DNA of 64,000 bases from Selenomonas dianae. Lineage in GTDB: Bacteria; Bacillota; Negativicutes; Selenomonadales; Selenomonadaceae. Shown here piece after piece: positions 1 through 64,000 of the stretch. Within the stretch, counting starts at the first letter, position 1. Every line of letters starts with the position of its first letter. The notes below the pieces were generated by a model. It was not told the origin of the DNA, did not search any database, and was given only the letters and a program-made list of their open reading frames with translations. The translations under genes were made by a program, and so were the position numbers. Where the stretch lies: the NCBI RefSeq assembly GCF_030644225.1, contig NZ_CP128650.1:1312001-1376000 (forward strand), read 5' to 3'.

Positions 1-45
1 AACGGGACTGCCGCACGAAAGTTTTGTGCGGCGATCCCGTTTTTT
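1..45 (+). terminator. Rho-independent terminator of an off-window plus-strand gene
   Basis: A long interrupted stem (AACGGGA, a mismatch, then GCCGCAC, pairing with GTGCGGC and TCCCGTT) is followed by a run of six T on the plus strand. It must end a transcript entering from the left, so the neighbouring gene outside the window converges on the exoprotein gene. Confidence 0.85.
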
Positions 46-46
46 A

Positions 47-71
47 GGAAATCGCTGATCATAGCGATTCC
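47..71. repeat. Palindromic end-remnant of the TIR element
   Basis: A 25 bp near-palindrome that reads as the left end of the element at 76-236 joined directly to its right end, with the interior missing. It lies against the left target duplication of the full copy. A similar end-to-end remnant sits beside the copy at 37813. Confidence 0.6.
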
Positions 72-240
72 CTAGGGAATCGCTGATAAAATGAAGTCCG
101 TCGGATTGGTGCAGATTTTTTGTCCTGTCAAGGAGACAAACCGGACGCATAGCATAGACTATGTGGAGGATTTGTCGACATAGACAGGGCGAAAAAGATG
201 TGCTAAGACGGCGGTGCTGAATTTATCAGTGCTTCCCTAG
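72..240 (+). repeat. TIR-bounded ~161 bp MITE-like element, copy 1
   Basis: Element 76-236, flanked on both sides by CTAG (72-75 and 237-240). The ends are inverted repeats: GGAATCGCTGATAAA on the left and the complement of GGAAGCACTGATAAA on the right. The interior is an imperfect palindrome around the hairpin near CGGACGCATAGC. Copies with the same ends and core lie at 23237-23398 (opposite orientation) and 37813-37972. No ORF is supported inside it. The ends and the YTAR-type duplication resemble IS5-family elements, so a non-autonomous derivative is the best guess. Confidence 0.8.
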
Positions 241-246
241 TTATCC

Positions 247-270
247 TCCGATTTGTTTCCTCGACAGGAC
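247..270 (-). repeat. Internal fragment of the TIR element
   Basis: Read on the minus strand, these 24 bases match the interior of copy 1 (GTCCTGTC, AGGA, ACAAA, CGGA) with three differences. No terminal repeat is attached. It lies about 25 bp past the stop codon of the exoprotein gene, so that 3' flank has taken more than one insertion or rearrangement. Confidence 0.55.
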
Positions 271-295
271 AGATGTCTGTTGGATCGGCAATTCC

Positions 296-3200
296 TCAGT
301 CGAGACGCAGCCCCTCGATGCTGAAATCGGATGCCATGTGAAAACGATAGATGCCGAGTGCTGCGGCGGAGACGGGGCGCGGCGAGCCATAGAGGTAGAC
401 GGTGTCGCCGACCCCCATGTCGAAGCGCGGCGTCGCGTCCTGCACGAGTGCGGCAAGGATGCCGTTTGCGGTCGGCATGGCATTGACAGTGCAAGCCGTC
501 GCGTTGCCCGCCGCCTGTCGGATGCGGTAGTTGCCGAGGACACCGTCGCTCACGCTGCCGATGCGTCCTGTGATGTCGTAGGTGCCTAGCGTGTCGGTAT
601 TCGTAATCGTACTGCCAAATGCAATGCCGTCCGAACCGAATACGCGCTCGTCCTCACCGTCCGCAAAGCCGTCCGCACGTCCCGTAAAGGCGGGCAGCGG
701 CTCGCCCTGCACAAGGCTCTGCGCGTCGGCGGTCAGCGTGAGGTCGCGATGTGTGATATTGCCCGCGCCCTGCGCGGCGGTCGCGGCGAGGCTGTAGTTG
801 TCTGCAGCCGCGCCTGTGAGTGCGACACCCGTGTAGCCCACCGCATTTGCCGTCGCGACATCCTTGCTGTTGTACGCCGCGCCCGTGGCGGTTGCTGTCA
901 CAAGGTTCTCCTCGCCCGCAACGACATTATTCAGTGCCGCATGGAACTTCGACGCATCTGCGGCAGTTGTGCCGTCGTAGGTCTTACTCTGCGCCGCAAC
1001 TGCGCCGAGGGTCAGCGCACGCCGCGTGATCGTGCCCGCGCCCTGCGCGGTATTCGCGATGCTGTAGTTCCCCGCGCCCGCACCCGTAAGCGCAACGCCC
1101 GTATAGTTGACCTTGCTTGCCTTGGCAACGTTCTTATCGTTGTATGCTGCGCCCGCAGCGGTCGCCGCTACGAGGTTTTCCTCGCCCGCGACAACGTTTC
1201 CGAGTGTTGCGCGGAACGCTGCTGCGTCTGCGGCGGTTGTACCGTCGTAGGTCTTTGTCTGCGCCGTGACCGCGCCAACGGTCAGCGTGCGCTTTGCAAT
1301 CGTACCTGTACCCTGCGCCGTCGTCGCGGCGAGGCTGTAGTTGCCCGCATCCGCACCCGCGAGGGCGACACCCGTGTAGTCAATGCGGTTCGCCGCAGCG
1401 ACGTTTTTGTCGTTATACGTCGCACCTGTGGCGGCGGCTGTGACATTATCCCCCGCGATGGTATTGCCGAGCGCCGCGCGGAACTTCGATGCGTCGGCGG
1501 CTCTCGTGCCGTCGTAGGTCTTTGTCTGCGCTGTGACTTCGCCAAGGGTCAGCGCACGGGGCGTGATTGTACCTGCACCCTGCGCGGTACTCGCGATACT
1601 GTAGTTCCCCGCGCCCGTACCTCTGAGCGCAAGCCCTGTGTAGTTGACCGTGGTTGCCGCAGCAACGTTCTTGTCGTTGTACGCCGCGCCCATGGCGGTC
1701 GCCGCTATACTGCTTTCCTCGCCCGCGACGACATTTCCGAGTGTCGCATGGAACTGCGCTGCGTCTGCGGCGGTTGTGCCGTCATAGGTCTTTGTCTGCG
1801 CCGCGACGGTATCAACGGTCAGCGCACGCCGCGTGATTGTGCCCGCACCCTGCGCGGTGTTCGCGATGCTATAGTTCCCCGCGCCCGTGCCTGTGAGCTG
1901 AACACCCGTGTAGGTGACCTTGTTCGCCCCTGCGACATTCTTGTCGTTGTAGGTCGCGCCCGCAGCGGTCGCTGTGACAAGGTTCTCCTCGCCCGCGACG
2001 AGATTGCCGAGCGTCGCATGGAACTTCGACGTGTCTGCGGAGATATTGCCGTCGTAGGTCTTACTCTGCGCCGCGACTGTGCCAACGGTCAGCGTGCGCC
2101 GCGAGATCGTGCCCGCGCCCTGCGCCGTGGTGGCGGCAAGCGTGTAGTTCCCGGCATCCGAACCCGCGAGACCGACACCCGTGTAGTCGATCCTGCTTGC
2201 CCCGGCGACGTTCTTGTCGTTGTACGCCGCACCCGTGGCGGTCGCCGTTACATTGTCACCCGAAACGACATTATTCAGCCCCGCATGGAACTTCGACGCA
2301 TCTGCCAATGTATTTCCGTCGTAGGTCTTTGTCTGCCCCGCGACTGCGCCGAGGGTCAGCGCACGCCGCATGATCGTGCCGATGCCCGTGAGCGTGGTCT
2401 TGTTCAGCGTGTAGTTGCCCGCGCCCGCCCCCGTGAGCGTCAGCCCGTTAAACGTGACGGTTTTGTCTGCGGCGGCATTCTTGTCGCTGTATGTGCCTGT
2501 GGAGGGAGCGAGTGCGATGCCCGTGCCCTCCGTGCCGACAAAGCCATCGAGGGTATAGTGCGTCCCCTTCGCGAGCGACTGCGTCACGTTTGCATTGCCG
2601 TCATAGGTCTTGTCAAAGCGTGCGCTGCTCGTGAGTGTGAGATCCAGCTCTTTCGGATAGATTGTCCCCACACCCCGTGCCTCCTTGACGGTATAGTTGC
2701 CCGCGCCCGTGCCCGTGAGCGCGAGATTTTGGAACGTCACTTCCTTATCCTTGCCGGCGTTCTTGTCCGCATACTTGCCCGTGACGCCACCCGCCAGTTC
2801 GATATTATCTTCGTCCTCGCTGCTGACAAAGCCCGTGAGACGATAGTGCCGCCACTTCGTGAGCCACTGCGTGACGGTATCGCTCCCGTCGTAGGTCTTG
2901 TCAAAGCGCGTGCCGCTCTTAAAGTCGAGCGTCAGCTCCTTCGGCTTGATCGTGTACGCGCCGCCGGTGATGTCATACTGCTCGCTGTAGGCATGATATG
3001 TGCCGGCATCCTTCCCTGCCGTCCAACTGATACCGGGCGCGAGACCCGCAATCGTCGGCGCCGTGCCGTCGTAGACACTCTCACGGTTTGCAAGGTGCTT
3101 CGTCCGAAGGAATGCCGTGAGCAGCGGCATGGTCTTGCCGTCGTAGATGCGCCACGGCGTCCTCTTGCCGCCCTCGGTGGCAACGTCGCTGCCCCATTCC

Positions 3201-4879
3201 GCGTATGTCGCCGCCTTCTTCATATCGTCCAGACTGTGCTCTTTGACATCGGTCACTGTAAAATTTCCCTGCTTTTTGCCGACGTCCTTCCGGATCAGAG
3301 CGTCGTTCCCATCCGTTACACTGCCCTCCTTCCATACGGCATGGCTGACCGTGGCACCGCTCAAAAGTCCCACAACACCACCGACTTGCGAATCCGTCTG
3401 TCCCGCTCGTTGCTCCACATCTCCCGTCTGCACGGCGTTCTGAACGCGGCTGTTTGCCTCTACCGATCCCGCAATGCCGCCGAGCATCTCATTTCCTAAG
3501 ACCTTGCCCGCATTCCGGACGTTCTGAACGGTGGAGTTGCCAATCATATATCCCACAATGCCGCCGACAGCCTTGTTCCCTTCGACTGTGCCCTCATGGT
3601 AGGCGTTCTCAAGGGTATATTGATCTAGCTCTCCCACAATGCCGCCGACCGCGGTATCGTCTCCATGAACCTTACCGCTGAAGGAGACGTTCCGTATGGT
3701 AGACCATCTTGCACTTCCCACAATGCCGCCGACGCTTGCCGCTCCCGACACGGAGGCACCCTTCAGGGAGACATTCTCGATGTGCGCGGACTCGATTTCT
3801 GCAAACATCCCGCGAGAATACTCCCCGAAACTATCGGTCGGTGACTTAATGGTCAGCCCCGTGATCGTGTGCCCTACGCCGTCAAATCGTCCCTTAAAGG
3901 TCCCTATGCTATTATCAGAACTGCCAATCGGCTGAAAGCCCCGCTCCCAGTCCTTTGTCTCGTTCGCCGCGATGTCATTCGCGAGCATATATCTGCCATC
4001 CACCTTCGCATTCATATTCTGGAGATCGTAGACGTCATGCACGCGCATATAGTCATAGTCCGTATGCGCCGTGCCACTGAGGTTCGTTACCACCCATCCG
4101 CGCGATTTTGCAGATGCGGCATGATGCGCGGCATTCGTGCTCGCATAGTTGGAGACCTCGTGCGGCGTATCTGTGCCGTTCACCTTGAAGTTCCTCGTGA
4201 TTTTATTGCCGACATCGTAGCCGATGTGCGGCGTTTCTTCGCTGCGGATGGTGACTGCACTGCCCGTGAGCGCCGCAGTGCCCGCCATGTTCTTCACATC
4301 ATCCGTGTTGATGACTTTGACGTTCTTGCCCTCGATGTAGAGTTTCGCCGTCTTTACCGTGCCGAGGTTCAGCACGTCGCCCATCTGTGCGGTGGCGGAG
4401 AGCGGGCTTGTGCCGTTTGCCTTGAATGTGTTCGTCGCTGTGGCAATATCAGCGGGATTCGCCGTCGAGAGGTAGAGTGCGCCCGTATTGACCTGCGATC
4501 CCTTCGCGAAGAGGATGCCGTGCGGGTTGACGAGGTAGACGTTCCTGCCGCCCTCGATCGTGCCGTAGATGTTCGACGCGCCCTCGCCCGTGACGAGGTT
4601 CAGATAGTCGCGCGTCTGCGCTCCTCTGTCAAAGCGCACCTTCTCGTTCTGCTCGATGGAGAAGTCCTCCCAGCGGAGGATATTGTGATCGGTATTGCCC
4701 GCGATGTCCATGACCGTGCCGTTCGTGGAGATATTCGCCTCGGTCTTGTTCGTCGCTTCGTTCGCGCCCTCGATGGGGAGCGCGTACGCGTGCGGTGCGG
4801 CAAAGGGGGCGGCAATCACGCCCGCAACGAGGGCACAGAGGATGGTGCGGCGCAGATGTGCGTTCGATGTTGTTTTCAT
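296..4879 (-). CDS. Two-partner secretion exoprotein (TpsA) with YDG/MBG repeats
   Basis: Large secreted protein of 1,527 aa, probably a surface adhesin exported by the partner encoded just upstream. The start chosen is the ATG at 4879, preceded by AAAGGATAAAGGA; it gives a clean signal peptide ending AYA near residue 33. Residues about 40-170 form a filamentous-hemagglutinin-type TPS secretion domain with NPHG at 118-121, where FHA and HMW1 have NPNG. Residues about 380-515 hold GLUG-like repeats (VGGIVG, GGIAG). Residues about 655-1380 hold eight KTYDG-containing units, six of them very regular; the last ~145 residues resemble an MBG-type domain and a short tail. There is no recognisable toxin or anchor. 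The transporter gene ends 26 bp upstream. Adhesion is an inference from the family. Confidence 0.88.
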   Translation of the reverse strand: MKTTSNAHLRRTILCALVAGVIAAPFAAPHAYALPIEGANEATNKTEANISTNGTVMDIAGNTDHNILRWEDFSIEQNEKVRFDRGAQTRDYLNLVTGEGASNIYGTIEGGRNVYLVNPHGILFAKGSQVNTGALYLSTANPADIATATNTFKANGTSPLSATAQMGDVLNLGTVKTAKLYIEGKNVKVINTDDVKNMAGTAALTGSAVTIRSEETPHIGYDVGNKITRNFKVNGTDTPHEVSNYASTNAAHHAASAKSRGWVVTNLSGTAHTDYDYMRVHDVYDLQNMNAKVDGRYMLANDIAANETKDWERGFQPIGSSDNSIGTFKGRFDGVGHTITGLTIKSPTDSFGEYSRGMFAEIESAHIENVSLKGASVSGAASVGGIVGSARWSTIRNVSFSGKVHGDDTAVGGIVGELDQYTLENAYHEGTVEGNKAVGGIVGYMIGNSTVQNVRNAGKVLGNEMLGGIAGSVEANSRVQNAVQTGDVEQRAGQTDSQVGGVVGLLSGATVSHAVWKEGSVTDGNDALIRKDVGKKQGNFTVTDVKEHSLDDMKKAATYAEWGSDVATEGGKRTPWRIYDGKTMPLLTAFLRTKHLANRESVYDGTAPTIAGLAPGISWTAGKDAGTYHAYSEQYDITGGAYTIKPKELTLDFKSGTRFDKTYDGSDTVTQWLTKWRHYRLTGFVSSEDEDNIELAGGVTGKYADKNAGKDKEVTFQNLALTGTGAGNYTVKEARGVGTIYPKELDLTLTSSARFDKTYDGNANVTQSLAKGTHYTLDGFVGTEGTGIALAPSTGTYSDKNAAADKTVTFNGLTLTGAGAGNYTLNKTTLTGIGTIMRRALTLGAVAGQTKTYDGNTLADASKFHAGLNNVVSGDNVTATATGAAYNDKNVAGASRIDYTGVGLAGSDAGNYTLAATTAQGAGTISRRTLTVGTVAAQSKTYDGNISADTSKFHATLGNLVAGEENLVTATAAGATYNDKNVAGANKVTYTGVQLTGTGAGNYSIANTAQGAGTITRRALTVDTVAAQTKTYDGTTAADAAQFHATLGNVVAGEESSIAATAMGAAYNDKNVAAATTVNYTGLALRGTGAGNYSIASTAQGAGTITPRALTLGEVTAQTKTYDGTRAADASKFRAALGNTIAGDNVTAAATGATYNDKNVAAANRIDYTGVALAGADAGNYSLAATTAQGTGTIAKRTLTVGAVTAQTKTYDGTTAADAAAFRATLGNVVAGEENLVAATAAGAAYNDKNVAKASKVNYTGVALTGAGAGNYSIANTAQGAGTITRRALTLGAVAAQSKTYDGTTAADASKFHAALNNVVAGEENLVTATATGAAYNSKDVATANAVGYTGVALTGAAADNYSLAATAAQGAGNITHRDLTLTADAQSLVQGEPLPAFTGRADGFADGEDERVFGSDGIAFGSTITNTDTLGTYDITGRIGSVSDGVLGNYRIRQAAGNATACTVNAMPTANGILAALVQDATPRFDMGVGDTVYLYGSPRPVSAAALGIYRFHMASDFSIEGLRLD
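735..2960 (-). repeat. Tandem ~268 bp repeats encoding YDG domains
   Basis: The codons for KTYDG recur near 973, 1241, 1508, 1777, 2047 and 2316, a step of 267-270 bp (about 89-90 codons), followed by two more diverged units near 2607 and 2887. The six regular units share long stretches of near-identical DNA, so recombination between them could change the repeat number. This is protein-coding repetition, not a CRISPR. Confidence 0.85.
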
Positions 4880-4905
4880 TTCCTTTATCCTTTCTCTACG
4901 ATTCA

Positions 4906-6555
4906 TTACCACACTTTACCGACCATAAACCAGAGGCGGTTCTTTGCCTGTGCCTCCTCGCCCGCATTCCGCGCAAGTCCGATGCGCCGCGCCCAGTCGA
5001 GCCGCAGGAAGCAGCTGCCGGGGCGGCTGTAGCTGATGCCGATGCCCCATCCCTTTAGCGTCGTGCCGCCGTCCACGCCGTCATGCGCATACTGCACATG
5101 ACCCGTATCGTAGTAGGTGCTGAGTTCGAGGTGCGGGATGCCCGTCCGATAGACGAGCTCCGCACTCGTGAGATAGCCGCTGTCGCCCGATCCCTCGCCC
5201 TGCGGGTAGGCGCGCACGCCGTTCGCCCCGCCGAGGTAGATCTCCTCGGAGCTGTCGAGGTTGTCCCCCGCCGCCTGCATCTGCGTCCTCACGTTCAGAT
5301 GCCACCGAGCCCCAAGTTCCTGCCGCACGCCGAGATTCAGCACGCCCTTGGTGAAGCTGCCCTCCGTGCCGGCGCGCCGCATCTGCAATGCCGCCATTCG
5401 CGAGTCTGCCGCAATCGTCCCGTGGTATGCCGTGAGGTCATAGGTGAGATGTGTGCGCGTGCGGTTCGTCTCGCCGCGCACGCCGAGACGGGCGGTGTTG
5501 CTGTGCTTTTCGAGGGTCATGCCGACATTCTTGTATTCATCCTCAAGCCTGCGCCAGTCCCATCCGTAGGTGAGGCTCAGGCTGTCCCTGCTCGTGCGCA
5601 GGAGCGGTGTTGTACCGAAGAAACTGATGGTGTCGGCTTGTCCCGTCGCACCGAGGCGGCGAAATGCACCCGCAAGCTCGTAGTTCATGCGGCTGACACC
5701 GAATCCGAGCACGGTGCCGTCCACGCCGACGGGGCGGGTATAGGTGAGGCTGTAGTTCCTCAGATCCTCGTTCGAGATCATTGCGCCGAGGCTCAGACGG
5801 TCGCCACTCTTCGTGAGGTTCGAGAGTCCAACCTGTGCGCCGTAGCGGTAGCGTCCCGAGGTCCTCCCCCCGTAGTTCTCGCTGTAGAGGACGAAGCTCT
5901 GCCGCCGCCCGTCCTTCACGCGGATGGTGAGGTCGCTCGTGCCGAACGCCGCGCCCGGCGAGAGCAGTCCCGCCGCCTCTACGCCGCTGAGGGCGGCGAT
6001 GTTATAGAGTGCCTTTTCGAGCCGCCGTCCCTCGATGGGTGCGCCCGTGTAGAGCGCGTGGGCGAGGCGGCGAATCTGTCCGTCATCAATGGCGGCGGAG
6101 TTCTCGATGTTGATATTGCCATAGCGTCCCGCGAGGATGCGGATCTCAAGCGTACCATCCGCACTCGTCTGCGGCGGGAGGTAGGCGGCTGCTGCGGGAT
6201 AGCCGTGGCTGCGTGCGTACTGTGTGAGCCCCGTGAGGAGTGTGTTCAGCTCCGCCTCGGAGATCGTGCGCTCTGTATAGCCTGCCGCCCTCTGATTCAG
6301 CTCGGTCGCATTCAGCTGCGTGCCGTCCTGCGTGACGGTGATGCGTGCGAGACGGAACGTCGCACGCCCTGCGCCATCCTCCGTCACAGGCAGACGGTTC
6401 TCAAGTGCTTCTTTCGTCGCGTTCTCCCCGATCTGTCCGGCATCGGATGCCGGCAGATTCGTCGCTGCAAGCGCGGCGGACGGGAGGAGGAATACAGCTG
6501 CGAGCGGCAGGGCGCAGTACAGTGCGGATCGACTGGAAATTAGCTTTGTTTTCAT
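4906..6555 (-). CDS. TpsB-family outer-membrane transporter (ShlB/FhaC type)
   Basis: Outer-membrane beta-barrel of 549 aa expected to secrete the exoprotein encoded 26 bp downstream. The ATG at 6555 follows AGGAGAG by 8 nt and gives a signal peptide ending ALA near residue 37. A POTRA_2 domain occupies roughly residues 60-150, with a second POTRA-like stretch to about 215, and the barrel follows. The loop motif that is VRGY in FhaC reads VRAY at 447-450. The last residue is Trp, an aromatic as expected for a barrel-insertion signal. Members of this family bind the TPS domain of their partner in the periplasm and pass it out unfolded. The pairing rests on adjacency. Confidence 0.9.
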   Translation of the reverse strand: MKTKLISSRSALYCALPLAAVFLLPSAALAATNLPASDAGQIGENATKEALENRLPVTEDGAGRATFRLARITVTQDGTQLNATELNQRAAGYTERTISEAELNTLLTGLTQYARSHGYPAAAAYLPPQTSADGTLEIRILAGRYGNINIENSAAIDDGQIRRLAHALYTGAPIEGRRLEKALYNIAALSGVEAAGLLSPGAAFGTSDLTIRVKDGRRQSFVLYSENYGGRTSGRYRYGAQVGLSNLTKSGDRLSLGAMISNEDLRNYSLTYTRPVGVDGTVLGFGVSRMNYELAGAFRRLGATGQADTISFFGTTPLLRTSRDSLSLTYGWDWRRLEDEYKNVGMTLEKHSNTARLGVRGETNRTRTHLTYDLTAYHGTIAADSRMAALQMRRAGTEGSFTKGVLNLGVRQELGARWHLNVRTQMQAAGDNLDSSEEIYLGGANGVRAYPQGEGSGDSGYLTSAELVYRTGIPHLELSTYYDTGHVQYAHDGVDGGTTLKGWGIGISYSRPGSCFLRLDWARRIGLARNAGEEAQAKNRLWFMVGKVW

Positions 6556-6581
6556 CAGAATTTCTCTCCTAAACATGGACT

Positions 6582-6610
6582 TCTATTTGCACTTTATTTT
6601 AACAAGTCAA
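6582..6610 (-). promoter_or_regulatory. Probable promoter of the two-partner secretion operon
   Basis: TTGACT (6605-6610) and AATAGA (6582-6587) are 17 bp apart on the minus strand, 27 bp upstream of the transporter start codon. The -35 is good and the -10 is poor. The surrounding DNA is AT-rich compared with the coding sequence. Confidence 0.4.
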
Positions 6611-6671
6611 TCCATTAGTGACAAGGAATTTGCAGAAAGTGACGCATTCAGGTATGAAAGTGATGTATTTG

Positions 6672-6703
6672 GAAAAAAAATATCCCCCGCGCTTGACGGG
6701 GGC
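6672..6703 (-). terminator. Terminator after hslU
   Basis: On the minus strand CCCCCG pairs with CGGGGG around a short loop, then ATATTTTTTTT. It closes the dprA-topA-trmFO-hslVU transcript and separates it from the secretion operon. Confidence 0.8.
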
Positions 6704-6712
6704 GTTTGTCAT

Positions 6713-8107
6713 TTACAAAATGAAGCGGGATATGTCGTGGTTGCCCGCAATGTCGGAGAGACAGTGATCCACATACGCACTGTCTATGACGATCTCCTTA
6801 TCTTCGAGCTCCGGCGCCTCAAATGAGAGTTCTTCCAGAAGTTTTTCAAGGAGGGTATAGAGCCGCCGCGCACCGATGTCCTCCGTCTGCTCATTGACGG
6901 TCTCGGCAAGCTCGGCAAGACGGCTGACGGCATCGTCCGAAAAACGCAGGGAAACGCCCTCCACGCCAAGCAGCGCACGGTACTGTTTGATGAGTGCGTT
7001 CTTCGGCTCGGTAAGGATGCGCTCAAAGTCCGCCTTGACGAGCGACTTCAGCTCCACGCGGATCGGGAAACGGCCTTGCAACTCGGGAATGAGGTCGGAT
7101 GGCTTTGCCATATGGAATGCGCCCGCCGCAATGAATAGGATGTGATCGGTCTTGACGGGGCCGTACTTTGTCATCACTGTCGAGCCCTCGACGATGGGCA
7201 GAATGTCGCGCTGTACGCCCTCGCGCGAGATGTCCGCCCCCGCGCTGCGCCCGTTGCTGACGGCGACCTTGTCGATCTCATCGAGGAACACGATGCCGCT
7301 GTACTCAGCGGCGTGTACCGCCTCATCGGCGACCGCATCCATATCGACGAGCTTGTCCGCCTCCTCGGCGGTAAAGATCTTACGCGCCTGTGCGACCGTG
7401 ACCTTACGCTTGCGGCGATTTTTGGGGACGAGCCTGCCGATCATGGATTGGAGGTTGTCGCTCATCCCCTCAAGCGACGAGCCGGCGAACATATTGCCGG
7501 CAGGACGCGCGGACTCCTCCACCTCGATCTCGATCACATCGCTTTCCAGCTCGCCCTTGTGGAGGCGCTTGCGTACCCACTCACGTCCCGCCTGATACTT
7601 CGGCGGCTCCTCGGTCTCCTGTTTCTCCTCCGTGTCCGAGGAAAAGATACTGCTGAGAGGGTTGGATGTTTTTTTTGCCGGAGGGACAAAGACATCAATC
7701 AGACGTTCCTCGGCATTTTCCCGCGCCTTTTCCTGCACGTCCTCGATCTTCTGCTGACGCACCATGCGCACGGAGGTCTCGACAAGATCGCGCACGATGG
7801 ACTCGACATCGCGTCCGACATAGCCGACCTCTGTGAACTTCGTCGCCTCCACCTTCAGAAACGGCGCACGAACCAGACGGGCAAGACGGCGTGCAATCTC
7901 CGTCTTGCCGACACCGGTCGAACCGATCATCAGGATGTTCTTCGGAATGACATCCTCGCGCATCTCATCGTTCAGCTGACGGCTGCGCCAGCGGTTGCGG
8001 AGTGCGATGGCGACGGAGCGCTTTGCCTCGTTCTGTCCCACAATGTATTTGTCCAACTCTGCAACAATCTCACGCGGTGTCTGTTCGTTGACCCCGATCT
8101 GACTCAT
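6713..8107 (-). CDS. hslU: HslU, ATPase subunit of the HslUV protease
   Basis: AAA+ unfoldase of 464 aa that feeds proteins into the HslV peptidase chamber in the cytoplasm. The N-terminus ([16 protein letters not shown]) is typical. Walker [10 protein letters not shown] is near residues 57-65, the I domain runs to about residue 235, Walker B (FLDEIDK) follows, and the C-terminal part has the conserved DIGARRL. The length is normal. The start overlaps the hslV stop as ATGA, so the two subunits are translationally coupled. In many Firmicutes codY follows; here the gene ends at a terminator instead. Confidence 0.97.
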
Positions 8108-8643
8108 GACTCCAGTACCTCCACTGTAATATTATGATTGGTATAGACGCAGATGTCCGCTGCGATCGAGAGGGACTCCCTCGCAATCTCAGCTGCGTCC
8201 ATTGTGCTGTGTGCGGTGAGGGCACGCGCTGCGGCAAGGGCAAAGAACCCGCCCGAACCGATGGCAGTGCAGTCCCCATCCGGCTCGATGACCTCGCCGT
8301 TGCCGGAGATCATGAGAATGCCGTCCTTGTCCGCAACGAGGAGCAGTGCCTCCAGTTTGCGCAGCACCTTGTCCGTGCGCCAGTCCTTTGCCAGTTCTAC
8401 GGCGGCACGCTGCAGATTCCCGCTGTAGGATTCCAGTTTAACTTCAAATTTCTCAAACAGGGTGAACGCATCCGCGACCGAGCCGGCAAATCCCGCGAGG
8501 ATCTTTCCATGATAGAGACGGCGCACCTTGCGTGCGTTCGCCTTCATAATGGCACGCTCACCGAAGGTCACCTGTCCGTCGCCCGCAATGGCGACCTTGT
8601 TTCCCTTCTTGACCGCGACAATGGTCGTTGCATGAAATGTCAT
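8104..8643 (-). CDS. hslV: HslV, peptidase subunit of the HslUV protease
   Basis: Threonine protease of the proteasome-related N-terminal-nucleophile family, 179 aa. The start is the ATG at 8643, 10 nt after AAAGGAG and overlapping the trmFO stop (ATGA); it gives a five-residue propeptide (MTFHA) before the catalytic Thr of TTIVAV. The motifs GDGQVT and [14 protein letters not shown] are as in the family. A longer upstream reading frame exists but would run through the end of trmFO and spoil the propeptide. It partners the HslU gene directly downstream. Confidence 0.97.
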
Positions 8644-9977
8644 ACTGTGTATGCTCCTTTGATGTGCTCTGCACAGAAATTCTCCAGTTCCGTCAACGCA
8701 CGCTCCGCAAGCATCCGTTTTTTCTCCGGCTTGCGTGTGCGGCGCGGAATGTGCTCCAGTGTAGGAAGCAGCCCGAAATTGATGTTCATGGGCTGAAAGT
8801 AATTCGGGTCGCAGGATGTGATATAGTGTGCAAGCGCACCATGGCACGTTGTCTGCGGAAAGACAAGCGGCTCCCTGTCTGCCGCGCGTCGCACGGCATT
8901 CAGTCCCGCGATCAATCCGGATGCGGCGGACTCCACATAGCCCTCCACGCCCGTCATCTGCCCTGCAAAAAACAAAGCCTCATTCGTCTGCGTCTGAAAG
9001 GTCGGACGCAGATGGCGCGGTGCGTTGATGAAGCTGTTGCGGTGCATCACGCCATAGCGCAAAAACGCTGCGTTTTCAAGTCCCGGGATCATCCGAAAGA
9101 CGCGCTGCTGCGCCCCCCATTTGAGTCGTGTCTGGAATCCGACAATGTTGTAGATGGTTCCCTCTGCATTGTCCTGACGCAGTTGGACGACGGCATGGGG
9201 GCGTACGCCTGTTTCGGGATGCTCAAGTCCCATGGGTTTGAGCGGTCCATAGAGCAGCGTATCCTTGCCGCGCGATGCCATGACTTCGACGGGCATACAG
9301 CCCTCAAAGAAGATCTCCTTTTCAAAGTCATGCGCCTGTGCCGTCTCTGCTGTGGTGAGCGCCGTGTAGAATGCCTCGTACTGCGCCTCATCCATCGGGC
9401 AGTTGATGTATGCCGCCTCGCCCTTCCCGTAGCGGGAGGCACGATACGCCTTGGACATATCAATGCTTGCAAAGCTCACCAGAGGAGCGGCAGCGTCGTA
9501 GAAATAGAGGGAGTCATTTCCAAGCAGTCGTGCGATCTCCTCCGAAAGCGCACCGTCGGTCAGAGGTCCCGACGCAATAATGACAATGCTGTCGTCGGTC
9601 TGTGGGATCTCCGTGATCTCCTCATGATGTACGGTAATATTCGGATGCGACCGGATGCGTGCTGTAATGTAGTCACTAAATTGCGTACGATCCACGGCAA
9701 GCGCACCGCCGGCGGGAACGGCAGTCGCGTCTGCCGCCTCCATGATGAGTGACCCGAGCCGCCGCATCTCCTCCTTGAGAACACCGACAGCGTTCTCAAG
9801 GCTCGCACCGCGCAGGGAGTTGCTGCACACGAGTTCGGCAAACCCGTCTGTTTGATGCGCGGGCGATCGCCGCAACGGACGCATTTCATAGAGCTCTACC
9901 GAGGCACCCGCATTTGCAGCCTGCCATGAAGCCTCACAACCGGCAAGCCCCGCACCGACGACGATGATCTTCTTCAT
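8640..9977 (-). CDS. trmFO: TrmFO, folate-dependent tRNA (uracil-54-C5)-methyltransferase
   Basis: FAD enzyme of 445 aa that makes m5U54 in the tRNA T-loop with methylene-tetrahydrofolate as the carbon donor, the usual Gram-positive alternative to TrmA. An N-terminal dinucleotide-binding [11 protein letters not shown] and the GidA-like motifs NSLRG and [16 protein letters not shown] are visible. The start at 9977 overlaps the topA stop (ATGA). The placement topA-trmFO-hslV-hslU is the common Firmicute order. Confidence 0.97.
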
Positions 9978-12256
9978 GCACCTGTCCCCTTGCGCCGTGT
10001 TGTTTTCTTCTTTACGGCAGTACGCTTCTCTGCGGCAGGTGGGTCAGCATCCTTCGCGGCTTGCGCCTGTGCGTGTGCCTTCTGCCGAGCCAGTTCCTTT
10101 TCGATGGGGCTGCCGATGCGCGAGGAGCACGCTTCGTTGCTGCAATAAAGGATGCTGCGTCCCGTACGATAGCGGTGCCGCTGCATAAACGAACCGCAAA
10201 TTTTACATTTCTCCTGCTGTGGTTCGTCCCACGTTGTATAGTCACAGTCAGGATAACGGTCACAGCCAAAGAATGCCCGCCCGCGACGGCTCTTGCGCTC
10301 GACGATCTTGCCGCCGCATTTGGGACAGGCGACACCTGTATCGCGCAGGAGCGGCTTTGCATTGCGGCAGTCGGGGAAGCCGGGACAGGCAAGAAACTTG
10401 CCGAAACGTCCCTGCTTGACCACCATCATGCGTCCGCATTTATCGCAGGGAATATCCGTGACTTCATCGGGAATCTCGACCGTGCCGATGACATCTTCCG
10501 CCTTTTTGAGCGTTTCGTCAAACGGCACGTAGAATTTGCGCAGCAAATCGTTTTTGTCAAGCGTGCCGTCTGCGACTTCATCCAGTTCTCCCTCAAGATT
10601 TGCCGTGAACTTCACATCGACAATGTCCTTGAAATATTCTTCGAGCATATCCGTCACGATGAAGCCAAGTTCCGTCGGTCGAAATTGTTTTTCGCGGCGT
10701 TCCACATAGCCGCGCTTCTGGATGGTCTCGATGATCGGCGCATAGGTACTCGGCCGACCGATCCCCATCTCCTCCAATGTCTTGACGATGGACGCATCGT
10801 TATAGCGCGGCGGGGGTTCAGTGAAGTGCTGTTCGGGCTTCAGTTCGGAGAGTGCCAGCGCATCCCCCGTCTCAAGTTCCGGCAGAAGTGTGTCCTTCTC
10901 CTTCTTTGCAATCTCCGCGCCCACATAGACGGCGGTATAGCCCTTGAACGTGAGTTTCGACCCGTGTGCGCGCAGCCGATAATCTCCCGCCTCGATCTGC
11001 GCCGCAATGGTATCGTAAACGGCGGCAGACATCTGGCTCGCCGCAAAACGCTGCCAGATGAGTGTATAGAGGCGCAGCTGATCCCGGTTCAAATACGGCT
11101 CTACATCGGAGGGGGTTCGCAGGATGCTCGTCGGGCGGATCGCCTCATGCGCATCCTGTGCCTTCTTGCCCATCACGTAGATATTGGGGCGCGTCGGAAT
11201 GTATTCCTTTCCATAGGTATCCGTGAGAAAGTTCCTCGCCTCCTCAATGGCAAGGTTGGAGATACGTGTCGAATCCGTTCTCATATAGGTGATGAGACCG
11301 GTCGCCCCGTGCCGTCCAAGGACAACGCCCTCGTAGAGCTGCTGGGCAATCATCATCGTACGTCCCGAGGTAAAGCCGAGCTTGCGTGCCGCATCCTGCT
11401 GAAGCGAGCTTGTCGTAAACGGAGGAGCGGCTTTCTTGCGGCGTTCGCTGCGCTTCACGTCCTTGACGCTGAACTCCTGTCGCGCAAGATCGTCGGTCAG
11501 CGTCCTTGTTTCTGCCTCACTGTGCAGTGACAGCTTCTTTCCGTGTGCATGGGTGACATCCGCCGTAAAAGAGTTCTTTCCCTTTTTCAGCTTCGCCTCG
11601 ACGGTCCAGTATTCCTCCGATTGAAACGCCTCGATCTCACGCTCCCGATCACAGATCAGGCGCACGGTCACGGACTGTACGCGTCCGGCGGACAGCCCCT
11701 TTCGCACCTTGCGCCAGAGGAGCGGCGAGAGCTTGTAGCCGACGATGCGGTCGAGCATACGCCGCGCCTGCTGCGCGTCCACCTGCTCCATGCGGATCGG
11801 ACGCGGGTGCCGCACCGCCTCCTCAATCGCCGGCTTCGTAATCTCATGGAAAACAATGCGGCAGTCCTTCTCGGGGTCAACCCCGAGAATAAACGCCAGA
11901 TGCCACGCAATCGCCTCCCCCTCACGGTCGGGGTCGCTTGCGAGATAGATCTTGTCCGCATTTTTTGCCTCTTTTTTGAGCGCACGAATGAGCTCCCCCT
12001 TGCCGCGGACATTGATGTATTTCGGCAAGAATTCATTTTCGACATCAATGCCGAACTGGCTCTTCGGCAGGTCGCGCAGGTGCCCCATGGAGGCTCTGAC
12101 GATGTAATTTTTTCCGAGATGTCGCTCGATGGTCTTTGCCTTCGCCGGAGATTCTACAATCACCAGAATTTTTTTCGATGATTTTTTTCCCGATGTTTTC
12201 GTGTTTTTTGTCGTTTTCGATTTGGATGTTTTCGATGCAGATGTCAGCGTAGCCAA
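9974..12256 (-). CDS. topA: DNA topoisomerase I
   Basis: Type IA topoisomerase, 760 aa, relaxing negative supercoils. The preferred start is the TTG at 12256, 4 bp after the dprA stop, with AAAGGA 9 nt before it; the only longer reading would run far into dprA. The first ~28 residues are a Ser/Thr/Lys-rich tail, then the TOPRIM domain begins at [12 protein letters not shown], with the acidic motif SDPDREGEA. The catalytic Tyr lies in [12 protein letters not shown] near residue 320. Three C-terminal four-cysteine zinc fingers follow, then a Lys/Arg-rich tail. The length and layout are standard. Confidence 0.95.
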
Positions 12257-12260
12257 TCTG

Positions 12261-13352
12261 TCAGTTCCTTTCAACGCGCCGATAGGCGTGCATTTCATTT
12301 TCTGTAACAATGCCCTTGAGCTGCATTTGAAGCAGGAGCAGCGGGATGTTTGCCGTCCTGTCCTCGGGGAGGCTGTCGATGATTTCATCCATGCTCAACG
12401 CATGGTCAAAGGACAATACCTGATAGATGCGGGATTCCTCCGGGGTTAATTGCTCACGCACCGAGCGGCGCGGGGGATCAACAAGATGCATCTCCGCAAG
12501 GATCTCCTGCGGCGCCTCCACGAGCTGTGCTCCTGCGCGGATGAGATTGTGACAGCCGCCGCTCTGCGGGGAGTAGATGCTCCCGGGGATCGCGTACACA
12601 TCCCGTCCCTCACTGAGCGCCATCTCCGCCGTGATGAGCGAACCGCTGCGCTGCGCCGCCTCGACCACGAGTACCCCCTCGGACAGACCGCTGATGATGC
12701 GGTTGCGTGCAGGGAAAAATACGGGAAGCGGCTGCGTTCCGGGCGCATACTCGGAGATCACGGCGCCGCCCGTCTCAACAATCTGCGAGAGCAGACGCCG
12801 ATTCTCGGGCGGATAGGAAATATCAATCCCGCAGCCAAGAACAGCGACGGTTCTGCCGCCGCGCAGTGCGCCGCGGTGGGCACGCGTATCAATGCCACGC
12901 GCCGCGCCGCTCACAACGGTGACACCTGCCGCCGCAAGCCGCTCGGCGAACTCCATCGCCGCAGCCTCTCCATAGGCGGTAAATTTACGGGCGCCGACCA
13001 TCCCAATACGACGTGCGTCCGGAATCAGTGTACCGCGACAGTAGAGAACAAGCGGCGGGTCGAAGATCTCGCGCAGAATGACGGGATAGTCTGCGTCGTC
13101 AATCGTGATGAGCGCAATGTCCAGACGCGCACAATCCTCCCTAATCTGTGCAGGAAGATCAGGGTGCATCGCACAGTGCCGCGCCAGTGATTCGGCAAGC
13201 GTATCCGTAAGAGCACCTGTTTCCCGAAGTTCCTCCGCATTCATCGACCAGATCGCACGCACGTCGGGAACAGCGACACACAGACGGTGCATACGCACGC
13301 TCCCGATATGGCGGCACTGCAATAATGCGGCAAGATACCATCGATCCTCCAT
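12261..13352 (-). CDS. dprA: DNA-processing protein DprA (Smf)
   Basis: Single-stranded DNA-binding protein that loads RecA during natural transformation, 363 aa. It has an N-terminal helical region, then a Rossmann-like core with VGARKFTAYG (about 118-127), SGAARGIDTRAH (about 147-158) and SEYAPGTQPLP, and a C-terminal winged-helix region from about 300. It heads the dprA-topA-trmFO-hslVU series and has its own good promoter at 13368-13396. Many non-competent species also keep it, so competence is not proven. Confidence 0.95.
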   Translation of the reverse strand: MEDRWYLAALLQCRHIGSVRMHRLCVAVPDVRAIWSMNAEELRETGALTDTLAESLARHCAMHPDLPAQIREDCARLDIALITIDDADYPVILREIFDPPLVLYCRGTLIPDARRIGMVGARKFTAYGEAAAMEFAERLAAAGVTVVSGAARGIDTRAHRGALRGGRTVAVLGCGIDISYPPENRRLLSQIVETGGAVISEYAPGTQPLPVFFPARNRIISGLSEGVLVVEAAQRSGSLITAEMALSEGRDVYAIPGSIYSPQSGGCHNLIRAGAQLVEAPQEILAEMHLVDPPRRSVREQLTPEESRIYQVLSFDHALSMDEIIDSLPEDRTANIPLLLLQMQLKGIVTENEMHAYRRVERN

Positions 13353-13367
13353 GACTGTACGCTCCCC

Positions 13368-13396
13368 ATATTACATAAATTCATACAATAATGCAA
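13368..13396 (-). promoter_or_regulatory. Promoter of the dprA operon
   Basis: TTGCAT (13391-13396), a 17 bp spacer and TAATAT (13368-13373) on the minus strand, with the expected start of transcription about 10 bp upstream of the dprA ATG. This spacing leaves room for a very short leader only. Confidence 0.6.
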
Positions 13397-13430
13397 CCGG
13401 CAGGAATGATTTTGTATTTAATGAAGAGTT

Positions 13431-13508
13431 TTATCGTGGAAACAATTCATCACCGAATACATAGTATAGCATGAGGAACACAAGAAGGCAAAGAAAGAGA
13501 TCAGACAT
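13431..13508 (-). CDS. Possible 25-aa hydrophobic small protein
   Basis: A 25-codon frame starts at an ATG placed 6 nt after AGGAG and reads MSDLFLCLLVFLMLYYVFG before a short polar end. The composition fits one short membrane helix. It lies between the NlpC terminator and the dprA promoter. Against it, a second sigma70-like promoter lies within it, so the AT-rich sequence may be regulatory only. It has no homologue that I can name. Confidence 0.25.
   Translation of the reverse strand: MSDLFLCLLVFLMLYYVFGDELFPR
13463..13491 (-). promoter_or_regulatory. Second possible promoter upstream of dprA
   Basis: TTGCCT (13486-13491), 17 bp, TATACT (13463-13468) on the minus strand, inside the possible 25-codon frame and about 95 bp upstream of the nearer dprA promoter. 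Confidence 0.4.
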
Positions 13509-13522
13509 AGCATTCTCCTATG

Positions 13523-13548
13523 AAAAAAGAGGGGCAATGCCCCTCCCC
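13523..13548 (-). terminator. Terminator after the NlpC/P60 gene
   Basis: GGGGAGGGGCATTGCCCCTC followed by six T on the minus strand, 14 bp past the stop codon. Confidence 0.85.
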
Positions 13549-13561
13549 AGATTCCGTATGA

Positions 13562-14224
13562 TCACATAATGCGGCGTGCGCCAATGAAGCACGCTCCCCA
13601 GTAGCCGCCGTGCAGGTTGTCAACCGCAACACCACGGCTCGACGAGGCATTGATGAAGTTGCCGTTGCCAAGATAGATCCCCACATGAGATGGTCCGTAT
13701 TCGTAGGTCGAGAAGAATACGAGATCACCGGGCACCATCTCAGACGACGAGATCGGATAGCCCATATCGTACTGTGCATCTGCCGTACGCGGAAGATAGA
13801 TGCCCGCATTGGCAAAGACATAGCGCACGAAGCCCGAGCAGTCGAAACCGGCGGGGCTCGTACCACCGAAAGAATACGGAACTCCGATGTACTGCATGGA
13901 GTCCGAAATCACACGGCGCACAATATAGTTCGAACCGCGGCTGACCTGCGGCATGGATTTTCCAAGAAGCGCCTGATAGGTCGAGGGTCCAACCATCCCA
14001 TCGACGGCAAGTCCCTGCGCCGCCTGGAAATCCTTCACCGCCTCCGCCGTCGCCGGTCCGAAGTCACCGTCGGCAACAACATCGTACCCAAAGCTGGAGA
14101 GCTGTCCCTGAATCTCAGCTACATCCGTTCCCTGATCGCCAAGCTGGAATGACTCTGCACTCGCAACTGCTGTGGAGCAGAGAAGCATTGCGGATAATAC
14201 AAGAATCTTGATTTTCTTTCGCAA
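13562..14224 (-). CDS. Secreted NlpC/P60 peptidoglycan endopeptidase with PG-binding domain
   Basis: Cell-wall hydrolase of about 220 aa. The start given is a TTG at 14224, about 7 nt after GGAAGGAAG; an ATG at 14242 would add six residues without a close ribosome site. A signal peptide ends ASA near residue 23. A PG_binding_1 domain spans about 25-90 (GDFGPATAEAVKDFQ), and NlpC/P60 spans about 108-220 with catalytic Cys in FDCSGFVRYVF and His in GPSHVGIYLG. It likely cuts stem peptides in the periplasm. Longer readings run into the RNase P RNA gene and are rejected. Confidence 0.88.
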   Translation of the reverse strand: MRKKIKILVLSAMLLCSTAVASAESFQLGDQGTDVAEIQGQLSSFGYDVVADGDFGPATAEAVKDFQAAQGLAVDGMVGPSTYQALLGKSMPQVSRGSNYIVRRVISDSMQYIGVPYSFGGTSPAGFDCSGFVRYVFANAGIYLPRTADAQYDMGYPISSSEMVPGDLVFFSTYEYGPSHVGIYLGNGNFINASSSRGVAVDNLHGGYWGACFIGARRIM

Positions 14225-14281
14225 GCAGACACTTCCTTCCATTGAGCCCAAGGAACTCCTCGGACACACTGAATCATTTCC

Positions 14282-14657
14282 ATAGCATTGGCTGTGAGAA
14301 ACCAATAAGCCGAGTTCTGTTCCGCCCAATGGGCGGCGACAATCATTTATCTGGGACGCTTGTCACCAAGCGCCTCAAGCGACACTACCCGGAAGGCCGA
14401 CGGGCCGCCTTAATCCTTCCCTATTTGGTCTTGCTCCATGTGGGGTTTACCAAAGCCAGCCGGTCACCCGACTGCTGGTGCGCTCTTACCGCACCTTTCC
14501 ACCCTTACCGGTCAGAAACCGGCGGTATAAATTTCTATAGCACTGTCCCTGAGGTTGCCCTCGCCGGACGTTATCCGGCACACTGCCCTGTGGAGCTCGG
14601 ACTTTCCTCGCCCATCCGAAACGGGTGGACGCGATTGTCTCGGTTTCTCATACCAAT
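14282..14657 (-). ncRNA. rnpB: RNase P RNA, bacterial type A
   Basis: Catalytic RNA that removes tRNA 5' leaders. On the minus strand the conserved GAGGAAAGTCCGAGCTCC and the later GGGTGGAAAGGTGCGGTAAG are present, with the 3' block GAACAGAACTCGGCTTA. The two ends pair to form helix P1 (GAGAAACC with GGTTTCTC, extended by ATTGG with CCAAT). A TATAAT box lies just upstream. The exact ends are estimated from the promoter and P1. No U-rich terminator is obvious before the NlpC gene, so the two may share a transcript. Confidence 0.95.
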
Positions 14658-14663
14658 GGAGAG

Positions 14664-14693
14664 ATTATACCACATATGGGGTACAGGTGTCAA
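14664..14693 (-). promoter_or_regulatory. Strong promoter of rnpB
   Basis: A perfect TTGACA (14688-14693) and a perfect TATAAT (14664-14669) with an 18 bp spacer, ending a few bases upstream of the RNA. A consensus promoter fits an abundant stable RNA. Confidence 0.85.
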
Positions 14694-14771
14694 AAGTCCC
14701 CCTAGCCCTTGTAGTATATGGGATAAGGAGAATACTTACGAACAAAAAATCTTTTTTTATGAGAATTTTTT

Positions 14772-15725
14772 TCATAAAGAATATCGCTGTTCCCATGCCT
14801 TTCCAACAATCTCCTGAATGTTGGCGAACCGATTCTCATGCAAATAACGTCCCAGCCCGTCACAGATCTTCATCGTGACAGCGGGATCGACAAAATTTGC
14901 CGTCCCAACCGCGACAGCAGACGCACCCGCAAGGAAAAACTCGACGGCATCCTCCCACGAGGAGATCCCCCCCATACCGATCACGGGAACGTGAACCACA
15001 TGAGCAACATCCCAGACCATACGGACGGCGACGGGTTTCACGGCAGGACCCGAAAGCCCGCCCGTACGGTTGCCAAGGACGGGACGACGACAACGGATGT
15101 CGATCTGCATCCCGATGAGCGTATTGATGAGCGAGATCACATCCGCACCCGCCTCCTCTACGGCAAGCGCCATCTCCGTAATGCTCGTGACATTCGGTGA
15201 GAGCTTCGCGATCACAGGCTTCTCGGATACGGATGCGACTGCACGCACGACATCCGCCGCCGCACGCGGATCTGTACCGAATACGATGCCGCCCTCCCGA
15301 ACGTTCGGGCAGGAGATGTTGATCTCAAGTGCAGCGACTCCATCGACATTGAGCCGCCGTGCAATTTCCGCATAGTCATCGACGGAGCTGCCCGATATGT
15401 TGACAATGACGTTCATCCCGTACGGTCGTATACGCGGCAGGATCTCCGTCAGGAAGTGCTCCACGCCGGGATTTTCCAGTCCGATGCAGTTCAGCATTCC
15501 CTGCGGGGTCTCCGCGATGCGCACGCCATCGTTCCCGCACCGTGGGGCAAGTGTCGTTCCCTTGACCATGACACCGCCGAGACGCGCGAGGTCAACAAAA
15601 TCCGCAAACTCCTCACCGAAACCGAATGTTCCCGATGCTGCGAGGACGGGAGTACGCATCTCGATGCCCGCGATATTCGTGCGAAGCAGATCGTCATAGG
15701 GATATTTTTCTGCATTATAAGGCAT
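14772..15725 (-). CDS. pyrD: Dihydroorotate dehydrogenase B, catalytic subunit
   Basis: FMN enzyme of 317 aa oxidising dihydroorotate to orotate and passing electrons to PyrK and NAD. The active-site Cys is in [11 protein letters not shown], as in class 1B enzymes; the FMN-binding end has GMGGI and [12 protein letters not shown]. The ATG at 15725 follows GGAGGTG and lies inside the last codons of pyrK (11 bp overlap); a longer frame would run through pyrK. It is the last gene of the pyr cluster seen here: pyrE and pyrF are not downstream. Confidence 0.95.
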
Positions 15726-16476
15726 CGTACACCTCCTCCGCCGGGAACACCGGGCCGTCCTTGCAGACCTTACGCCGCCCATTCTTCGTATCTACGGCGC
15801 AGGACAGGCACGCACCCAGTCCGCACGCCATGCGCTTTTCGAGCGAGACCTCGCAGGGAATCCCGTGCTCCGCCGCAATCACTGCAACGCGCTCCATCAT
15901 GACGGGAGGGCCGCAGACGGCAATGCCGTCATAGTCCCCCTCTGCAAGAAGCTGCGGCAGCAGCGTCGTCACAAAGCCCTGCGTGCCGTACGAACCATCG
16001 TCCGTCATGATGAAGCATTCGCGCACATGGGGGCGGTAAATCTCCTCCCAGAAAACTTCTTCCTTCGTGCGGCCGCCCATCAGGACGGAGACATTTGGAT
16101 GCGTCGCTGCAAAGAAGAGCAGCGGCGTGAGCCCCATGCCTCCACCGACGAGCAGCGGATGTTTCAGAGAGGTATTGAACCCATGCCCCAGAGGGCCGAG
16201 GATGGAGACATACGCCCCCGCCGCAGCATTCGCAAGTGCTTCTGTGCCGCTGCCCACCTGCCGATAGATGAGGCGAATCCACCCATCCGCACGGGAGGTC
16301 TCAGCGATGCCGAGCGGACGGCGCAGAAATCCGCCGTGCACGGGAACGGAGACCTGTACGAACTGCCCCGGCAGGGATGTCCGCGCAATCTGCGGAGCGG
16401 CGAGCGTCAGAATGTCAACGCCCGCAATCGGTATCCCATGGGAAAGGATTTCTGCCTCCTCGATTACCTTAGGCAA
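15715..16476 (-). CDS. pyrK: Dihydroorotate dehydrogenase B, electron transfer subunit PyrK
   Basis: FAD and 2Fe-2S protein of about 253 aa that carries electrons from PyrD to NAD. An FAD-binding reductase-like N-terminus, [12 protein letters not shown] for NAD binding, and a cysteine cluster ([11 protein letters not shown], then a later Cys) for the iron-sulphur centre are visible. The start is uncertain: a TTG at 16476 has GGAGGGG about 6 nt upstream and overlaps the carB stop; an ATG at 16497 lacks a ribosome site but would give 260 aa. I prefer the TTG. Confidence 0.9.
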
Positions 16477-19400
16477 GGTCGTCCCCTCCACCGACATAGT
16501 CTTGTATTGCAAGTGTATAGACAAGGCGGCGATTCCGCATAAACTCAAGCACGCGCAGCACCTCCCACGCCGTATCGAGCGAGGTAAGGCAGGCAATGCC
16601 GTGCTCCACGGTGGCGCGGCGGATCTTGAACCCGTCGCGTGCGGAGTGCTTGCCCTGTGTGAGCGTGTTGATAACCATATTGATCTTGCCGCTCTTAATC
16701 ATCTCGATGATGTCCGAGCTGCGTTCATGCACCTTGCCAACCACTTCGACATCAATGCCAAGGGATGCAATCGCCTTTGCCGTTCCCTCCGTCGCCACAA
16801 TGTCAAAGTTGAACTCGGAGAACGCCTTGGCGAGCTGTTTCAGCTCCTCCTTGTCCTTGTTCGCAACGGTAAAGAGCAGACAGCCCTTCGTCGGGATGTT
16901 CAGCCCCGAGCCAACGATTGCCTTGTAGAGTGCACGCGCATAGTGGTAGTCCACGCCCATGACTTCGCCCGTTGACTTCATCTCGGGGCCGAGCGAGATG
17001 TCGACATCCGTCATCTTTGCAAACGAGAAAACGGGGGCTTTGACTGCGACATAGGGACGCGGCGGAATCAGCCCCGAGTGGAAGCCGAGTTCCTTGAGGG
17101 TCGCCCCCATCGCCACCTGTGTCGCAATGCCGACCATATTGATGTTCGTGATCTTGGACAGGAACGGCACGGTACGGCTCGAACGCGGATTGACCTCTAT
17201 AATGAACACCTCGTTACGCGCCACAACGAACTGGATGTTGAGCAATCCCTTGACGTGGAGGGCGACCGCGAGACGCTTCGTATAGTCGATGATGGTGTAG
17301 ATCACGCGTGCAGGCAATGTCTGCGGCGGATAGACCGCAATGCTGTCGCCCGAGTGGATACCGGCACGCTCGATGTGCTCCATGATGCCGGGAATGACGA
17401 CATCCACGCCATCGGAGATGGCATCAACCTCGACCTCTGTCCCCTGCATATAGCGGTCGACAAGCACGGGATGATCCGGCGTCACCTTCACCGCACGGCT
17501 CATATAGTCGCGCAGCTCCTCCTCGTTGTAGACAATCTCCATCGCACGCCCGCCGAGCACGTAGGACGGACGTACCATGACGGGATAGCCGATCCGCGCC
17601 GCACCTGTCACAGCATCCGCGAGATTCGTCACGCTGATCCCCTCGGGGCGCGAAATGCCCGTCTGCGTCAGCACCTCGTCGAACCGCTCGCGATCCTCGG
17701 AGCGGTCGATGTCATTGACGGATGTTCCATAGATGCGCAGTCCCGCACGTTCAAGCTCTGCCGCGAGGTTGATCGCGGTCTGTCCGCCGAACTGTACAAT
17801 CGCACCATCCGGCTTTTCCTTGTCAACGATGTTGAGCACGTCCTCGACGGTCAGCGGCTCAAAGTAGAGGCGGTCGGAAATGTCAAAGTCCGTGCTGACC
17901 GTCTCCGGATTGTTGTTGATGATGATTGCCTCAATGCCCATTTCGCGCAGCGCCCAGACCGAATGCACCGAGCAGTAGTCGAACTCTACCCCCTGTCCGA
18001 TGCGAATGGGACCCGAGCCAAGCACAATCACTTTTTTCCGGTTGGAAACGGTAACCTCGTCCTCTGCTCCTCGGAATGTGGAGTAATAGTACGGGGTCAT
18101 TGCCTCGAACTCAGCAGCACAGGTGTCTACCATCTTATAGCATGGCAGGATATTGTGCATACGGCGCATTGTACGAATCTCATCGCGGGTTTTCTTCGTC
18201 AGCTCGGCGATGGAGACATCGGACAGCCCGACCCATTTCGCCGCTGCGAGCAGCTTCGGTGTGAGCGGCGAGGCAGCCAGCTGATTTTCCACGTCCGTGA
18301 TGTGCTTGAGCTTGTGGATAAACCATTTATCTACCTTCGTGATCTCCGAAATGGCATCGACCGAAAGCGTTCCACGCCGAAGTGCCTCGGCAATCACAAA
18401 GATGCGCTCATCATTGACGAGGGCGAGCTGCTTTTCCACACGCTCATCGTCCCACTCGGCAAAGCGGTCGATGTGGAGACGGTTCACGCCGATTTCGAGT
18501 GAGCGCACCGCTTTGAGAATTGCTCCTTCAAAGCTGCGGTCAATCGACATCACCTCGCCTGTCGCCTTCATCTGTGTGCCGAGTGTATGGTCAGCGTAGA
18601 TGAATTTATCAAACGGCCAGCGTGGGAACTTCACAACGCAGTAGTCAATCGTCGGCTCAAAGCACGCCTTCGTCTTCTTCGTAACCGAGTTGACAATCTC
18701 ATCCAGTGTGTAGCCAATCGCAATCTTCGAGGAAACCTTTGCAATCGGATAGCCCGTCGCCTTGGAGGCAAGCGCCGAGGAGCGGCTGACGCGCGGATTG
18801 ACTTCGATAACATAGTATTTGTTGCTCTTTGTATCGAGTGCATACTGCGCGTTGCAGCCGCCCTCGATGCCGAGCTCACGGATGATACGAAGGCTCGCAC
18901 TGCGGAGCATCTGATATTCATAATCCGTCAACGTCTGTGCAGGGGCAACAACAATACTATCTCCTGTATGAACACCGACAGGATCGAAATTTTCCATACT
19001 GCAAACGGTGATACAGTTGTCATTTCGGTCACGAATGACCTCGAACTCGATTTCCTTCCATCCGGCAACGCTGCGCTCGATGAGCACCTGCCCGATCATC
19101 GAGTAGTTCAGCCCCTTAATGACGGTCGCTATGAGTTCTTCCTCATTCTCCGCGATACCGCCGCCCGTACCGCCCATTGTATACGCAGGGCGTACAATGA
19201 CTGGGTATCCGATCGAGTTTGCAAATTCGACAGCCGCATGAACATCCTCGACAATCGTACTCTCGGGGATCGGTTCACCGAGTTTTTCCATGGTCTCCTT
19301 GAACCGCTCCCGATCTTCTGCCTTTTCGATTGCCTCAAGCGAAGTGCCAAGCAGCTCCACGCCATGCGCTTCCAGAACCCCTTTTTCGGCAAGCTGTACG

Positions 19401-19696
19401 GCAAGGTTCAGCCCCGCCTGCCCGCCGAGCGTCGCCAAAAGACCGTCCGGCTTTTCCTTGGAGATGATCTCCTCAAGGAAATCTACCGTCAACGGCTCGA
19501 TATAGACGCGGTCAGCGATGTGTGTATCCGTCATGATGGTGGCGGGATTGCTGTTGACGAGAACGACCTCCAGTCCATCCTCCCGCAGTGCGCGGCACGC
19601 CTGCGATCCCGCATAGTCAAACTCCGCCGCCTGTCCGATGATGATGGGACCGGAGCCAATGACCATGACCTTTTTCAAATTTTCCTTGCGCGGCAT
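16469..19696 (-). CDS. carB: Carbamoyl-phosphate synthase large subunit
   Basis: Makes carbamoyl phosphate from bicarbonate, ATP and the ammonia released by CarA; 1,075 aa. Two homologous ATP-grasp halves are plain: [17 protein letters not shown] at the start and [16 protein letters not shown] near residue 560. The C-terminal ~130 residues are the MGS-like allosteric domain where UMP and activators bind. The start at 19696 follows AAGGGAGAGTGACAT, 3 bp past the carA stop. It lies among the pyr genes, so it probably serves pyrimidine synthesis; no separate arginine copy is in view. Confidence 0.97.
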
Positions 19697-19699
19697 ATG

Positions 19700-20773
19700 T
19701 CACTCTCCCTTCATCAGATTCCAGAACTCATCAAACAGATACATATTATCGTCCGGCCCCGGTGCAGCTTCCGGATGGTACTGCACGGAAAAGATCGGAA
19801 GCGACGTATGACGCAGTCCTTCAATCGTATCGTCGTTGACATTTGTATGGGTAACAATGAGCGGTGTTCCTTCCAACGATGCCGGATCGACGGCATAGCC
19901 GTGGTTCTGCGCGGAGATGTGCACCTTGCCCATCTTGAGGTTCTTAACGGGCTGATTTCCGCCGCGATGCCCGAACTTCATCTTGTACGTTTTAGCGCCA
20001 AAGGCAAGCGCAAGCAGTTGATGCCCGAGACAGATGCCGAAGATGGGCTTCTTCCCGGCGAGCTTTCGGACTTCCTCGACAATCTCCGGCACATCCGTCG
20101 GGTCGCCGGGACCGTTCGACAGGAACACGCCGTCAGGATTCAGCGCAAGCACCTCCTCAGCGCTTGTATGCGCGGGCACAACCGTCACTTTTGCACCGAT
20201 TCGATTGATGTTATGGAGAATGCTGCGCTTGACTCCAAAATCCATTGCCACGATATGCGGCGCATCCGCCGTTTCCGTATCAAGCGTATAGACCTCGGGG
20301 GTCGTGACAATCTCCACGACATTCCGTGGAAGTTCCTCCGCCTGCAATGTGGCAATCTCTCGTTCCGCCAGATCTGAAGGAACGATCACGCCCTTCATTG
20401 CTCCCGCCGAACGAATGTGACGTGTAACCGCCCTTGTATCGACGTTATACAGGCATGGTATTTTGTTTTTCTGCAAAAATACCGTCAGACTTTCCTCGGA
20501 CTGCCAGTTGTTCGGTGCATCACAGAGCTCGCCGATCACAAATCCACGCACGAAGGTCTTGCGTGACTGCATGAACTTCGCCGCTGTGCCGTAGTTCCCG
20601 ATCAGCGGATACGTCATTGTGAGAATCTGCCCGCAGAACGAAGGATCGGTCAGGCTCTCCTGGTATCCCGTCATGGTCGTGGTAAATACGACCTCACCGA
20701 CGGCTTTTGTGTCACGGTCGAGCAGTTCGCCCGTGTAAACCGAACCGTCCTCCAGTATCAGTTTCCCTTTCAT
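19700..20773 (-). CDS. carA: Carbamoyl-phosphate synthase small subunit
   Basis: Glutamine amidotransferase of 357 aa supplying ammonia to CarB. The N-terminal CPSase domain is followed by a class I GATase with nucleophile Cys in FGICLGHQLLALAFG near residue 243 and a His/Glu pair in SVQYHPEAAPG. The start overlaps the pyrC stop as ATGA, so it is coupled to pyrC. Confidence 0.97.
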   Translation of the reverse strand: MKGKLILEDGSVYTGELLDRDTKAVGEVVFTTTMTGYQESLTDPSFCGQILTMTYPLIGNYGTAAKFMQSRKTFVRGFVIGELCDAPNNWQSEESLTVFLQKNKIPCLYNVDTRAVTRHIRSAGAMKGVIVPSDLAEREIATLQAEELPRNVVEIVTTPEVYTLDTETADAPHIVAMDFGVKRSILHNINRIGAKVTVVPAHTSAEEVLALNPDGVFLSNGPGDPTDVPEIVEEVRKLAGKKPIFGICLGHQLLALAFGAKTYKMKFGHRGGNQPVKNLKMGKVHISAQNHGYAVDPASLEGTPLIVTHTNVNDDTIEGLRHTSLPIFSVQYHPEAAPGPDDNMYLFDEFWNLMKGE

Positions 20774-22062
20774 ACGATTATGACCCCATCCTTCATAACA
20801 ATCTTACCATCAACTACGGTGAGAACCGCTTTCCCCTTGAGTTTACGCCCGTTGAATGGCGAATGTCTTCCTCTTGTATAGAATTTGTTCACATCGACCG
20901 TCCATTCCATGTTCGGATCAATTACTGTGACATCGGCGGGAGCGCCCTCCCCGAGTGTTCCCGCATGGAGTTTAAAGACACGTGCCGGTCCGTACGTCAT
21001 GCACTCAATCACTTTCTCAAGTGGAACTTTCCCCGTGTGAACGAGGTCGGTCAACAACACGCCGAGTGCCGTTTCAAGCCCCGGGAATCCGCTCGGCGCA
21101 TAGATGTACTCGCGATCCTTCTCCTCCGGAGCATGTGGTGAGTGGTCGGTGACAATCATATCAATTGTGCCGTCGAGCAGCCCCTCCACCATCGCTTCTA
21201 CATCCTTTGCCGTACGTAGCGGCGGGTTGACCTTTGTCGCGCTGTCACGCGGATCGACGCATTCGTCCGTCATCGTCAGATGGTGCGGTGTGACCTCCGT
21301 CGTTGCGCGTACGCCGCGTGCCTTTGCCTCACGAACGAGCTGTACCGCACGTCCCGAACTGATATGTGCGACGTGTACGTGCGCACCCGCATACTCCGCG
21401 AGCATGACATCGCGTGCAACGGCAATATCCTCCGCCACGATCGGACGCCCCTTGATGCCGAGCATCGCACTGCGATGTCCCTCGTTCATCGCGCCGTCCT
21501 CGACGAGGGATGTGTCCTCCTCGTGATTGATGATCGCCTTGTCGAACGGAACGAGGTAGTCGTAGGCACTGAGCAGTACCTTTGCCGACGGGTCATAATG
21601 CCCATCGTCCGAAAACGCAACTGCCCCCGCCTCGACCATATCGCCGAGCTCCGCGAGCTCCCTGCCCTCCTGATTCTTCGTCACCGCACCGATGATGCGG
21701 ATGTGGATGACGGCGACATCCTCGGCGCGTTTCCTAAGGCTTGTGACGAGTGCCGCATCGTCCACCACGGGACGTGTATTCGGCATCGTTGCAACCGTCG
21801 TATAGCCGCCTGCCGCACCTGCACGCGATCCGGAGGCAAAGTCCTCCTTTGCCTCCTGCCCCGGCTCACGAAAATGCGTGTGCATATCAATGAGCCCCGG
21901 GGTGACAATCTTGCCGGAAGCATCATAGACCTCGGCATCATCCGCACGCAGATCTTTTCCGACCTGACAAATAACTCCGTCCTCGATGAGGACATCACAG
22001 ATTTCATTCCGCTGAGCGGCAGGGTCGATCACCCGTCCGCCCTTCAAAAGCAATGTGCTCAT
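20770..22062 (-). CDS. pyrC: Dihydroorotase, class I
   Basis: Zinc amidohydrolase of 430 aa closing carbamoyl aspartate to dihydroorotate. It has the metal motif DMHTHFREPG, then the TDHSPHAPEEK segment. The ATG at 22062 shares one base with the pyrB stop (TGATG); upstream in-frame sequence belongs to pyrB and is not used. It resembles the PyrC of Gram-positive pyr operons in length. Confidence 0.96.
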   Translation of the reverse strand: MSTLLLKGGRVIDPAAQRNEICDVLIEDGVICQVGKDLRADDAEVYDASGKIVTPGLIDMHTHFREPGQEAKEDFASGSRAGAAGGYTTVATMPNTRPVVDDAALVTSLRKRAEDVAVIHIRIIGAVTKNQEGRELAELGDMVEAGAVAFSDDGHYDPSAKVLLSAYDYLVPFDKAIINHEEDTSLVEDGAMNEGHRSAMLGIKGRPIVAEDIAVARDVMLAEYAGAHVHVAHISSGRAVQLVREAKARGVRATTEVTPHHLTMTDECVDPRDSATKVNPPLRTAKDVEAMVEGLLDGTIDMIVTDHSPHAPEEKDREYIYAPSGFPGLETALGVLLTDLVHTGKVPLEKVIECMTYGPARVFKLHAGTLGEGAPADVTVIDPNMEWTVDVNKFYTRGRHSPFNGRKLKGKAVLTVVDGKIVMKDGVIIV

Positions 22063-23000
22063 CAGGCTTTCCCTCCCATCAGCACCAAGGTGAAGAGTGC
22101 CATACGGATGGCAACCCCATTTTTCACTTCCTCCTGAATCCGCGACTGTACGCCGTAGGCGACGGCCTCCGAAATCTCCCATCCCTTGTTCATGGGCCCC
22201 GGGTGAAGGACAAGCGCATCGTTCGCCAGTGCCAGTCGCTGCTCGTTCAGCCCGTAAATGCGTGCATACTCACGCGTCGAGGGGAACAGCCCCCCCTTCA
22301 TCCGTTCCAGCTGGATGCGCAGTACCTCAATCACATCTGCGCCCTCGACCGCATCTTCGATGCGGTCATGGATGGTGACGCCCTCCTCCTCATGGAGAAA
22401 GCGCGGCAGCAGAGGACGCGGGCCTGCGATGTGTATGTCCATTCCCATCTTGCGCATCCCTTGAATATCCGAGCGTGCCACGCGGCTGTGCAGCACATCC
22501 CCGAGAATGGCGACCTTCAGTCCCGCAAGCTTTCCCTTGTTCTCCTCGATGGTATAGAGATTTAAGAGCCCCTGTGACGGATGTGCATGAGCTCCGTCGC
22601 CCGCATTGATAATCACGGGAGAAACAGCATCGGCAGCGTACGCGGCAGCTCCCTCCGCTTTGTGCCGCATGACAATCGCATCCGTACCCATTGCCTCGAT
22701 CGTGTAGAGTGTGTCGCGCAGGCTCTCCCCCTTGACGACACTGGACGCGCTTGCCGTGATATTCACGACATCCGCGCCGAGATACTTTCCCGCGAGTTCG
22801 AATGACGTGCGCGTGCGCGTACTCGGCTCGTAGAACAGCGTGACGATCGCCTTTCCCCTGAGTGCCGGCACTTTCTTGATGTCACGGCCGACAATGTTCT
22901 TCATCTCGCGTGCCGTGTTCAGGATCAGGCGAATCTCCTCCGCCGAAAAATCCTCAAGCGCAAGAACATCGCGCCCCTTTAGTGATAACTCCTGACTCAT
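22062..23000 (-). CDS. pyrB: Aspartate carbamoyltransferase catalytic chain
   Basis: First committed step of pyrimidine synthesis: carbamoyl phosphate plus aspartate to carbamoyl aspartate; 312 aa. The carbamoyl-phosphate loop STRTRTSFE is near residue 53, and HPSQGLLN and the aspartate-side residues are conserved. Of two close ATGs I use the one at 23000, six bases after GGAAGGGG. No pyrI regulatory chain follows, as in Bacillus. It is the first structural gene behind the leader at 23020-23216. Confidence 0.97.
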   Translation of the reverse strand: MSQELSLKGRDVLALEDFSAEEIRLILNTAREMKNIVGRDIKKVPALRGKAIVTLFYEPSTRTRTSFELAGKYLGADVVNITASASSVVKGESLRDTLYTIEAMGTDAIVMRHKAEGAAAYAADAVSPVIINAGDGAHAHPSQGLLNLYTIEENKGKLAGLKVAILGDVLHSRVARSDIQGMRKMGMDIHIAGPRPLLPRFLHEEEGVTIHDRIEDAVEGADVIEVLRIQLERMKGGLFPSTREYARIYGLNEQRLALANDALVLHPGPMNKGWEISEAVAYGVQSRIQEEVKNGVAIRMALFTLVLMGGKA

Positions 23001-23019
23001 GTGCATCCCCTTCCTTGCA

Positions 23020-23109
23020 CTAACAAAAAAGCTCTCCCATGCCAAAAGAAAGGCATAAGAAAGCTTTGCATTCTAAAATTGGATAGACGGATGGTGCAGT
23101 GTATTGCAT
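23020..23109 (-). CDS. Possible 29-codon pyr leader peptide
   Basis: A short frame begins at an ATG 6 nt after AAGGGAG and ends at a TAG just past the T-run of the attenuator terminator. Its ribosome site is the 3' arm of the PyrR-type hairpin, so folding or PyrR binding would hide it. The peptide (MQYTAPSVYPILEC, then a Phe/Leu/Cys-rich end) resembles nothing I know. Translation up to the stop would cover the terminator stem. Position and ribosome site are seen; the role is inferred. Confidence 0.45.
   Translation of the reverse strand: MQYTAPSVYPILECKAFLCLSFGMGELFC
23025..23066 (-). terminator. Attenuator terminator of the pyr operon
   Basis: On the minus strand AAGCT and TATGCC pair with GGCAT and AGCTT around a T-rich loop, followed by TTTTTTG, all before the pyrB ribosome site. 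Its location downstream of the PyrR-type hairpin and upstream of pyrB makes it the conditional terminator. Confidence 0.8.
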
Positions 23110-23112
23110 TGA

Positions 23113-23147
23113 AAACTCCCTTAAGGCCTCACAGGACCTCTTAAAAG
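23113..23147 (-). promoter_or_regulatory. PyrR-type binding hairpin in the pyr leader
   Basis: On the minus strand CCTTTTAAG, GGTCCTGTGAGGCC and CTTAAGGG form a stem with a purine-rich loop close to the PyrR recognition consensus (AGUCC, GAGAGGCU) of Bacillus pyr leaders. PyrR bound to UMP stabilises such hairpins and promotes termination downstream. No pyrR gene is in the window. A separate GGAAGCG/CGCTTCC hairpin sits just 5' at 23159-23178. Confidence 0.75.
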
Positions 23148-23187
23148 GTGATATGTTCGGAAGCGAAACACCGCTTCCTTTTCCCCC

Positions 23188-23216
23188 ATTATACCGTTTT
23201 CCGCTGAAAAAATCAA
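23188..23216 (-). promoter_or_regulatory. Promoter of the pyr operon
   Basis: TTGATT (23211-23216), 17 bp, TATAAT (23188-23193) on the minus strand. The transcript would begin close to the GGAAGCG hairpin, about 180 nt before the pyrB start. Confidence 0.8.
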
Positions 23217-23232
23217 CCGCCCGCACGATTCC

Positions 23233-23402
23233 CTAGGGAAGCACTGATAAATTCAGCCGCGCCATCTTGACGCATCTTTTTTTCCCGCACTGTGTCGGCA
23301 AATCCTCCACATAGCTTTGGCTATGCGTCCGGTTTGCCTCCTTGTTCGGACGAAAAAATCTACGCCAATCTGACGGACTTCATTTTATCAGCGATTCCCT
23401 AG
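23233..23402 (-). repeat. TIR-bounded ~162 bp MITE-like element, copy 2
   Basis: Element 23237-23398 with CTAG on both sides (23233-23236 and 23399-23402), inverted relative to copies 1 and 3. It shares their terminal repeats, the central hairpin CATAGC/GCTATG and the outer imperfect pairing. The right-hand CTAG contains the recD2 stop codon (TAG on the minus strand), so it abuts the gene without changing its product. It lies just upstream of the pyr promoter. Confidence 0.8.
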
Positions 23403-25567
23403 ATTTTCTCCGCAAGCCGCTCCGCGAGCAAGGTATAGCGACGGCGCGTGCGATCATTGCTGACAGCAGTAAACAACGCGGTGCGGTCACCGATGAGGAT
23501 GACCCCCTTTTTCGCACGCGTCACGGCGGTGTAGAGGAGGTTGCGCTGGAGCATGATATGATGTGCGCGCACGAGCGGGAGGAGGATGATGTCGTACTCG
23601 CTGCCCTGACTTTTATGGACGCTCATCGCATAGGCAAGGGTAAGAGCCCCGAACTCATCCCGCGTGTAGGAGACCTCCATATCCTCCGCAAATGCAATGG
23701 TAAGATGCTCCGAATCAATTTGAACGATGCGCCCGATGTCTCCATTGAACACATTCTTCGTGTAGTCGTTGCGCGTCTGCATGACCTTGTCGCCGCGTCG
23801 AAAGCCGACCGCCTCCGCCTTATCTGCTGCGGGCGGATTCAGTGCCGCCTGTAAACTTCGGTTGAGCAGATCCACGCCGCACGCCTCGCGTCGCATGGGC
23901 GAGAGCACCTGCAGATCCATGAGATCCGTTCCCGCACGGAGGAGGCGCGTACAGATGGAAACAATCTGTGCAGCAGCATCCTCACTCGACACAGCGGGGA
24001 CAAAGGAAAAATCCGCCTCCGTAAAGGAGGGAACACGCCCGGAGTTGATGGCATGTGCATTCAGAACAATTGTTCCTGTATTATTCTGTCGGAAGATCTC
24101 GGTCAGACGTACGCTCGGAATAACCCCCGAGCGCAGGATGTCCTGAAGCACAGCGCCGGGACCAACCGCAGGAAGCTGATCCACGTCACCGACGAGGATG
24201 AGATGCGTCCCCGGCAGAACAGCAGTGAGAAGATGCTGCATGAGTACAATATCCATCATGGACACCTCGTCCACAATGATGACATCTGCCTCCAGCTGCG
24301 TCTCGGCATCACGCCCAAAACGCATCTCGCCGTCCTCCCTGCCCTGTGCCTCAAGCATACGGTGGACGGTCGCAGCGGGACACCCCGTCGCCTCCGCAAG
24401 CCGTTTCGCCGCGCGTCCCGTCGGCGCGGCAAGCAGGATCTCAAGCCCCTGCGCCCCAAGAATGTCGATCATGCTTCGTACGACGGTGGTTTTCCCTGTA
24501 CCGGGACCTCCCGTCAGAACGAGAACACCATGCTCCAGTGCAGCGATGACCGCCTCCCGTTGGGCATCGGCAAGACGAACCGTATGCTCCTCCTCCCATG
24601 CGGTGACAAGGGACATTGTATCATAGACATGAATGTGATCCGCCTTCTGTTGCAGCATCCGCAGGAGCCGTGCCGTCTCCACCTCCGCCTTGTAGAGCTG
24701 CGGCGCATAGATGAGCCGTTCTCCCATATCGTCCACCGCATAGAGGCGGCTCATCTTCACCTCACGGCTGAGCACCTCCATGACCTCGCTGCGCGCAACC
24801 CCGAGACGCTGTGCAGCCCGCTCTGCGAGCATCCCCTCGGGAATACAGCAATGTCCGCTTGAGGAGATCTGTGTGACCTCATAGGAAAGCCCTGCAGCAA
24901 TGCGCTCTGATGAATTTTTTTCCCAGCCTGCGGCGATGGCGATGTTATCTGCCGTGACAAAACCGATTCCGTCAATCTCCCGCGCCAGACGATAGGGGGC
25001 CTTCTCCATCACCTCGACTGCAAGAGATCCATACGCCTTAAAGATGCGTCCGGCATATGCCCCCGTGATGCCATGGTCTTCGAGCCAGAGCATAATATCG
25101 CGCAATTCGGACTGCCGCAGATAGGAAGCGGCAATCTTCTCCGCCGTCTTCGCGCCGATTCCGGCGACCTCCCGAAGGCGGCTCGGCGCGCATTCGATGA
25201 TGAGAAGCGCCTCTGTGCCGAATTTCTCCACAATTCGGCGCGCCATTGCAGGACCTACGCCGTCAATCGTCCCCGAGGCAAGGAAGCGTTCGATGCCGCC
25301 TGCACTCGTCGGTGCACTGATGCGCATACGCATCGCCTGAAACTGACGCCCAAAGCGCGGGTGTGTCACCCATGTACCGACGAGGTGAACCTCCTGACCG
25401 ACGAGGGGGGCTGCCCCCTTCACCGTTGCAGTACACTTCCCCGCGTGCTCCATACGCAGACGAAAGACAGAGAATGCGCCGTCCCCCGCTGCAAAAATGA
25501 TATGATCGACGACGCCCGTGAGTTCTTCTTGCTCGGAGTGAAAGCCGAGATTCTGTCGGAGTTCCAT
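23399..25567 (-). CDS. recD2: RecD2-like ATP-dependent DNA helicase
   Basis: Superfamily 1B 5'-3' helicase of 722 aa, a RecD relative that works without RecBC. The N-terminal region has a helix-hairpin-helix stretch (GIGAKTAEKIA), as in RecD2. Walker A GGPGTGKTTVV is near residues 352-362, Walker B is IIVDEVSMMD, and the C-terminal UvrD-like part has VHKSQGSEYD. The ATG at 25567 is one base past the ABC-F stop, after GGAGG. Its role is probably in DNA repair. The stop lies in the target duplication of the repeat element. Confidence 0.93.
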   Translation of the reverse strand: MELRQNLGFHSEQEELTGVVDHIIFAAGDGAFSVFRLRMEHAGKCTATVKGAAPLVGQEVHLVGTWVTHPRFGRQFQAMRMRISAPTSAGGIERFLASGTIDGVGPAMARRIVEKFGTEALLIIECAPSRLREVAGIGAKTAEKIAASYLRQSELRDIMLWLEDHGITGAYAGRIFKAYGSLAVEVMEKAPYRLAREIDGIGFVTADNIAIAAGWEKNSSERIAAGLSYEVTQISSSGHCCIPEGMLAERAAQRLGVARSEVMEVLSREVKMSRLYAVDDMGERLIYAPQLYKAEVETARLLRMLQQKADHIHVYDTMSLVTAWEEEHTVRLADAQREAVIAALEHGVLVLTGGPGTGKTTVVRSMIDILGAQGLEILLAAPTGRAAKRLAEATGCPAATVHRMLEAQGREDGEMRFGRDAETQLEADVIIVDEVSMMDIVLMQHLLTAVLPGTHLILVGDVDQLPAVGPGAVLQDILRSGVIPSVRLTEIFRQNNTGTIVLNAHAINSGRVPSFTEADFSFVPAVSSEDAAAQIVSICTRLLRAGTDLMDLQVLSPMRREACGVDLLNRSLQAALNPPAADKAEAVGFRRGDKVMQTRNDYTKNVFNGDIGRIVQIDSEHLTIAFAEDMEVSYTRDEFGALTLAYAMSVHKSQGSEYDIILLPLVRAHHIMLQRNLLYTAVTRAKKGVILIGDRTALFTAVSNDRTRRRYTLLAERLAEKI

Positions 25568-25568
25568 A

Positions 25569-27485
25569 TTATGCCTCCGTCAGCTGCTGCCACTTCTCAT
25601 AACGCTGCATAATCTCAATTTCCTTTGCCGCATATGCCTCCGCAATCGCATGACTGCGCTCCGGATCCGCCTGCGTCTCGGGGCGGTTCATCTCGTACTC
25701 AAGCCCCTTGAGTTCTGCTTCCGCCATAGCGATTTCCGCCTCCATGCGCTCGATCATCTCCTGCCGCCGTGCAGCGGGGATGGCACTGTGCACCACAGAT
25801 TTAGGTGCGGCGGACGTTTCCGCGTGTTCTTTTGCCGGCTGTGCAGATGGCAAATGACGCTCCTTTTTCTCCGGTGCGGATACCACCTCTGCCGCCTCAG
25901 CTTCTTTTTTCATCAGATAGTAGCTGTAGTTGCCGAGATATTCCGTGATCCTTCCGTCCCTCAGTTCGAGCGTACAGTTCGCCGTCTTATCGAGGAAATA
26001 GCGGTCATGTGAGACGGCGATGAACGTGCCCGGAAACGCCATCAGAGCCTCCTCGACCGCCTCGCGTGCGGGAATATCGAGATGGTTCGTCGGCTCGTCG
26101 AGTACGAGGAAGTTCGCTCCCGTCAGCATGAGTTTCAAAAACGCCACACGCGCCTGTTCACCGCCTGAGAGTGCGCCGATGAGACGCAGAACGTCATCCC
26201 CGTGAAAGAGGAATGCACCGAGATAGCCGCGTGCCGTCTCCTCGTCCAGACCGAACGTATAACAGATTTCATCCAATACGGTCTTTGTGGGATCGAGCCC
26301 CTCATGCTGCTGCGAAAAGTAACCGATCTTGACACGGCTGCCGATTCTCAGCCGTCCCGTCGCTTCAAGTTCCCCAACGAGGATTTGGAGGAGCGTCGTC
26401 TTTCCGACGCCGTTCTCGCCGATGAGTGCCACCCCGTCGCCCTTGCGGATGAGCAGCGAGATATGGTCAAGTACACGCTGCCCCCCCGGATAGGCAAAGC
26501 AGATGTCCTCAAGTTCTGCTACACGCTGTGCGCATTCCGTCGGTTTTGTAAAGGCAAAATACTGAAAACGCGCCGCCTCGGGCGGGAGTACGATCCGCTC
26601 CAGACGGTTCAGCTGACTTTGCCGTCCACGTGCCTGCTTTGCCTTGATCCCCGCCTTGTAACGGCTGATGTATTCCTCCGTCTTTTTGATCTGTGCCTGC
26701 TGTTTCTCATACGCGCTCAAGAGTGCCGCGCGGCGATCATTCTTCACCCGCATATAATGCGTATAGTTCCCCGTATACACCGTAACCTCCGCATGATCGA
26801 GTTCCAAAATACGATTTGCCACACGGTCGAGGAAGTAACGGTCATGCGAGATCAGAAGCACGCCGCCGCGATAGGATTGCAGAAATTTTTCAAGCCACTC
26901 GATCATTCCAATGTCCAGATGATTCGTCGGCTCATCCAAAAAGAGGAAGTCCGGCTCACGCAGGAGTGCCTTGGCAAGGCAAATGCGCGTGGTCTGTCCG
27001 CCGGAAAAATGCCGCACATCCTTTTGAAGTTCTGCCTCGGAAAAACCAAGACCGAACGCCACACGGCGGATGCGGCTCTCAAAGTCGTAGCCGTCCAGTG
27101 CCTCAAAACGCGTCACAAGATTTCCATAGGCGGCAAGCTCGTCACTGCCGGCCTCCCCTGCCGCAATCGCGTCCTCCATCCGTTCCTTCTCCGCACGCAG
27201 CGCAATGAGATCCGAGAACGCACTGCGCAGCTCCTCATAGAGCGTCGCATGGGTAAACGTCGCCTGCTGCTCGACGTAACCGACCGTATCGGCGCGCTCC
27301 ATCACGATCTGCCCGCCGTCGCTTTCCTCTCTGCCGAGCAGAATCCGCATCAGCGTCGTCTTGCCCGTGCCGTTCGCACCGACAAGACCAATCTTGTCAC
27401 CGCGCCGGACTTCAAAGTTTACATGAGAAAAGAGCGTACGTATCCCATACGCCTTTTCCAGTCCGATGACCTTCAAGCTCCCCAT
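25569..27485 (-). CDS. ABC-F family ATPase (Uup/YdiF-like)
   Basis: Soluble protein of 638 aa with two ATP-binding cassettes and no membrane segments; ABC-F proteins act on the ribosome. Walker A motifs GANGTGKTTLM and GENGVGKTTLL and signatures FSGGQTTRI and LSGGEQARV are present, with the inter-domain linker (ARGRQSQLNRLERI) between them and a charged C-terminal coiled coil from about 550. Of three nearby starts I use the ATG at 27485, 9 nt after GGAGA and 1 bp past the LCP stop. It is probably a housekeeping translation factor; antibiotic protection cannot be judged. Confidence 0.92.
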   Translation of the reverse strand: MGSLKVIGLEKAYGIRTLFSHVNFEVRRGDKIGLVGANGTGKTTLMRILLGREESDGGQIVMERADTVGYVEQQATFTHATLYEELRSAFSDLIALRAEKERMEDAIAAGEAGSDELAAYGNLVTRFEALDGYDFESRIRRVAFGLGFSEAELQKDVRHFSGGQTTRICLAKALLREPDFLFLDEPTNHLDIGMIEWLEKFLQSYRGGVLLISHDRYFLDRVANRILELDHAEVTVYTGNYTHYMRVKNDRRAALLSAYEKQQAQIKKTEEYISRYKAGIKAKQARGRQSQLNRLERIVLPPEAARFQYFAFTKPTECAQRVAELEDICFAYPGGQRVLDHISLLIRKGDGVALIGENGVGKTTLLQILVGELEATGRLRIGSRVKIGYFSQQHEGLDPTKTVLDEICYTFGLDEETARGYLGAFLFHGDDVLRLIGALSGGEQARVAFLKLMLTGANFLVLDEPTNHLDIPAREAVEEALMAFPGTFIAVSHDRYFLDKTANCTLELRDGRITEYLGNYSYYLMKKEAEAAEVVSAPEKKERHLPSAQPAKEHAETSAAPKSVVHSAIPAARRQEMIERMEAEIAMAEAELKGLEYEMNRPETQADPERSHAIAEAYAAKEIEIMQRYEKWQQLTEA

Positions 27486-27486
27486 A

Positions 27487-28950
27487 TCACGATTCTCCAT
27501 CCTTATGCACAGTGTCAGAACGATAGTCACGCCCGATGATCACAATCGCCTGCCTCTCACCTGCGCCATCAACCGGCATGATGACACAGGGGAACGGCAT
27601 TCCGTAGAACAGATTCACATGTGCCTCTGCCGTCATCACGGCGGTTTTCGGGCGATCCGACACGCTGCCCGTCTCGATGCCTCCGATGCGGAATCCCTTC
27701 GCACGCAGGGTGTCTGCAATCTCCGCCCCTGCACCGTCAATGCCGCTCGCATTGATAATCATGACGGAGATGTCCTCCGCCGTATCATTCTTGGCGGTCT
27801 TTTCCGATGCCTCTTTTTTCTCCGGCGTTTCCTCATCTTTTTCTGTACGCTTCCCTGTCGTAATGCCGCGCTCTGCACGCTGCTCCGCTATGGCACGGTC
27901 TCCCTCGGCGAGCAGTTCCTCCGACGAGGGGAGAAGCTCCCGCTCATCCGTCTGCGTCATCACACGCATACGCTCCGGCATATCTGCACGATAGGCAGCG
28001 GCATCACGCTGTGCCGCCTCCTGCATCCGTGCGGGCAGATCCCTTCCCACGCCTGCAAAGAGTTTCCTGCGTGTTTCCACAAGATCGGGAATCCAGTAGC
28101 TGATGTCTCCGAGGTATGCCGGCACCCCCGTTACCATCTGCGTCACCATGCCGCCCGCCTCGATCTCCTTGAGACGCTTTGCCAATGTCAGCAGCTGACG
28201 CGTTGTCAAATCCGTCTCGACCGCATTCTTCACCTCGTCAATCACCGCCGTAAGGCGCGGGAGCACCTGCGGGGAGAGGAATCGGGCGAGCAGCGCACGC
28301 ATGAAATGCTGCTGACGTGCAATGCGCCCGATGTCTCCCTCACCGTCACGATAGCGTACGTATTGGATCGCCTGTGCGCCGTTCATATGCTGCTCCCCCG
28401 GATGCAGATCAATGACAAGACCGCCGTTATCGTCCCACGGATCTTCGTAATACATCCGCTTTTCGACGTTGATGTCCACACCGCCGACTGCATCCACAAT
28501 CCGTTCAAATGCAGATGTGTCGATCATAATGTAATGTGTCACGGGAACACCGACGATTTTTCCCACTGCGTCCAGCGTCAATTCGTGTCCGCCAAACGCA
28601 TAGGCATGATTGATCTTGTCGTAACCATAGCCGCCGACTGCAACGCGCGTATCGCGCGGAATCGAGAGCAGCACAGCTCGCTCCTGTTCCTCATCGACAG
28701 CGGCGAGCATCAGCGTATCACTCCGTCCAACATCCCCCTCCCTGCGATCCACCCCCATGATGAGCACATAGCCGAGATCATTGTCGACTGCATCCGCAAA
28801 CGCATTGACATCGCGCAGCGAACCGGACATAAAGCGAACTCCCGCATAGTATACGGCACAGACGATCAGAAAGGAAACGGCAAATACGACACCGGCAAAT
28901 TTAATAAATGTGTGATCCGAATCCGAGTGCAATAAATTTTTTAATAACAC
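27487..28950 (-). CDS. LytR-CpsA-Psr (LCP) family glycopolymer transferase
   Basis: Membrane-anchored enzyme of 487 aa. Family members transfer polyprenyl-phosphate-linked glycopolymers to the cell envelope. One transmembrane helix lies near residues 18-38. The LCP domain has GVDRREGDVGRSDTLML and LSIPRDTRV, with the arginines that bind the diphosphate. A Glu/Lys-rich spacer leads to a C-terminal LytR_C domain (about 380-455, INASGIDGAGAEIAD). The start is a GTG about 11 nt after AGAGGA. A strong promoter lies at 29045-29073. The acceptor in a diderm host is unknown. Confidence 0.92.
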   Translation of the reverse strand: MLLKNLLHSDSDHTFIKFAGVVFAVSFLIVCAVYYAGVRFMSGSLRDVNAFADAVDNDLGYVLIMGVDRREGDVGRSDTLMLAAVDEEQERAVLLSIPRDTRVAVGGYGYDKINHAYAFGGHELTLDAVGKIVGVPVTHYIMIDTSAFERIVDAVGGVDINVEKRMYYEDPWDDNGGLVIDLHPGEQHMNGAQAIQYVRYRDGEGDIGRIARQQHFMRALLARFLSPQVLPRLTAVIDEVKNAVETDLTTRQLLTLAKRLKEIEAGGMVTQMVTGVPAYLGDISYWIPDLVETRRKLFAGVGRDLPARMQEAAQRDAAAYRADMPERMRVMTQTDERELLPSSEELLAEGDRAIAEQRAERGITTGKRTEKDEETPEKKEASEKTAKNDTAEDISVMIINASGIDGAGAEIADTLRAKGFRIGGIETGSVSDRPKTAVMTAEAHVNLFYGMPFPCVIMPVDGAGERQAIVIIGRDYRSDTVHKDGES

Positions 28951-29044
28951 GCCATATATCGTCCTCTCACAGATGAATTGTATGCAGGAATTGCGGAACG
29001 GACTTCACCTGATTCATGTTTTCTTATATCATCAGATGTTTTTC

Positions 29045-29073
29045 AGTATAACAAAAACAGAAGTTCCATGCAA
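29045..29073 (-). promoter_or_regulatory. Promoter of the LCP-ABC-F-recD2 operon
   Basis: TTGCAT (29068-29073), 17 bp, TATACT (29045-29050) on the minus strand, about 95 bp upstream of the LCP start. Confidence 0.65.
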
Positions 29074-29133
29074 ATAAAATGGAAAATACGATGTGATGAC
29101 GTAAAGCGTTCTGTCGTCATTGCCTTTCCTGCA

Positions 29134-29173
29134 AGAAAAAAGATTCCAACGTCAATGATGACAAAAGGAATCT
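29134..29173 (-). terminator. Terminator after recN
   Basis: AGATTCC pairs with GGAATCT, with an inner GTCA/TGAC helix, followed by six T on the minus strand. It lies about 50 bp past the recN stop and upstream of the LCP promoter. Confidence 0.7.
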
Positions 29174-29221
29174 CTTTTTCTGATTTTACTTCAGTTCCAT
29201 GGAATCGTGCTGACGATTGCC

Positions 29222-30946
29222 TCATTGCTTTGCCGGTTTTTTCTTCTTCTGAAATGCAGCTTTCTTTTTCCCTGCCGCTTCGAGCATTTCGCGCGCATTT
29301 GCGAGTGCCGCCTCGGTGACATCATCCCCCGATGCCATGCGTGCAATCTCGCGCACGCGTTCCGCCTCAGAGAGCGCTGTCACCTGCGTGACAGTCGCCT
29401 CTCCCTTGACGGATTTGGCAATGTAGAGATGTGCGTCCGCCATGCACGCGATCTGCGGCAGATGGGTAATGCACAACACCTGCTTGTAGTGCGCGACAAA
29501 GGCGATGCGCTCGGCGACCATCTGTGCGGTGCGCCCGCCGATGCCCGTGTCGATCTCGTCGAACACCATGCTCGCCCCGCCCGTATCCCGCGCGGCGACA
29601 ATGGATTTAATGGCAAGTGCAATGCGCGAGAGCTCGCCGCCCGAAGCGACCTTTTCGAGGGGCTTCTCCTCCTCGCCCACATTTGCCGAAAAGAGCATAC
29701 TGAGGCTGTCCGCACCACAGCTCGTGTATTTCTCCTCAGGGGTGACGACGATACGGAAACGCGCCTTCGCCATGCCGAGCCCCTGCAGCTCACGTGCAAT
29801 ATCCTTCGAGAGTTCCGCACCGACCTCCTGACGACGCGCCGTCAGATGCGCCGCAAGCTCTTTGAGCCGTTTGCAGAGTGCCGCGATTTCCTTGTCAAGC
29901 TGCTCCATATCCGCATCGTAGTTGTCAATGCTTTCCAGTTCTCTCCGGACGGAGGCAAGCCGATCCAATACAGCCGGAATCGTCCCTCCATATTTCTTTT
30001 TGAGCCGATCAATGACATCCATGCGCGTCTGTATTTTGTCCAAGCGGGCAGGGTCTGCATCGATACTGTCCAGATAGTCACGCACCTCATAGGATGCCTC
30101 CTGCAGGGAGATGTATGCCTCCTCGATCATCGTCTGTGCGTTCGCAAGACCATCGTCATAGCGTGCAATCTCATCGAGCGCATGAGTGATGCGGGCAAGC
30201 GCAGAGAGGACAGAAAGCCCCTCCTCCCCATCCTCGCTGAGGAGATTCCCCGCCTCGGCGGCGTTCTCCACAAGGCGCTCCGCATGGGAGAGGCGGCGAA
30301 TCTCCGTCTCAAGTTCCTCGTCTTCCCCCTCTGACAGTTCCGCCTCGGCGATCTCCTTTTCCTGCCAGCGCAGCATATCCACGCGCTCTCCAAGATCTGC
30401 AATCGCCTCCGCACGCTCCTCCCGCGTGCGCGTCTTCTCCTTCCAGTCCGTATAGACTGCCGCATAGGCGACAAGCTGTGTGCGCAGCTCACTGTCCCCG
30501 CCCTCAAGGAGACTTCGCTGTGCGTCCTCGCGCAGAAGAGCGAGGTTCTCATTTTGCCCGTGGATGTCGACGAGATACGGAGCGAGCTTTTTTAGAAAGG
30601 TCAGTGTGACGCGGCTGCCGTTGACAAGGATGGATCCCTTTCCCGTCCGTGCAACCTTACGCAGGATGATGAGTTCGTCCTCACATTCGATTTCCTGTGC
30701 CGAGAGCATGGAACACAGTGCCTCGTCGCTTTCATCGAGCGAAAATACCGCCTCGACGCGCAGAGCATCCGCCCCGCTGCGGATGGTATCCGTCGAGATG
30801 CGCTGCCCGAGGATCGCGCCAAGTGCATCAATCAGAATGGATTTGCCTGCACCGGTCTCACCCGTGAGAATATTGAGCCCTGCACCGAACGTGACAGAAA
30901 CCTCCTCAAGCAGTGCAAAATTCCATACACGCAGACTTTGCAGCAT
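29222..30946 (-). CDS. recN: DNA repair protein RecN
   Basis: SMC-like ATPase of 574 aa that acts early in double-strand break repair. Walker A GETGAGKSILIDAL lies near residue 30, a long coiled coil occupies about 150-370, and the C-terminal half has the ABC-type signature ASGGELSRIALAIK and Walker B MVFDEIDTGIGG. The tail is Lys-rich. It is the last gene of the xseA-to-recN series and ends at a terminator. In spore-forming Firmicutes spoIVB and spo0A usually follow; here they do not. Confidence 0.97.
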   Translation of the reverse strand: MLQSLRVWNFALLEEVSVTFGAGLNILTGETGAGKSILIDALGAILGQRISTDTIRSGADALRVEAVFSLDESDEALCSMLSAQEIECEDELIILRKVARTGKGSILVNGSRVTLTFLKKLAPYLVDIHGQNENLALLREDAQRSLLEGGDSELRTQLVAYAAVYTDWKEKTRTREERAEAIADLGERVDMLRWQEKEIAEAELSEGEDEELETEIRRLSHAERLVENAAEAGNLLSEDGEEGLSVLSALARITHALDEIARYDDGLANAQTMIEEAYISLQEASYEVRDYLDSIDADPARLDKIQTRMDVIDRLKKKYGGTIPAVLDRLASVRRELESIDNYDADMEQLDKEIAALCKRLKELAAHLTARRQEVGAELSKDIARELQGLGMAKARFRIVVTPEEKYTSCGADSLSMLFSANVGEEEKPLEKVASGGELSRIALAIKSIVAARDTGGASMVFDEIDTGIGGRTAQMVAERIAFVAHYKQVLCITHLPQIACMADAHLYIAKSVKGEATVTQVTALSEAERVREIARMASGDDVTEAALANAREMLEAAGKKKAAFQKKKKPAKQ

Positions 30947-30961
30947 AGCCGTCCCCTCCTC

Positions 30962-31414
30962 TCACCGCAGCAGCTCCTGAATGCGTTCCACGATGTTCTC
31001 TGCCGTATCCTTTGGTTTTACAAGCACAAAGATACTGTCGTCGCCCGCGACTGTCCCGATGATCTCCTGCCAATCCGAGGCATCAAGTGCAGCGGCAACT
31101 GTCGCAGCGGCTCCCGGGATCGTTTTCACCAGTACAATGTTCTCACTGAAATCACACAGCACCACATTGTCCTTGAAGATCCGCTTCATCCGCCCCTCAG
31201 AAAAATGCATCACCTCATGTGGGGATACGGCATAGCGGTAGCGACCGCCGTCCGCAGGCACTTTGATCAAAAAAAGTTCCTTGATGTCCCGCGAGATGGT
31301 CGCCTGTGTCACACGCATATGACGCGCGCGCAATGCCTCGGCGAGAGCCTCCTGCGTCTCAATGATCTCCTCACCGATAATTTTTTTGATGAGTTCGTGG
31401 CGTCGACTTTTCAT
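30962..31414 (-). CDS. argR: Arginine repressor ArgR/AhrC
   Basis: Hexameric arginine-dependent regulator of 150 aa. The N-terminal winged helix includes QATISRDIKELFLIKV; the C-terminal domain has GTVAGDDSIFVL for arginine binding. The ATG at 31414 follows AGGAGAG. It sits between nadK and recN as in most Firmicutes. No ARG-box search could be run. Confidence 0.96.
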   Translation of the reverse strand: MKSRRHELIKKIIGEEIIETQEALAEALRARHMRVTQATISRDIKELFLIKVPADGGRYRYAVSPHEVMHFSEGRMKRIFKDNVVLCDFSENIVLVKTIPGAAATVAAALDASDWQEIIGTVAGDDSIFVLVKPKDTAENIVERIQELLR

Positions 31415-31425
31415 TCCACTCTCTC

Positions 31426-32280
31426 CTAGCAGTTTCTCCAGAGTTTTGTACGCAATGTTTGATAGTAATCCTTGTCCTCGAATTTGATGATGCCCGCGCG
31501 CACATCCGAACATTTGACCGTAACCGTGTCATCGGGATGAATGGGTGTCGTTTCCTGCCCGTCCAACGTTACGATAATGCTCTGCCGTGTGTCGACGAGG
31601 TGGATGTGCACAACATCCTCCACGCGGATGATCAGCGGGCGGATGTTCAGTGTATGAGGGCAGATCGGTGTGAGTACGAGCCCCTTCACCATCGGGTTCA
31701 TGATGGGACCGCCCGCCGAAAGAGAGTATGCCGTCGATCCGGTCGGCGTGGCAACGATGAACCCGTCCGCCTTACATTCCACGAGCGGTATATCATTGAC
31801 CGCAAGCCCGAGTGAAATGATACGCGCCGGATCGCCCTTCATAACGACAATATCGTTGATTGCGTATCCAAGAACGTGTTCCGAACCGTCCGGCTTCGTG
31901 ACAAATCCCGCGAGGAAACGCCGCCACTCGATGCGATAGTCGCCCGCACAGAGTTTTTCAAGACGTTCCTCAAGCTCGTTCTGCTCAATATCTGCCATAA
32001 ACCCGAGCGTACCCATGTTGATGCCGCAGACAGGTACGGGGTTCTCCACATAGCGGCGGCAGATACCAAGCAGTGTTCCATCCCCGCCGAGGCTGAGCGC
32101 AAAATCCGCCGGCTGATGCTCGATGTCGTCCACGCCGCAGTCCTCCATGCCAAACTCCGCCGCACGCACATGCGACAGGAGAATACGCGTCTCACGCGCG
32201 GCAAAGAACGCACGAATCCGCCGTAAAACTTCGCGTGTCTCCGGCTTAATCAGATTCGGAAAAACCGCAACCGTCCTCAT
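31426..32280 (-). CDS. nadK: NAD kinase
   Basis: Makes NADP from NAD and ATP; 284 aa. The motif GGDGTLLG lies near residue 65 and a second conserved block contains GSTAYSLSAGGPI. The ATG at 32280 is 7 nt after GAGGGG; the longer frame begins close to the tlyA stop and lacks a better ribosome site. It lies 11 bp past tlyA. Confidence 0.96.
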   Translation of the reverse strand: MRTVAVFPNLIKPETREVLRRIRAFFAARETRILLSHVRAAEFGMEDCGVDDIEHQPADFALSLGGDGTLLGICRRYVENPVPVCGINMGTLGFMADIEQNELEERLEKLCAGDYRIEWRRFLAGFVTKPDGSEHVLGYAINDIVVMKGDPARIISLGLAVNDIPLVECKADGFIVATPTGSTAYSLSAGGPIMNPMVKGLVLTPICPHTLNIRPLIIRVEDVVHIHLVDTRQSIIVTLDGQETTPIHPDDTVTVKCSDVRAGIIKFEDKDYYQTLRTKLWRNC

Positions 32281-32291
32281 AGCAACGCCCC

Positions 32292-33104
32292 TCATTGATC
32301 CAGCGCCCGATGCGCCTCTGCCACAATCTCATGTACAGAAGCCGCCTCGACCCGCTGCTTCCCATCTTCCTGCATCCGCAGATACAGGAGGTATTCGATA
32401 TTCCCCTTTGGTCCCTTCACCGGAGAGTATGTAAGTCCGGCAGGGGTGAAATGCTGTGCCTCCGCCACGCGGAGAACCTTCCGGATCACATCCTCATGCA
32501 CAGCAGGATCGCGGACAACACCGTTCTTGCCCACGCGATCCTTTCCCGCTTCAAACTGCGGCTTAATGAGGGCGATGACCTCACCGCACGCCGAGAGCAG
32601 CCCGTGTACGACGGGAAGAACCTTGTCCAGCGAGATAAACGCCACGTCGATGGAGGCGAAGTCCGGAGCCTCACCCAGCATCTCAGCGGTAACATTTCGG
32701 ATATTCGTACGCTCCATATTGATGACGCGGGCATCCGTACGCAGCTTCCAATCGAGCTGTCCATAGCCGACATCAATCGCAAACACCTTTATCGCGCCGT
32801 TTTGGAGCATACAGTCCGTAAATCCGCCCGTCGAAGCACCGATGTCCGCCGCCGTTTTTCCCTTAAGTACGACACCGAAAGCCGCCATTCCTTTTTCCAG
32901 CTTCAGCCCGCCGCGGCTGACATAGGGCAGATCCTCCCCCACAACGCGGAGCAGCGCATCCATCGGCACTGTCGTCCCCGCCTTGTCGATGCGTTGCTCA
33001 TCCACGAGCACCTGCCCCGCCATAATGAGACGTTTCGCACGCTCCCGACTGGGCGCAAATCCCTGCTCCACAAGCAGAATATCCAACCGTTCTTTCTTCA
33101 TCAT
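32292..33104 (-). CDS. tlyA: TlyA-family rRNA 2'-O-methyltransferase
   Basis: Protein of 270 aa with an N-terminal S4 RNA-binding domain (LDILLVEQGF, then RERAKRLIMAGQV) and an FtsJ-like methyltransferase fold with ADIGASTGGFTD as the SAM site. Relatives methylate 16S and 23S rRNA, which affects capreomycin sensitivity, or are called hemolysin A. Two adjacent ATGs at 33104 and 33101 are equally possible. It follows ispA directly; in many Firmicutes dxs lies between them. Confidence 0.93.
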   Translation of the reverse strand: MMKKERLDILLVEQGFAPSRERAKRLIMAGQVLVDEQRIDKAGTTVPMDALLRVVGEDLPYVSRGGLKLEKGMAAFGVVLKGKTAADIGASTGGFTDCMLQNGAIKVFAIDVGYGQLDWKLRTDARVINMERTNIRNVTAEMLGEAPDFASIDVAFISLDKVLPVVHGLLSACGEVIALIKPQFEAGKDRVGKNGVVRDPAVHEDVIRKVLRVAEAQHFTPAGLTYSPVKGPKGNIEYLLYLRMQEDGKQRVEAASVHEIVAEAHRALDQ

Positions 33105-33106
33105 CT

Positions 33107-33985
33107 CTATTGCTTTCGCTTCACGAGATACGCGACAAGCGCACGCAGAAAGTCCGCCTCTGCACCAAACGCGGAGAGCGCGTCGACTGCTTCGTTCACA
33201 CTGCGGCGTGCAAGCTCCTGCGCCTCCGAGAGAGAGGTCAGCGATACGTAGGTCGACTTGTGATTTTTCTCATCGCTGCCGACGGGCTTTCCGATCTCGT
33301 CGGCACTGCCGATGACATCGAGAATATCATCCGTAATCTGGAACGCAAGCCCAAAGTGATCGGCATAGGACGTGAGTGCCGCCAGCTGCTCCTGTGTCGC
33401 ACCTGCGAGAATCGCACCGCTGCGCAGAGCTGCATGGAAGAGGGCTCCCGTCTTTCCCATGTGGATACGGCGCAGCTCCTCCATCGAAATCTGCACGCCC
33501 TCCGCTCTGAGATCGAGCACCTGTCCGCCAACCATCCCCTCGGCTCCCGCCGCACGACTGATCTCATCCACAACCCGCAGGAGTGCCGCTGCAGGCACGT
33601 CCTTCTGCCGCAGAATCACCGTAAATGCGAGTGTGAGAAGGGCATCCCCCGCGAGGATTGCAACGCCGTCCCCATACACCATATGATTTGTCAGCTTGCC
33701 CCGACGGTATTCGTCATCATCCATCGCGGGAAGATCATCATGGATGAGCGAATACGTGTGGATCATCTCAAGCGCGGAGGCAACGGGCAAAAATTTCGTT
33801 CCATCTGCGCCCACGGCATCCGCCGCCGCCATCAAAAGGATCGGACGCAGACGTTTCCCGCCCGCCATGAGGCTGTACTCCATCGACTCCCGCAGAATCT
33901 CATCCAGCACAGGAGTCCTTGCCAACTCATCCTTCAGCGCACGCTCAACAAGTTCCTGCCGTTTCTTCCACAGTTCCTTCATCAT
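33107..33985 (-). CDS. ispA: Short-chain polyprenyl diphosphate synthase (farnesyl type)
   Basis: Condenses DMAPP/GPP with IPP to give farnesyl diphosphate, the precursor of undecaprenyl and quinone chains; 292 aa. The first Asp-rich motif reads DDLPAMDDDEYRRG, the long form with two extra residues typical of bacterial FPP synthases; the second is TDDILD. GGKRLRP marks the N-terminal diphosphate site. The start shares a base with the xseB stop (TGATGATG); the second ATG is 3 bp on. Confidence 0.95.
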   Translation of the reverse strand: MMKELWKKRQELVERALKDELARTPVLDEILRESMEYSLMAGGKRLRPILLMAAADAVGADGTKFLPVASALEMIHTYSLIHDDLPAMDDDEYRRGKLTNHMVYGDGVAILAGDALLTLAFTVILRQKDVPAAALLRVVDEISRAAGAEGMVGGQVLDLRAEGVQISMEELRRIHMGKTGALFHAALRSGAILAGATQEQLAALTSYADHFGLAFQITDDILDVIGSADEIGKPVGSDEKNHKSTYVSLTSLSEAQELARRSVNEAVDALSAFGAEADFLRALVAYLVKRKQ

Positions 33986-34221
33986 CAGCCTCCGATCTGC
34001 AGATTCTCTTCCGAAATGCCTGTTGCCGTCTCCTTCACCAAAAGATCCATCGTTTCCTCGGCGCGCTTGAGGGAGGTCATACAGACATCAGACAGCTTGA
34101 TTCCCTCCGAATACTTCGCCATGAGATCCGCAAGTGACAGCTCTCCCGTTTCAATCTCCGCCACAATCTGCTCCAACGCGCCGAGTGCCTCCTCAAACGC
34201 CATCTCCTTTTTACGCGCCAT
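33985..34221 (-). CDS. xseB: Exodeoxyribonuclease VII small subunit
   Basis: Small helical subunit of 78 aa that binds XseA; the complex degrades single-stranded DNA from both ends. FEEALGALEQIVAEIETG is characteristic. The ATG at 34221 follows AAAGGAG and is 1 bp past the xseA stop. Confidence 0.95.
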   Translation of the reverse strand: MARKKEMAFEEALGALEQIVAEIETGELSLADLMAKYSEGIKLSDVCMTSLKRAEETMDLLVKETATGISEENLQIGG

Positions 34222-34222
34222 G

Positions 34223-35416
34223 CTACTTCTCCTTTGCCTCAACTACGGCAGATATTTTTCCGTCCGCAAATGTAATATTCAGATGATCGCCCGCCGCAAG
34301 TTCCTTCGCACGTGTCACCGTTTTCCCGGCCTTCTCCACAACACTGAACCCGCGGTAGAGAATCTGTACGGGATTCAGGAGCTCAAGCCGTTTCAGTACG
34401 AGCTCAAGGCGATGGCGAGCGTTCATACGTCTGTCCTTCGCCGCACGATGGAGACGTTCTGCGGCACGATCCGTACGCTGCACCGCCCCCGCAAGCAGGA
34501 GCTTCGGATGGCGGTACCACGGGCGTTCGATCAGCGCCCGCAGATGCGCCTTGTACTGCTCCATCCGTCGCGTGCGTCCCGCATGGAGACGCGCGAGAAG
34601 CGCTCCTGCATACTGACGCAGTTCTGCGGCATCGGGTACGGCAAACTCCGCCGCCTGCGACGGTGTCGCGGCGCGTCTGTCACTGACAAAGTCCGCGAGT
34701 GTCGTATCCGTTTCATGTCCGACGGCAGAAATCACAGGGATGCGTGAATCGTAGATCGCACGCACAACAGCCTCCTCGTTGAACGCCCACAGATCCTCTG
34801 CCGAGCCGCCGCCGCGTCCGACGATCAGTACATCCACGGGGTATTTCTCATTGAAGAAGTGGACTGCCGCCGCGATCTGCCCCGCTGCCTCTGTTCCCTG
34901 CACAAGAACGGGATGAAGGATCAGCTGCACATTCGGCCAGCGACGCTTTGCAACCTTGTGGATGTCGCGCAAAACCGCCCCGGCAGAGGATGTGACAATC
35001 CCGATCCGACGCGGAAAGCGCGGCAGCGGCTGCTTGTGCGCCTCATCAAAAAGACCTTCGGCACAGAGTTTTTCCCTCAGCTGTTCAAAGGCAAGTGCAA
35101 GAGCCCCCGCCCCTTTCGGGGTCAGGGCATTCACATAGAGCTGATAAACGCCGTCACGTTCATAGACGGACACACTGCCGCCCGCAATCACCTGCATTCC
35201 GTTCTCCGGCGTAAAACGCAGATTCCGCGCACAACCGTTAAACATAACGCACTTCATGCTTGCACCCGCATCCTTGAGGGTAAAATAGCAATGCCCCGAA
35301 GGGTAGCGTTTGAAATTGGACACTTCGCCGCGAATCAGGATATCCGACAGGATTGCCTCTCCTTCGAACAGCCCCTTGATGTATCGCGTCACATCTGTAA
35401 CAGAGTGGACGGTCAT
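34223..35416 (-). CDS. xseA: Exodeoxyribonuclease VII large subunit
   Basis: Catalytic subunit of 397 aa. An N-terminal OB fold (ILIRGEVSNFKRYPSGH) is followed by the nuclease core with GRGGGSAEDLWAFNEE and GHETDTTLADFVSD, then a helical region and a short C-terminal domain. The ATG at 35416 follows GAAAGGAA; the longer frame extends into the upstream terminator and is rejected. A hairpin terminator immediately upstream separates it from nusB. Confidence 0.96.
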   Translation of the reverse strand: MTVHSVTDVTRYIKGLFEGEAILSDILIRGEVSNFKRYPSGHCYFTLKDAGASMKCVMFNGCARNLRFTPENGMQVIAGGSVSVYERDGVYQLYVNALTPKGAGALALAFEQLREKLCAEGLFDEAHKQPLPRFPRRIGIVTSSAGAVLRDIHKVAKRRWPNVQLILHPVLVQGTEAAGQIAAAVHFFNEKYPVDVLIVGRGGGSAEDLWAFNEEAVVRAIYDSRIPVISAVGHETDTTLADFVSDRRAATPSQAAEFAVPDAAELRQYAGALLARLHAGRTRRMEQYKAHLRALIERPWYRHPKLLLAGAVQRTDRAAERLHRAAKDRRMNARHRLELVLKRLELLNPVQILYRGFSVVEKAGKTVTRAKELAAGDHLNITFADGKISAVVEAKEK

Positions 35417-35434
35417 ATAATTCCTTTCCGCATT

Positions 35435-35480
35435 GAAAAAAAAGAACCATTGCACGAAATACTCGCGCAACGGATTCTTT
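35435..35480 (-). terminator. Terminator between nusB and xseA
   Basis: On the minus strand AAGAATCCGTTGCGCGA pairs imperfectly with TCGTGCAATGGTTCTT, followed by eight T. It stands only about 20 bp upstream of the xseA start and 17 bp past the nusB stop, with no clear promoter after it, so it may act as a partial terminator or attenuator. Confidence 0.75.
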
Positions 35481-35496
35481 CTTTGTCAGCAGTTCC

Positions 35497-35907
35497 TTAA
35501 AGCGTTTTTTGCATTGCAGCAAGGATCCCGTTTACATAGCGGCGCGCATCATCCGAGCCGTATTTTTTTGCAAGTTCGACCGCCTCATTGATGGCAACCG
35601 GCGGATCAATGCGTTCCTCCTGATAGCGCATTTCGTAGTACGCCATACGAATCAGATTGCGATCCACAGCCGCCATACGGTGGAGTTTCCACTCCTTCGC
35701 AAGGCGGGCGATCTCCGCATCTATCTCCATGAGATGCGCACGCGTTCCCTGCACCAGCGCATGTGCATAGGGCAGATCATGCTCCGTAAGTCCCTCGACC
35801 TCATCCGCCGCAAGCTCGCTTGCATGATCGGCGGACACATCATCCGTGCCGAACTCAAGCTGAAACAGTGTCATAAGCGCGGCTTCCCGCGCGTGCCTCC
35901 GGCTCAT
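35497..35907 (-). CDS. nusB: Transcription antitermination factor NusB
   Basis: All-helical protein of 136 aa that with NusE binds boxA RNA in rRNA operons. The start MSRRHAREAALMTLFQLEF is typical and the C-terminal VAINEAVELAKKYGSDDARRY block is conserved. It overlaps the DUF2273 stop by 4 bp. The asp23-amaP-DUF2273-nusB order is standard for Firmicutes. Confidence 0.96.
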   Translation of the reverse strand: MSRRHAREAALMTLFQLEFGTDDVSADHASELAADEVEGLTEHDLPYAHALVQGTRAHLMEIDAEIARLAKEWKLHRMAAVDRNLIRMAYYEMRYQEERIDPPVAINEAVELAKKYGSDDARRYVNGILAAMQKTL

Positions 35908-36149
35908 GACATCCTCCGAAACAAACGGTTCAGTACAGACGTGTCAAGCAGTTCCGCCCAACCGCCGACACGCTCCGCACGCAGTCCGAGCCCCATGCCG
36001 ATACCTGCACAGAGAAGCACAAATACAATATGCCAGAAGCCAAAGAGCAGAACAGAAATGCCAAACAGCAGACCGATAAGCAGTCCCGCTGTTCGTCCGC
36101 AATGGTTCTCCCATTGATCCTGAAGGAGGAGCAGTAAATTTTCTTTCAT
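35904..36149 (-). CDS. DUF2273 small membrane protein
   Basis: A protein of 81 aa with two hydrophobic segments (about 20-38 and 41-56) and a basic region after them. The layout matches the DUF2273 family found between amaP and nusB. Its function is not known; a part in anchoring the Asp23 complex at the membrane is guessed from position. Confidence 0.85.
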   Translation of the reverse strand: MKENLLLLLQDQWENHCGRTAGLLIGLLFGISVLLFGFWHIVFVLLCAGIGMGLGLRAERVGGWAELLDTSVLNRLFRRMS

Positions 36150-36161
36150 GCCTCTCTCCTA

Positions 36162-36740
36162 CTAAGACACAGAACGCTTCGACGAAGAGCCGGCGTTCGT
36201 GATCTCCGTTACGCGAAGTTCCACGGGGACATCCGAAATACCGAGCACATCATGGAGTTCCTGCCGCACATGCGCAGTCAGCTCCTCCGATACCGCATTC
36301 AGGCTCGTATGCTCTGCAAGTGTGATTTTGAGTTCCACCTGCATCGGCGTTGCCGCCGTGTCCTTTGGGGCATCCTGCACCGAAATCGCCGCCGTCGCCG
36401 TACGCACGCCCTGCATGGAAAGTGCCACGCGCTCGACGACACCGCGTACAGCAGACAGCGCGACCTGTACTGCACCCGCAGGCGTATCGACAACCATAAA
36501 CTCGCCATCGGTGCGCGAAGACGCCGCTGTTCGTGCAAAGACGGCAAAGAACAACTTGAGACTGATGAGAAAAACCACCCCACACACTGCAAGAAGTTCC
36601 TGACGCGACAGGGCATAGCGCAGTTCATTCAGCCATACGCTCTCCGGAACAATACGCAAGGCAATGACAAGAACCGCGATGACGAGCACCATCACAAAGA
36701 GCACATAGGGCAGGAGCAGCAGACGATTTAGAATTCCCAT
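36162..36740 (-). CDS. amaP: Alkaline shock response membrane anchor protein AmaP
   Basis: Membrane protein of 192 aa with hydrophobic segments near residues 5-30 and 47-66 and a soluble C-terminal part. In Staphylococcus AmaP tethers Asp23 to the membrane. The asp23-family gene lies 21 bp upstream. The assignment rests on topology plus context more than on motifs. Confidence 0.85.
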   Translation of the reverse strand: MGILNRLLLLPYVLFVMVLVIAVLVIALRIVPESVWLNELRYALSRQELLAVCGVVFLISLKLFFAVFARTAASSRTDGEFMVVDTPAGAVQVALSAVRGVVERVALSMQGVRTATAAISVQDAPKDTAATPMQVELKITLAEHTSLNAVSEELTAHVRQELHDVLGISDVPVELRVTEITNAGSSSKRSVS

Positions 36741-36761
36741 CGCTTGACTCCTCTGTCATAT

Positions 36762-37163
36762 TCAGCGTACACGCATTTCCTCCGGCTTCGGCTCCTCCTC
36801 AGGGAAACCGACGCCCTGCACATGGACATTGACTTCGATCACCGAAAGTCCTGTCATCGTCTCAATTGCACGCTTGACATTCTCCTGCGCGGCAAGTGCG
36901 ACTTCGGGGATACGGATGCCGTACTTTACGATGATGTAAAGATCAATCGCGGCTTCCTTCTCCCCCACCTCGACCTTGACACCCTTGGAGAAATTCTTGC
37001 GCCCGAGGATCTCGGCGATACCGCCGGCGATGCCGCCGCTCATCCCCGCCACGCCTTCGACCTCTGTCGTAGCGAGCCCCGCGATGATGCTGACGACCTC
37101 ATCCGCTACGCGGATCGTGCCAAGTCCCGTTTCCTTCTTCACTACGTTCTTATCGTTGTCCAT
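36762..37163 (-). CDS. Asp23/Gls24 family envelope stress protein
   Basis: Protein of 133 aa with the family core IRVADEVVSIIAGLATTEVEG and VKYGIRIPEVALAAQENV. Family members are abundant membrane-associated proteins tied to cell-envelope stress. The ATG at 37163 follows GGAGG by 7 nt. It starts the asp23-amaP-DUF2273-nusB group, 31 bp after efp. Confidence 0.93.
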   Translation of the reverse strand: MDNDKNVVKKETGLGTIRVADEVVSIIAGLATTEVEGVAGMSGGIAGGIAEILGRKNFSKGVKVEVGEKEAAIDLYIIVKYGIRIPEVALAAQENVKRAIETMTGLSVIEVNVHVQGVGFPEEEPKPEEMRVR

Positions 37164-37194
37164 GTCATATCCTCCGTTCGCAAGAAAAACTATA

Positions 37195-37752
37195 TTAGCC
37201 GCGCTCAATGTAGTTGCCCGTGCGCGTATCAATGCGGAGCACATCTCCCTCATTGATGAAAAGCGGCACGCGAACCTCATAGCCGGTCTCGACCTTTGCC
37301 ATCTTCGTCGCACCTGTCGCCGTATTCCCCTTGACGCTCGGCTCGCACTCAATGACCTTGAGACTGACGGAGTTCGGGAGCTGGATGCCGATGATACGGC
37401 CCTTGAACTGCTGCATCGCAACCTCCATGTTCTCCATGAGGTAGTTCAGCGCATCGCCGAGCTGCTCACGCGAGAGCTCGGACTGCTCATATGTCTCCGT
37501 GTTCATGAACGTATAGACACCGTCCGCCTCATAGAGGTACTGCATCGTATGCGTCTCAAGGTGTGCCGCAGGCATCTTTTCGTTCGGGTTAAACGTACGC
37601 TCAACCACGGCGCCGGTTTCGACATTCTTGATCTTCGTACGGACGAACGCGGCACCCTTCCCCGGCTTTACGTGCTGGAAATCAACAATCTGCCAGACGC
37701 CCCCATCGTATTCAATGGTAAGGCCGGTGCGAAAATCGGTGCTGTTAATCAT
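37195..37752 (-). CDS. efp: Translation elongation factor P
   Basis: Relieves ribosome stalling at proline runs; 185 aa with the KOW-like N-terminal domain and two OB domains. The tip loop reads HVKPGKGAAFV, with Lys at the site that is modified in many bacteria. The ATG at 37752 follows GGAGG by about 10 nt. A longer frame runs back through the repeat element and is rejected. The element ends only about 60 bp upstream. Confidence 0.97.
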   Translation of the reverse strand: MINSTDFRTGLTIEYDGGVWQIVDFQHVKPGKGAAFVRTKIKNVETGAVVERTFNPNEKMPAAHLETHTMQYLYEADGVYTFMNTETYEQSELSREQLGDALNYLMENMEVAMQQFKGRIIGIQLPNSVSLKVIECEPSVKGNTATGATKMAKVETGYEVRVPLFINEGDVLRIDTRTGNYIERG

Positions 37753-37787
37753 ATTATTTGTTCCTCCATACAATACATATTCTTGAG

Positions 37788-37808
37788 GGAATCGCTGATA
37801 ATGCTTCC
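37788..37808. repeat. Palindromic end-remnant beside copy 3
   Basis: 21 bp that read as the left end of the element (GGAATCGCTGATAA) fused to its right end (TGCTTCC). It abuts the left duplication of copy 3, just as the remnant at 47-71 abuts copy 1. Confidence 0.6.
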
Positions 37809-37976
37809 CTAAGGAATCGCTGATAAAATGAAGTCTGTCAGATTGGTGCAGAATTTTTGTCCTGCCAAGGAAACAAACCGGACGCATAGCCAAAGCTATG
37901 TGGAGGATTTGTTGACACAGGCAGGGCGAAAAGGATGCGCCAAGATGATGGGCTGAATTTATCAGTGCTTCCCCAA
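37809..37976 (+). repeat. TIR-bounded ~160 bp MITE-like element, copy 3
   Basis: Element 37813-37972 in the same orientation as copy 1, flanked by CTAA on the left and CCAA on the right (a YTAR-type duplication with one change). Its core contains CATAGCCAAAGCTATG and the outer arms GTCCTGCC and GGCAGGGC pair. It lies between the M24 peptidase gene and efp, inside a run of minus-strand genes. Confidence 0.8.
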
Positions 37977-37990
37977 ATATTATAGCGGTT

Positions 37991-39067
37991 TTATGTGCAG
38001 ATTTCAATAAATTCTTTTGATGCACGTGTGAGCGGTTCTGCGCCGTCTGCCGTAATGAGCACGGTATCCTCGATACGGATGCCGCCCCATCCGGGGATGT
38101 AGACGCCGGGCTCGTCCGTGATGAGCATATTCGGCTGCAAAAGCTCCTTGCCCGCCTTCGAGAGACGCGGCTCCTCGTGGATCTCAAGCCCGAGACTGTG
38201 TCCAAGCCCGTGTCCAAAGTATTGGTCGAGATCCTGCTCCGCAAGGCAGTCCCGTGCCACGCGGTCAACCTCGATACCCGTCACACCGGGACGCAGTGCC
38301 GCAAGCGCACGCTCTTGTGCCGTGCGGACGGCATCGTAGAGTTCACGCTGCCGCGCGTCCGCACGTCCCACACAGATCGTACGCGTGATGTCCGAGTGAT
38401 AGCCCGCACAGACTGCGCCGAAGTCCATCGTCACAAGCTCTCCGCGCTCGATCACCTTATCGCTCGCAACCCCGTGCGGCAAACTGCCGCGTATGCCTGA
38501 GGCGATGATGGTCGGAAATGCGGGACGCTCCGAGCCGAGCATCCGCATATGATGCTCAAGTTCTGCCGCGACCTCCAGCTCCGTCATGCCCGGTTCGATG
38601 TAGTCGATGATATGGGCAAAGCCCGCATCCGCAATGGCGCACGCACGGCGAATCAGAGCAACCTCGTCCGCATCCTTCACCTGACGGAGCGGATCGAGGT
38701 TCAGCGGCGTATCGAAGGAAATTTCGCCGAGCCGTTCGCGCAGCCATATCACCTTGATGTAGACGAGCGCTCCGCCCTCGAAGGCAAGTGAAACAACACC
38801 GGCGTCCACCGCAAGCTCCGCAGCTTTCCCATACAGACCGTCCCGCTGCTCGACAACCTCATAGAGGGGTGCCTCTGCCGCAGCCTGCTCCGTATAACGC
38901 CTGTCCGTCACGAGGATAAGACGTTCCGCTGTCACAAGGAGCACAGCGGAATCCCCGCGAAATCCGCTGAAATAGCGAACATTCTCCTCCTTTGTGATGA
39001 GAACGGCATCCACTATATTTTCTGCGAGCAGTGTGCGCAAACGTGTAAGACGTGCTTCAATATTCAT
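37991..39067 (-). CDS. M24 family Xaa-Pro aminopeptidase
   Basis: Metallopeptidase of 358 aa that removes N-terminal residues preceding proline. A creatinase-like N-terminal domain leads to the pita-bread fold with metal ligands in TMDFGAVCAGYHSDITRT, HGLGHSLGLEIHE and GGIRIEDT. It overlaps the aroQ stop by 4 bp. Such a gene commonly precedes efp; here the two are separated by the repeat element. Confidence 0.93.
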   Translation of the reverse strand: MNIEARLTRLRTLLAENIVDAVLITKEENVRYFSGFRGDSAVLLVTAERLILVTDRRYTEQAAAEAPLYEVVEQRDGLYGKAAELAVDAGVVSLAFEGGALVYIKVIWLRERLGEISFDTPLNLDPLRQVKDADEVALIRRACAIADAGFAHIIDYIEPGMTELEVAAELEHHMRMLGSERPAFPTIIASGIRGSLPHGVASDKVIERGELVTMDFGAVCAGYHSDITRTICVGRADARQRELYDAVRTAQERALAALRPGVTGIEVDRVARDCLAEQDLDQYFGHGLGHSLGLEIHEEPRLSKAGKELLQPNMLITDEPGVYIPGWGGIRIEDTVLITADGAEPLTRASKEFIEICT

Positions 39068-39507
39068 CGTACACCTCCCATGCGGCAGATGATCACCTCA
39101 AGCGCCGCCATATAACTCTCCGCACCGAACCCCGCGATCTGCCCGAGTACGACGGGGGCGATTACGGACGTGCGACGGAACTCCTCACGTCGATGAATAT
39201 TCGAGAGATGCACCTCGATAACCGGCACATTGACCGCCGCAATCGCATCGCGAATGGCGATGCTGTAATGCGTGAACGCGCCGGCATTCAAGATGATGTA
39301 GTCCGCCGTCCTGCGTGCACGCTGAATCGCATCCACAAGCGCCCCCTCGTGATTCGACTGCATGAATTCAATGTCCAGATCTGCCTCATTGGCACGGCGG
39401 CGTAGACGCTCATGGATGTCTGCAAGTGTCACAGTACCGTAGATTTCAGGCTCACGCGTACCGAGCAGATTGAGGTTTGGTCCATTCATTACAAGTATTT
39501 TCCCCAT
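39064..39507 (-). CDS. aroQ: 3-dehydroquinate dehydratase, type II
   Basis: Shikimate pathway enzyme of 147 aa. MNGPNLNLLGTREPEIYG holds the catalytic Arg and Tyr; the substrate loop is NAGAFTHYSIAIRDA (NPGAYTH in many relatives); the catalytic His is in EVHLSNIHRREEFR. It lies between the acylphosphatase and M24 genes. The other shikimate gene here is aroE at 51983. Confidence 0.95.
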   Translation of the reverse strand: MGKILVMNGPNLNLLGTREPEIYGTVTLADIHERLRRRANEADLDIEFMQSNHEGALVDAIQRARRTADYIILNAGAFTHYSIAIRDAIAAVNVPVIEVHLSNIHRREEFRRTSVIAPVVLGQIAGFGAESYMAALEVIICRMGGVR

Positions 39508-39515
39508 AGCTGCTC

Positions 39516-39800
39516 CTAATACCTGATCGAAAAATCACGCTCGCCGTCCACAGGTTCGCGTTCCTCGATGTCAAGACGCTCCACGCGGACGAAGTAGTTG
39601 CCCGTACGCATAGCATCAAACGCCGCCTCGACCGCAGCGGCATCGCCCTGCAGTTCCATCGTCACCGTCCCGTCGGACATATTCATCGCCCACCCCGTAA
39701 TGTCGTTCATCACCGCCTGCTGGCGGACGAACATACGGAAACCTACGCCCTGCACCCGCCCTGCGGCGCACGCATAGCGGCGAATCACACGGTCCATCAT
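39516..39800 (-). CDS. acyP: Acylphosphatase
   Basis: Small enzyme of 94 aa hydrolysing acyl phosphates. GRVQGVGFRMFVRQQA carries the phosphate-binding loop and Arg; the Asn of the second motif is in GWAMNMSDGTV. The start overlaps the upstream U32 gene stop. The physiological substrate is unknown. Confidence 0.93.
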   Translation of the reverse strand: MMDRVIRRYACAAGRVQGVGFRMFVRQQAVMNDITGWAMNMSDGTVTMELQGDAAAVEAAFDAMRTGNYFVRVERLDIEEREPVDGERDFSIRY

Positions 39801-41035
39801 CGCTCCTCCTTCTTTATCGGCACATCGCGGCGCAGAATGCTGTTCACCTCAACCGGCTGTGCCATCCGTATCCGGACAATCTGCTGCGGGTGCGGTGCCG
39901 CTGCAATTTCCTGCCCGTTCTCGTCCCACATCTCTGTGAGTTCCTGTCGAAACGACGCGCCCACGGGCTGAAAGACCTCGATCTCCTGCCCCAGCTTCAT
40001 ATGGTTGCGCTGCTCCACCGTTGCAAGACAGCGCTCCTCGTCATAGGCACGCACAAGCCCGACAAAATCCGAGGACTGTTCATAGGAGGACGAACCGTAA
40101 ATCTGATCCGCCTCCGTCGTCCTGCCAAAGAAAAATCCCGCTGTGTAGGCACGGTGCGAGACTTTTTCCAGTTCCATCCGCCACTCCTCCCGCACCGCGT
40201 AGGGCTTGCCCGTAAGACAGGCATCGAGTGCCATGCGGTATGCCTTAACCACGCTCGCAACATAGTGGACGCTCTTCATGCGCCCCTCGATCTTGAGGCT
40301 GTCGATGCCGGAGGCGACGACCTCATCCAGATACGGCAGGAGGCAGAGATCCTTCGAATTCATGATGTAGGTGCCGCGCCCGTCCTCGACGATGGGATGA
40401 TACTCGCCGGGTCGCGACTCCTCAACCAGCGCATATTTCCAACGGCAGGACTGTGCGCAGCCGCCGCGGTTCGCATCGCGCCCCGTAAAATAGCTGCTGA
40501 GAAGGCAGCGTCCCGAGTAGGATATGCACATCGCCCCGTGCACGAAAAGCTCAAGCTCCACATCCGTATGGCGGCGAATCTCCCGAATCTCCTCACGCGA
40601 GAGCTCCCGCGCGAGCACGACGCGCTCCGCACCGAGCTTCTGCCATGCGCACACCGTACGCCAGTTCACATTGTTCGCCTGGGTACTGATATGTACGGGA
40701 AGATCGGGCGCGACCTCACGCGCGAGCATAAAGACGCCGAGATCGGCGACAAGCACGGCATCCACATCCGCCTGTGCAAGAAAACGCAGATAGTCCGGCA
40801 GGGATACAAGATCGTCATTGTGCGGAAAGACATTGACCGTCACATAGATCTTCCTGCCCGCACCGTGCGCGAGCTGTACCGCCGCCCGTATCTCCTCATT
40901 TGTAAAGTTACCGCCGAACGCGCGCAGACCAAACTGCGCGCCGCCAAGATATGCGGCATCTGCGCCATAGGCGAGTGCCATCTGCAGCTTTTCCATCGTC
41001 CCGGCAGGTGCGAGCAGCTCAGGTTGCTTCTTCAT
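39797..41035 (-). CDS. U32 family peptidase / RlhA-TrhP-like protein
   Basis: Protein of about 412 aa with the family signature ELFVHGAMCISYSGRC followed by a cysteine-bearing GRDANRGGCAQSC. Family members include proteases and the 5-hydroxylation factors TrhP (tRNA) and RlhA (23S rRNA); the sequence does not settle which. I use the ATG at 41035, which has GGAG upstream and begins KKQPELLAPAG; one at 41056 would overlap the mltG stop and add seven residues. Confidence 0.88.
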   Translation of the reverse strand: MKKQPELLAPAGTMEKLQMALAYGADAAYLGGAQFGLRAFGGNFTNEEIRAAVQLAHGAGRKIYVTVNVFPHNDDLVSLPDYLRFLAQADVDAVLVADLGVFMLAREVAPDLPVHISTQANNVNWRTVCAWQKLGAERVVLARELSREEIREIRRHTDVELELFVHGAMCISYSGRCLLSSYFTGRDANRGGCAQSCRWKYALVEESRPGEYHPIVEDGRGTYIMNSKDLCLLPYLDEVVASGIDSLKIEGRMKSVHYVASVVKAYRMALDACLTGKPYAVREEWRMELEKVSHRAYTAGFFFGRTTEADQIYGSSSYEQSSDFVGLVRAYDEERCLATVEQRNHMKLGQEIEVFQPVGASFRQELTEMWDENGQEIAAAPHPQQIVRIRMAQPVEVNSILRRDVPIKKEER

Positions 41036-41055
41036 CCATCCGTCTCCATCCGCCA

Positions 41056-42153
41056 TCACCGTACCTGATCGACCAGTGCAAGATGATCGGCATAATTCGT
41101 CGCATAGTAATTGTTCCCGTTCCGATCAGCGACAAAATACAGATAATCAGTGTCCGCAGGATGGAGCACCGCCATCAGCGATGCCGTGCCGGGGCTTGCA
41201 ATCGGTCCCGGCGGCAGCCCGACATTCTGATAGGTATTGTACGGCGAGGCGATCTCTGTATCGCGGTAGAGCAGATCCTCCTTCGGTGCATCGAGGAGAT
41301 ACTGAACCGTTGGATCTGCCTGCAGCGGCATACCGATGCGCAGACGCTTCAAGAAAATCTGTGCGATGATCGGGCGATCCTCCTCGTGATATGCCTCCTT
41401 CTCCACGAGAGAGGCAAGCGTCACAAGTTCATAGATCGAGAGATCCATCTCCTCTGCGCGAGCGCGCATCTCTTTCGTCAGACGGCGGTCGAAGTTCTTC
41501 GTCATCATCTCCATAATGCGTGCCGCATCAAATTCCCCGTTGATCTCATAGGTATCAGGAAAGAGGAACCCTTCCGCCGCATAGCGCACGTCTTCGTGTT
41601 CCTCGATGTAGGGATAGGGGCGATAGGACTTGGCGCGTTCAATAAACACCTCTGCATCGACCAAATGCTCCCCTTCCAGACGCGCGGCAATGTCACGCAC
41701 GCTGAATCCCTCGGGGATCACAAAACGAATCGTCGCCGTATTTCCGTAGACCAATGTTTCGAGCACATCGCTCGATGTCATGCCCGTCTGTAGAGCAAAC
41801 GTACCACTTTTCACCTTATTCTCAAAGCCGTTTAGCTTCGCCGTCCACCAGAACTTCGTCTCACTGTCAATGATGCCCTGCGCGTGCAGCTCCCTGCCGA
41901 TCTCGCTCACACTCATTCCCGGGCGGACGGTAAAGTAAACCGGTGTCCCGGGTGTTCTTGTATCCGGGGAATTCCCAGACAGCGGAAGGATCACAACTAC
42001 AACGATGAGGACAAGTGCAATCGACAGTGCCGGTATGCCGAATATGATTTTTTTTTGGAGCGATGTTCCCTTCCCGCGATAGACTGCATCGAATGCCTGC
42101 CGCAGACCGTCCCCCTGCAAGAAGTCCCATATCCCCTGCAATGACTTCTTCAC
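41056..42153 (-). CDS. mltG: Endolytic murein transglycosylase MltG
   Basis: Inner-membrane lytic transglycosylase of 365 aa thought to release nascent glycan strands. One transmembrane helix spans about 36-55. A LysM-like region follows, then the YceG catalytic domain with the Glu in LASLVEKEAYHEEDR and RLRIGMPLQADPTVQY. The GTG at 42153 follows GGAGG by 7 nt; the longer frame overlaps the upstream terminator. It starts the mltG-U32-acyP-aroQ-M24 series. Confidence 0.94.
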   Translation of the reverse strand: MKKSLQGIWDFLQGDGLRQAFDAVYRGKGTSLQKKIIFGIPALSIALVLIVVVVILPLSGNSPDTRTPGTPVYFTVRPGMSVSEIGRELHAQGIIDSETKFWWTAKLNGFENKVKSGTFALQTGMTSSDVLETLVYGNTATIRFVIPEGFSVRDIAARLEGEHLVDAEVFIERAKSYRPYPYIEEHEDVRYAAEGFLFPDTYEINGEFDAARIMEMMTKNFDRRLTKEMRARAEEMDLSIYELVTLASLVEKEAYHEEDRPIIAQIFLKRLRIGMPLQADPTVQYLLDAPKEDLLYRDTEIASPYNTYQNVGLPPGPIASPGTASLMAVLHPADTDYLYFVADRNGNNYYATNYADHLALVDQVR

Positions 42154-42189
42154 AACGAGTCCTCCCTCTCTCTTTCCGCAAAAGTATGA

Positions 42190-42220
42190 AAAAGCTGTCA
42201 TCCTCCCTCGATGACAGCCT
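42190..42220 (-). terminator. Terminator after the DUF1292 gene
   Basis: GCTGTCATC, a loop, GATGACAGC and five T on the minus strand, right after the DUF1292 stop. It ends the ireB-ruvX-DUF1292 transcript. Confidence 0.85.
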
Positions 42221-42227
42221 CTCTTTC

Positions 42228-42527
42228 TCAGTCTTCTTCGTCCATCAATTCATAGGCGCGGCGCACGGCCTCGAATTCCTCGTCGGTCGGGTCGGTATAG
42301 ATGTCCTCCCCACTGTCGTCCGTAACGATCTTCGCGATTGTCGCCTCGTCGCCCTCCTCGGCGTTCTCAAGATCTTCCTCCGAGGATACCGCAAGCGCAA
42401 TCAGCACAGCAAAACGATCCTCCCCGATGGGAATAATCATCTCCTCGCGATAGTAGCGCTCATCGCCATCCTCGTTGGTCATAACAACGATAACATCATC
42501 ATCGTGCATTTCATCATATTCAGCCAT
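42228..42527 (-). CDS. DUF1292 family acidic protein
   Basis: Protein of 99 aa, very rich in Asp and Glu, with the family pattern IVVMTNEDGDERYYREEMIIPIG near the start. It regularly follows ireB and ruvX in Firmicutes. Its function is unknown. Confidence 0.9.
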   Translation of the reverse strand: MAEYDEMHDDDVIVVMTNEDGDERYYREEMIIPIGEDRFAVLIALAVSSEEDLENAEEGDEATIAKIVTDDSGEDIYTDPTDEEFEAVRRAYELMDEED

Positions 42528-42538
42528 TTCCTTCTCCT

Positions 42539-42964
42539 TTATTTCAAATGCTGCTGCCGATCCAGAAACCCCTGCAGAATGTAGACCGCCGCCATTTTGT
42601 CAATGACCTTGCGCCGCTTCTTTCGCGATACATCCCCCTCAATGAGGGTACGCGAGGCAGCAACCGTCGAAAGACGCTCGTCCCAGTAATGGATCCCGAT
42701 GGTTGGAAAACGCTCTGCCACATCCGCCATAAACGCACGGACAATTTCGCAGCGTACCCCCTCGTCCCCATTCATATGCTTTGGCAGCCCTGCGACAAAT
42801 CCCGCAGGCTCATACTCCTGTACAAGCACAGCGAGACGGTCAAGATCCGACGCAAGATTCGTACGGCGAATTGTTTCCACGCCCTGTGCCGTGAGCCCCA
42901 AGAGATCGCTGACGGCGATACCGATGGTCGCATCGCCGATGTCGAGCGAGAGATAGCGCTTCAC
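42539..42964 (-). CDS. ruvX: RuvX/YqgF, Holliday-junction resolvase-like protein
   Basis: RNase H-fold nuclease of 141 aa. [14 protein letters not shown] carries the first acidic residue, [11 protein letters not shown] the conserved loop and [13 protein letters not shown] the later acidic group. Family members act in pre-16S rRNA 5' end processing and possibly in recombination. It overlaps the ireB stop by 4 bp. Confidence 0.95.
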
Positions 42965-43212
42965 TTTTCGTGCTCCAAGTAGAACCGCACGAGCTCATCG
43001 AGCAGTTCGTCGCGCTCAAGGCTGCGGATCTTGCTCCGTGCCTCCTGATGACTCGTGACATAGGCAGGATCGCCGGAGAGCAGATAGCCAACCAGCTGAT
43101 TGATGGGATTGTACCCCTTCTCCCGCATGGCGGCAGCAGCCTCCCGTATGACCGTATCCGCCTTCGGCTTATCCTCACCGAAGGAAAACATCATTGTTTT
43201 TTGTTCGTCCAT
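42961..43212 (-). CDS. ireB: IreB family regulatory phosphoprotein (UPF0297)
   Basis: Protein of 83 aa. The N-terminal Thr-rich tag ([10 protein letters not shown]) matches the region phosphorylated by IreK in Enterococcus; [19 protein letters not shown] is the conserved core. The ATG at 43212 is used, after GAGGTG; a GTG at 43221 lies on that ribosome site. No kinase gene is in the window. Confidence 0.92.
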
Positions 43213-43267
43213 TTGATTCACCTCGTCGGGAAGTATCGGTCATTCATCCGTCTAAAATAACATTCTG

Positions 43268-43296
43268 ATATTACCACAAAACGCACAAAAAAACAA
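43268..43296 (-). promoter_or_regulatory. Promoter of the ireB-ruvX-DUF1292 operon
   Basis: TTGTTT (43291-43296), 17 bp, TAATAT (43268-43273) on the minus strand, about 55 bp upstream of ireB and just past the relA stop. Confidence 0.55.
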
Positions 43297-43305
43297 ACGA
43301 ACCGT

Positions 43306-45537
43306 TCACACCTCTCCGCCCGGCAGCGCCGAGCTTCCCAAGGTGCGCGTGACGCGATACACGTCCTTGAGCAGACGCACACGCGTCATGACCTGCGTGA
43401 TCTGGTCGATGTTGCTGACGTTCAGCCCGAGGAGAACTGTTGATGTCTTATTGCGGCGGTTCGGCATCGCATTGACCGTGTGAATGTTGACCTTCATCTC
43501 TGCGGGTACTGCGAGGATTTCGGAGAGCATTCCGTTGCGGTCGTTGCAGATGATCTCAATGCCGACCGTATACTCCTTATCGAGTCCGATGTCCCAGCTC
43601 ACCTCGATCACACGCGTAAACTCCGTATCATTGAGCACGTTCGGGCAGTCGGAACGGTGAACGGACACGCCGCGCCCGCGCGTGATATAGCCTGTGATGG
43701 GATCGCCCGGAATCGGGTTGCAGCAGCGTGCGAGACGCACAAGGTAGCCTCCCTCGCCCTCCACGAGAACGCCGTGGCTCGCCTTCTTGCGCTTTCCCCG
43801 ACGCGGTGCTTTGAGCTCGGAGAGCATCTGCGACACCTCGGGCGGCGTGCTGTCCTTGACTGCCTGCTGATGCAGCTCGATGAGCTTCGTCATAACTCCG
43901 CGCAGCGTCACGCCGCCGTAGCCGAGTGCGGCGAGAAGATCATCCTCACTCTGCACGTTGAGTTTTTCCGCGACCTTACCAAGGCGTCCGCCCGCCATCA
44001 GTTCCTTCGGCGCATAGCCGAGCCGCTTCGCCTCGTCACGGATGAGATTCATACCGCGTTCGATGTTTTCCTCGCGGTTTTCCTTTTTGAACCATGCGCG
44101 GATCTTGCTGCGCGTCGCGGAGGAGGCGACCGTGTTCAGCCAGTCGGGGCTCGGCCCGCTGCCCCCCTTGTTGGTAACGATGGACACGATGTCACCGTTC
44201 TTGAGTTTGTACTCAAGCGGCACAATCTTGCCGTTGACCTTTGCGCCGACGCAGTGATGCCCGATCTCGGTGTGGATGTGATAGGCGAAATCAATCGGAT
44301 TCGAGCCCTTCGGCAGGTCAATGACATCGCCGCGCGGCGTAAAGACAAAGACCTCATCGGAGAATACGTCCAGTTTCAGTGCCTCAAAGAATTCCTTCGG
44401 GTCGTCATACTCCTTTTGGAGGCTCACCATCTGACGCAGCCATGACATCTTCTGGTCATTCTCATCGGTCGCACCGATGCTGCGCCCCGCTTCTTTGTAT
44501 TTCCAATGCGCCGCAACACCGAACTCAGAGACCTGGTGCATCGCATTCGTACGGATCTGGATTTCGAGCGGGTCGCCGTGCGTCATGACCGTCGTATGCA
44601 GGGACTGATAGCCGTTCGACTTCGGCATGGCGATGTAGTCCTTGAACCTGCCGGGAATCGGTTTCCACATCGCATGGATAACGCCGAGCACACCGTAACA
44701 GTCCTTGACCGAGGAAACAAGGACACGCACGGCAGAGAGATCATAGATCTCATTGACACTCTTGTTGTCGCGCTTCATCTTGCGGTAAATGCTGTAAAAA
44801 TGCTTTGCCCGACCTTTAATGTCCGCTGTAATGCCGGCAGCTTCGAGCTTCTTCCGAATCTGATCAATGGATTCGATAATGAACTCCTGCCGCTCCTGAC
44901 GCTTGTGCTTGACCTCCTCCACGAGTGCATAATATGCCTCCGGTTCGAGATAACGCAGACACAGATCTTCAAGTTCCACCTTGATGCTGGAGATGCCGAG
45001 ACGGTTCGCGAGCGGCGCATAGACCTCGATTGTTTCCTTGGCGATGCGGCGGCGCTTGTCCTCGCGCATATATTTCAGCGTCCGCATATTGTGCAGCCGA
45101 TCCGCCAGTTTAATCATGATGACGCGGATATCCTTTGCCATCGCAAGGAACATCTTGCGGTAGTTCTCAAGCTGAACGTCCTCTTTCGACATATACTTGA
45201 TCCGCCCGAGTTTTGTCACACCGTCAATGAGTGCCATGACATTCTTGCCGAATCGCGCTTCCATTTCTTCGAGGGTCGCGCAGGTATCCTCCACGACATC
45301 GTGCAGGAGCGCAGCACAGATCGTCTCATCGTCGAGATGGAGTCCGGTGAGAATGTAGGCGACGTTGAGCGGGTGGATGATGTAGGCATCGCCCGAGATG
45401 CGCACCTGTCCGCTGTGCGCCTTCTCCGCGTATTCATATGCCCTCTTTATTTTTTCGAGATCGGCATCCGCCTGATACGAGCGCACCTTATCCAAAATCA
45501 TCGTGATGGTGACATCCCTCTGTGCATTCTCTGACAT
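43306..45537 (-). CDS. relA: Bifunctional (p)ppGpp synthetase/hydrolase RelA/SpoT
   Basis: Stringent-response enzyme of 743 aa. The N-terminal HD hydrolase has LLHDVVEDT near residue 80, so hydrolysis is probably active; the synthetase domain follows (about 240-350), then TGS (about 385-450), a helical region and the C-terminal ACT domain. The ATG at 45537 directly follows the recJ stop (TAGATG). This long Rsh type is the usual single Firmicute enzyme. Confidence 0.97.
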   Translation of the reverse strand: MSENAQRDVTITMILDKVRSYQADADLEKIKRAYEYAEKAHSGQVRISGDAYIIHPLNVAYILTGLHLDDETICAALLHDVVEDTCATLEEMEARFGKNVMALIDGVTKLGRIKYMSKEDVQLENYRKMFLAMAKDIRVIMIKLADRLHNMRTLKYMREDKRRRIAKETIEVYAPLANRLGISSIKVELEDLCLRYLEPEAYYALVEEVKHKRQERQEFIIESIDQIRKKLEAAGITADIKGRAKHFYSIYRKMKRDNKSVNEIYDLSAVRVLVSSVKDCYGVLGVIHAMWKPIPGRFKDYIAMPKSNGYQSLHTTVMTHGDPLEIQIRTNAMHQVSEFGVAAHWKYKEAGRSIGATDENDQKMSWLRQMVSLQKEYDDPKEFFEALKLDVFSDEVFVFTPRGDVIDLPKGSNPIDFAYHIHTEIGHHCVGAKVNGKIVPLEYKLKNGDIVSIVTNKGGSGPSPDWLNTVASSATRSKIRAWFKKENREENIERGMNLIRDEAKRLGYAPKELMAGGRLGKVAEKLNVQSEDDLLAALGYGGVTLRGVMTKLIELHQQAVKDSTPPEVSQMLSELKAPRRGKRKKASHGVLVEGEGGYLVRLARCCNPIPGDPITGYITRGRGVSVHRSDCPNVLNDTEFTRVIEVSWDIGLDKEYTVGIEIICNDRNGMLSEILAVPAEMKVNIHTVNAMPNRRNKTSTVLLGLNVSNIDQITQVMTRVRLLKDVYRVTRTLGSSALPGGEV

Positions 45538-47517
45538 CTATATGTCACCCTTTCTTTCCTCATGCCGACGAAATGTCGGCGCATCCATGAGTTCGCGCTT
45601 GCCCGAAGGCGGAATGAACTGCCAGCCACCCTCCGGCAGCGGCGCGATCAGTCCGAGCTCACGAAAGATACAAAGCGCACACGCCATCGTGTAGGATGAA
45701 ATATGCTCCACGCTGTGGGAAAATCGCCGTGTGAGTGCGATTGCACCATATGAAATCCGATCATCCGCCCCACGCTGCCCGATGAGGAACGTGTAGACCC
45801 TCCTCAGCAAGGCGCGTGACGGAAAGATGCGCTCCTGCACGGCGGGCAGGAGGGAGTCCACCATGCACTGCACGGATGTCACCCCCTGCCACTCGTTCAT
45901 GCTCGGCACATAGGCGAGATCGTACGCCTCCTCGGTCACAATCTCCGCCCACTCCCCATAGTTCCAATAGAGCGCCGGCACGCGTTTCTCTCGTGTTCCA
46001 ACCTCCATGCGCAGGTGCTTTCCCTCTGCACCGATGGCAGCCGCCGTCCGAGGGCGCAGATCCCGCACGCCGAAAATCGGGCGGGGATTGCCCATACCGT
46101 ACGGTTCCAAGAGCGCAAGTTCCTCAATTTTCTCAATCGTCCAATCCGTCGGAGAAACCAGCCCTTCGATCGAAATCTTCGGTGTGAAATCCTCAATCTT
46201 CAAGTGGGTATATACATAGTTCGCGAACGCACGGCGAAAATCCTCCACACGATCCCACGCAAGCGTCAATCCCGCTGCCATTTCGTGTCCGCCGAACTGG
46301 ATGAGCATATCCCTGCACGCAGAGAGTGCCTCATACATATTAAGTCCTGCAATACTGCGGCAGGATCCTTTGCAGACATCGCCCTGACGGGTCAGCACGA
46401 TGCTCGGACGATAGTATTTCTCCACCAGACGTGAGGCGACAATACCGATCACACCGGCGTTCCACGCCTCTCCCGCGACCACAATCGCGGAAACATCCGG
46501 CGTAACGTCCGAAAGAAGCGCCTCCGCTTCCATGAGGATCGACTGTTCCAGATTGCGCCGCTCCATATTGAGTGCATTCAGCTCCCCTGCGATGCGGTCC
46601 GCCTCGCGCACATCCTCGGCAAGAAGCAGCTCCACGCCGCGCTGCGCTGTTTCAATGCGTCCTGCCGCATTGAGACGGGGTGCCAGCTGGAAGCCGACCA
46701 TCCCTGTATTGATCGCCTTGCCCTCGATGTCGGCAACGCGAATCAAGGCAGCAATTCCCTCGCAGGGATGCTCCGACATCACCCGCAGTCCCAGCCGGAC
46801 GATCTTGCGGTTCTCACCGACGAGCGGCACGAGATCGGCGACGGTACCGAGCGCGACGATGTCCATATCCCCCGCATAGCTCCGCTCCTCCTCCATCTGC
46901 CACAGCGCCTGTACGAGTTTGAACGCGACACCGACACCCGCAAGGTTCTTGTCCGGATAGGGACAGTCCGCACGATGCGGATTAACGACAGCGTAAGCGG
47001 GCGGCAGTACCACGCCCGGAAGATGATGATCTGTGATGATGATGTCCATTCCCGCCGCCGTCTCTGCAACGGTCTGAACGGATGCGATGCCGCAGTCCAC
47101 CGTAACGAGCAGGTCACATCCCTCCGCCGCAAGCTGCGCCAGTGCCGCGCCGTTGATGCCGTAGCCCTCCGTAAAACGGTTTGGAATATAGTAGGAAACC
47201 TTTCCGCCAAGGGCGCGGATATGCTTCATGAGGAGCGTGGTCGAGGTCATCCCGTCCACATCGTAGTCGCCATAGACAACGATCTGCTCTCCGCTGTGAA
47301 TTGCGTTCCATATCCGTTCGGCAGAACGCTCCATATCCATCATGAGGAAAGGGTCATGAAAGGGCTCGTCCTCCGGATGGAGAAACGCCCGCGCCTCCTT
47401 TGCCGAACGTATGCCTCTGCCCCATAAAATTTGCCCGATCAAAGGCGCAGCCCCGATTTCCCGCGCCAGCACGTCCCCCTCCGTGGTATCCGCACGCACC
47501 ATCCACTCTTTCAGCAT
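45538..47517 (-). CDS. recJ: Single-stranded-DNA-specific exonuclease RecJ
   Basis: DHH-family 5'-3' exonuclease of 659 aa. Motifs YGDYDVDGMTSTTLL, TVDCGIAS and ITDHHLPG give the metal ligands; DHHA1 has FGGHEMAAGLT, and a C-terminal OB-like domain follows. The ATG at 47517 follows GGGGGGAG with short spacing. In Firmicutes recJ is often beside secDF and relA, as here. Confidence 0.96.
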   Translation of the reverse strand: MLKEWMVRADTTEGDVLAREIGAAPLIGQILWGRGIRSAKEARAFLHPEDEPFHDPFLMMDMERSAERIWNAIHSGEQIVVYGDYDVDGMTSTTLLMKHIRALGGKVSYYIPNRFTEGYGINGAALAQLAAEGCDLLVTVDCGIASVQTVAETAAGMDIIITDHHLPGVVLPPAYAVVNPHRADCPYPDKNLAGVGVAFKLVQALWQMEEERSYAGDMDIVALGTVADLVPLVGENRKIVRLGLRVMSEHPCEGIAALIRVADIEGKAINTGMVGFQLAPRLNAAGRIETAQRGVELLLAEDVREADRIAGELNALNMERRNLEQSILMEAEALLSDVTPDVSAIVVAGEAWNAGVIGIVASRLVEKYYRPSIVLTRQGDVCKGSCRSIAGLNMYEALSACRDMLIQFGGHEMAAGLTLAWDRVEDFRRAFANYVYTHLKIEDFTPKISIEGLVSPTDWTIEKIEELALLEPYGMGNPRPIFGVRDLRPRTAAAIGAEGKHLRMEVGTREKRVPALYWNYGEWAEIVTEEAYDLAYVPSMNEWQGVTSVQCMVDSLLPAVQERIFPSRALLRRVYTFLIGQRGADDRISYGAIALTRRFSHSVEHISSYTMACALCIFRELGLIAPLPEGGWQFIPPSGKRELMDAPTFRRHEERKGDI

Positions 47518-47538
47518 AGACTCCCCCCTCTCCAATAG

Positions 47539-47570
47539 GAAAAGAGCCTGTCATGGGACAGGCTCTCTTT
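47539..47570. terminator. Terminator between secF and recJ
   Basis: GAGCCTGTC and GACAGGCTC pair around CCAT. The minus-strand copy ends TTTTCC and the plus-strand copy ends in a six-T run, so it may work both ways. It would reduce transcription from secF into recJ. Confidence 0.75.
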
Positions 47571-47571
47571 T

Positions 47572-48489
47572 TTATCCCTCCACCGCTGCGGGTTTTGCAG
47601 CGGGTCGCCGCTCCGTACGGTTCTTCAGTTCGATCCAAAGCTGGCTTGCGATGAAGATGGAGGAGTAGCAGCCGCTGGCAAAGCCGACAAGCAGCGCAAA
47701 CGCGAAGTCCTTCGTCGTCTCCCCGCCGAACCAATACAGCGCGAACGTCGTGAACAGTACCGTAAACACCGTATAAAGCGAGCGCGTGAGCGTCTGATAG
47801 ACGGAGGTGTTGACAAGCTCGTTCACATCGCCGCCGCGGCGAAAATGCAGTTTCAAATTCTCACGGATACGATCAAAGATGACAATGGTGTCGTTGATTG
47901 AGTAACCGACGATCGTCAGGAGTGCCGCAATAAAGGAAGAATCAATCTGCCGCTGCGTAAAGGAGAACACCGCGAGCACAATGATGATGTCATGGATCAG
48001 CGCGAGCACTGCCGACACACCAAAACGCCACTCAAAGCGATAGGCGACGTAAAGGATGATAAGCCCCCACGAAATCACGAGCGCAAGCACGGCATTTGTA
48101 ATCAGCTCGCCGCCGATGGTCGCGCCGACCTTTTCTTCGCGCAGCACGGTGTAGGAACCAACATCCTGTGAAAGCGATGCCATGACCTCCTTGCGCTGAC
48201 TTTCCTCAAGGTCAATCGTACGGATCATCACATTTTCGGAGGACTCGATACCGGTCTCTGCGCCTGCAAGCTGAATCGTACTCCCGTCAAGATCGTACTT
48301 TGCAAGGCTTGAACGCACGTCGCCAAGCGTCACCGGCTGCTCGAAGCGCAGGTCGATGATCGTCCCCCCTGTGAAGTCGATGCCGAAATTGAAGCCGCGT
48401 ACCCCCATGCAGATAAATCCGGGGATGATGAGCATCAGAGAGAGGAGAAACCAGATCTTCCGATGTCCTGCAATATCGAACTTAGGCAT
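47572..48489 (-). CDS. secF: Protein translocase subunit SecF
   Basis: RND-like membrane protein of 305 aa that with SecD uses the proton gradient to help translocated proteins leave SecYEG. There are six membrane segments, with GIDFTGGTIIDLRF in the first periplasmic loop and TIVGYSINDTIVIFDRIREN in the conserved segment. The ATG at 48489 overlaps the secD end; one at 48498 is possible. Confidence 0.95.
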   Translation of the reverse strand: MPKFDIAGHRKIWFLLSLMLIIPGFICMGVRGFNFGIDFTGGTIIDLRFEQPVTLGDVRSSLAKYDLDGSTIQLAGAETGIESSENVMIRTIDLEESQRKEVMASLSQDVGSYTVLREEKVGATIGGELITNAVLALVISWGLIILYVAYRFEWRFGVSAVLALIHDIIIVLAVFSFTQRQIDSSFIAALLTIVGYSINDTIVIFDRIRENLKLHFRRGGDVNELVNTSVYQTLTRSLYTVFTVLFTTFALYWFGGETTKDFAFALLVGFASGCYSSIFIASQLWIELKNRTERRPAAKPAAVEG

Positions 48490-49741
48490 TCTTCCCATCC
48501 CCCTTCTTTTTCACGCCAAGCATAAAGCCGTTTGCACCGTAGAGTGCGGGATTCTCAGACAGCTTCGCGTTGATCATCAGCTTCAGGAGATACTGTGTCA
48601 GCGTGATCGCCGTAAACATCGAGAGGATCGTACCGACCCCGAGCGTAATCGCAAAGCCGCGAATCGTCCCCGTCCCAAGGAAGAAAAGCACCCCCGCTGC
48701 AATCAGGGTCGTGACATTCGAGTCAAAAATCGTTGTAAACGCACGCTTGAATCCCGCATCCATCGCAAGCCGCAGGGTCTTTTGGTTGACCTGGTACTCC
48801 TCCTTGAAATGCTCAAAGATGAGGACGTTCGCATCGACCGCCATACCGATGGAAAGGATGATGCCCGCCACGCCCGGCAGTGTCAGCGTCGCATCCATCA
48901 GGTAGAGGATACCGAGCAGCATGATCGTGTATGCCATCAGCGCAACATCTGCAATAAACCCGGAGAGATGATAGAAGAAGATCATGAAGAGAACAACCGC
49001 ACCCAATCCGATGACAAAGGCGAACTGGGACTTGTCCTTCGAGTCCTGGCCGAGCGTTGGCCCGACCGTGCGCGTCTCGATGATCTCAACCTTCACGGGA
49101 AGTGCGCCGCTGCGCAGGACAACCGCGAGGTTCTGCGCCTCTTCGAGGGTCTTTTGCCCCGTGATCTCCGCGCGTCCGCCGAGAATCGGCTCACGTACAT
49201 TCGGCGCGGTGAGCACCTCGCCGTCGAGCAGAATCGCAATCGTGCGCCCGACGTTCTTCATCGTGAGATCGGCAAACTTCTGTGCGCCCTCATCCGAGAA
49301 TTCGAGGTTGACGACATTCTGTCCCGACTGCGGATTCGTGGAGGCCTGTGCGTCCTTCAGATCCGTCCCCGTCAGAACCGTATGCCCCTCCTCATCGCGG
49401 AACTCAAGCATCGCCGTCTTGCCAATGGTACGAATCGCCGCATCGGGATCCTTAATGCCCGGAAGCTCGATGATCACGCGGCGCTCTCCCTCACGCTGAA
49501 TGATCGGCTCGGTGAGCCCGAGCGAGTTGACGCGCTTCTCCATGATCGTGACGACGCGATTCATCGCATCATCGTTGACCTGCGCCTGATCCGTATCGAC
49601 CGCCTCCAGAACGACATGCGTACCGCCTTGCAGGTCAAGTCCCTGCCGGATCGAACTCGCGAGCGGCTGAACCAGGAAAAAAAACGCACCGATGATGACG
49701 ACAACCGAAATCACCAACTTTAACAGACTATGTTGTCTCAA
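48482..49741 (-). CDS. secD: Protein translocase subunit SecD
   Basis: Partner of SecF, 419 aa, with the large P1 periplasmic domain between the first two of six membrane segments. GLDLQGGTHVVLEAV and the later SIGMAVDANVLIFEHFKEE are characteristic. The only reasonable start is a TTG at 49741, 5 nt after GAGG and 6 bp past the 5-FCL stop. The last residues carry a short Lys-rich tail. Confidence 0.95.
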   Translation of the reverse strand: MRQHSLLKLVISVVVIIGAFFFLVQPLASSIRQGLDLQGGTHVVLEAVDTDQAQVNDDAMNRVVTIMEKRVNSLGLTEPIIQREGERRVIIELPGIKDPDAAIRTIGKTAMLEFRDEEGHTVLTGTDLKDAQASTNPQSGQNVVNLEFSDEGAQKFADLTMKNVGRTIAILLDGEVLTAPNVREPILGGRAEITGQKTLEEAQNLAVVLRSGALPVKVEIIETRTVGPTLGQDSKDKSQFAFVIGLGAVVLFMIFFYHLSGFIADVALMAYTIMLLGILYLMDATLTLPGVAGIILSIGMAVDANVLIFEHFKEEYQVNQKTLRLAMDAGFKRAFTTIFDSNVTTLIAAGVLFFLGTGTIRGFAITLGVGTILSMFTAITLTQYLLKLMINAKLSENPALYGANGFMLGVKKKGDGKNA

Positions 49742-49747
49742 CAGTCC

Positions 49748-50356
49748 TCACACCTCTTTCTCAAGGTTTTCCATCCGTCTGCAGGAGATCATGCGCCGCT
49801 GTGTCAAAATGGCATCGACGCGGGCATCCTGCATCCCCATCGGAACATCGGGAACGATCTGAAAGTCAAAGGCAGGCACCAGCCGCACGGCACGACCTGC
49901 ACGCGGAAGGAAGCGGTCATAATAGCCGCCGCCGCATCCGAGCCGCCCGCCGCCCGTGTCAAACGCAACCCCCGGAACGATGATCACATCAATTTCCTCC
50001 GGCGGAATCTGCGCCCCCCGTGCAGGGTCGGGGGATGCAATACCGAATGCTCCGCTGACCAACGCATCCATGGCAGGCAGTTCCCGTGCCTCCATCAATC
50101 CCTTTCCCGTGATCTCGGGAAGGACGATGCGCCGTCCCTTTGCAAGGAGTTCCGCCATCAGCGGATACAGGTCAATCTCCTCCGGCGTACTCGCATAGAG
50201 CATGATTGTCCGTGCATTTTGCACGACAGGAAGTTCCCGCACACGCGCACAGATCCTGTTGCTCGCACAGGTGCGTTCCTCTGCTGAAAGAGCACGGCGG
50301 CGGGCAAGCATTTCTCGCCGCAGCGCCTTCTTTTCGGCAAGCAAATTTCCTGCCAT
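49748..50356 (-). CDS. 5-formyltetrahydrofolate cyclo-ligase family protein
   Basis: Converts 5-formyl- to 5,10-methenyl-tetrahydrofolate using ATP; 202 aa. KKALRREMLARRRAL at the start and GGRLGCGGGYYDRFL near residue 140 are family motifs. It lies between yajC and secD, which are usually neighbours, and both junctions are 6-9 bp, so it is part of the translocase operon. Confidence 0.92.
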   Translation of the reverse strand: MAGNLLAEKKALRREMLARRRALSAEERTCASNRICARVRELPVVQNARTIMLYASTPEEIDLYPLMAELLAKGRRIVLPEITGKGLMEARELPAMDALVSGAFGIASPDPARGAQIPPEEIDVIIVPGVAFDTGGGRLGCGGGYYDRFLPRAGRAVRLVPAFDFQIVPDVPMGMQDARVDAILTQRRMISCRRMENLEKEV

Positions 50357-50365
50357 CAGACCGTA

Positions 50366-50650
50366 TTACTCCTCTTCCTTCGTATGCACCGCACTGACCG
50401 CAGAACGCTCAAAGACAATGTTCACCCCGTCCGCCGCACGAAGCGTCACCGTCTTGTCGTTCAGTTCCATGATCTTGCCGTGCATCCCGCCAAGCGTGAT
50501 GATCTCGTCGCCGACCTTCAGTGCGGCAAGCATCGCATCGCGCTTCTTCTGCGCCTGCTTCTGCGGGCGATAGAGGAGGAAATAGAAAAAGACCACCAAT
50601 ATGATAATTGGTCCCCACGAACTCAGCTGTGCCATCATTTCTGCATCCAT
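50366..50650 (-). CDS. yajC: Preprotein translocase subunit YajC
   Basis: Single-span membrane protein of 94 aa in the SecDF-YajC complex. The hydrophobic helix runs about 13-29 (IIILVVFFYFLLYRPQ), followed by KVGDEIITLGGMHGKI. The ATG at 50650 follows AAGGAG by 8 nt. Confidence 0.95.
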   Translation of the reverse strand: MDAEMMAQLSSWGPIIILVVFFYFLLYRPQKQAQKKRDAMLAALKVGDEIITLGGMHGKIMELNDKTVTLRAADGVNIVFERSAVSAVHTKEEE

Positions 50651-50676
50651 AAATACAACTCCTTCATTCAAATAAA

Positions 50677-51813
<1,137 letters not shown>

Positions 51814-51827
51814 TCAAAACACCCTGT

Positions 51828-51856
51828 ATCATAACACAAAAGCAAGAGATTTTCAA
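51828..51856 (-). promoter_or_regulatory. Promoter of the tgt-yajC-secDF operon
   Basis: TTGAAA (51851-51856), 17 bp, TATGAT (51828-51833) on the minus strand, about 30 bp upstream of the tgt start. Confidence 0.7.
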
Positions 51857-51919
51857 AACCGGAATTATCTCAGACGCTATGATCATCTCCGTCATGCGTG
51901 CTCCATCCAACCGCCTCGC

Positions 51920-51936
51920 TACGCAATGGATTGCGT
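51920..51936. repeat. Small hairpin between aroE and tgt
   Basis: ACGCAAT and ATTGCGT form a 7 bp inverted repeat. It could weakly terminate aroE, but no T-run follows. The 184 bp gap otherwise holds the tgt promoter and a stretch next to the aroE stop (AGCGATTCC then TTAG) that resembles one end of the TIR element. Confidence 0.3.
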
Positions 51937-51982
51937 GCTTATCCGCAGGACACACACTTTGCCCACTTGCTCCAGCGATTCC

Positions 51983-52843
51983 TTAGGAGCACTGCAGAGC
52001 TGTACGAAGTGTTTGTTTCATAAGCTCCATATCGGGGCGTATCCCCGTCCAGAGGCGAAACGCCTCCGCGCCCTGCGCGGCGAGCATCGTCTCGCCGTTG
52101 ATCGTTTCACACCCCCGCGCCCGTGCCTCGCGCAGAAAACGCGTCTCGGCAGGCGTATAGATCAGATCATAGACAACAGCGGAGGGATTCAGCGCCGCCA
52201 TATCCACAGGCGGCATCTCCTCCGTGTGCGGTGTCATGCCCATCGGGGTCGTCTGCACAACGATGTCGGCAAAGCGCAGTGCAGCGGCAAATGCGGAATC
52301 GTCAAAATGATATGCCCGCACATCTCCGTCCGCCGCAAAATCTGTCGCGAGTGCCGCCCCCTTTGCCACGTTTCGGACACCGATCACCACAGAGGAAACA
52401 TTGCTGCGCAGCAGCCCCCAAAGCGCTGCCCGCGCCGCGCCGCCCGCGCCGATCAGCACGGCTTTTTTTCCTGCGAGCGCAATCTCCCGCTCCGCAAAGC
52501 CCGCGAGGAAACCGACGACATCCGTATTGTGCCCGACCATCCCGCCGTCCGCGATCACAACGGTATTCACCGCATGAATGCGCCGCGCGTCCTCGCTCAG
52601 ATCATCCAGCAGGGGGATGATCTCCGTCTTGAACGGGATCGTTACATTGAATCCCGCGATCCCCGCATCACGCAGACCATATACAGCAGACGGCAGGGCA
52701 TCCGCACGGACGGGCAGAGCCGCATACACATAGTCAAGCCCTGCATCGTGCAGGGCTGCATTCTGTATGACCGGTGAGAGGCTGTGCCCGACGGGCGCAC
52801 CGATCACCCCCAAAAGTTTGGTTGTTCCGGTAATCATATACAT
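51983..52843 (-). CDS. aroE: Shikimate dehydrogenase
   Basis: NADPH enzyme of 286 aa reducing 3-dehydroshikimate. VIGAPVGHSLSPVIQN binds substrate and LIGAGGAARAALW binds the cofactor. Start at 52843, just past the pncB stop; an ATG two codons on (52837) has AGGA at better spacing and may be the true one. The stop codon is in a TTAG that also looks like the edge of a repeat-element end. Confidence 0.94.
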   Translation of the reverse strand: MYMITGTTKLLGVIGAPVGHSLSPVIQNAALHDAGLDYVYAALPVRADALPSAVYGLRDAGIAGFNVTIPFKTEIIPLLDDLSEDARRIHAVNTVVIADGGMVGHNTDVVGFLAGFAEREIALAGKKAVLIGAGGAARAALWGLLRSNVSSVVIGVRNVAKGAALATDFAADGDVRAYHFDDSAFAAALRFADIVVQTTPMGMTPHTEEMPPVDMAALNPSAVVYDLIYTPAETRFLREARARGCETINGETMLAAQGAEAFRLWTGIRPDMELMKQTLRTALQCS

Positions 52844-52844
52844 C

Positions 52845-54302
52845 CTAGCTATGCTTGCCGCGCATATCGTCGAGGAGCCCCATCTTGAGTTCGTAATACA
52901 TCGGTGTCATATCGAGATAGTGGCTGTGCGGATTCTCAAAACGCTGCTCCTCCGGCCAGATCTCCTCCGCCAGCTGTTTTCTCACATACTGCCGAATTTC
53001 ATCAAGTGCCGGCAGCTGCTCCACACGCGTCCCGCCGCTCATATAGAGGCGGCGCAGATTCACTGCCGAGAACCCGTCGAAGAAACGGTTTTTCCACGGT
53101 TTGCACGGATCAACATAGCGGAACGGGTGTGCGAGGTCGATCTCCTCCCCCTGTACGGCGATCATATCCGCAACCGCCTTGCCATGCCTGTCATAGACGC
53201 GATAGAGATCCTTCAATCCCGGATTGGTCAGCTTCTCCACGTTCTCCGACATCTTGATGCGCGGCGAGAACACACCGTCCTTTTCCACAGCAACGAGCTT
53301 GTAGACTGCACCAAAGACAGGGTCGGACTTCGCCGTAATGAGACGTTCTCCCACGCCGAAGCTGTCCACCTGTGCGCCTTGGAGGAGGAGCGAGGAGATC
53401 GTAAACTCATCGAGACTGTTCGACAGGATGATCTTACAGTCCGTAAGCCCCGCCTCGTCAAGCATCGTACGGATGCGTTTCGACAGATAGGCAAGATCGC
53501 CCGAGTCGATCCGTACGCCCGCCAGCCTCCGTCCCTGCGGTGCAAGCACCTCGTTCGCCGTGCGGATGGCGTTCGGAATCCCCGAGTGAATGACATCGTA
53601 GGTATCGACAAGCAGTACGGTCGCCTGCGGGTAGATCTCCGCATAGGTTTTGAATGCGGCAAATTCATCCTCAAAGAACATGACCCAACTGTGTGCCATC
53701 GTCCCCGACACGGGAATATCGAACTGCTGTCCTGCCGAAACCGTCGCCGTCATATCGACACCGCCGATGTAGGCCGCCCGCGCACCGTACGTTGCCGCAT
53801 CCATATTGTGCGCGCGCCGCGCACCAAAGTCCGAAACGCACCGCCCCTCTGCAGCCCGCACAATGCGCGACGCCTTTGTTGCGATCAGGGACTGATGATT
53901 GATCTGCGCGAGAATCGCCGTTTCAATGAGCTGCGCGTCGATGATCGGCGCGACAATCGTCATCAGCGGCTCATTCGGGTAGATGATCGTCCCCTCCGGA
54001 ACTGCATAGATGTCTCCACGGAAATGAAAATCGCGCAGAAATGCCAAAAACTCCTCGGAAAAGAGATGCTGTGCACGGAAATAATCAATGTCCTCGTCCG
54101 AGAACGCCATGTTCTCAACGAACTCGATCACATGCTCAAGCCCCGCAAACACGGCATAGCCGCCCTTGTCGGGAACAGAGCGGAAAAAAAGATCAAAGGC
54201 GACGCGCACATCGCCGTGATTTTGATGAAAATATCCGTAAGACATCGTCATCTCGTAGAAATCCATCATCATCGACAAATTTCGCTTATCAAACTGCGTC
54301 AC
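52845..54302 (-). CDS. pncB: Nicotinate phosphoribosyltransferase
   Basis: NAD salvage enzyme of 485 aa making nicotinate mononucleotide. DFYEMTMSYGYF near the start, DFGARRAHNMDAA and GVRIDSGDLAYLSK are typical. The start is a GTG at 54302, about 8 nt after GGGGGA. It is the first gene behind the promoter at 54356-54384 and abuts aroE. With nadK it is one of two NAD-related genes in the window. Confidence 0.95.
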   Translation of the reverse strand: MTQFDKRNLSMMMDFYEMTMSYGYFHQNHGDVRVAFDLFFRSVPDKGGYAVFAGLEHVIEFVENMAFSDEDIDYFRAQHLFSEEFLAFLRDFHFRGDIYAVPEGTIIYPNEPLMTIVAPIIDAQLIETAILAQINHQSLIATKASRIVRAAEGRCVSDFGARRAHNMDAATYGARAAYIGGVDMTATVSAGQQFDIPVSGTMAHSWVMFFEDEFAAFKTYAEIYPQATVLLVDTYDVIHSGIPNAIRTANEVLAPQGRRLAGVRIDSGDLAYLSKRIRTMLDEAGLTDCKIILSNSLDEFTISSLLLQGAQVDSFGVGERLITAKSDPVFGAVYKLVAVEKDGVFSPRIKMSENVEKLTNPGLKDLYRVYDRHGKAVADMIAVQGEEIDLAHPFRYVDPCKPWKNRFFDGFSAVNLRRLYMSGGTRVEQLPALDEIRQYVRKQLAEEIWPEEQRFENPHSHYLDMTPMYYELKMGLLDDMRGKHS

Positions 54303-54355
54303 AATTCAGTCCCCCTATCGGGCAGAAAAAAACGGCATGAAAACAATTACTTTGC

Positions 54356-54384
54356 ATTATACCATTTCCTCAAGATTCACGCAA
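54356..54384 (-). promoter_or_regulatory. Promoter of pncB-aroE
   Basis: TTGCGT (54379-54384), 17 bp, TATAAT (54356-54361) on the minus strand, about 54 bp upstream of pncB. Confidence 0.65.
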
Positions 54385-54394
54385 AAATAGTTTC

Positions 54395-55135
54395 TCACCA
54401 TTTTTCGTCCTGTTTTGACAAAAAGAGCAGATCCTCCTGTGTGAGCCTCGCCAATGGCAGCAGTTCGGGACGGCGGCGCATGGTACGAAGAAGGGACTGC
54501 TCGCGCCGCCAGCGTGCAATCTCCGCATGATTGCCCGAGAGCAGGACATCCGGCACAGCCTTGCCCTCAAACACGCGCGGACGTGTGTACTGCGGATAGC
54601 CGAGCAGCACATCGAAGAACGAATCCGTCGGCGCAGACGTGTCGTCACCGAGCACGCCCGGCAGCATACGCGCCGTCGCATCCACGACGAGCATGGCGGG
54701 AATCTCCCCGCCCGTCAGAACGAAATCCCCGACGGAAATAAGACGGTCGGCGAGATCGTAGATGCGTGCGTCAAATCCCTCATAGTGTCCGCAGATGAGG
54801 ATCAGCTGCTCGTATGCGGCAAGCTCCTTTGCCATTTTCTGCGTGAACGCCTCGCCCGCAGGATCGAAGATGATGGTACACCGCCGCCCCGCACAGTCCG
54901 CCGTTTTTTCCTGTATGTCGTGCACAGCGGCATAGAGCGGCTCGGGCTTTAAAACCATGCCCGCCCCGCCACCGCACGGCGTATCGTCCACATGATGGTG
55001 CTTGTCCGTCGCGTAGGCGCGGAAATTCGTGCAGTGAATGTCCAATATACCGCGTTCCGCCGCACGGCCGAGGATGCTCGTGCCGAATACGCCCGCAAAC
55101 ATCTCAGGAAAGAGTGTCACAAGATCAATTCTCAT
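54395..55135 (-). CDS. trmD: tRNA (guanine-37-N1)-methyltransferase
   Basis: Makes m1G37 in tRNAs, preventing frameshifts; 246 aa. The SPOUT trefoil knot is seen in LICGHYEGFDARI and LTGGEIPAMLVVDATARMLPG; HHHVDDTPCGGGAGMV is conserved near the start. The gene stands with its own promoter, without the rpsP, rimM and rplS neighbours usual in Firmicutes. Confidence 0.95.
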   Translation of the reverse strand: MRIDLVTLFPEMFAGVFGTSILGRAAERGILDIHCTNFRAYATDKHHHVDDTPCGGGAGMVLKPEPLYAAVHDIQEKTADCAGRRCTIIFDPAGEAFTQKMAKELAAYEQLILICGHYEGFDARIYDLADRLISVGDFVLTGGEIPAMLVVDATARMLPGVLGDDTSAPTDSFFDVLLGYPQYTRPRVFEGKAVPDVLLSGNHAEIARWRREQSLLRTMRRRPELLPLARLTQEDLLFLSKQDEKW

Positions 55136-55167
55136 AGGTACTCCTTATCTGTCGCTGAATGTCCTCC

Positions 55168-55176
55168 ATTATAGCA
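55168..55176 (-). promoter_or_regulatory. Extended -10 promoter of trmD
   Basis: TGCTATAAT on the minus strand, about 33 bp upstream of the trmD ATG, with no good -35. The TG motif one base before TATAAT is the extended -10 form. Confidence 0.5.
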
Positions 55177-55213
55177 GAATGCGCATGAAATTCGGGAGGA
55201 TGGCATAAAATAT

Positions 55214-55242
55214 TTTACGAATTGCCGCAGAAGATATATAAT
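55214..55242 (+). promoter_or_regulatory. Promoter of the plus-strand DUF4931-GT51 pair
   Basis: TTTACG (55214-55219), 17 bp, TATAAT (55237-55242) on the plus strand, 34 bp upstream of the ATG. It is divergent from the trmD promoter, with about 40 bp between the two -10 boxes. Confidence 0.65.
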
Positions 55243-55276
55243 AGGAAAAGATACATATGGAGATCAGGAGCATTTT

Positions 55277-56056
55277 ATGGACATCAACCTTGCCCATTTC
55301 AATACGGACATCGGACGACAAAAGCCCGAGAACATCATCCACACGGATACCGCCTGTCCGTTCTGCGCAACGGACGAGCTCACAGACATCATTGCGACGG
55401 ACGGCGACATCATCCTGCTCAAAAACAAATACAACGTCATCGAGGAGGCGGATCAATTCGTCCTCATCGAGGGACGGGACTGCGATTCGGATATGCCCTG
55501 CTACACGCGCGACCATATGCACCGCCTCATCGCGTTCGGTATGGAACACTGGGCGCAGATGCGTGCGAGCGGAAAATACGACACGGTGCTCTTTTTCAAG
55601 AACTACGGACCGTACTCGGGCGGCACGATCCGCCACCCGCATATGCAGCTCGTTGGCTTCTCCTCCTTTCGACAGGAGCTGTCCTTTCATCGCTCCGAGT
55701 TTGACGGGCTGACCGTGGATGAGCGGGACGGGGTCACGCTGAATTTCTCCACTGCCCCGCGCGTCGGATTCTGGGAACTGAACGTCGTACCGCAGGACGC
55801 ACACGCGACCGATACGATTGCCGACTACATCCAAATCGCCGTGGACTTCTTTATGAATGCATTCCGCCGCCCGCTCACAAGCTACAATATTTTCTTTTAC
55901 AACGAAGGCGATGCGATCTTTATCAAGATCATGCCGCGCTTTGCCACCTCCCCCGTCTTTATCGGCTACAACATCCGGCTGCTCCCGTCCAACCTTGTGG
56001 AGATGCGGGACAGGATGCGCGCGAAATACTTTGGAAATGAACGGAGCACGGAATGA
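55277..56056 (+). CDS. DUF4931 / GalT-like HIT superfamily protein
   Basis: Protein of 259 aa. CPFCATDEL near residue 27 looks like a zinc-binding pair, and GGTIRHPHMQLVGF near residue 120 matches the HxHxQ nucleotidyl-transfer motif of galactose-1-phosphate uridylyltransferases. It fits the DUF4931 family. The ATG at 55277 follows AGGAG. The substrate is unknown; a sugar-1-phosphate or dinucleotide is possible. It overlaps the next gene by 4 bp, suggesting coupling to glycan synthesis. Confidence 0.8.
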   Translation: MDINLAHFNTDIGRQKPENIIHTDTACPFCATDELTDIIATDGDIILLKNKYNVIEEADQFVLIEGRDCDSDMPCYTRDHMHRLIAFGMEHWAQMRASGKYDTVLFFKNYGPYSGGTIRHPHMQLVGFSSFRQELSFHRSEFDGLTVDERDGVTLNFSTAPRVGFWELNVVPQDAHATDTIADYIQIAVDFFMNAFRRPLTSYNIFFYNEGDAIFIKIMPRFATSPVFIGYNIRLLPSNLVEMRDRMRAKYFGNERSTE

Positions 56057-56955
56057 ACGACGCGATAACTGAAGCACCGCCGAAACGGACGCGGCGGCGC
56101 AAAGCAGCGACACGAAAACGCACAAAGAAAAAAACGCCCCGCAGATTTGGGCGTTTTTTCTTGGGGATGGCGGCTGTATTATCTATCATCGGCATAGCGG
56201 TCTTTCTCTTCGTCCCACAGGCTCGGCAGAGCATCGGCGAACTCCTCCCCCCTGCCGAGCGGCAGCTGCCTGCAAATCAGCTGCATGAGATCCACGAGCC
56301 GGATGCGGGCGAGCAGATTGCGCGCATCCTCTTCATCCGCCGCGCCATTGATGCACGTCTTGACCGCACCGACTATGTCCCCATCGAACGCATCTCACCG
56401 AACCTCAGGAACGCCATTGTCGCCATTGAGGATCGACGCTTCTACGAACATTGGGGGTTCGACATGACGGGTATGGCACGCGCCGCCCTCGTCAACATCC
56501 AGCATGGACGCATCGAGGAGGGTGCGAGCACGATCACGCAGCAGCTCGTGAAGAACCTCTTTCTGGCAAATGAGCAGACCTTTACACGCAAGGCACAGGA
56601 GCTTCTGCTCGCCCTTGACATTGAGAGCACCTACGCAAAAGACGAAATCCTCGAAATGTATCTGAATGTCGTCTACTACGGCGCCGGGTTCTACGGTGTA
56701 AACGCGGCATCCGAGGGATACTACGGGAAATCTCCCGCCGCCCTCGACCTGCCCGAAGCCTCCATGCTTGCGGGTATTCCGAATGCCCCCTCGGAGCTCT
56801 CCCCGTTCACAAATTTTATCGCCGCAAAAAAGCGACAGGCAATCGTCCTCGACACAATGGAGGCGCAGGGGTTCATCGACGCACGCACCGCCGAGGATGC
56901 AAAGATGCAGTCGCTGATGTTCCGCCCGGAGGAACACGGAAACGATATACGCTGA
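56053..56955 (+). CDS. Monofunctional GT51 peptidoglycan glycosyltransferase
   Basis: Membrane-anchored lipid II polymerase of 300 aa. A very basic N-terminus (residues 10-32) precedes one transmembrane helix (about 33-54). The GT51 domain has the catalytic Glu in IEDRRFYEHWGFD and the second Glu region GASTITQQLVKNLFL. No transpeptidase domain follows, so it is not a full class A PBP. Start by ATGA overlap with the DUF4931 gene. It ends 38 bp from a convergent gene with no clear terminator between. Confidence 0.92.
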   Translation: MNDAITEAPPKRTRRRKAATRKRTKKKTPRRFGRFFLGMAAVLSIIGIAVFLFVPQARQSIGELLPPAERQLPANQLHEIHEPDAGEQIARILFIRRAIDARLDRTDYVPIERISPNLRNAIVAIEDRRFYEHWGFDMTGMARAALVNIQHGRIEEGASTITQQLVKNLFLANEQTFTRKAQELLLALDIESTYAKDEILEMYLNVVYYGAGFYGVNAASEGYYGKSPAALDLPEASMLAGIPNAPSELSPFTNFIAAKKRQAIVLDTMEAQGFIDARTAEDAKMQSLMFRPEEHGNDIR

Positions 56956-56993
56956 CAACACACGTACGCACTCCACGCATATTGCTGTATCAA

Positions 56994-59609
56994 TTATCGG
57001 TCAATCAGAGCTTTTCCGTCCGCGAACAGACCGATGCGCGTCACATATGCCTCATGCGGGTCAATCGGCAGGGCAAAGTCGCGCACCATCACGGACAACA
57101 CCTCGATCGGCTTGACACTCCCCTCAGGGGTCACAACGAGATTCATCCAAAACGTCAGCCGCCCATTCTCCCATGCGAAGGAGATGGGCTTTTTTACGTA
57201 CGCCTTTGTCTCAATCATACGCTTCTTCTTTGGCGTGACGCGCTCCCACACGGCACTCTCCGCCGCATTGTAACGCCGTACACTCGCGTGTACCGTTTCC
57301 GCCGTTCCCGCATAGCGAACGGTAATCCGATAGCGAGCCTCGTCCACATCCGCCATCAGCGCCCTATGCTTTCCTTCCAACACCTTAAGACGGACGATCT
57401 GCGCCCCGCACGGCAGATGTTTCCCGAGCCGCCGCAGCATCGTATCCGGTGCAATTTTCTCCGTCGTCTCAAAATCCACATACTCCGCATCGCTCGCAGC
57501 CCCCAATGAAAGTGCGGAGGCAAACGCCACCTTCATGTGCGGGTTGAACCCCTCCGAATACGCCATCGGCAGCCCCGCACGCTTGCACGCGCGGACAAAG
57601 AGATTCGCATAGTCGAGGTGGGAGACATAGCGCAGCTCCTCCCCCTTCGTAATCAGTGCGCGATAGACGAAGCGACTTCGCTCTGCGGGCGAGTTTTGCG
57701 CATCCGCCCCGGCAGTACGATGCTGTTCGTCAGGCGCATCCGCATTCGTATGCCCTGCCTCCGTCCCGGCATAGTCGATCACATCCACGCCGAGCGTCGG
57801 GCATATTCCACAGCCCGTGCAGTGCGTGCGGCGGCAATCCTCTGTGAGAGATGCCGCGAGTGCCTTCTGCCACTCGGACTTCAGGAATCGTTCAAGCACC
57901 CCGGGGGAGGTGTGCGCCCACGGCAGCGGTTCTCCGACCGTGCGCGTACGGCGGCTATAGTATTCAGGGTCAATGCCGCACTTCTCAAATGCGGCAAAAT
58001 AGCGACTGTCGTCAAAGAGATCCGACCAGCCGTCAAACCTCGCACCATTCCTCCACGCCTCATAGAGTGCAGGCGCAAGGCGGCGGTCGCCGCGTGCGAA
58101 TACCCCCTCGATCACGGAAAGACGCGCGTCATGATAGTGAAACGTAATCGAACGATCTGTGATATGCTCCTTGAGGAGCTGCTGCCGCCGCTGAAACTCC
58201 TCCATCGGCAGCTGTCCGAACCACTGGAACGGCGTATACGGCTTTGGCACAAAGCAGGAGACGGAGACCGTCACCTTGCATCCGCGCCGCCCGCGCACCT
58301 CGGTATAGAGATCAACCACCTTTTTCGCAAGGTGTGCAATGCCGATGATGTCCTCATCCGTCTCCGTCGGCAGCCCCATCATAAAGTAGAGCTTCACCTG
58401 CTTCCACCCGTGGCGGAACGCCGCGCCGCACGCCGTCAGCAGATTCTCCTCCGTCACGCCCTTGTTGATGACATCGCGCATGCGCTGCGTCCCCGCCTCG
58501 GGCGCAAAGGTCAGCCCTGATTTCCGCACCTGCTGCATCCGATGTGCAAGGTCAATCGAGAAGCTGTCGATGCGCAGCGACGGCAGGGAGAAGCTGAGTT
58601 TTTCCCCTGCATAGTCCGTCATCAGATCATCCACGAGCCGCCCGAGACAGGAGTAGTCCGCCGAGGAGAGCGATGTGAGACTCATCTCATCGTAGCCCGT
58701 CGCCTCGACCAGACCGTGCGCCATCTGCCGCAAATGCTCCTCCGTACGCTCACGCGCAGGGCGATAGGCGATGCCCGCCTGACAGAAGCGGCAGCCGCGC
58801 GAGCAGCCGCGAAAGAGCTCCATCATCATGCGGTTATGCACAATGTCCATATAGGGAACAATCGGGTGCTCGACCGACATAACGCCGTTCATATCCCGCA
58901 CGACACGCTTGTAGATCACAGAGCGCGCATCGGGATGCAGTGCGCGCAGTTCGCGGAAATTCCCCGCATCATCATAGACCGGCTCATAGAACGAAGGCAC
59001 ATAGATCCCGTCAATCGTCAGCAAACGTGTGAGGAACCCCTTGCGCCCGCCATCCCTTCCTGTGGAATCCCACGCAATAAAGGCATCGCAGATCTCCGGC
59101 ACGGCCTCCTCGCCCTCACCGATCACGAAGAAATCGAAGAAGTCCGCAACAGGCTCGACATTGTAGACACAGGGCCCTCCCCCGACGACGAACGGCACAT
59201 CGCCCCCGCGCTCCCGCGCATGGAGCGGGATACCCGCCAAATCAAGCATATTGAGGACATTCGAATAGATCATCTCGTATTGGAGAGAGAACCCGAGAAA
59301 ATCAAACGCCGTAATCGGGCGATGGCTTTCGAGCGAAAAGAGCGGAATCCCCTTTTCGCGCATCTGCGCCTCCATATCGACCCATGGCGCATAGACACGT
59401 TCCGCAAGGATGTCTGCACGGCGGTTCAGAATCTCATAGAGAATGGCGAGCCCGAGATTGCTCATGCCGACCTCATAGACATCGGGCAGCGCAAGTGCAA
59501 ATTTACATTGGACGGAAGCCCAATCCTTGTGTATGGCGTTCCACTCACCGCCCGTATAGCGTGCCGGTTTCAATACCGACTGTAGGATGCTGTGATCGAG
59601 CTGCACCAT
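56994..59609 (-). CDS. Fused radical SAM protein (TIGR03960) with DUF2344 (TIGR03936)
   Basis: Protein of 871 aa. The N-terminal part resembles a B12-binding-like domain, then the radical SAM domain carries CSRGCRFCQAG near residues 268-276. From about 645 a DUF2344 region follows (YVSHLDYANLFVRACKRAG). A Cys-rich linker (CTGCGICPTLG) stands between. In many Firmicutes the two halves are separate adjacent genes; here they are one frame. The ATG at 59609 is used; the longer frame runs into the upstream terminator. Its function is unknown, perhaps RNA or cofactor modification. Confidence 0.9.
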   Translation of the reverse strand: MVQLDHSILQSVLKPARYTGGEWNAIHKDWASVQCKFALALPDVYEVGMSNLGLAILYEILNRRADILAERVYAPWVDMEAQMREKGIPLFSLESHRPITAFDFLGFSLQYEMIYSNVLNMLDLAGIPLHARERGGDVPFVVGGGPCVYNVEPVADFFDFFVIGEGEEAVPEICDAFIAWDSTGRDGGRKGFLTRLLTIDGIYVPSFYEPVYDDAGNFRELRALHPDARSVIYKRVVRDMNGVMSVEHPIVPYMDIVHNRMMMELFRGCSRGCRFCQAGIAYRPARERTEEHLRQMAHGLVEATGYDEMSLTSLSSADYSCLGRLVDDLMTDYAGEKLSFSLPSLRIDSFSIDLAHRMQQVRKSGLTFAPEAGTQRMRDVINKGVTEENLLTACGAAFRHGWKQVKLYFMMGLPTETDEDIIGIAHLAKKVVDLYTEVRGRRGCKVTVSVSCFVPKPYTPFQWFGQLPMEEFQRRQQLLKEHITDRSITFHYHDARLSVIEGVFARGDRRLAPALYEAWRNGARFDGWSDLFDDSRYFAAFEKCGIDPEYYSRRTRTVGEPLPWAHTSPGVLERFLKSEWQKALAASLTEDCRRTHCTGCGICPTLGVDVIDYAGTEAGHTNADAPDEQHRTAGADAQNSPAERSRFVYRALITKGEELRYVSHLDYANLFVRACKRAGLPMAYSEGFNPHMKVAFASALSLGAASDAEYVDFETTEKIAPDTMLRRLGKHLPCGAQIVRLKVLEGKHRALMADVDEARYRITVRYAGTAETVHASVRRYNAAESAVWERVTPKKKRMIETKAYVKKPISFAWENGRLTFWMNLVVTPEGSVKPIEVLSVMVRDFALPIDPHEAYVTRIGLFADGKALIDR

Positions 59610-59624
59610 TGTTTCATTATCCCC

Positions 59625-59668
59625 CACAAAAAAGAAAAGAGACTGCCGCGCGAAGGCGCACAGCCTCA
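59625..59668 (-). terminator. Terminator after rodA
   Basis: GAGGCTGTGCGC, loop CTTC, GCGCGGCAGTCTC and a T-rich run on the minus strand, 12 bp past the rodA stop. It ends the mrdA-min-rodA operon just upstream of the radical SAM gene. Confidence 0.8.
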
Positions 59669-59679
59669 TGAATGTTCGT

Positions 59680-60786
59680 CTAAAAGAGTAACTTTTGCCG
59701 CCGCAGCTGAATGTTCAGCAGAATGGCAATCGCCATGATATTTGTCGTGAGCGAACTCACGCCATAGCTCATGAGCGGCAGCGGAATCCCCGTGACAGGC
59801 ATAATCCCCATCGTCATGCCGACGTTGACGAGCACATGGAACGCAATCATCGACGTGATGCCGACCGCGAGCAGACGCCCGAACGTATCGCTCGCATCCT
59901 GCGCAATTCGAATGCCGCGCCAGAGCACGATGAGATAGAGCAGCAGCAGCACAGCACAGCCCACGAATCCGAGTTCTTCGCCCACAACGGAGAAGATAAA
60001 GTCCGTATGGTTTTCCGGCAGGAAGTTCAGCTGACTCTGCGTCCCGCCGAACAGTCCCTTGCCAAAGAGAAGCCCCGAGCCGATCGCAATTTTCGACTGG
60101 ATGATATGATACCCCGCGCCGAGCGGGTCGACATTCGGATCCAGGAACACCATGATACGCATCTTCTGATAGTCCTTCAGAAAATGCCAGAGTACAGGCA
60201 TCGCCGCAAGCCCGAGACCAAAGAGCCAAAAGAGGATGCGCAGCCGTATCCCTGCCACGAACACCATCCCGAAGAAGATCGCCAGAAAGACCAGCGATGT
60301 GCCAAGATCCGGCTGCTTCAGAACGAGCAGGAACGGCAGTCCGACATAGGCGGCAATCGGTGCAAGGTCACTGAGCGACTGCACCTTTCCGCGCTTTTCC
60401 ATCATCGCAGCAAGTGCGATGATCATGATGAGCTTTGAGAACTCCGACGGCTGTATGCTGATCGGACCGAGTGCGATCCACCGCTGCGCACCAAGCGCCG
60501 TCTGCCCGATCAGCATAACGAGAATCAGGAGAACCAGATTGAACACATAGAAGTGGTTGCCGTACCTCTGTAAGATCTTGTAATCGAAATTCATCCAGAA
60601 CGCCGCAAGTGCAATGTCCACAAGAATCGAGATGCCCTGTCGCTGCACAAACCAATAGCGTTCCTCACTCGGCGTATTGACGTGCGTCGCACTGCCGATA
60701 ATGACAAGACTCATGACGACAATTGCCGCCGCCGCAGCAATGAGCGTCACATCCGTGCGGCGCAGAAGCCGTTTCGAGAGGATCAT
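59680..60786 (-). CDS. rodA: RodA, SEDS peptidoglycan polymerase
   Basis: Polytopic membrane glycosyltransferase of 368 aa working with PBP2 in rod-shaped growth. Conserved segments include SIQPSEFSKL, LKQPDLGTSLVF, and a long loop with NFLPENHTDFIFSVVGEELGF. The start overlaps the minE stop. mrdA, its partner, is at the head of the same operon. Confidence 0.96.
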   Translation of the reverse strand: MILSKRLLRRTDVTLIAAAAAIVVMSLVIIGSATHVNTPSEERYWFVQRQGISILVDIALAAFWMNFDYKILQRYGNHFYVFNLVLLILVMLIGQTALGAQRWIALGPISIQPSEFSKLIMIIALAAMMEKRGKVQSLSDLAPIAAYVGLPFLLVLKQPDLGTSLVFLAIFFGMVFVAGIRLRILFWLFGLGLAAMPVLWHFLKDYQKMRIMVFLDPNVDPLGAGYHIIQSKIAIGSGLLFGKGLFGGTQSQLNFLPENHTDFIFSVVGEELGFVGCAVLLLLYLIVLWRGIRIAQDASDTFGRLLAVGITSMIAFHVLVNVGMTMGIMPVTGIPLPLMSYGVSSLTTNIMAIAILLNIQLRRQKLLF

Positions 60787-61070
60787 CGTCTGCGCCTTGA
60801 CGGATTGCTGCCGCCGTGCTGAACGCTGACGACAGGGATGTTGACGACAAGCGCCATCGTGTCATTTTCATTTTCGAGGGAGAATTCCATCTCACGCGTA
60901 TCGATATACATATACTTCGAAATCACCTGAATAATCTCCGCACGCATATTGTCCATAATCTCCGGAGAGACATTCGCCCGATCATTGATGATGACAAGCT
61001 GAAGACGGCGGCGTGCAACGTCGCCGGAGCTTTCCTTTTTTCCAAGAAGCTTTCTCAGCATCTCAATCAC
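60783..61070 (-). CDS. minE: Cell division topological factor MinE
   Basis: Protein of 95 aa that stimulates MinD ATPase and drives Min oscillation. The N-terminal membrane and MinD-binding helix (MLRKLLGKKES) and the RLQLVIINDRANVSPEIMD core are typical. A short Arg/Ser tail ends it. MinE use, in place of DivIVA, is common in Negativicutes. Confidence 0.96.
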   Translation of the reverse strand: MIEMLRKLLGKKESSGDVARRRLQLVIINDRANVSPEIMDNMRAEIIQVISKYMYIDTREMEFSLENENDTMALVVNIPVVSVQHGGSNPSRRRR

Positions 61071-61082
61071 ACTGTCCCCTCC

Positions 61083-61877
61083 TCACTTGCGTCCAAAGAG
61101 CTTGCTCTTAATTGTATCCCAGAGACTTTCCTTGGTAAACTCGCGGAACGGAATCTCCTCACCGCACAGACGACCGACCACGTCGAGATATGCCTGTCCT
61201 GCGGGAGAATCCGGCATTGTAACACACGGCTCGCCACGGTTCGTGCTCATCACGACCATCTCATCATCCGGGATCTGACCGATGCAGCCCACCGAAAGAA
61301 TCTCGTCGATGTCGTTCATATCGAGCATATCGCCCTTTTCGATCATCTTCGGACGAATGCGGTTCACGATGAGGCGAATGTCCTCCTTGTCCGCGCGGCC
61401 GAGCTCCCCAATGATCTTGTCCGCATCGCGCACCGCCGAGATCTCCGGCATCGTCACCACAATTGCCGTATCGGCGGCGGCGATTGCCGTCTGAAACCCC
61501 TGCTCAATCCCCGCCGGGCAGTCGATGATAATAATATCATAGGAGCGGCGCAGCTCCTCACAGAGCACAGCGAGCTCCTCCGGGTTCACGGCACTCTTGT
61601 CCTTGACCTGAGAGGTCGGCAGGAGAAAGAGCGAGTCGTATTTTTTGTGACGAACAAGCGCCTTTTTATACGGTACACGCCCCGAGGTCACATCGACCAG
61701 ATCGTACATGATGCGGTTCTCAAGACCGAGCAGCAGATCGAGATTCCGCAGCCCCGTATCCGTATCAATGAGAACGACGCTCTTGCCACGCATGGCAAAG
61801 CCCACACCCAGATTCGCCGTCGTTGTTGTCTTTCCAACGCCTCCTTTGCCCGATGTCACAACATAGATCTCACTCAT
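61083..61877 (-). CDS. minD: Septum site-determining ATPase MinD
   Basis: Membrane-cycling ATPase of 264 aa. The deviant Walker A GKGGVGKTTTTANLG is at residues 10-24, with DCPAGIEQGF as the switch region. The C-terminal amphipathic helix (ESLWDTIKSKLFGRK) targets the membrane. It lies 12 bp from minE. Confidence 0.97.
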   Translation of the reverse strand: MSEIYVVTSGKGGVGKTTTTANLGVGFAMRGKSVVLIDTDTGLRNLDLLLGLENRIMYDLVDVTSGRVPYKKALVRHKKYDSLFLLPTSQVKDKSAVNPEELAVLCEELRRSYDIIIIDCPAGIEQGFQTAIAAADTAIVVTMPEISAVRDADKIIGELGRADKEDIRLIVNRIRPKMIEKGDMLDMNDIDEILSVGCIGQIPDDEMVVMSTNRGEPCVTMPDSPAGQAYLDVVGRLCGEEIPFREFTKESLWDTIKSKLFGRK

Positions 61878-61886
61878 ATTTCGAAC

Positions 61887-62540
61887 CTACCTCTCTATTG
61901 GCTCAATGACAATCTGACCATCCTTCACATAGGCACGCTCCGCCTTGTCGGAGTCCTCCAAGTCATCCGGCGGACGCGCAACATAGTTCGCAATGCGAAT
62001 CTGTGTCGGCATCAGATGATCCGCAATAATAAACGCTGTCGAATCCCCCGCAGCTCCCGCGTGAACAACACCGCGGCAGGTACCGCGCACATCCACGCTG
62101 CCGCCCGCCGTGATCTGCGCCCCCGGATTGACATTCCCAAAGACAATGACAGATCCTTCCGTCTCCACCGCCTGTCCGCCGCGCAGTGTCTTATCGACGA
62201 CGAGCATCCGCTGCAGTTCCTGCGTGTCCGCCTCCTGTTGTGTCTTTGCCACGGCGGGCTGTTCCTCGCGGGGCAGAGAGGGCAGCGGGGCAGCGGGTTC
62301 CGGCTTTGCCGGACGGCAGATCAGCCCATGCGTCCGAAAGAGTTCCTGCACCGCCGCCAACGATTCCTTTGCAAAGTGATTGCGCGGCACGCGCACCACC
62401 GTACCGCGCAGGAAAAAGCCGGTTCCCGAGTCCAACTTTCTTTCCAACTCCTCCATGATCTCCGAAAAGGGCATATCGGCAGGGAAATCCAGTGCAAGCT
62501 CGCCGTTTTCCCCTTTGATCTTGATCTTATCCTCGCTCAT
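61887..62540 (-). CDS. minC: Septum formation inhibitor MinC
   Basis: FtsZ antagonist of 217 aa. An N-terminal domain (about 1-85), an Ala/Pro/Glu-rich linker and the C-terminal beta-helix (LRGGQAVETEGSVIVFGNV, then VDVRGTCRGVVHAG) that binds MinD and FtsZ are visible. It lies 10 bp past mrdA. Confidence 0.95.
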   Translation of the reverse strand: MSEDKIKIKGENGELALDFPADMPFSEIMEELERKLDSGTGFFLRGTVVRVPRNHFAKESLAAVQELFRTHGLICRPAKPEPAAPLPSLPREEQPAVAKTQQEADTQELQRMLVVDKTLRGGQAVETEGSVIVFGNVNPGAQITAGGSVDVRGTCRGVVHAGAAGDSTAFIIADHLMPTQIRIANYVARPPDDLEDSDKAERAYVKDGQIVIEPIER

Positions 62541-62549
62541 GTCCGTCCC

Positions 62550-64000
62550 TCACTTGCTCCCTGTGTTCTGCACCGCACGATCCAGCCGAAAAGCAGCTTC
62601 CAGAATCCTGCGCCCGATCGGCACCGCCGACAGCGAGCCGAAGCCGCCCTGCTCGACAATAACTGCCACCACGATATTCGGATGGGCATAGGGACCATAT
62701 GCCACGAACCACCCGTGGTCACGTCCCTGCGAGTTTTCCGCCGTTCCCGTCTTGCCCGCAATGTCGACGGGAAATCCTGCAAACACCCCGGCGGCAGTAC
62801 CGATCTTCGTTACCTCGTGCAGCCCTTCCTGCACGTTGTGGATCACGGACGGGCTTACCTCCAGCTCCGAGAGGAGCTTTGGCTCAAACTCGCGCACCGT
62901 ATTCCCGTTGACATCCACAATACGCCGGACGAGATGCGGCTGAAAGCGTTTGCCGTTTGCCGCAATCTCCCCCATGACCATCGCCGCCTGCAGCGGGGTT
63001 ACGAGATTGAACCCCTGACCGATCGCCGCATCGAACGTTTCGGAGAGATACCATTCTCCATCCTCATAGTTTTCCTGCTTGTACTTGCGGTTCGGCACAA
63101 GCCCCTCCGCCTCATACGGCAGATCAATGCCCGTCCGCATCCCGAGTCCGAACATACGCGCATAACGTTCCAACGCATCCACGCCGAGACGGTTGCCCAT
63201 TTCGTAAAAATACACGTTGTCCGAGTGCGCCATTGCCTCCTGGAAGTTGATCCAACCCAGAGCCTCCCCACCCGCATTGGTTTTGGGGATGATCCAGTGA
63301 TGACCGGCGTCAAATATTTTTTCCTGCGGCGTTACCTTGTGTTCGGCGAGTGCCGCCGTGCCCGTCACAATCTTGAACGTCGATCCGGGGGGGTACTCCC
63401 CTGTGATCGCCTTGTTGTCCATCGGATGATAGGGATTGTTGTTCAGCACATTCCAGTTCTGTGTCGAGATCCCACCCGCGAAGAGATTCGGATTGAAGGC
63501 GGGGCGGCTGACCATCGCCAGCACCTCGCCCGTCTGCGGATTCATGACCACAGCTGCCGCCGCATTTGCGTGCACAATGGAGAGCTGTGCATCAACCGCC
63601 TGTTCCGCCACCTCCTGAATGTGCTTGTCAATCGTCAAGATCAGATCGTTCCCCGGCACAGGCGACTGGCGTCCGAGGATCTGTACAGGCCGTCCCGATA
63701 CATCCACCTCCACCTGATCGCCGCCGTTGATGCCGCGCACCTCCTTGTCATAGACACGCTCCAGACCAAACTTGCCGATGATGTAGCCGGACTTATAACC
63801 TTCATCCTTGCGCCGCTCCAGTTCCTCCTCATTGATCTCACTCACATAGCCGAATACATGCGAGGCGTACTCCCCGTAGATATAGTCACGAATCGGCAGA
63901 ACCTCGATCACGACCCCCGGGTAGTCGTCCTTCTGCTCCTCAATAATCGTAACGATGTCCGGCAGGACATCGTTTTTGATGCGGATGGGGTCAAATCCGA
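62550..64000 (-). CDS. mrdA: Penicillin-binding protein 2 (class B), 5' end off-window
   Basis: Transpeptidase partner of RodA; at least 483 codons are seen. The frame stays open to the right edge: before the internal GTG near 63911 it reads RIKNDVLPDIV and DDYPGVVIEVLPIRDY, a normal PBP2 dimerisation-domain sequence, so the true start lies outside. Active-site motifs are STFK (in YPPGSTFKIVTG), SDN (in AHSDNVYFYEMG) and KTGT (in DIAGKTGTAEN). mreBCD would be expected upstream, outside the window. Confidence 0.95.
   Translation of the reverse strand, partial: GFDPIRIKNDVLPDIVTIIEEQKDDYPGVVIEVLPIRDYIYGEYASHVFGYVSEINEEELERRKDEGYKSGYIIGKFGLERVYDKEVRGINGGDQVEVDVSGRPVQILGRQSPVPGNDLILTIDKHIQEVAEQAVDAQLSIVHANAAAAVVMNPQTGEVLAMVSRPAFNPNLFAGGISTQNWNVLNNNPYHPMDNKAITGEYPPGSTFKIVTGTAALAEHKVTPQEKIFDAGHHWIIPKTNAGGEALGWINFQEAMAHSDNVYFYEMGNRLGVDALERYARMFGLGMRTGIDLPYEAEGLVPNRKYKQENYEDGEWYLSETFDAAIGQGFNLVTPLQAAMVMGEIAANGKRFQPHLVRRIVDVNGNTVREFEPKLLSELEVSPSVIHNVQEGLHEVTKIGTAAGVFAGFPVDIAGKTGTAENSQGRDHGWFVAYGPYAHPNIVVAVIVEQGGFGSLSAVPIGRRILEAAFRLDRAVQNTGSK

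Follow-up and report, generated by a model that had tools for sequence, protein, structure and literature searches.

The ~161-bp palindromic elements in this Selenomonas dianae DNA appear to be MITEs moved by an IS5-family transposase, with an interior that would form a rod paired on one strand and a core that different transposon ends carry; we put the probability of these three points jointly at about 80%. From sequence comparison we infer that the core is a mobile structured RNA that has travelled with transposon ends of several kinds. The original prediction had recognised three mobile palindromic elements, and both the strand-specific, RNA-like character of the core and its occurrence in other taxa and between other ends lay outside what it saw.

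Copies, targets and the helper insertion sequence

Reading the window (the whole stretch of 64,000 nucleotides analysed) bore out the positions and flanks originally given for its three copies, namely CTAG/CTAG, CTAG/CTAG and CTAA/CCAA. The features are listed below, with folding energies in kcal/mol; strand signs give the family's own orientation, in which copy 2 lies on the minus strand.

47-71: 25-bp remnant consisting of two element ends, adjoining copy 1, flanks TTTA/CTAG, read from the sequence
72-75: left 4-bp flank of copy 1, CTAG
76-236, plus strand: copy 1, full element of 161 bp, folding at -80.6 (+) and -43.4 (-)
237-240: right 4-bp flank of copy 1, CTAG
23233-23236: 4-bp flank of copy 2, CTAG, preceded by CGATTCC, a weak end-like stretch of 8 bp
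23237-23398, minus strand: copy 2, full element of 162 bp in the opposite orientation, folding at -72.8 on its own plus strand and -45.2 on the other
23399-23402: 4-bp flank of copy 2 on the other side, CTAG
37788-37808: 21-bp remnant consisting of two element ends, adjoining copy 3, flanks TGAG/CTAA
37809-37812: CTAA, common to the 21-bp remnant and copy 3
37813-37972, plus strand: copy 3, full element of 160 bp, folding at -84.4 (+) and -49.5 (-)
37973-37976: right 4-bp flank of copy 3, CCAA

Short two-end remnants thus adjoin two of the three window copies, and a further remnant with a shortened interior, a 59-bp form, occurs in L075.

The window holds seven end-like 15-mers with up to two mismatches, against 0.39 expected, a number reached by none of 100 shuffles, and the genome as a whole has 231 such sites against 4 for the reversed pattern. 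Copies were counted in 290,022 of the 2,391,311 bases of the genome (12%, window included), where 62 with both ends, 156-166 bp long, give a lower bound; a profile search of the same stretches gave 85 separate matches, of which 63 span at least 140 bp. With no fewer than 62 full-length copies and varied flanks, confinement of the family to three loci with invariant flanks, an outcome raised in the original prediction, is excluded. The 4-bp flanks are identical in 32 of the 62 copies (5.2 expected by shuffling), 5-bp identity occurs in one of the 62, and copies from relatives agree, with identical 4-bp flanks in 52 of 104 (8.7 expected). The proposed duplication of YTAR was right as to a duplicated 4-bp target and too strict as to its sequence, since YTAR describes 23 of 62 left and 26 of 62 right flanks, and TTTA, TTAT and TAAA are also common.

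The sites of copies 2 and 3 were compared with relatives, and both are empty there. All 13 same-genus relatives have an empty copy 3 site and lack the 21-bp remnant as well, while at the copy 2 site a single TTAG stands in two close relatives (G012 and G004), a comparison that rests on these two well-aligning genomes, the others being too divergent or matched in separate pieces. A full insertion sequence with the same ends, which the original prediction suggested looking for, is present in sister species, where five genomes contain six copies of 1235-1247 bp with ends GGAAWCRCTGATAAA, and the element ends match these copies over 15-18 bp at 93-94%. The transposases match PF05598 and PF01609, one of them scores 309 bits on the NCBIfam model NF033581 'IS5 family transposase' (cut-off 140), and in two of the six copies the transposase contains a stop. 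The flanks of these insertion sequences are YTAR in 11 of 12 instances, the two flanks being identical in only one of six copies.

A search of the element's own genome for PF01609 and PF05598, the two transposase families used, gave no match. Two pairs of ends there were considered as autonomous copies and rejected: the pair 794 bp apart consists of a normal copy with an unrelated end beyond it, and the pair ~1380 bp apart encloses a glycosyltransferase-like frame and is not accompanied by a target duplication. Copy 1 had no match in the plasmid and phage collections, nor did a Geobacter copy in the plasmid collection.

Because the copies form a multi-copy family with often identical 4-bp flanks and empty sites, and because sister species have IS5-family insertion sequences with the same ends, we regard them as MITEs, short and without a coding gene, with paired terminal inverted repeats, a target duplication and the ends of an autonomous element. 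Matching ends, target duplications and empty sites likewise lend support to the earlier view of non-autonomous elements moved by an IS5-type transposase. In this well-supported first step, the transposase of an insertion sequence whose ends match, present in sister species and not found in the own genome, would move the ~161-bp element and duplicate a 4-bp A/T-rich target.

A predicted rod paired on one strand

The elements had been expected to fold into a long hairpin on either strand. This holds for the plus strand, with a mean of -74.1 kcal/mol, but only weakly for the other (-46.2), and the plus strand is the more stable in all 60 oriented copies and in 103 of 104 copies from relatives. 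In the rod, 2x2 G-A/A-G internal loops recur and the apical stem-loop is conserved, and in the own copies G-U and purine-purine mismatches lean to one strand by 883 to 98.

On a tree of 164 copies, 65 double changes keep a pair, against 3-12 when partners are slid. Changes on internal branches lead to G-U 43 times and to A-C 10 times; the slid-partner control also leans to G-U at two offsets (internal 43:24 at slide -3 and 38:17 at slide -4), four other slides ranging from 15:19 to 31:24, and in the 164-copy set the split of the lean by frequency is less marked (18:11 for four or more copies, 10:19 for single copies). Under the RNAalifold pairing of the own copies, shared changes stand at 14 versus 3 for G-U and private changes at 13 versus 16. 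As RNAalifold might itself pick pairs biased towards G-U, the changes were recounted under a strand-neutral pairing, which gave 15 versus 4 for shared and 14 versus 16 for private changes (p 0.037). The lean is alike for A-T pairs (41 vs 24) and G-C pairs (103 vs 50). Mutation bias was considered as its source and set aside: G>A (177) and C>T (115) changes on terminal branches are about equal per consensus base (48 G, 29 C), which leaves no clear excess of C>T.

The pairs are kept by compensatory changes, and it is well supported that a rod-shaped nucleic acid paired on one strand lies between the ends, the simplest reading being RNA from the plus strand. Could the rod instead be single-stranded DNA, formed by one strand during replication or movement and bound by a protein? 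G-T pairs and tandem G-A mismatches are tolerated in DNA hairpins too, but tandem G-A loops are typical of RNA, and the ends, the 4-bp duplications and the DDE-type transposase point to movement as double-stranded DNA; we consider this explanation unlikely.

It is very unlikely, in our judgement, that the copies are kept because they act in the transcripts of neighbouring genes as terminators, processing sites or stability elements. Such a role would suit their location, 58 of the 62 lying between predicted genes and 4 overlapping a predicted frame (by a crude gene caller). However, their orientation to flanking genes is unbiased (++ 16, -- 23, +- 9, -+ 7; 55 classified), the private changes of resident copies do not favour G-U, and both window sites examined are empty in relatives.

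The same core between different ends

Of 300 Negativicutes genomes searched with a covariance model, 59, representing 21 of 97 genera, contain the same rod. In the class-wide alignment, 51 of 56 pairs have changed on both sides, with 439 double-change cells against 109 (sd 10.5) in shuffled data, the alignment having been fitted to the structure, and the GA/GA loops are kept in 21-29 of 39 sequences. Within one genome of S. ruminantium the core stands between different ends, and a relic insertion sequence exists for the second end type. A search for helpers of the ends in other taxa, restricted to PF01609 and covering 30 loci in nine genomes, yielded in S. ruminantium this relic, whose ends match, and one end adjoining a fragment, and gave nothing for the eight genomes of other phyla.

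These findings weigh on a rival account of the family, in which it would be an ordinary MITE derived from an IS5 relative by internal deletion. Its palindrome would then be maintained only through replication, mismatches being corrected when the template switches from one arm to the other, and no RNA function would be involved. Its ends, target duplications and helper are all typical of such elements, and remnants with shortened interiors do occur (47-71, 37788-37808 and the 59-bp form). Correction between arms, however, predicts neither the one-strand lean to G-U and purine-purine mismatches, nor GA/GA loops conserved across the class, nor the recurrence of the same interior between different ends. 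The interior, moreover, shares only words of chance length with the helper insertion sequence beyond the 15-18 bp of the ends. We therefore hold this account to be quite improbable.

An exact-motif scan revealed multi-copy relatives in records labelled Geobacter, Desulfobacterales, Syntrophobacteria, Bacteroidales, Planctomycetota and Nitrospinota, several of them MAGs and all assigned to taxa by their record labels, and in these copies too the core lies between different terminal repeats. The covariance model matched 10 of the 12 other-taxon stretches tested, most over their full length. Without requiring the exact motif, it gave 3-62 matches in each of eight other-phylum genomes. Double-change cells in these phyla number 506 against 152 (sd 9.5) shuffled, in an alignment fitted to the structure and with the strand of distant copies picked by the model, which favours the plus fold. 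CCGCAG precedes the apical stem in 22 of the 33 copies compared and in 0 of 6600 mononucleotide shuffles; a 3' motif occurs in 23 of the 33 and in 3 of the 6600, the 33 including motif-selected copies.

Since the genomes were reached through the motif, and a rough calculation by hand predicts that a few matches would arise by chance in the collection, these repeats might be unrelated palindromes that share a common hairpin motif. Convergence of this kind seems to us rather unlikely in view of the fit of the model along most stretches, its many matches independent of the exact motif and the two flanking motifs, even in a partly motif-selected set. The third step, that the same core lies between different terminal repeats in other Negativicutes families and in several phyla, is supported, with less certainty than the first two; the difference in the repeats suggests that the core is carried by different transposon ends.

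Known repeats and a possible role for the core

Rfam 15 returned nothing at the gathering threshold in the window except RNase P elsewhere in it (the best match of the element being weak, at 10.7 bits against 39) and, in 12 loci from other taxa, only tRNAs. Searches of open-licence PMC papers listed none that describes the family. Like other IS5-family MITEs, the elements are short and gene-free, with matching ends, a target duplication and a helper elsewhere, but their interior keeps its shape across a class, occurs between other ends and differs from that of the helper. Bridge RNA of IS110 and integron attC sites were set aside on general grounds.

The Correia/NEMIS elements of Neisseria, likened here by description only, have ends and targets unlike those of the present family, and the BOX elements of Streptococcus pneumoniae, set apart by description, are modular boxes within one lineage. 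The former resemble our elements in being small, mobile and intergenic and in giving transcripts that fold into long hairpins, which are cut by RNase III according to the review PMC10969869; the latter, which that review also mentions, resemble them as multi-copy repeats with RNA-like structure. The same review describes Chunjie, a multi-copy MITE of 178-235 bp in Geobacter uraniireducens, comparable by description only. An intergenic repeat, reported among others from G. sulfurreducens, G. uraniireducens and Desulfotalea, has a central palindrome, GRCGTAGCGCTGCTACGCC, that resembles the present apical stem; the likeness is one of palindrome, and the supplement legend of PMC2700814 does not mention transposon ends.

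Tentatively, and at somewhat less than even odds, the rod-like core may be independent of any single transposon, having been taken up between the ends of several different insertion sequences in at least five phyla (by record labels) because, as RNA, it aids the spread or tolerance of its carrier. More speculative is the mechanism, in which the folded RNA might promote the spread of its own element at some stage that does not depend on a particular transposase; it could, for instance, lower the cost of insertions to the host (the transcript being processed, terminated or untranslated) or bind a host factor.

MITEs usually pass for decayed by-products of a single insertion sequence, local in reach. 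In the present family the interior looks old and conserved and the ends look like the changing part, which would make the function of MITE interiors directly testable. The core is a candidate RNA family, matched by no Rfam 15 model in the sequences searched, and its many natural variants offer material for finding its partner and role.

Copies, target sites and a probable helper insertion sequence

The three palindromic elements of the window were re-read in the sequence and lie, with their flanks (the 4 bp directly outside each end), where the original prediction had placed them. The + strand is the family orientation of the element.

Features of the window
1-45: strong hairpin then T-rich sequence close to the left end of copy 1; by eye it resembles a terminator
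47-71: remnant neighbouring copy 1
76-236, + strand: element copy 1
746-2953: ∼270-bp imperfect tandem repeats, 60-88% alike, probably a repetitive coding region
14291-14650, - strand: RNase P RNA, bacterial class A (305 bits)
23237-23398, - strand: element copy 2
37813-37972, + strand: element copy 3

Matches to the end 15-mer with up to two mismatches numbered 7 in the window, against 0.39 expected. The S. dianae genome is a single 2.39-Mb contig that includes the window; blastn with copy 1 gave at least 41 matches on it (the best 40 of 125 candidates being scored), and it holds 231 end-like sites and 4 of the reversed pattern. Within the 290,022 bases in which copies were counted, window included, there are at least 62 both-ended copies (30 each way, 2 undecided) and at least 85 separate matches to the profile, of which 63 are long; these are lower bounds, and copies recognisable by their reverse end only may escape. 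Two copies 240 bp apart (L006, genome positions 1481289-1481689) have an identical left flank, as after tandem duplication. Elsewhere (L052:1502-2882, genome positions 1523993-1525373), a 426-aa glycosyltransferase-like frame lies between two element ends without target duplication, possibly as captured cargo or through rearrangement.

The 4-bp flanks are identical in 32 of the 62 copies, against 5.2 for shuffled pairs (sd 2.1, maximum 15 in 10,000), and identity over 5 bp occurs in one. Relatives supplied another 104 distinct copies after removal of three repeats of already included sequence; of the 104, 52 have identical 4-bp flanks, against 8.7 (sd 2.7, maximum 19 in 5000). The proposed YTAR target is present in 23 left and 26 right flanks of the 62, but fails as a strict rule: targets are A/T-rich, and exactly duplicated TTTA, TAAA, TTAT and other 4-mers are frequent. 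Empty sites agreed with insertion. At copy 3, all 13 same-genus relatives have an uninterrupted site with about one 4-mer. At copy 2, a single TTAG stands in two relatives (G012 and G004) in place of the CTAG that flanks the S. dianae copy on either side; another three could be aligned but have diverged too far at this point, and the flanks of eight others matched as separate pieces. A 21-bp two-end remnant adjoining copy 3 is, like copy 3 itself, missing from the relatives, so that two insertions likely occurred at one place, the first having since been shortened. The remnant beside copy 1 is comparable, and a further copy (L025, genome position 237139) adjoins 20 bp of another right end.

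The predicted IS5-type helper, a full insertion sequence (IS) with matching ends, was located in sister genomes. PF01609 and DUF772 each matched in 6 of the 14 genus genomes, and neither was found in S. dianae. Five sister genomes carry six IS copies of 1235-1247 bp (G001 twice; G002, G005, G006 and G007) with ends GGAAWCRCTGATAAA, to which the element ends match over 15-18 bp at 93-94%; the element interior shares only short words with the IS. YTAR stands at 11 of the 12 IS flanks, and the two sides are identical in just one of the six. The one transposase scored (L090) is an NCBIfam IS5_4 protein (309 bits, cut-off 140); that of both G001 copies is interrupted by a stop. In G011 (L129:877-2127), two IS-type ends 1251 bp apart enclose a full element, which adjoins a DUF772 transposase frame and has apparently inserted into a helper copy. 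By every feature tested the element is a MITE, and a helper IS of this IS5 type would move it.

A fold favouring one strand

An internal sequence motif served to orient the copies from S. dianae and its genus. Of the two strands, + gives the more stable RNA in 60 of 60 S. dianae copies (mean -74.1 vs -46.2 kcal/mol) and in 103 of 104 from relatives (-77.3 vs -47.3). The hairpin originally expected on either strand is thus far stronger on the + strand and weaker on the other. Under a strand-neutral arm-to-arm pairing, + strand transition mismatches comprise 404 G-U and 179 A-C, the remainder being 883 purine-purine and 98 pyrimidine-pyrimidine. Random swaps of mismatches between strands gave 0-3 of 300 in seven of nine copies and 34 and 73 of 300 in the others; since copies share ancestry, neither these nor the stability counts are independent.

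On a tree of 164 copies, Watson-Crick pairs changed to G-U 43 times and to A-C 10 times on internal branches, and 101 and 63 times on terminal ones; pair-keeping double changes numbered 65, against 3-12 with partners slid 3-5 columns. Slides of -3 and -4 also lean to G-U internally (43:24 and 38:17), so that composition accounts for part of the lean; the other four gave 23:21, 31:24, 15:19 and 17:23. A rerun with another random resolution of the tree gave 42:13 internally and 102:61 terminally. The per-pair sign test in that rerun (30 vs 13, p 0.014) and the lean to G-U of changes shared among S. dianae copies (15:4, p 0.037; private changes 14:16, without lean) have optimistic p values because events are not independent. 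The frequency split is weaker in the 164-copy set (18:11 in four or more copies, 10:19 in single copies). We read this as pairing that would be kept while lineages spread, with resident copies little maintained.

Cores across the Negativicutes and in other phyla

By blastn, the element is present in 18 of 60 relatives, S. dianae included, among them all 14 genus members, two of which gave just 1-2 matches. A covariance model built on 60 S. dianae copies found it in 59 of 300 class genomes and 21 of 97 genera, with no match at E 1e-4 in the other 241 genomes. Closer search of 15 class genomes returned 1-110 matches each, and the matches listed are all full length (156-165 bp). Among 40 distant copies the + strand is more stable in 39, with one tie; the model chose the strand, and this tilts the result that way. 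Across 39 sequences aligned to the model, both-sided changes affect 51 of 56 pairs, with 439 double-change cells against 109 shuffled (sd 10.5) and 47-76 slid; GA-opposite-GA internal loops recur at four places (29, 21, 28 and 29 of the 39). The four copies examined in genomes G224 and G228, both of another family, retain a core without IS5-like ends. One core there (L332 and L331, respectively) has identical flanks in both genomes and a changed outer stem, and is possibly a settled copy. An IMG/VR contig filed as viral (649989997; L471, L472) holds three full-length matches and could be a prophage or a misfiled chromosome.

Scanning a genome collection for exact matches to the apical motif gave at least 120 stretches, among which we estimate a few chance matches; 12 of the 80 listed come from other taxa.

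Other-taxon stretches by record label
Desulfobacterales: 3
Syntrophobacteria: 2
Deltaproteobacteria: 2
Bacteroidales: 2
Geobacter argillaceus: 1
Planctomycetota: 1
Nitrospinota: 1

The model from the 39 sequences matches 10 of the 12, two of them partly, with E as weak as 6e-4; in the two without a match the motif lies at a contig end. At E 0.001, eight other-taxon genomes, several of them MAGs with contamination possible, have at least 3-62 matches each, and Selenomonas ruminantium at least 53, some places being counted on both strands; up to 150 candidates were scored in each genome. Because it was the motif that led to the eight other-taxon genomes, their number is uninformative on frequency. 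Each of the 33 copies examined folds more stably on the strand given by the model, a choice of strand that favours this outcome. When 32 sequences from the eight genomes, 30 of them distinct, are compared, both-sided changes affect 53 of 56 pairs, with 506 double-change cells against 152 shuffled (sd 9.5) and 72-158 slid.

The outer repeats vary between and within genomes, S. ruminantium having both GGAAACACTGATTAAAT and GGGCGTGTTGATTAAAT. Its second type has a counterpart in a relic IS that ends in GGGCGTGTT, is bordered by TA on either side and retains a fragment of an IS5_3 transposase (139 bits, cut-off 110). A PF01609 search found no helpers for the end types of the eight other-taxon genomes. 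By eye, many of the differing terminal repeats (L324, L326, L339, L340 and others) contain, 10-15 bp in from the end, an A/T-rich stretch resembling TAAAT, which might be a -10 box.

Novelty and possible role of the core

Neither the window element nor the 12 other-taxon loci matched an Rfam 15 family at threshold (best weak match 10.7 bits vs 39), and we found no description of the family in open-licence PMC literature. A legend in PMC2700814 mentions 24 Geobacter 'short RNA elements' whose central palindrome, as far as that legend goes, resembles the apical stem of the element. As far as we searched, a structured core persisting across a class and bounded by different ends is undescribed.

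Gene calling by a simple codon-based method places 58 of the 62 S. dianae copies between genes, with 4 overlapping a predicted frame. Host regulation through such copies is one explanation, but orientation shows no bias relative to flanking genes among the classified copies: 16 run in the direction of both neighbours and 23 against both, and 9 have convergent and 7 divergent neighbours (7 of 62 left out). This makes a role in host mRNAs less likely. A second rival is that the strand-specific fold is one of DNA rather than RNA.

Sequence comparison shows the ends with their duplications and empty sites, the helper IS, the covariation specific to one strand, and the spread. On our reading, the element would be moved by that helper and transcribed, cores across phyla would share common descent, and the core would have a function. 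Our tentative reading, to which we give roughly one chance in three, is that the RNA aids the element's spread or tolerance at a step common to different transposases.
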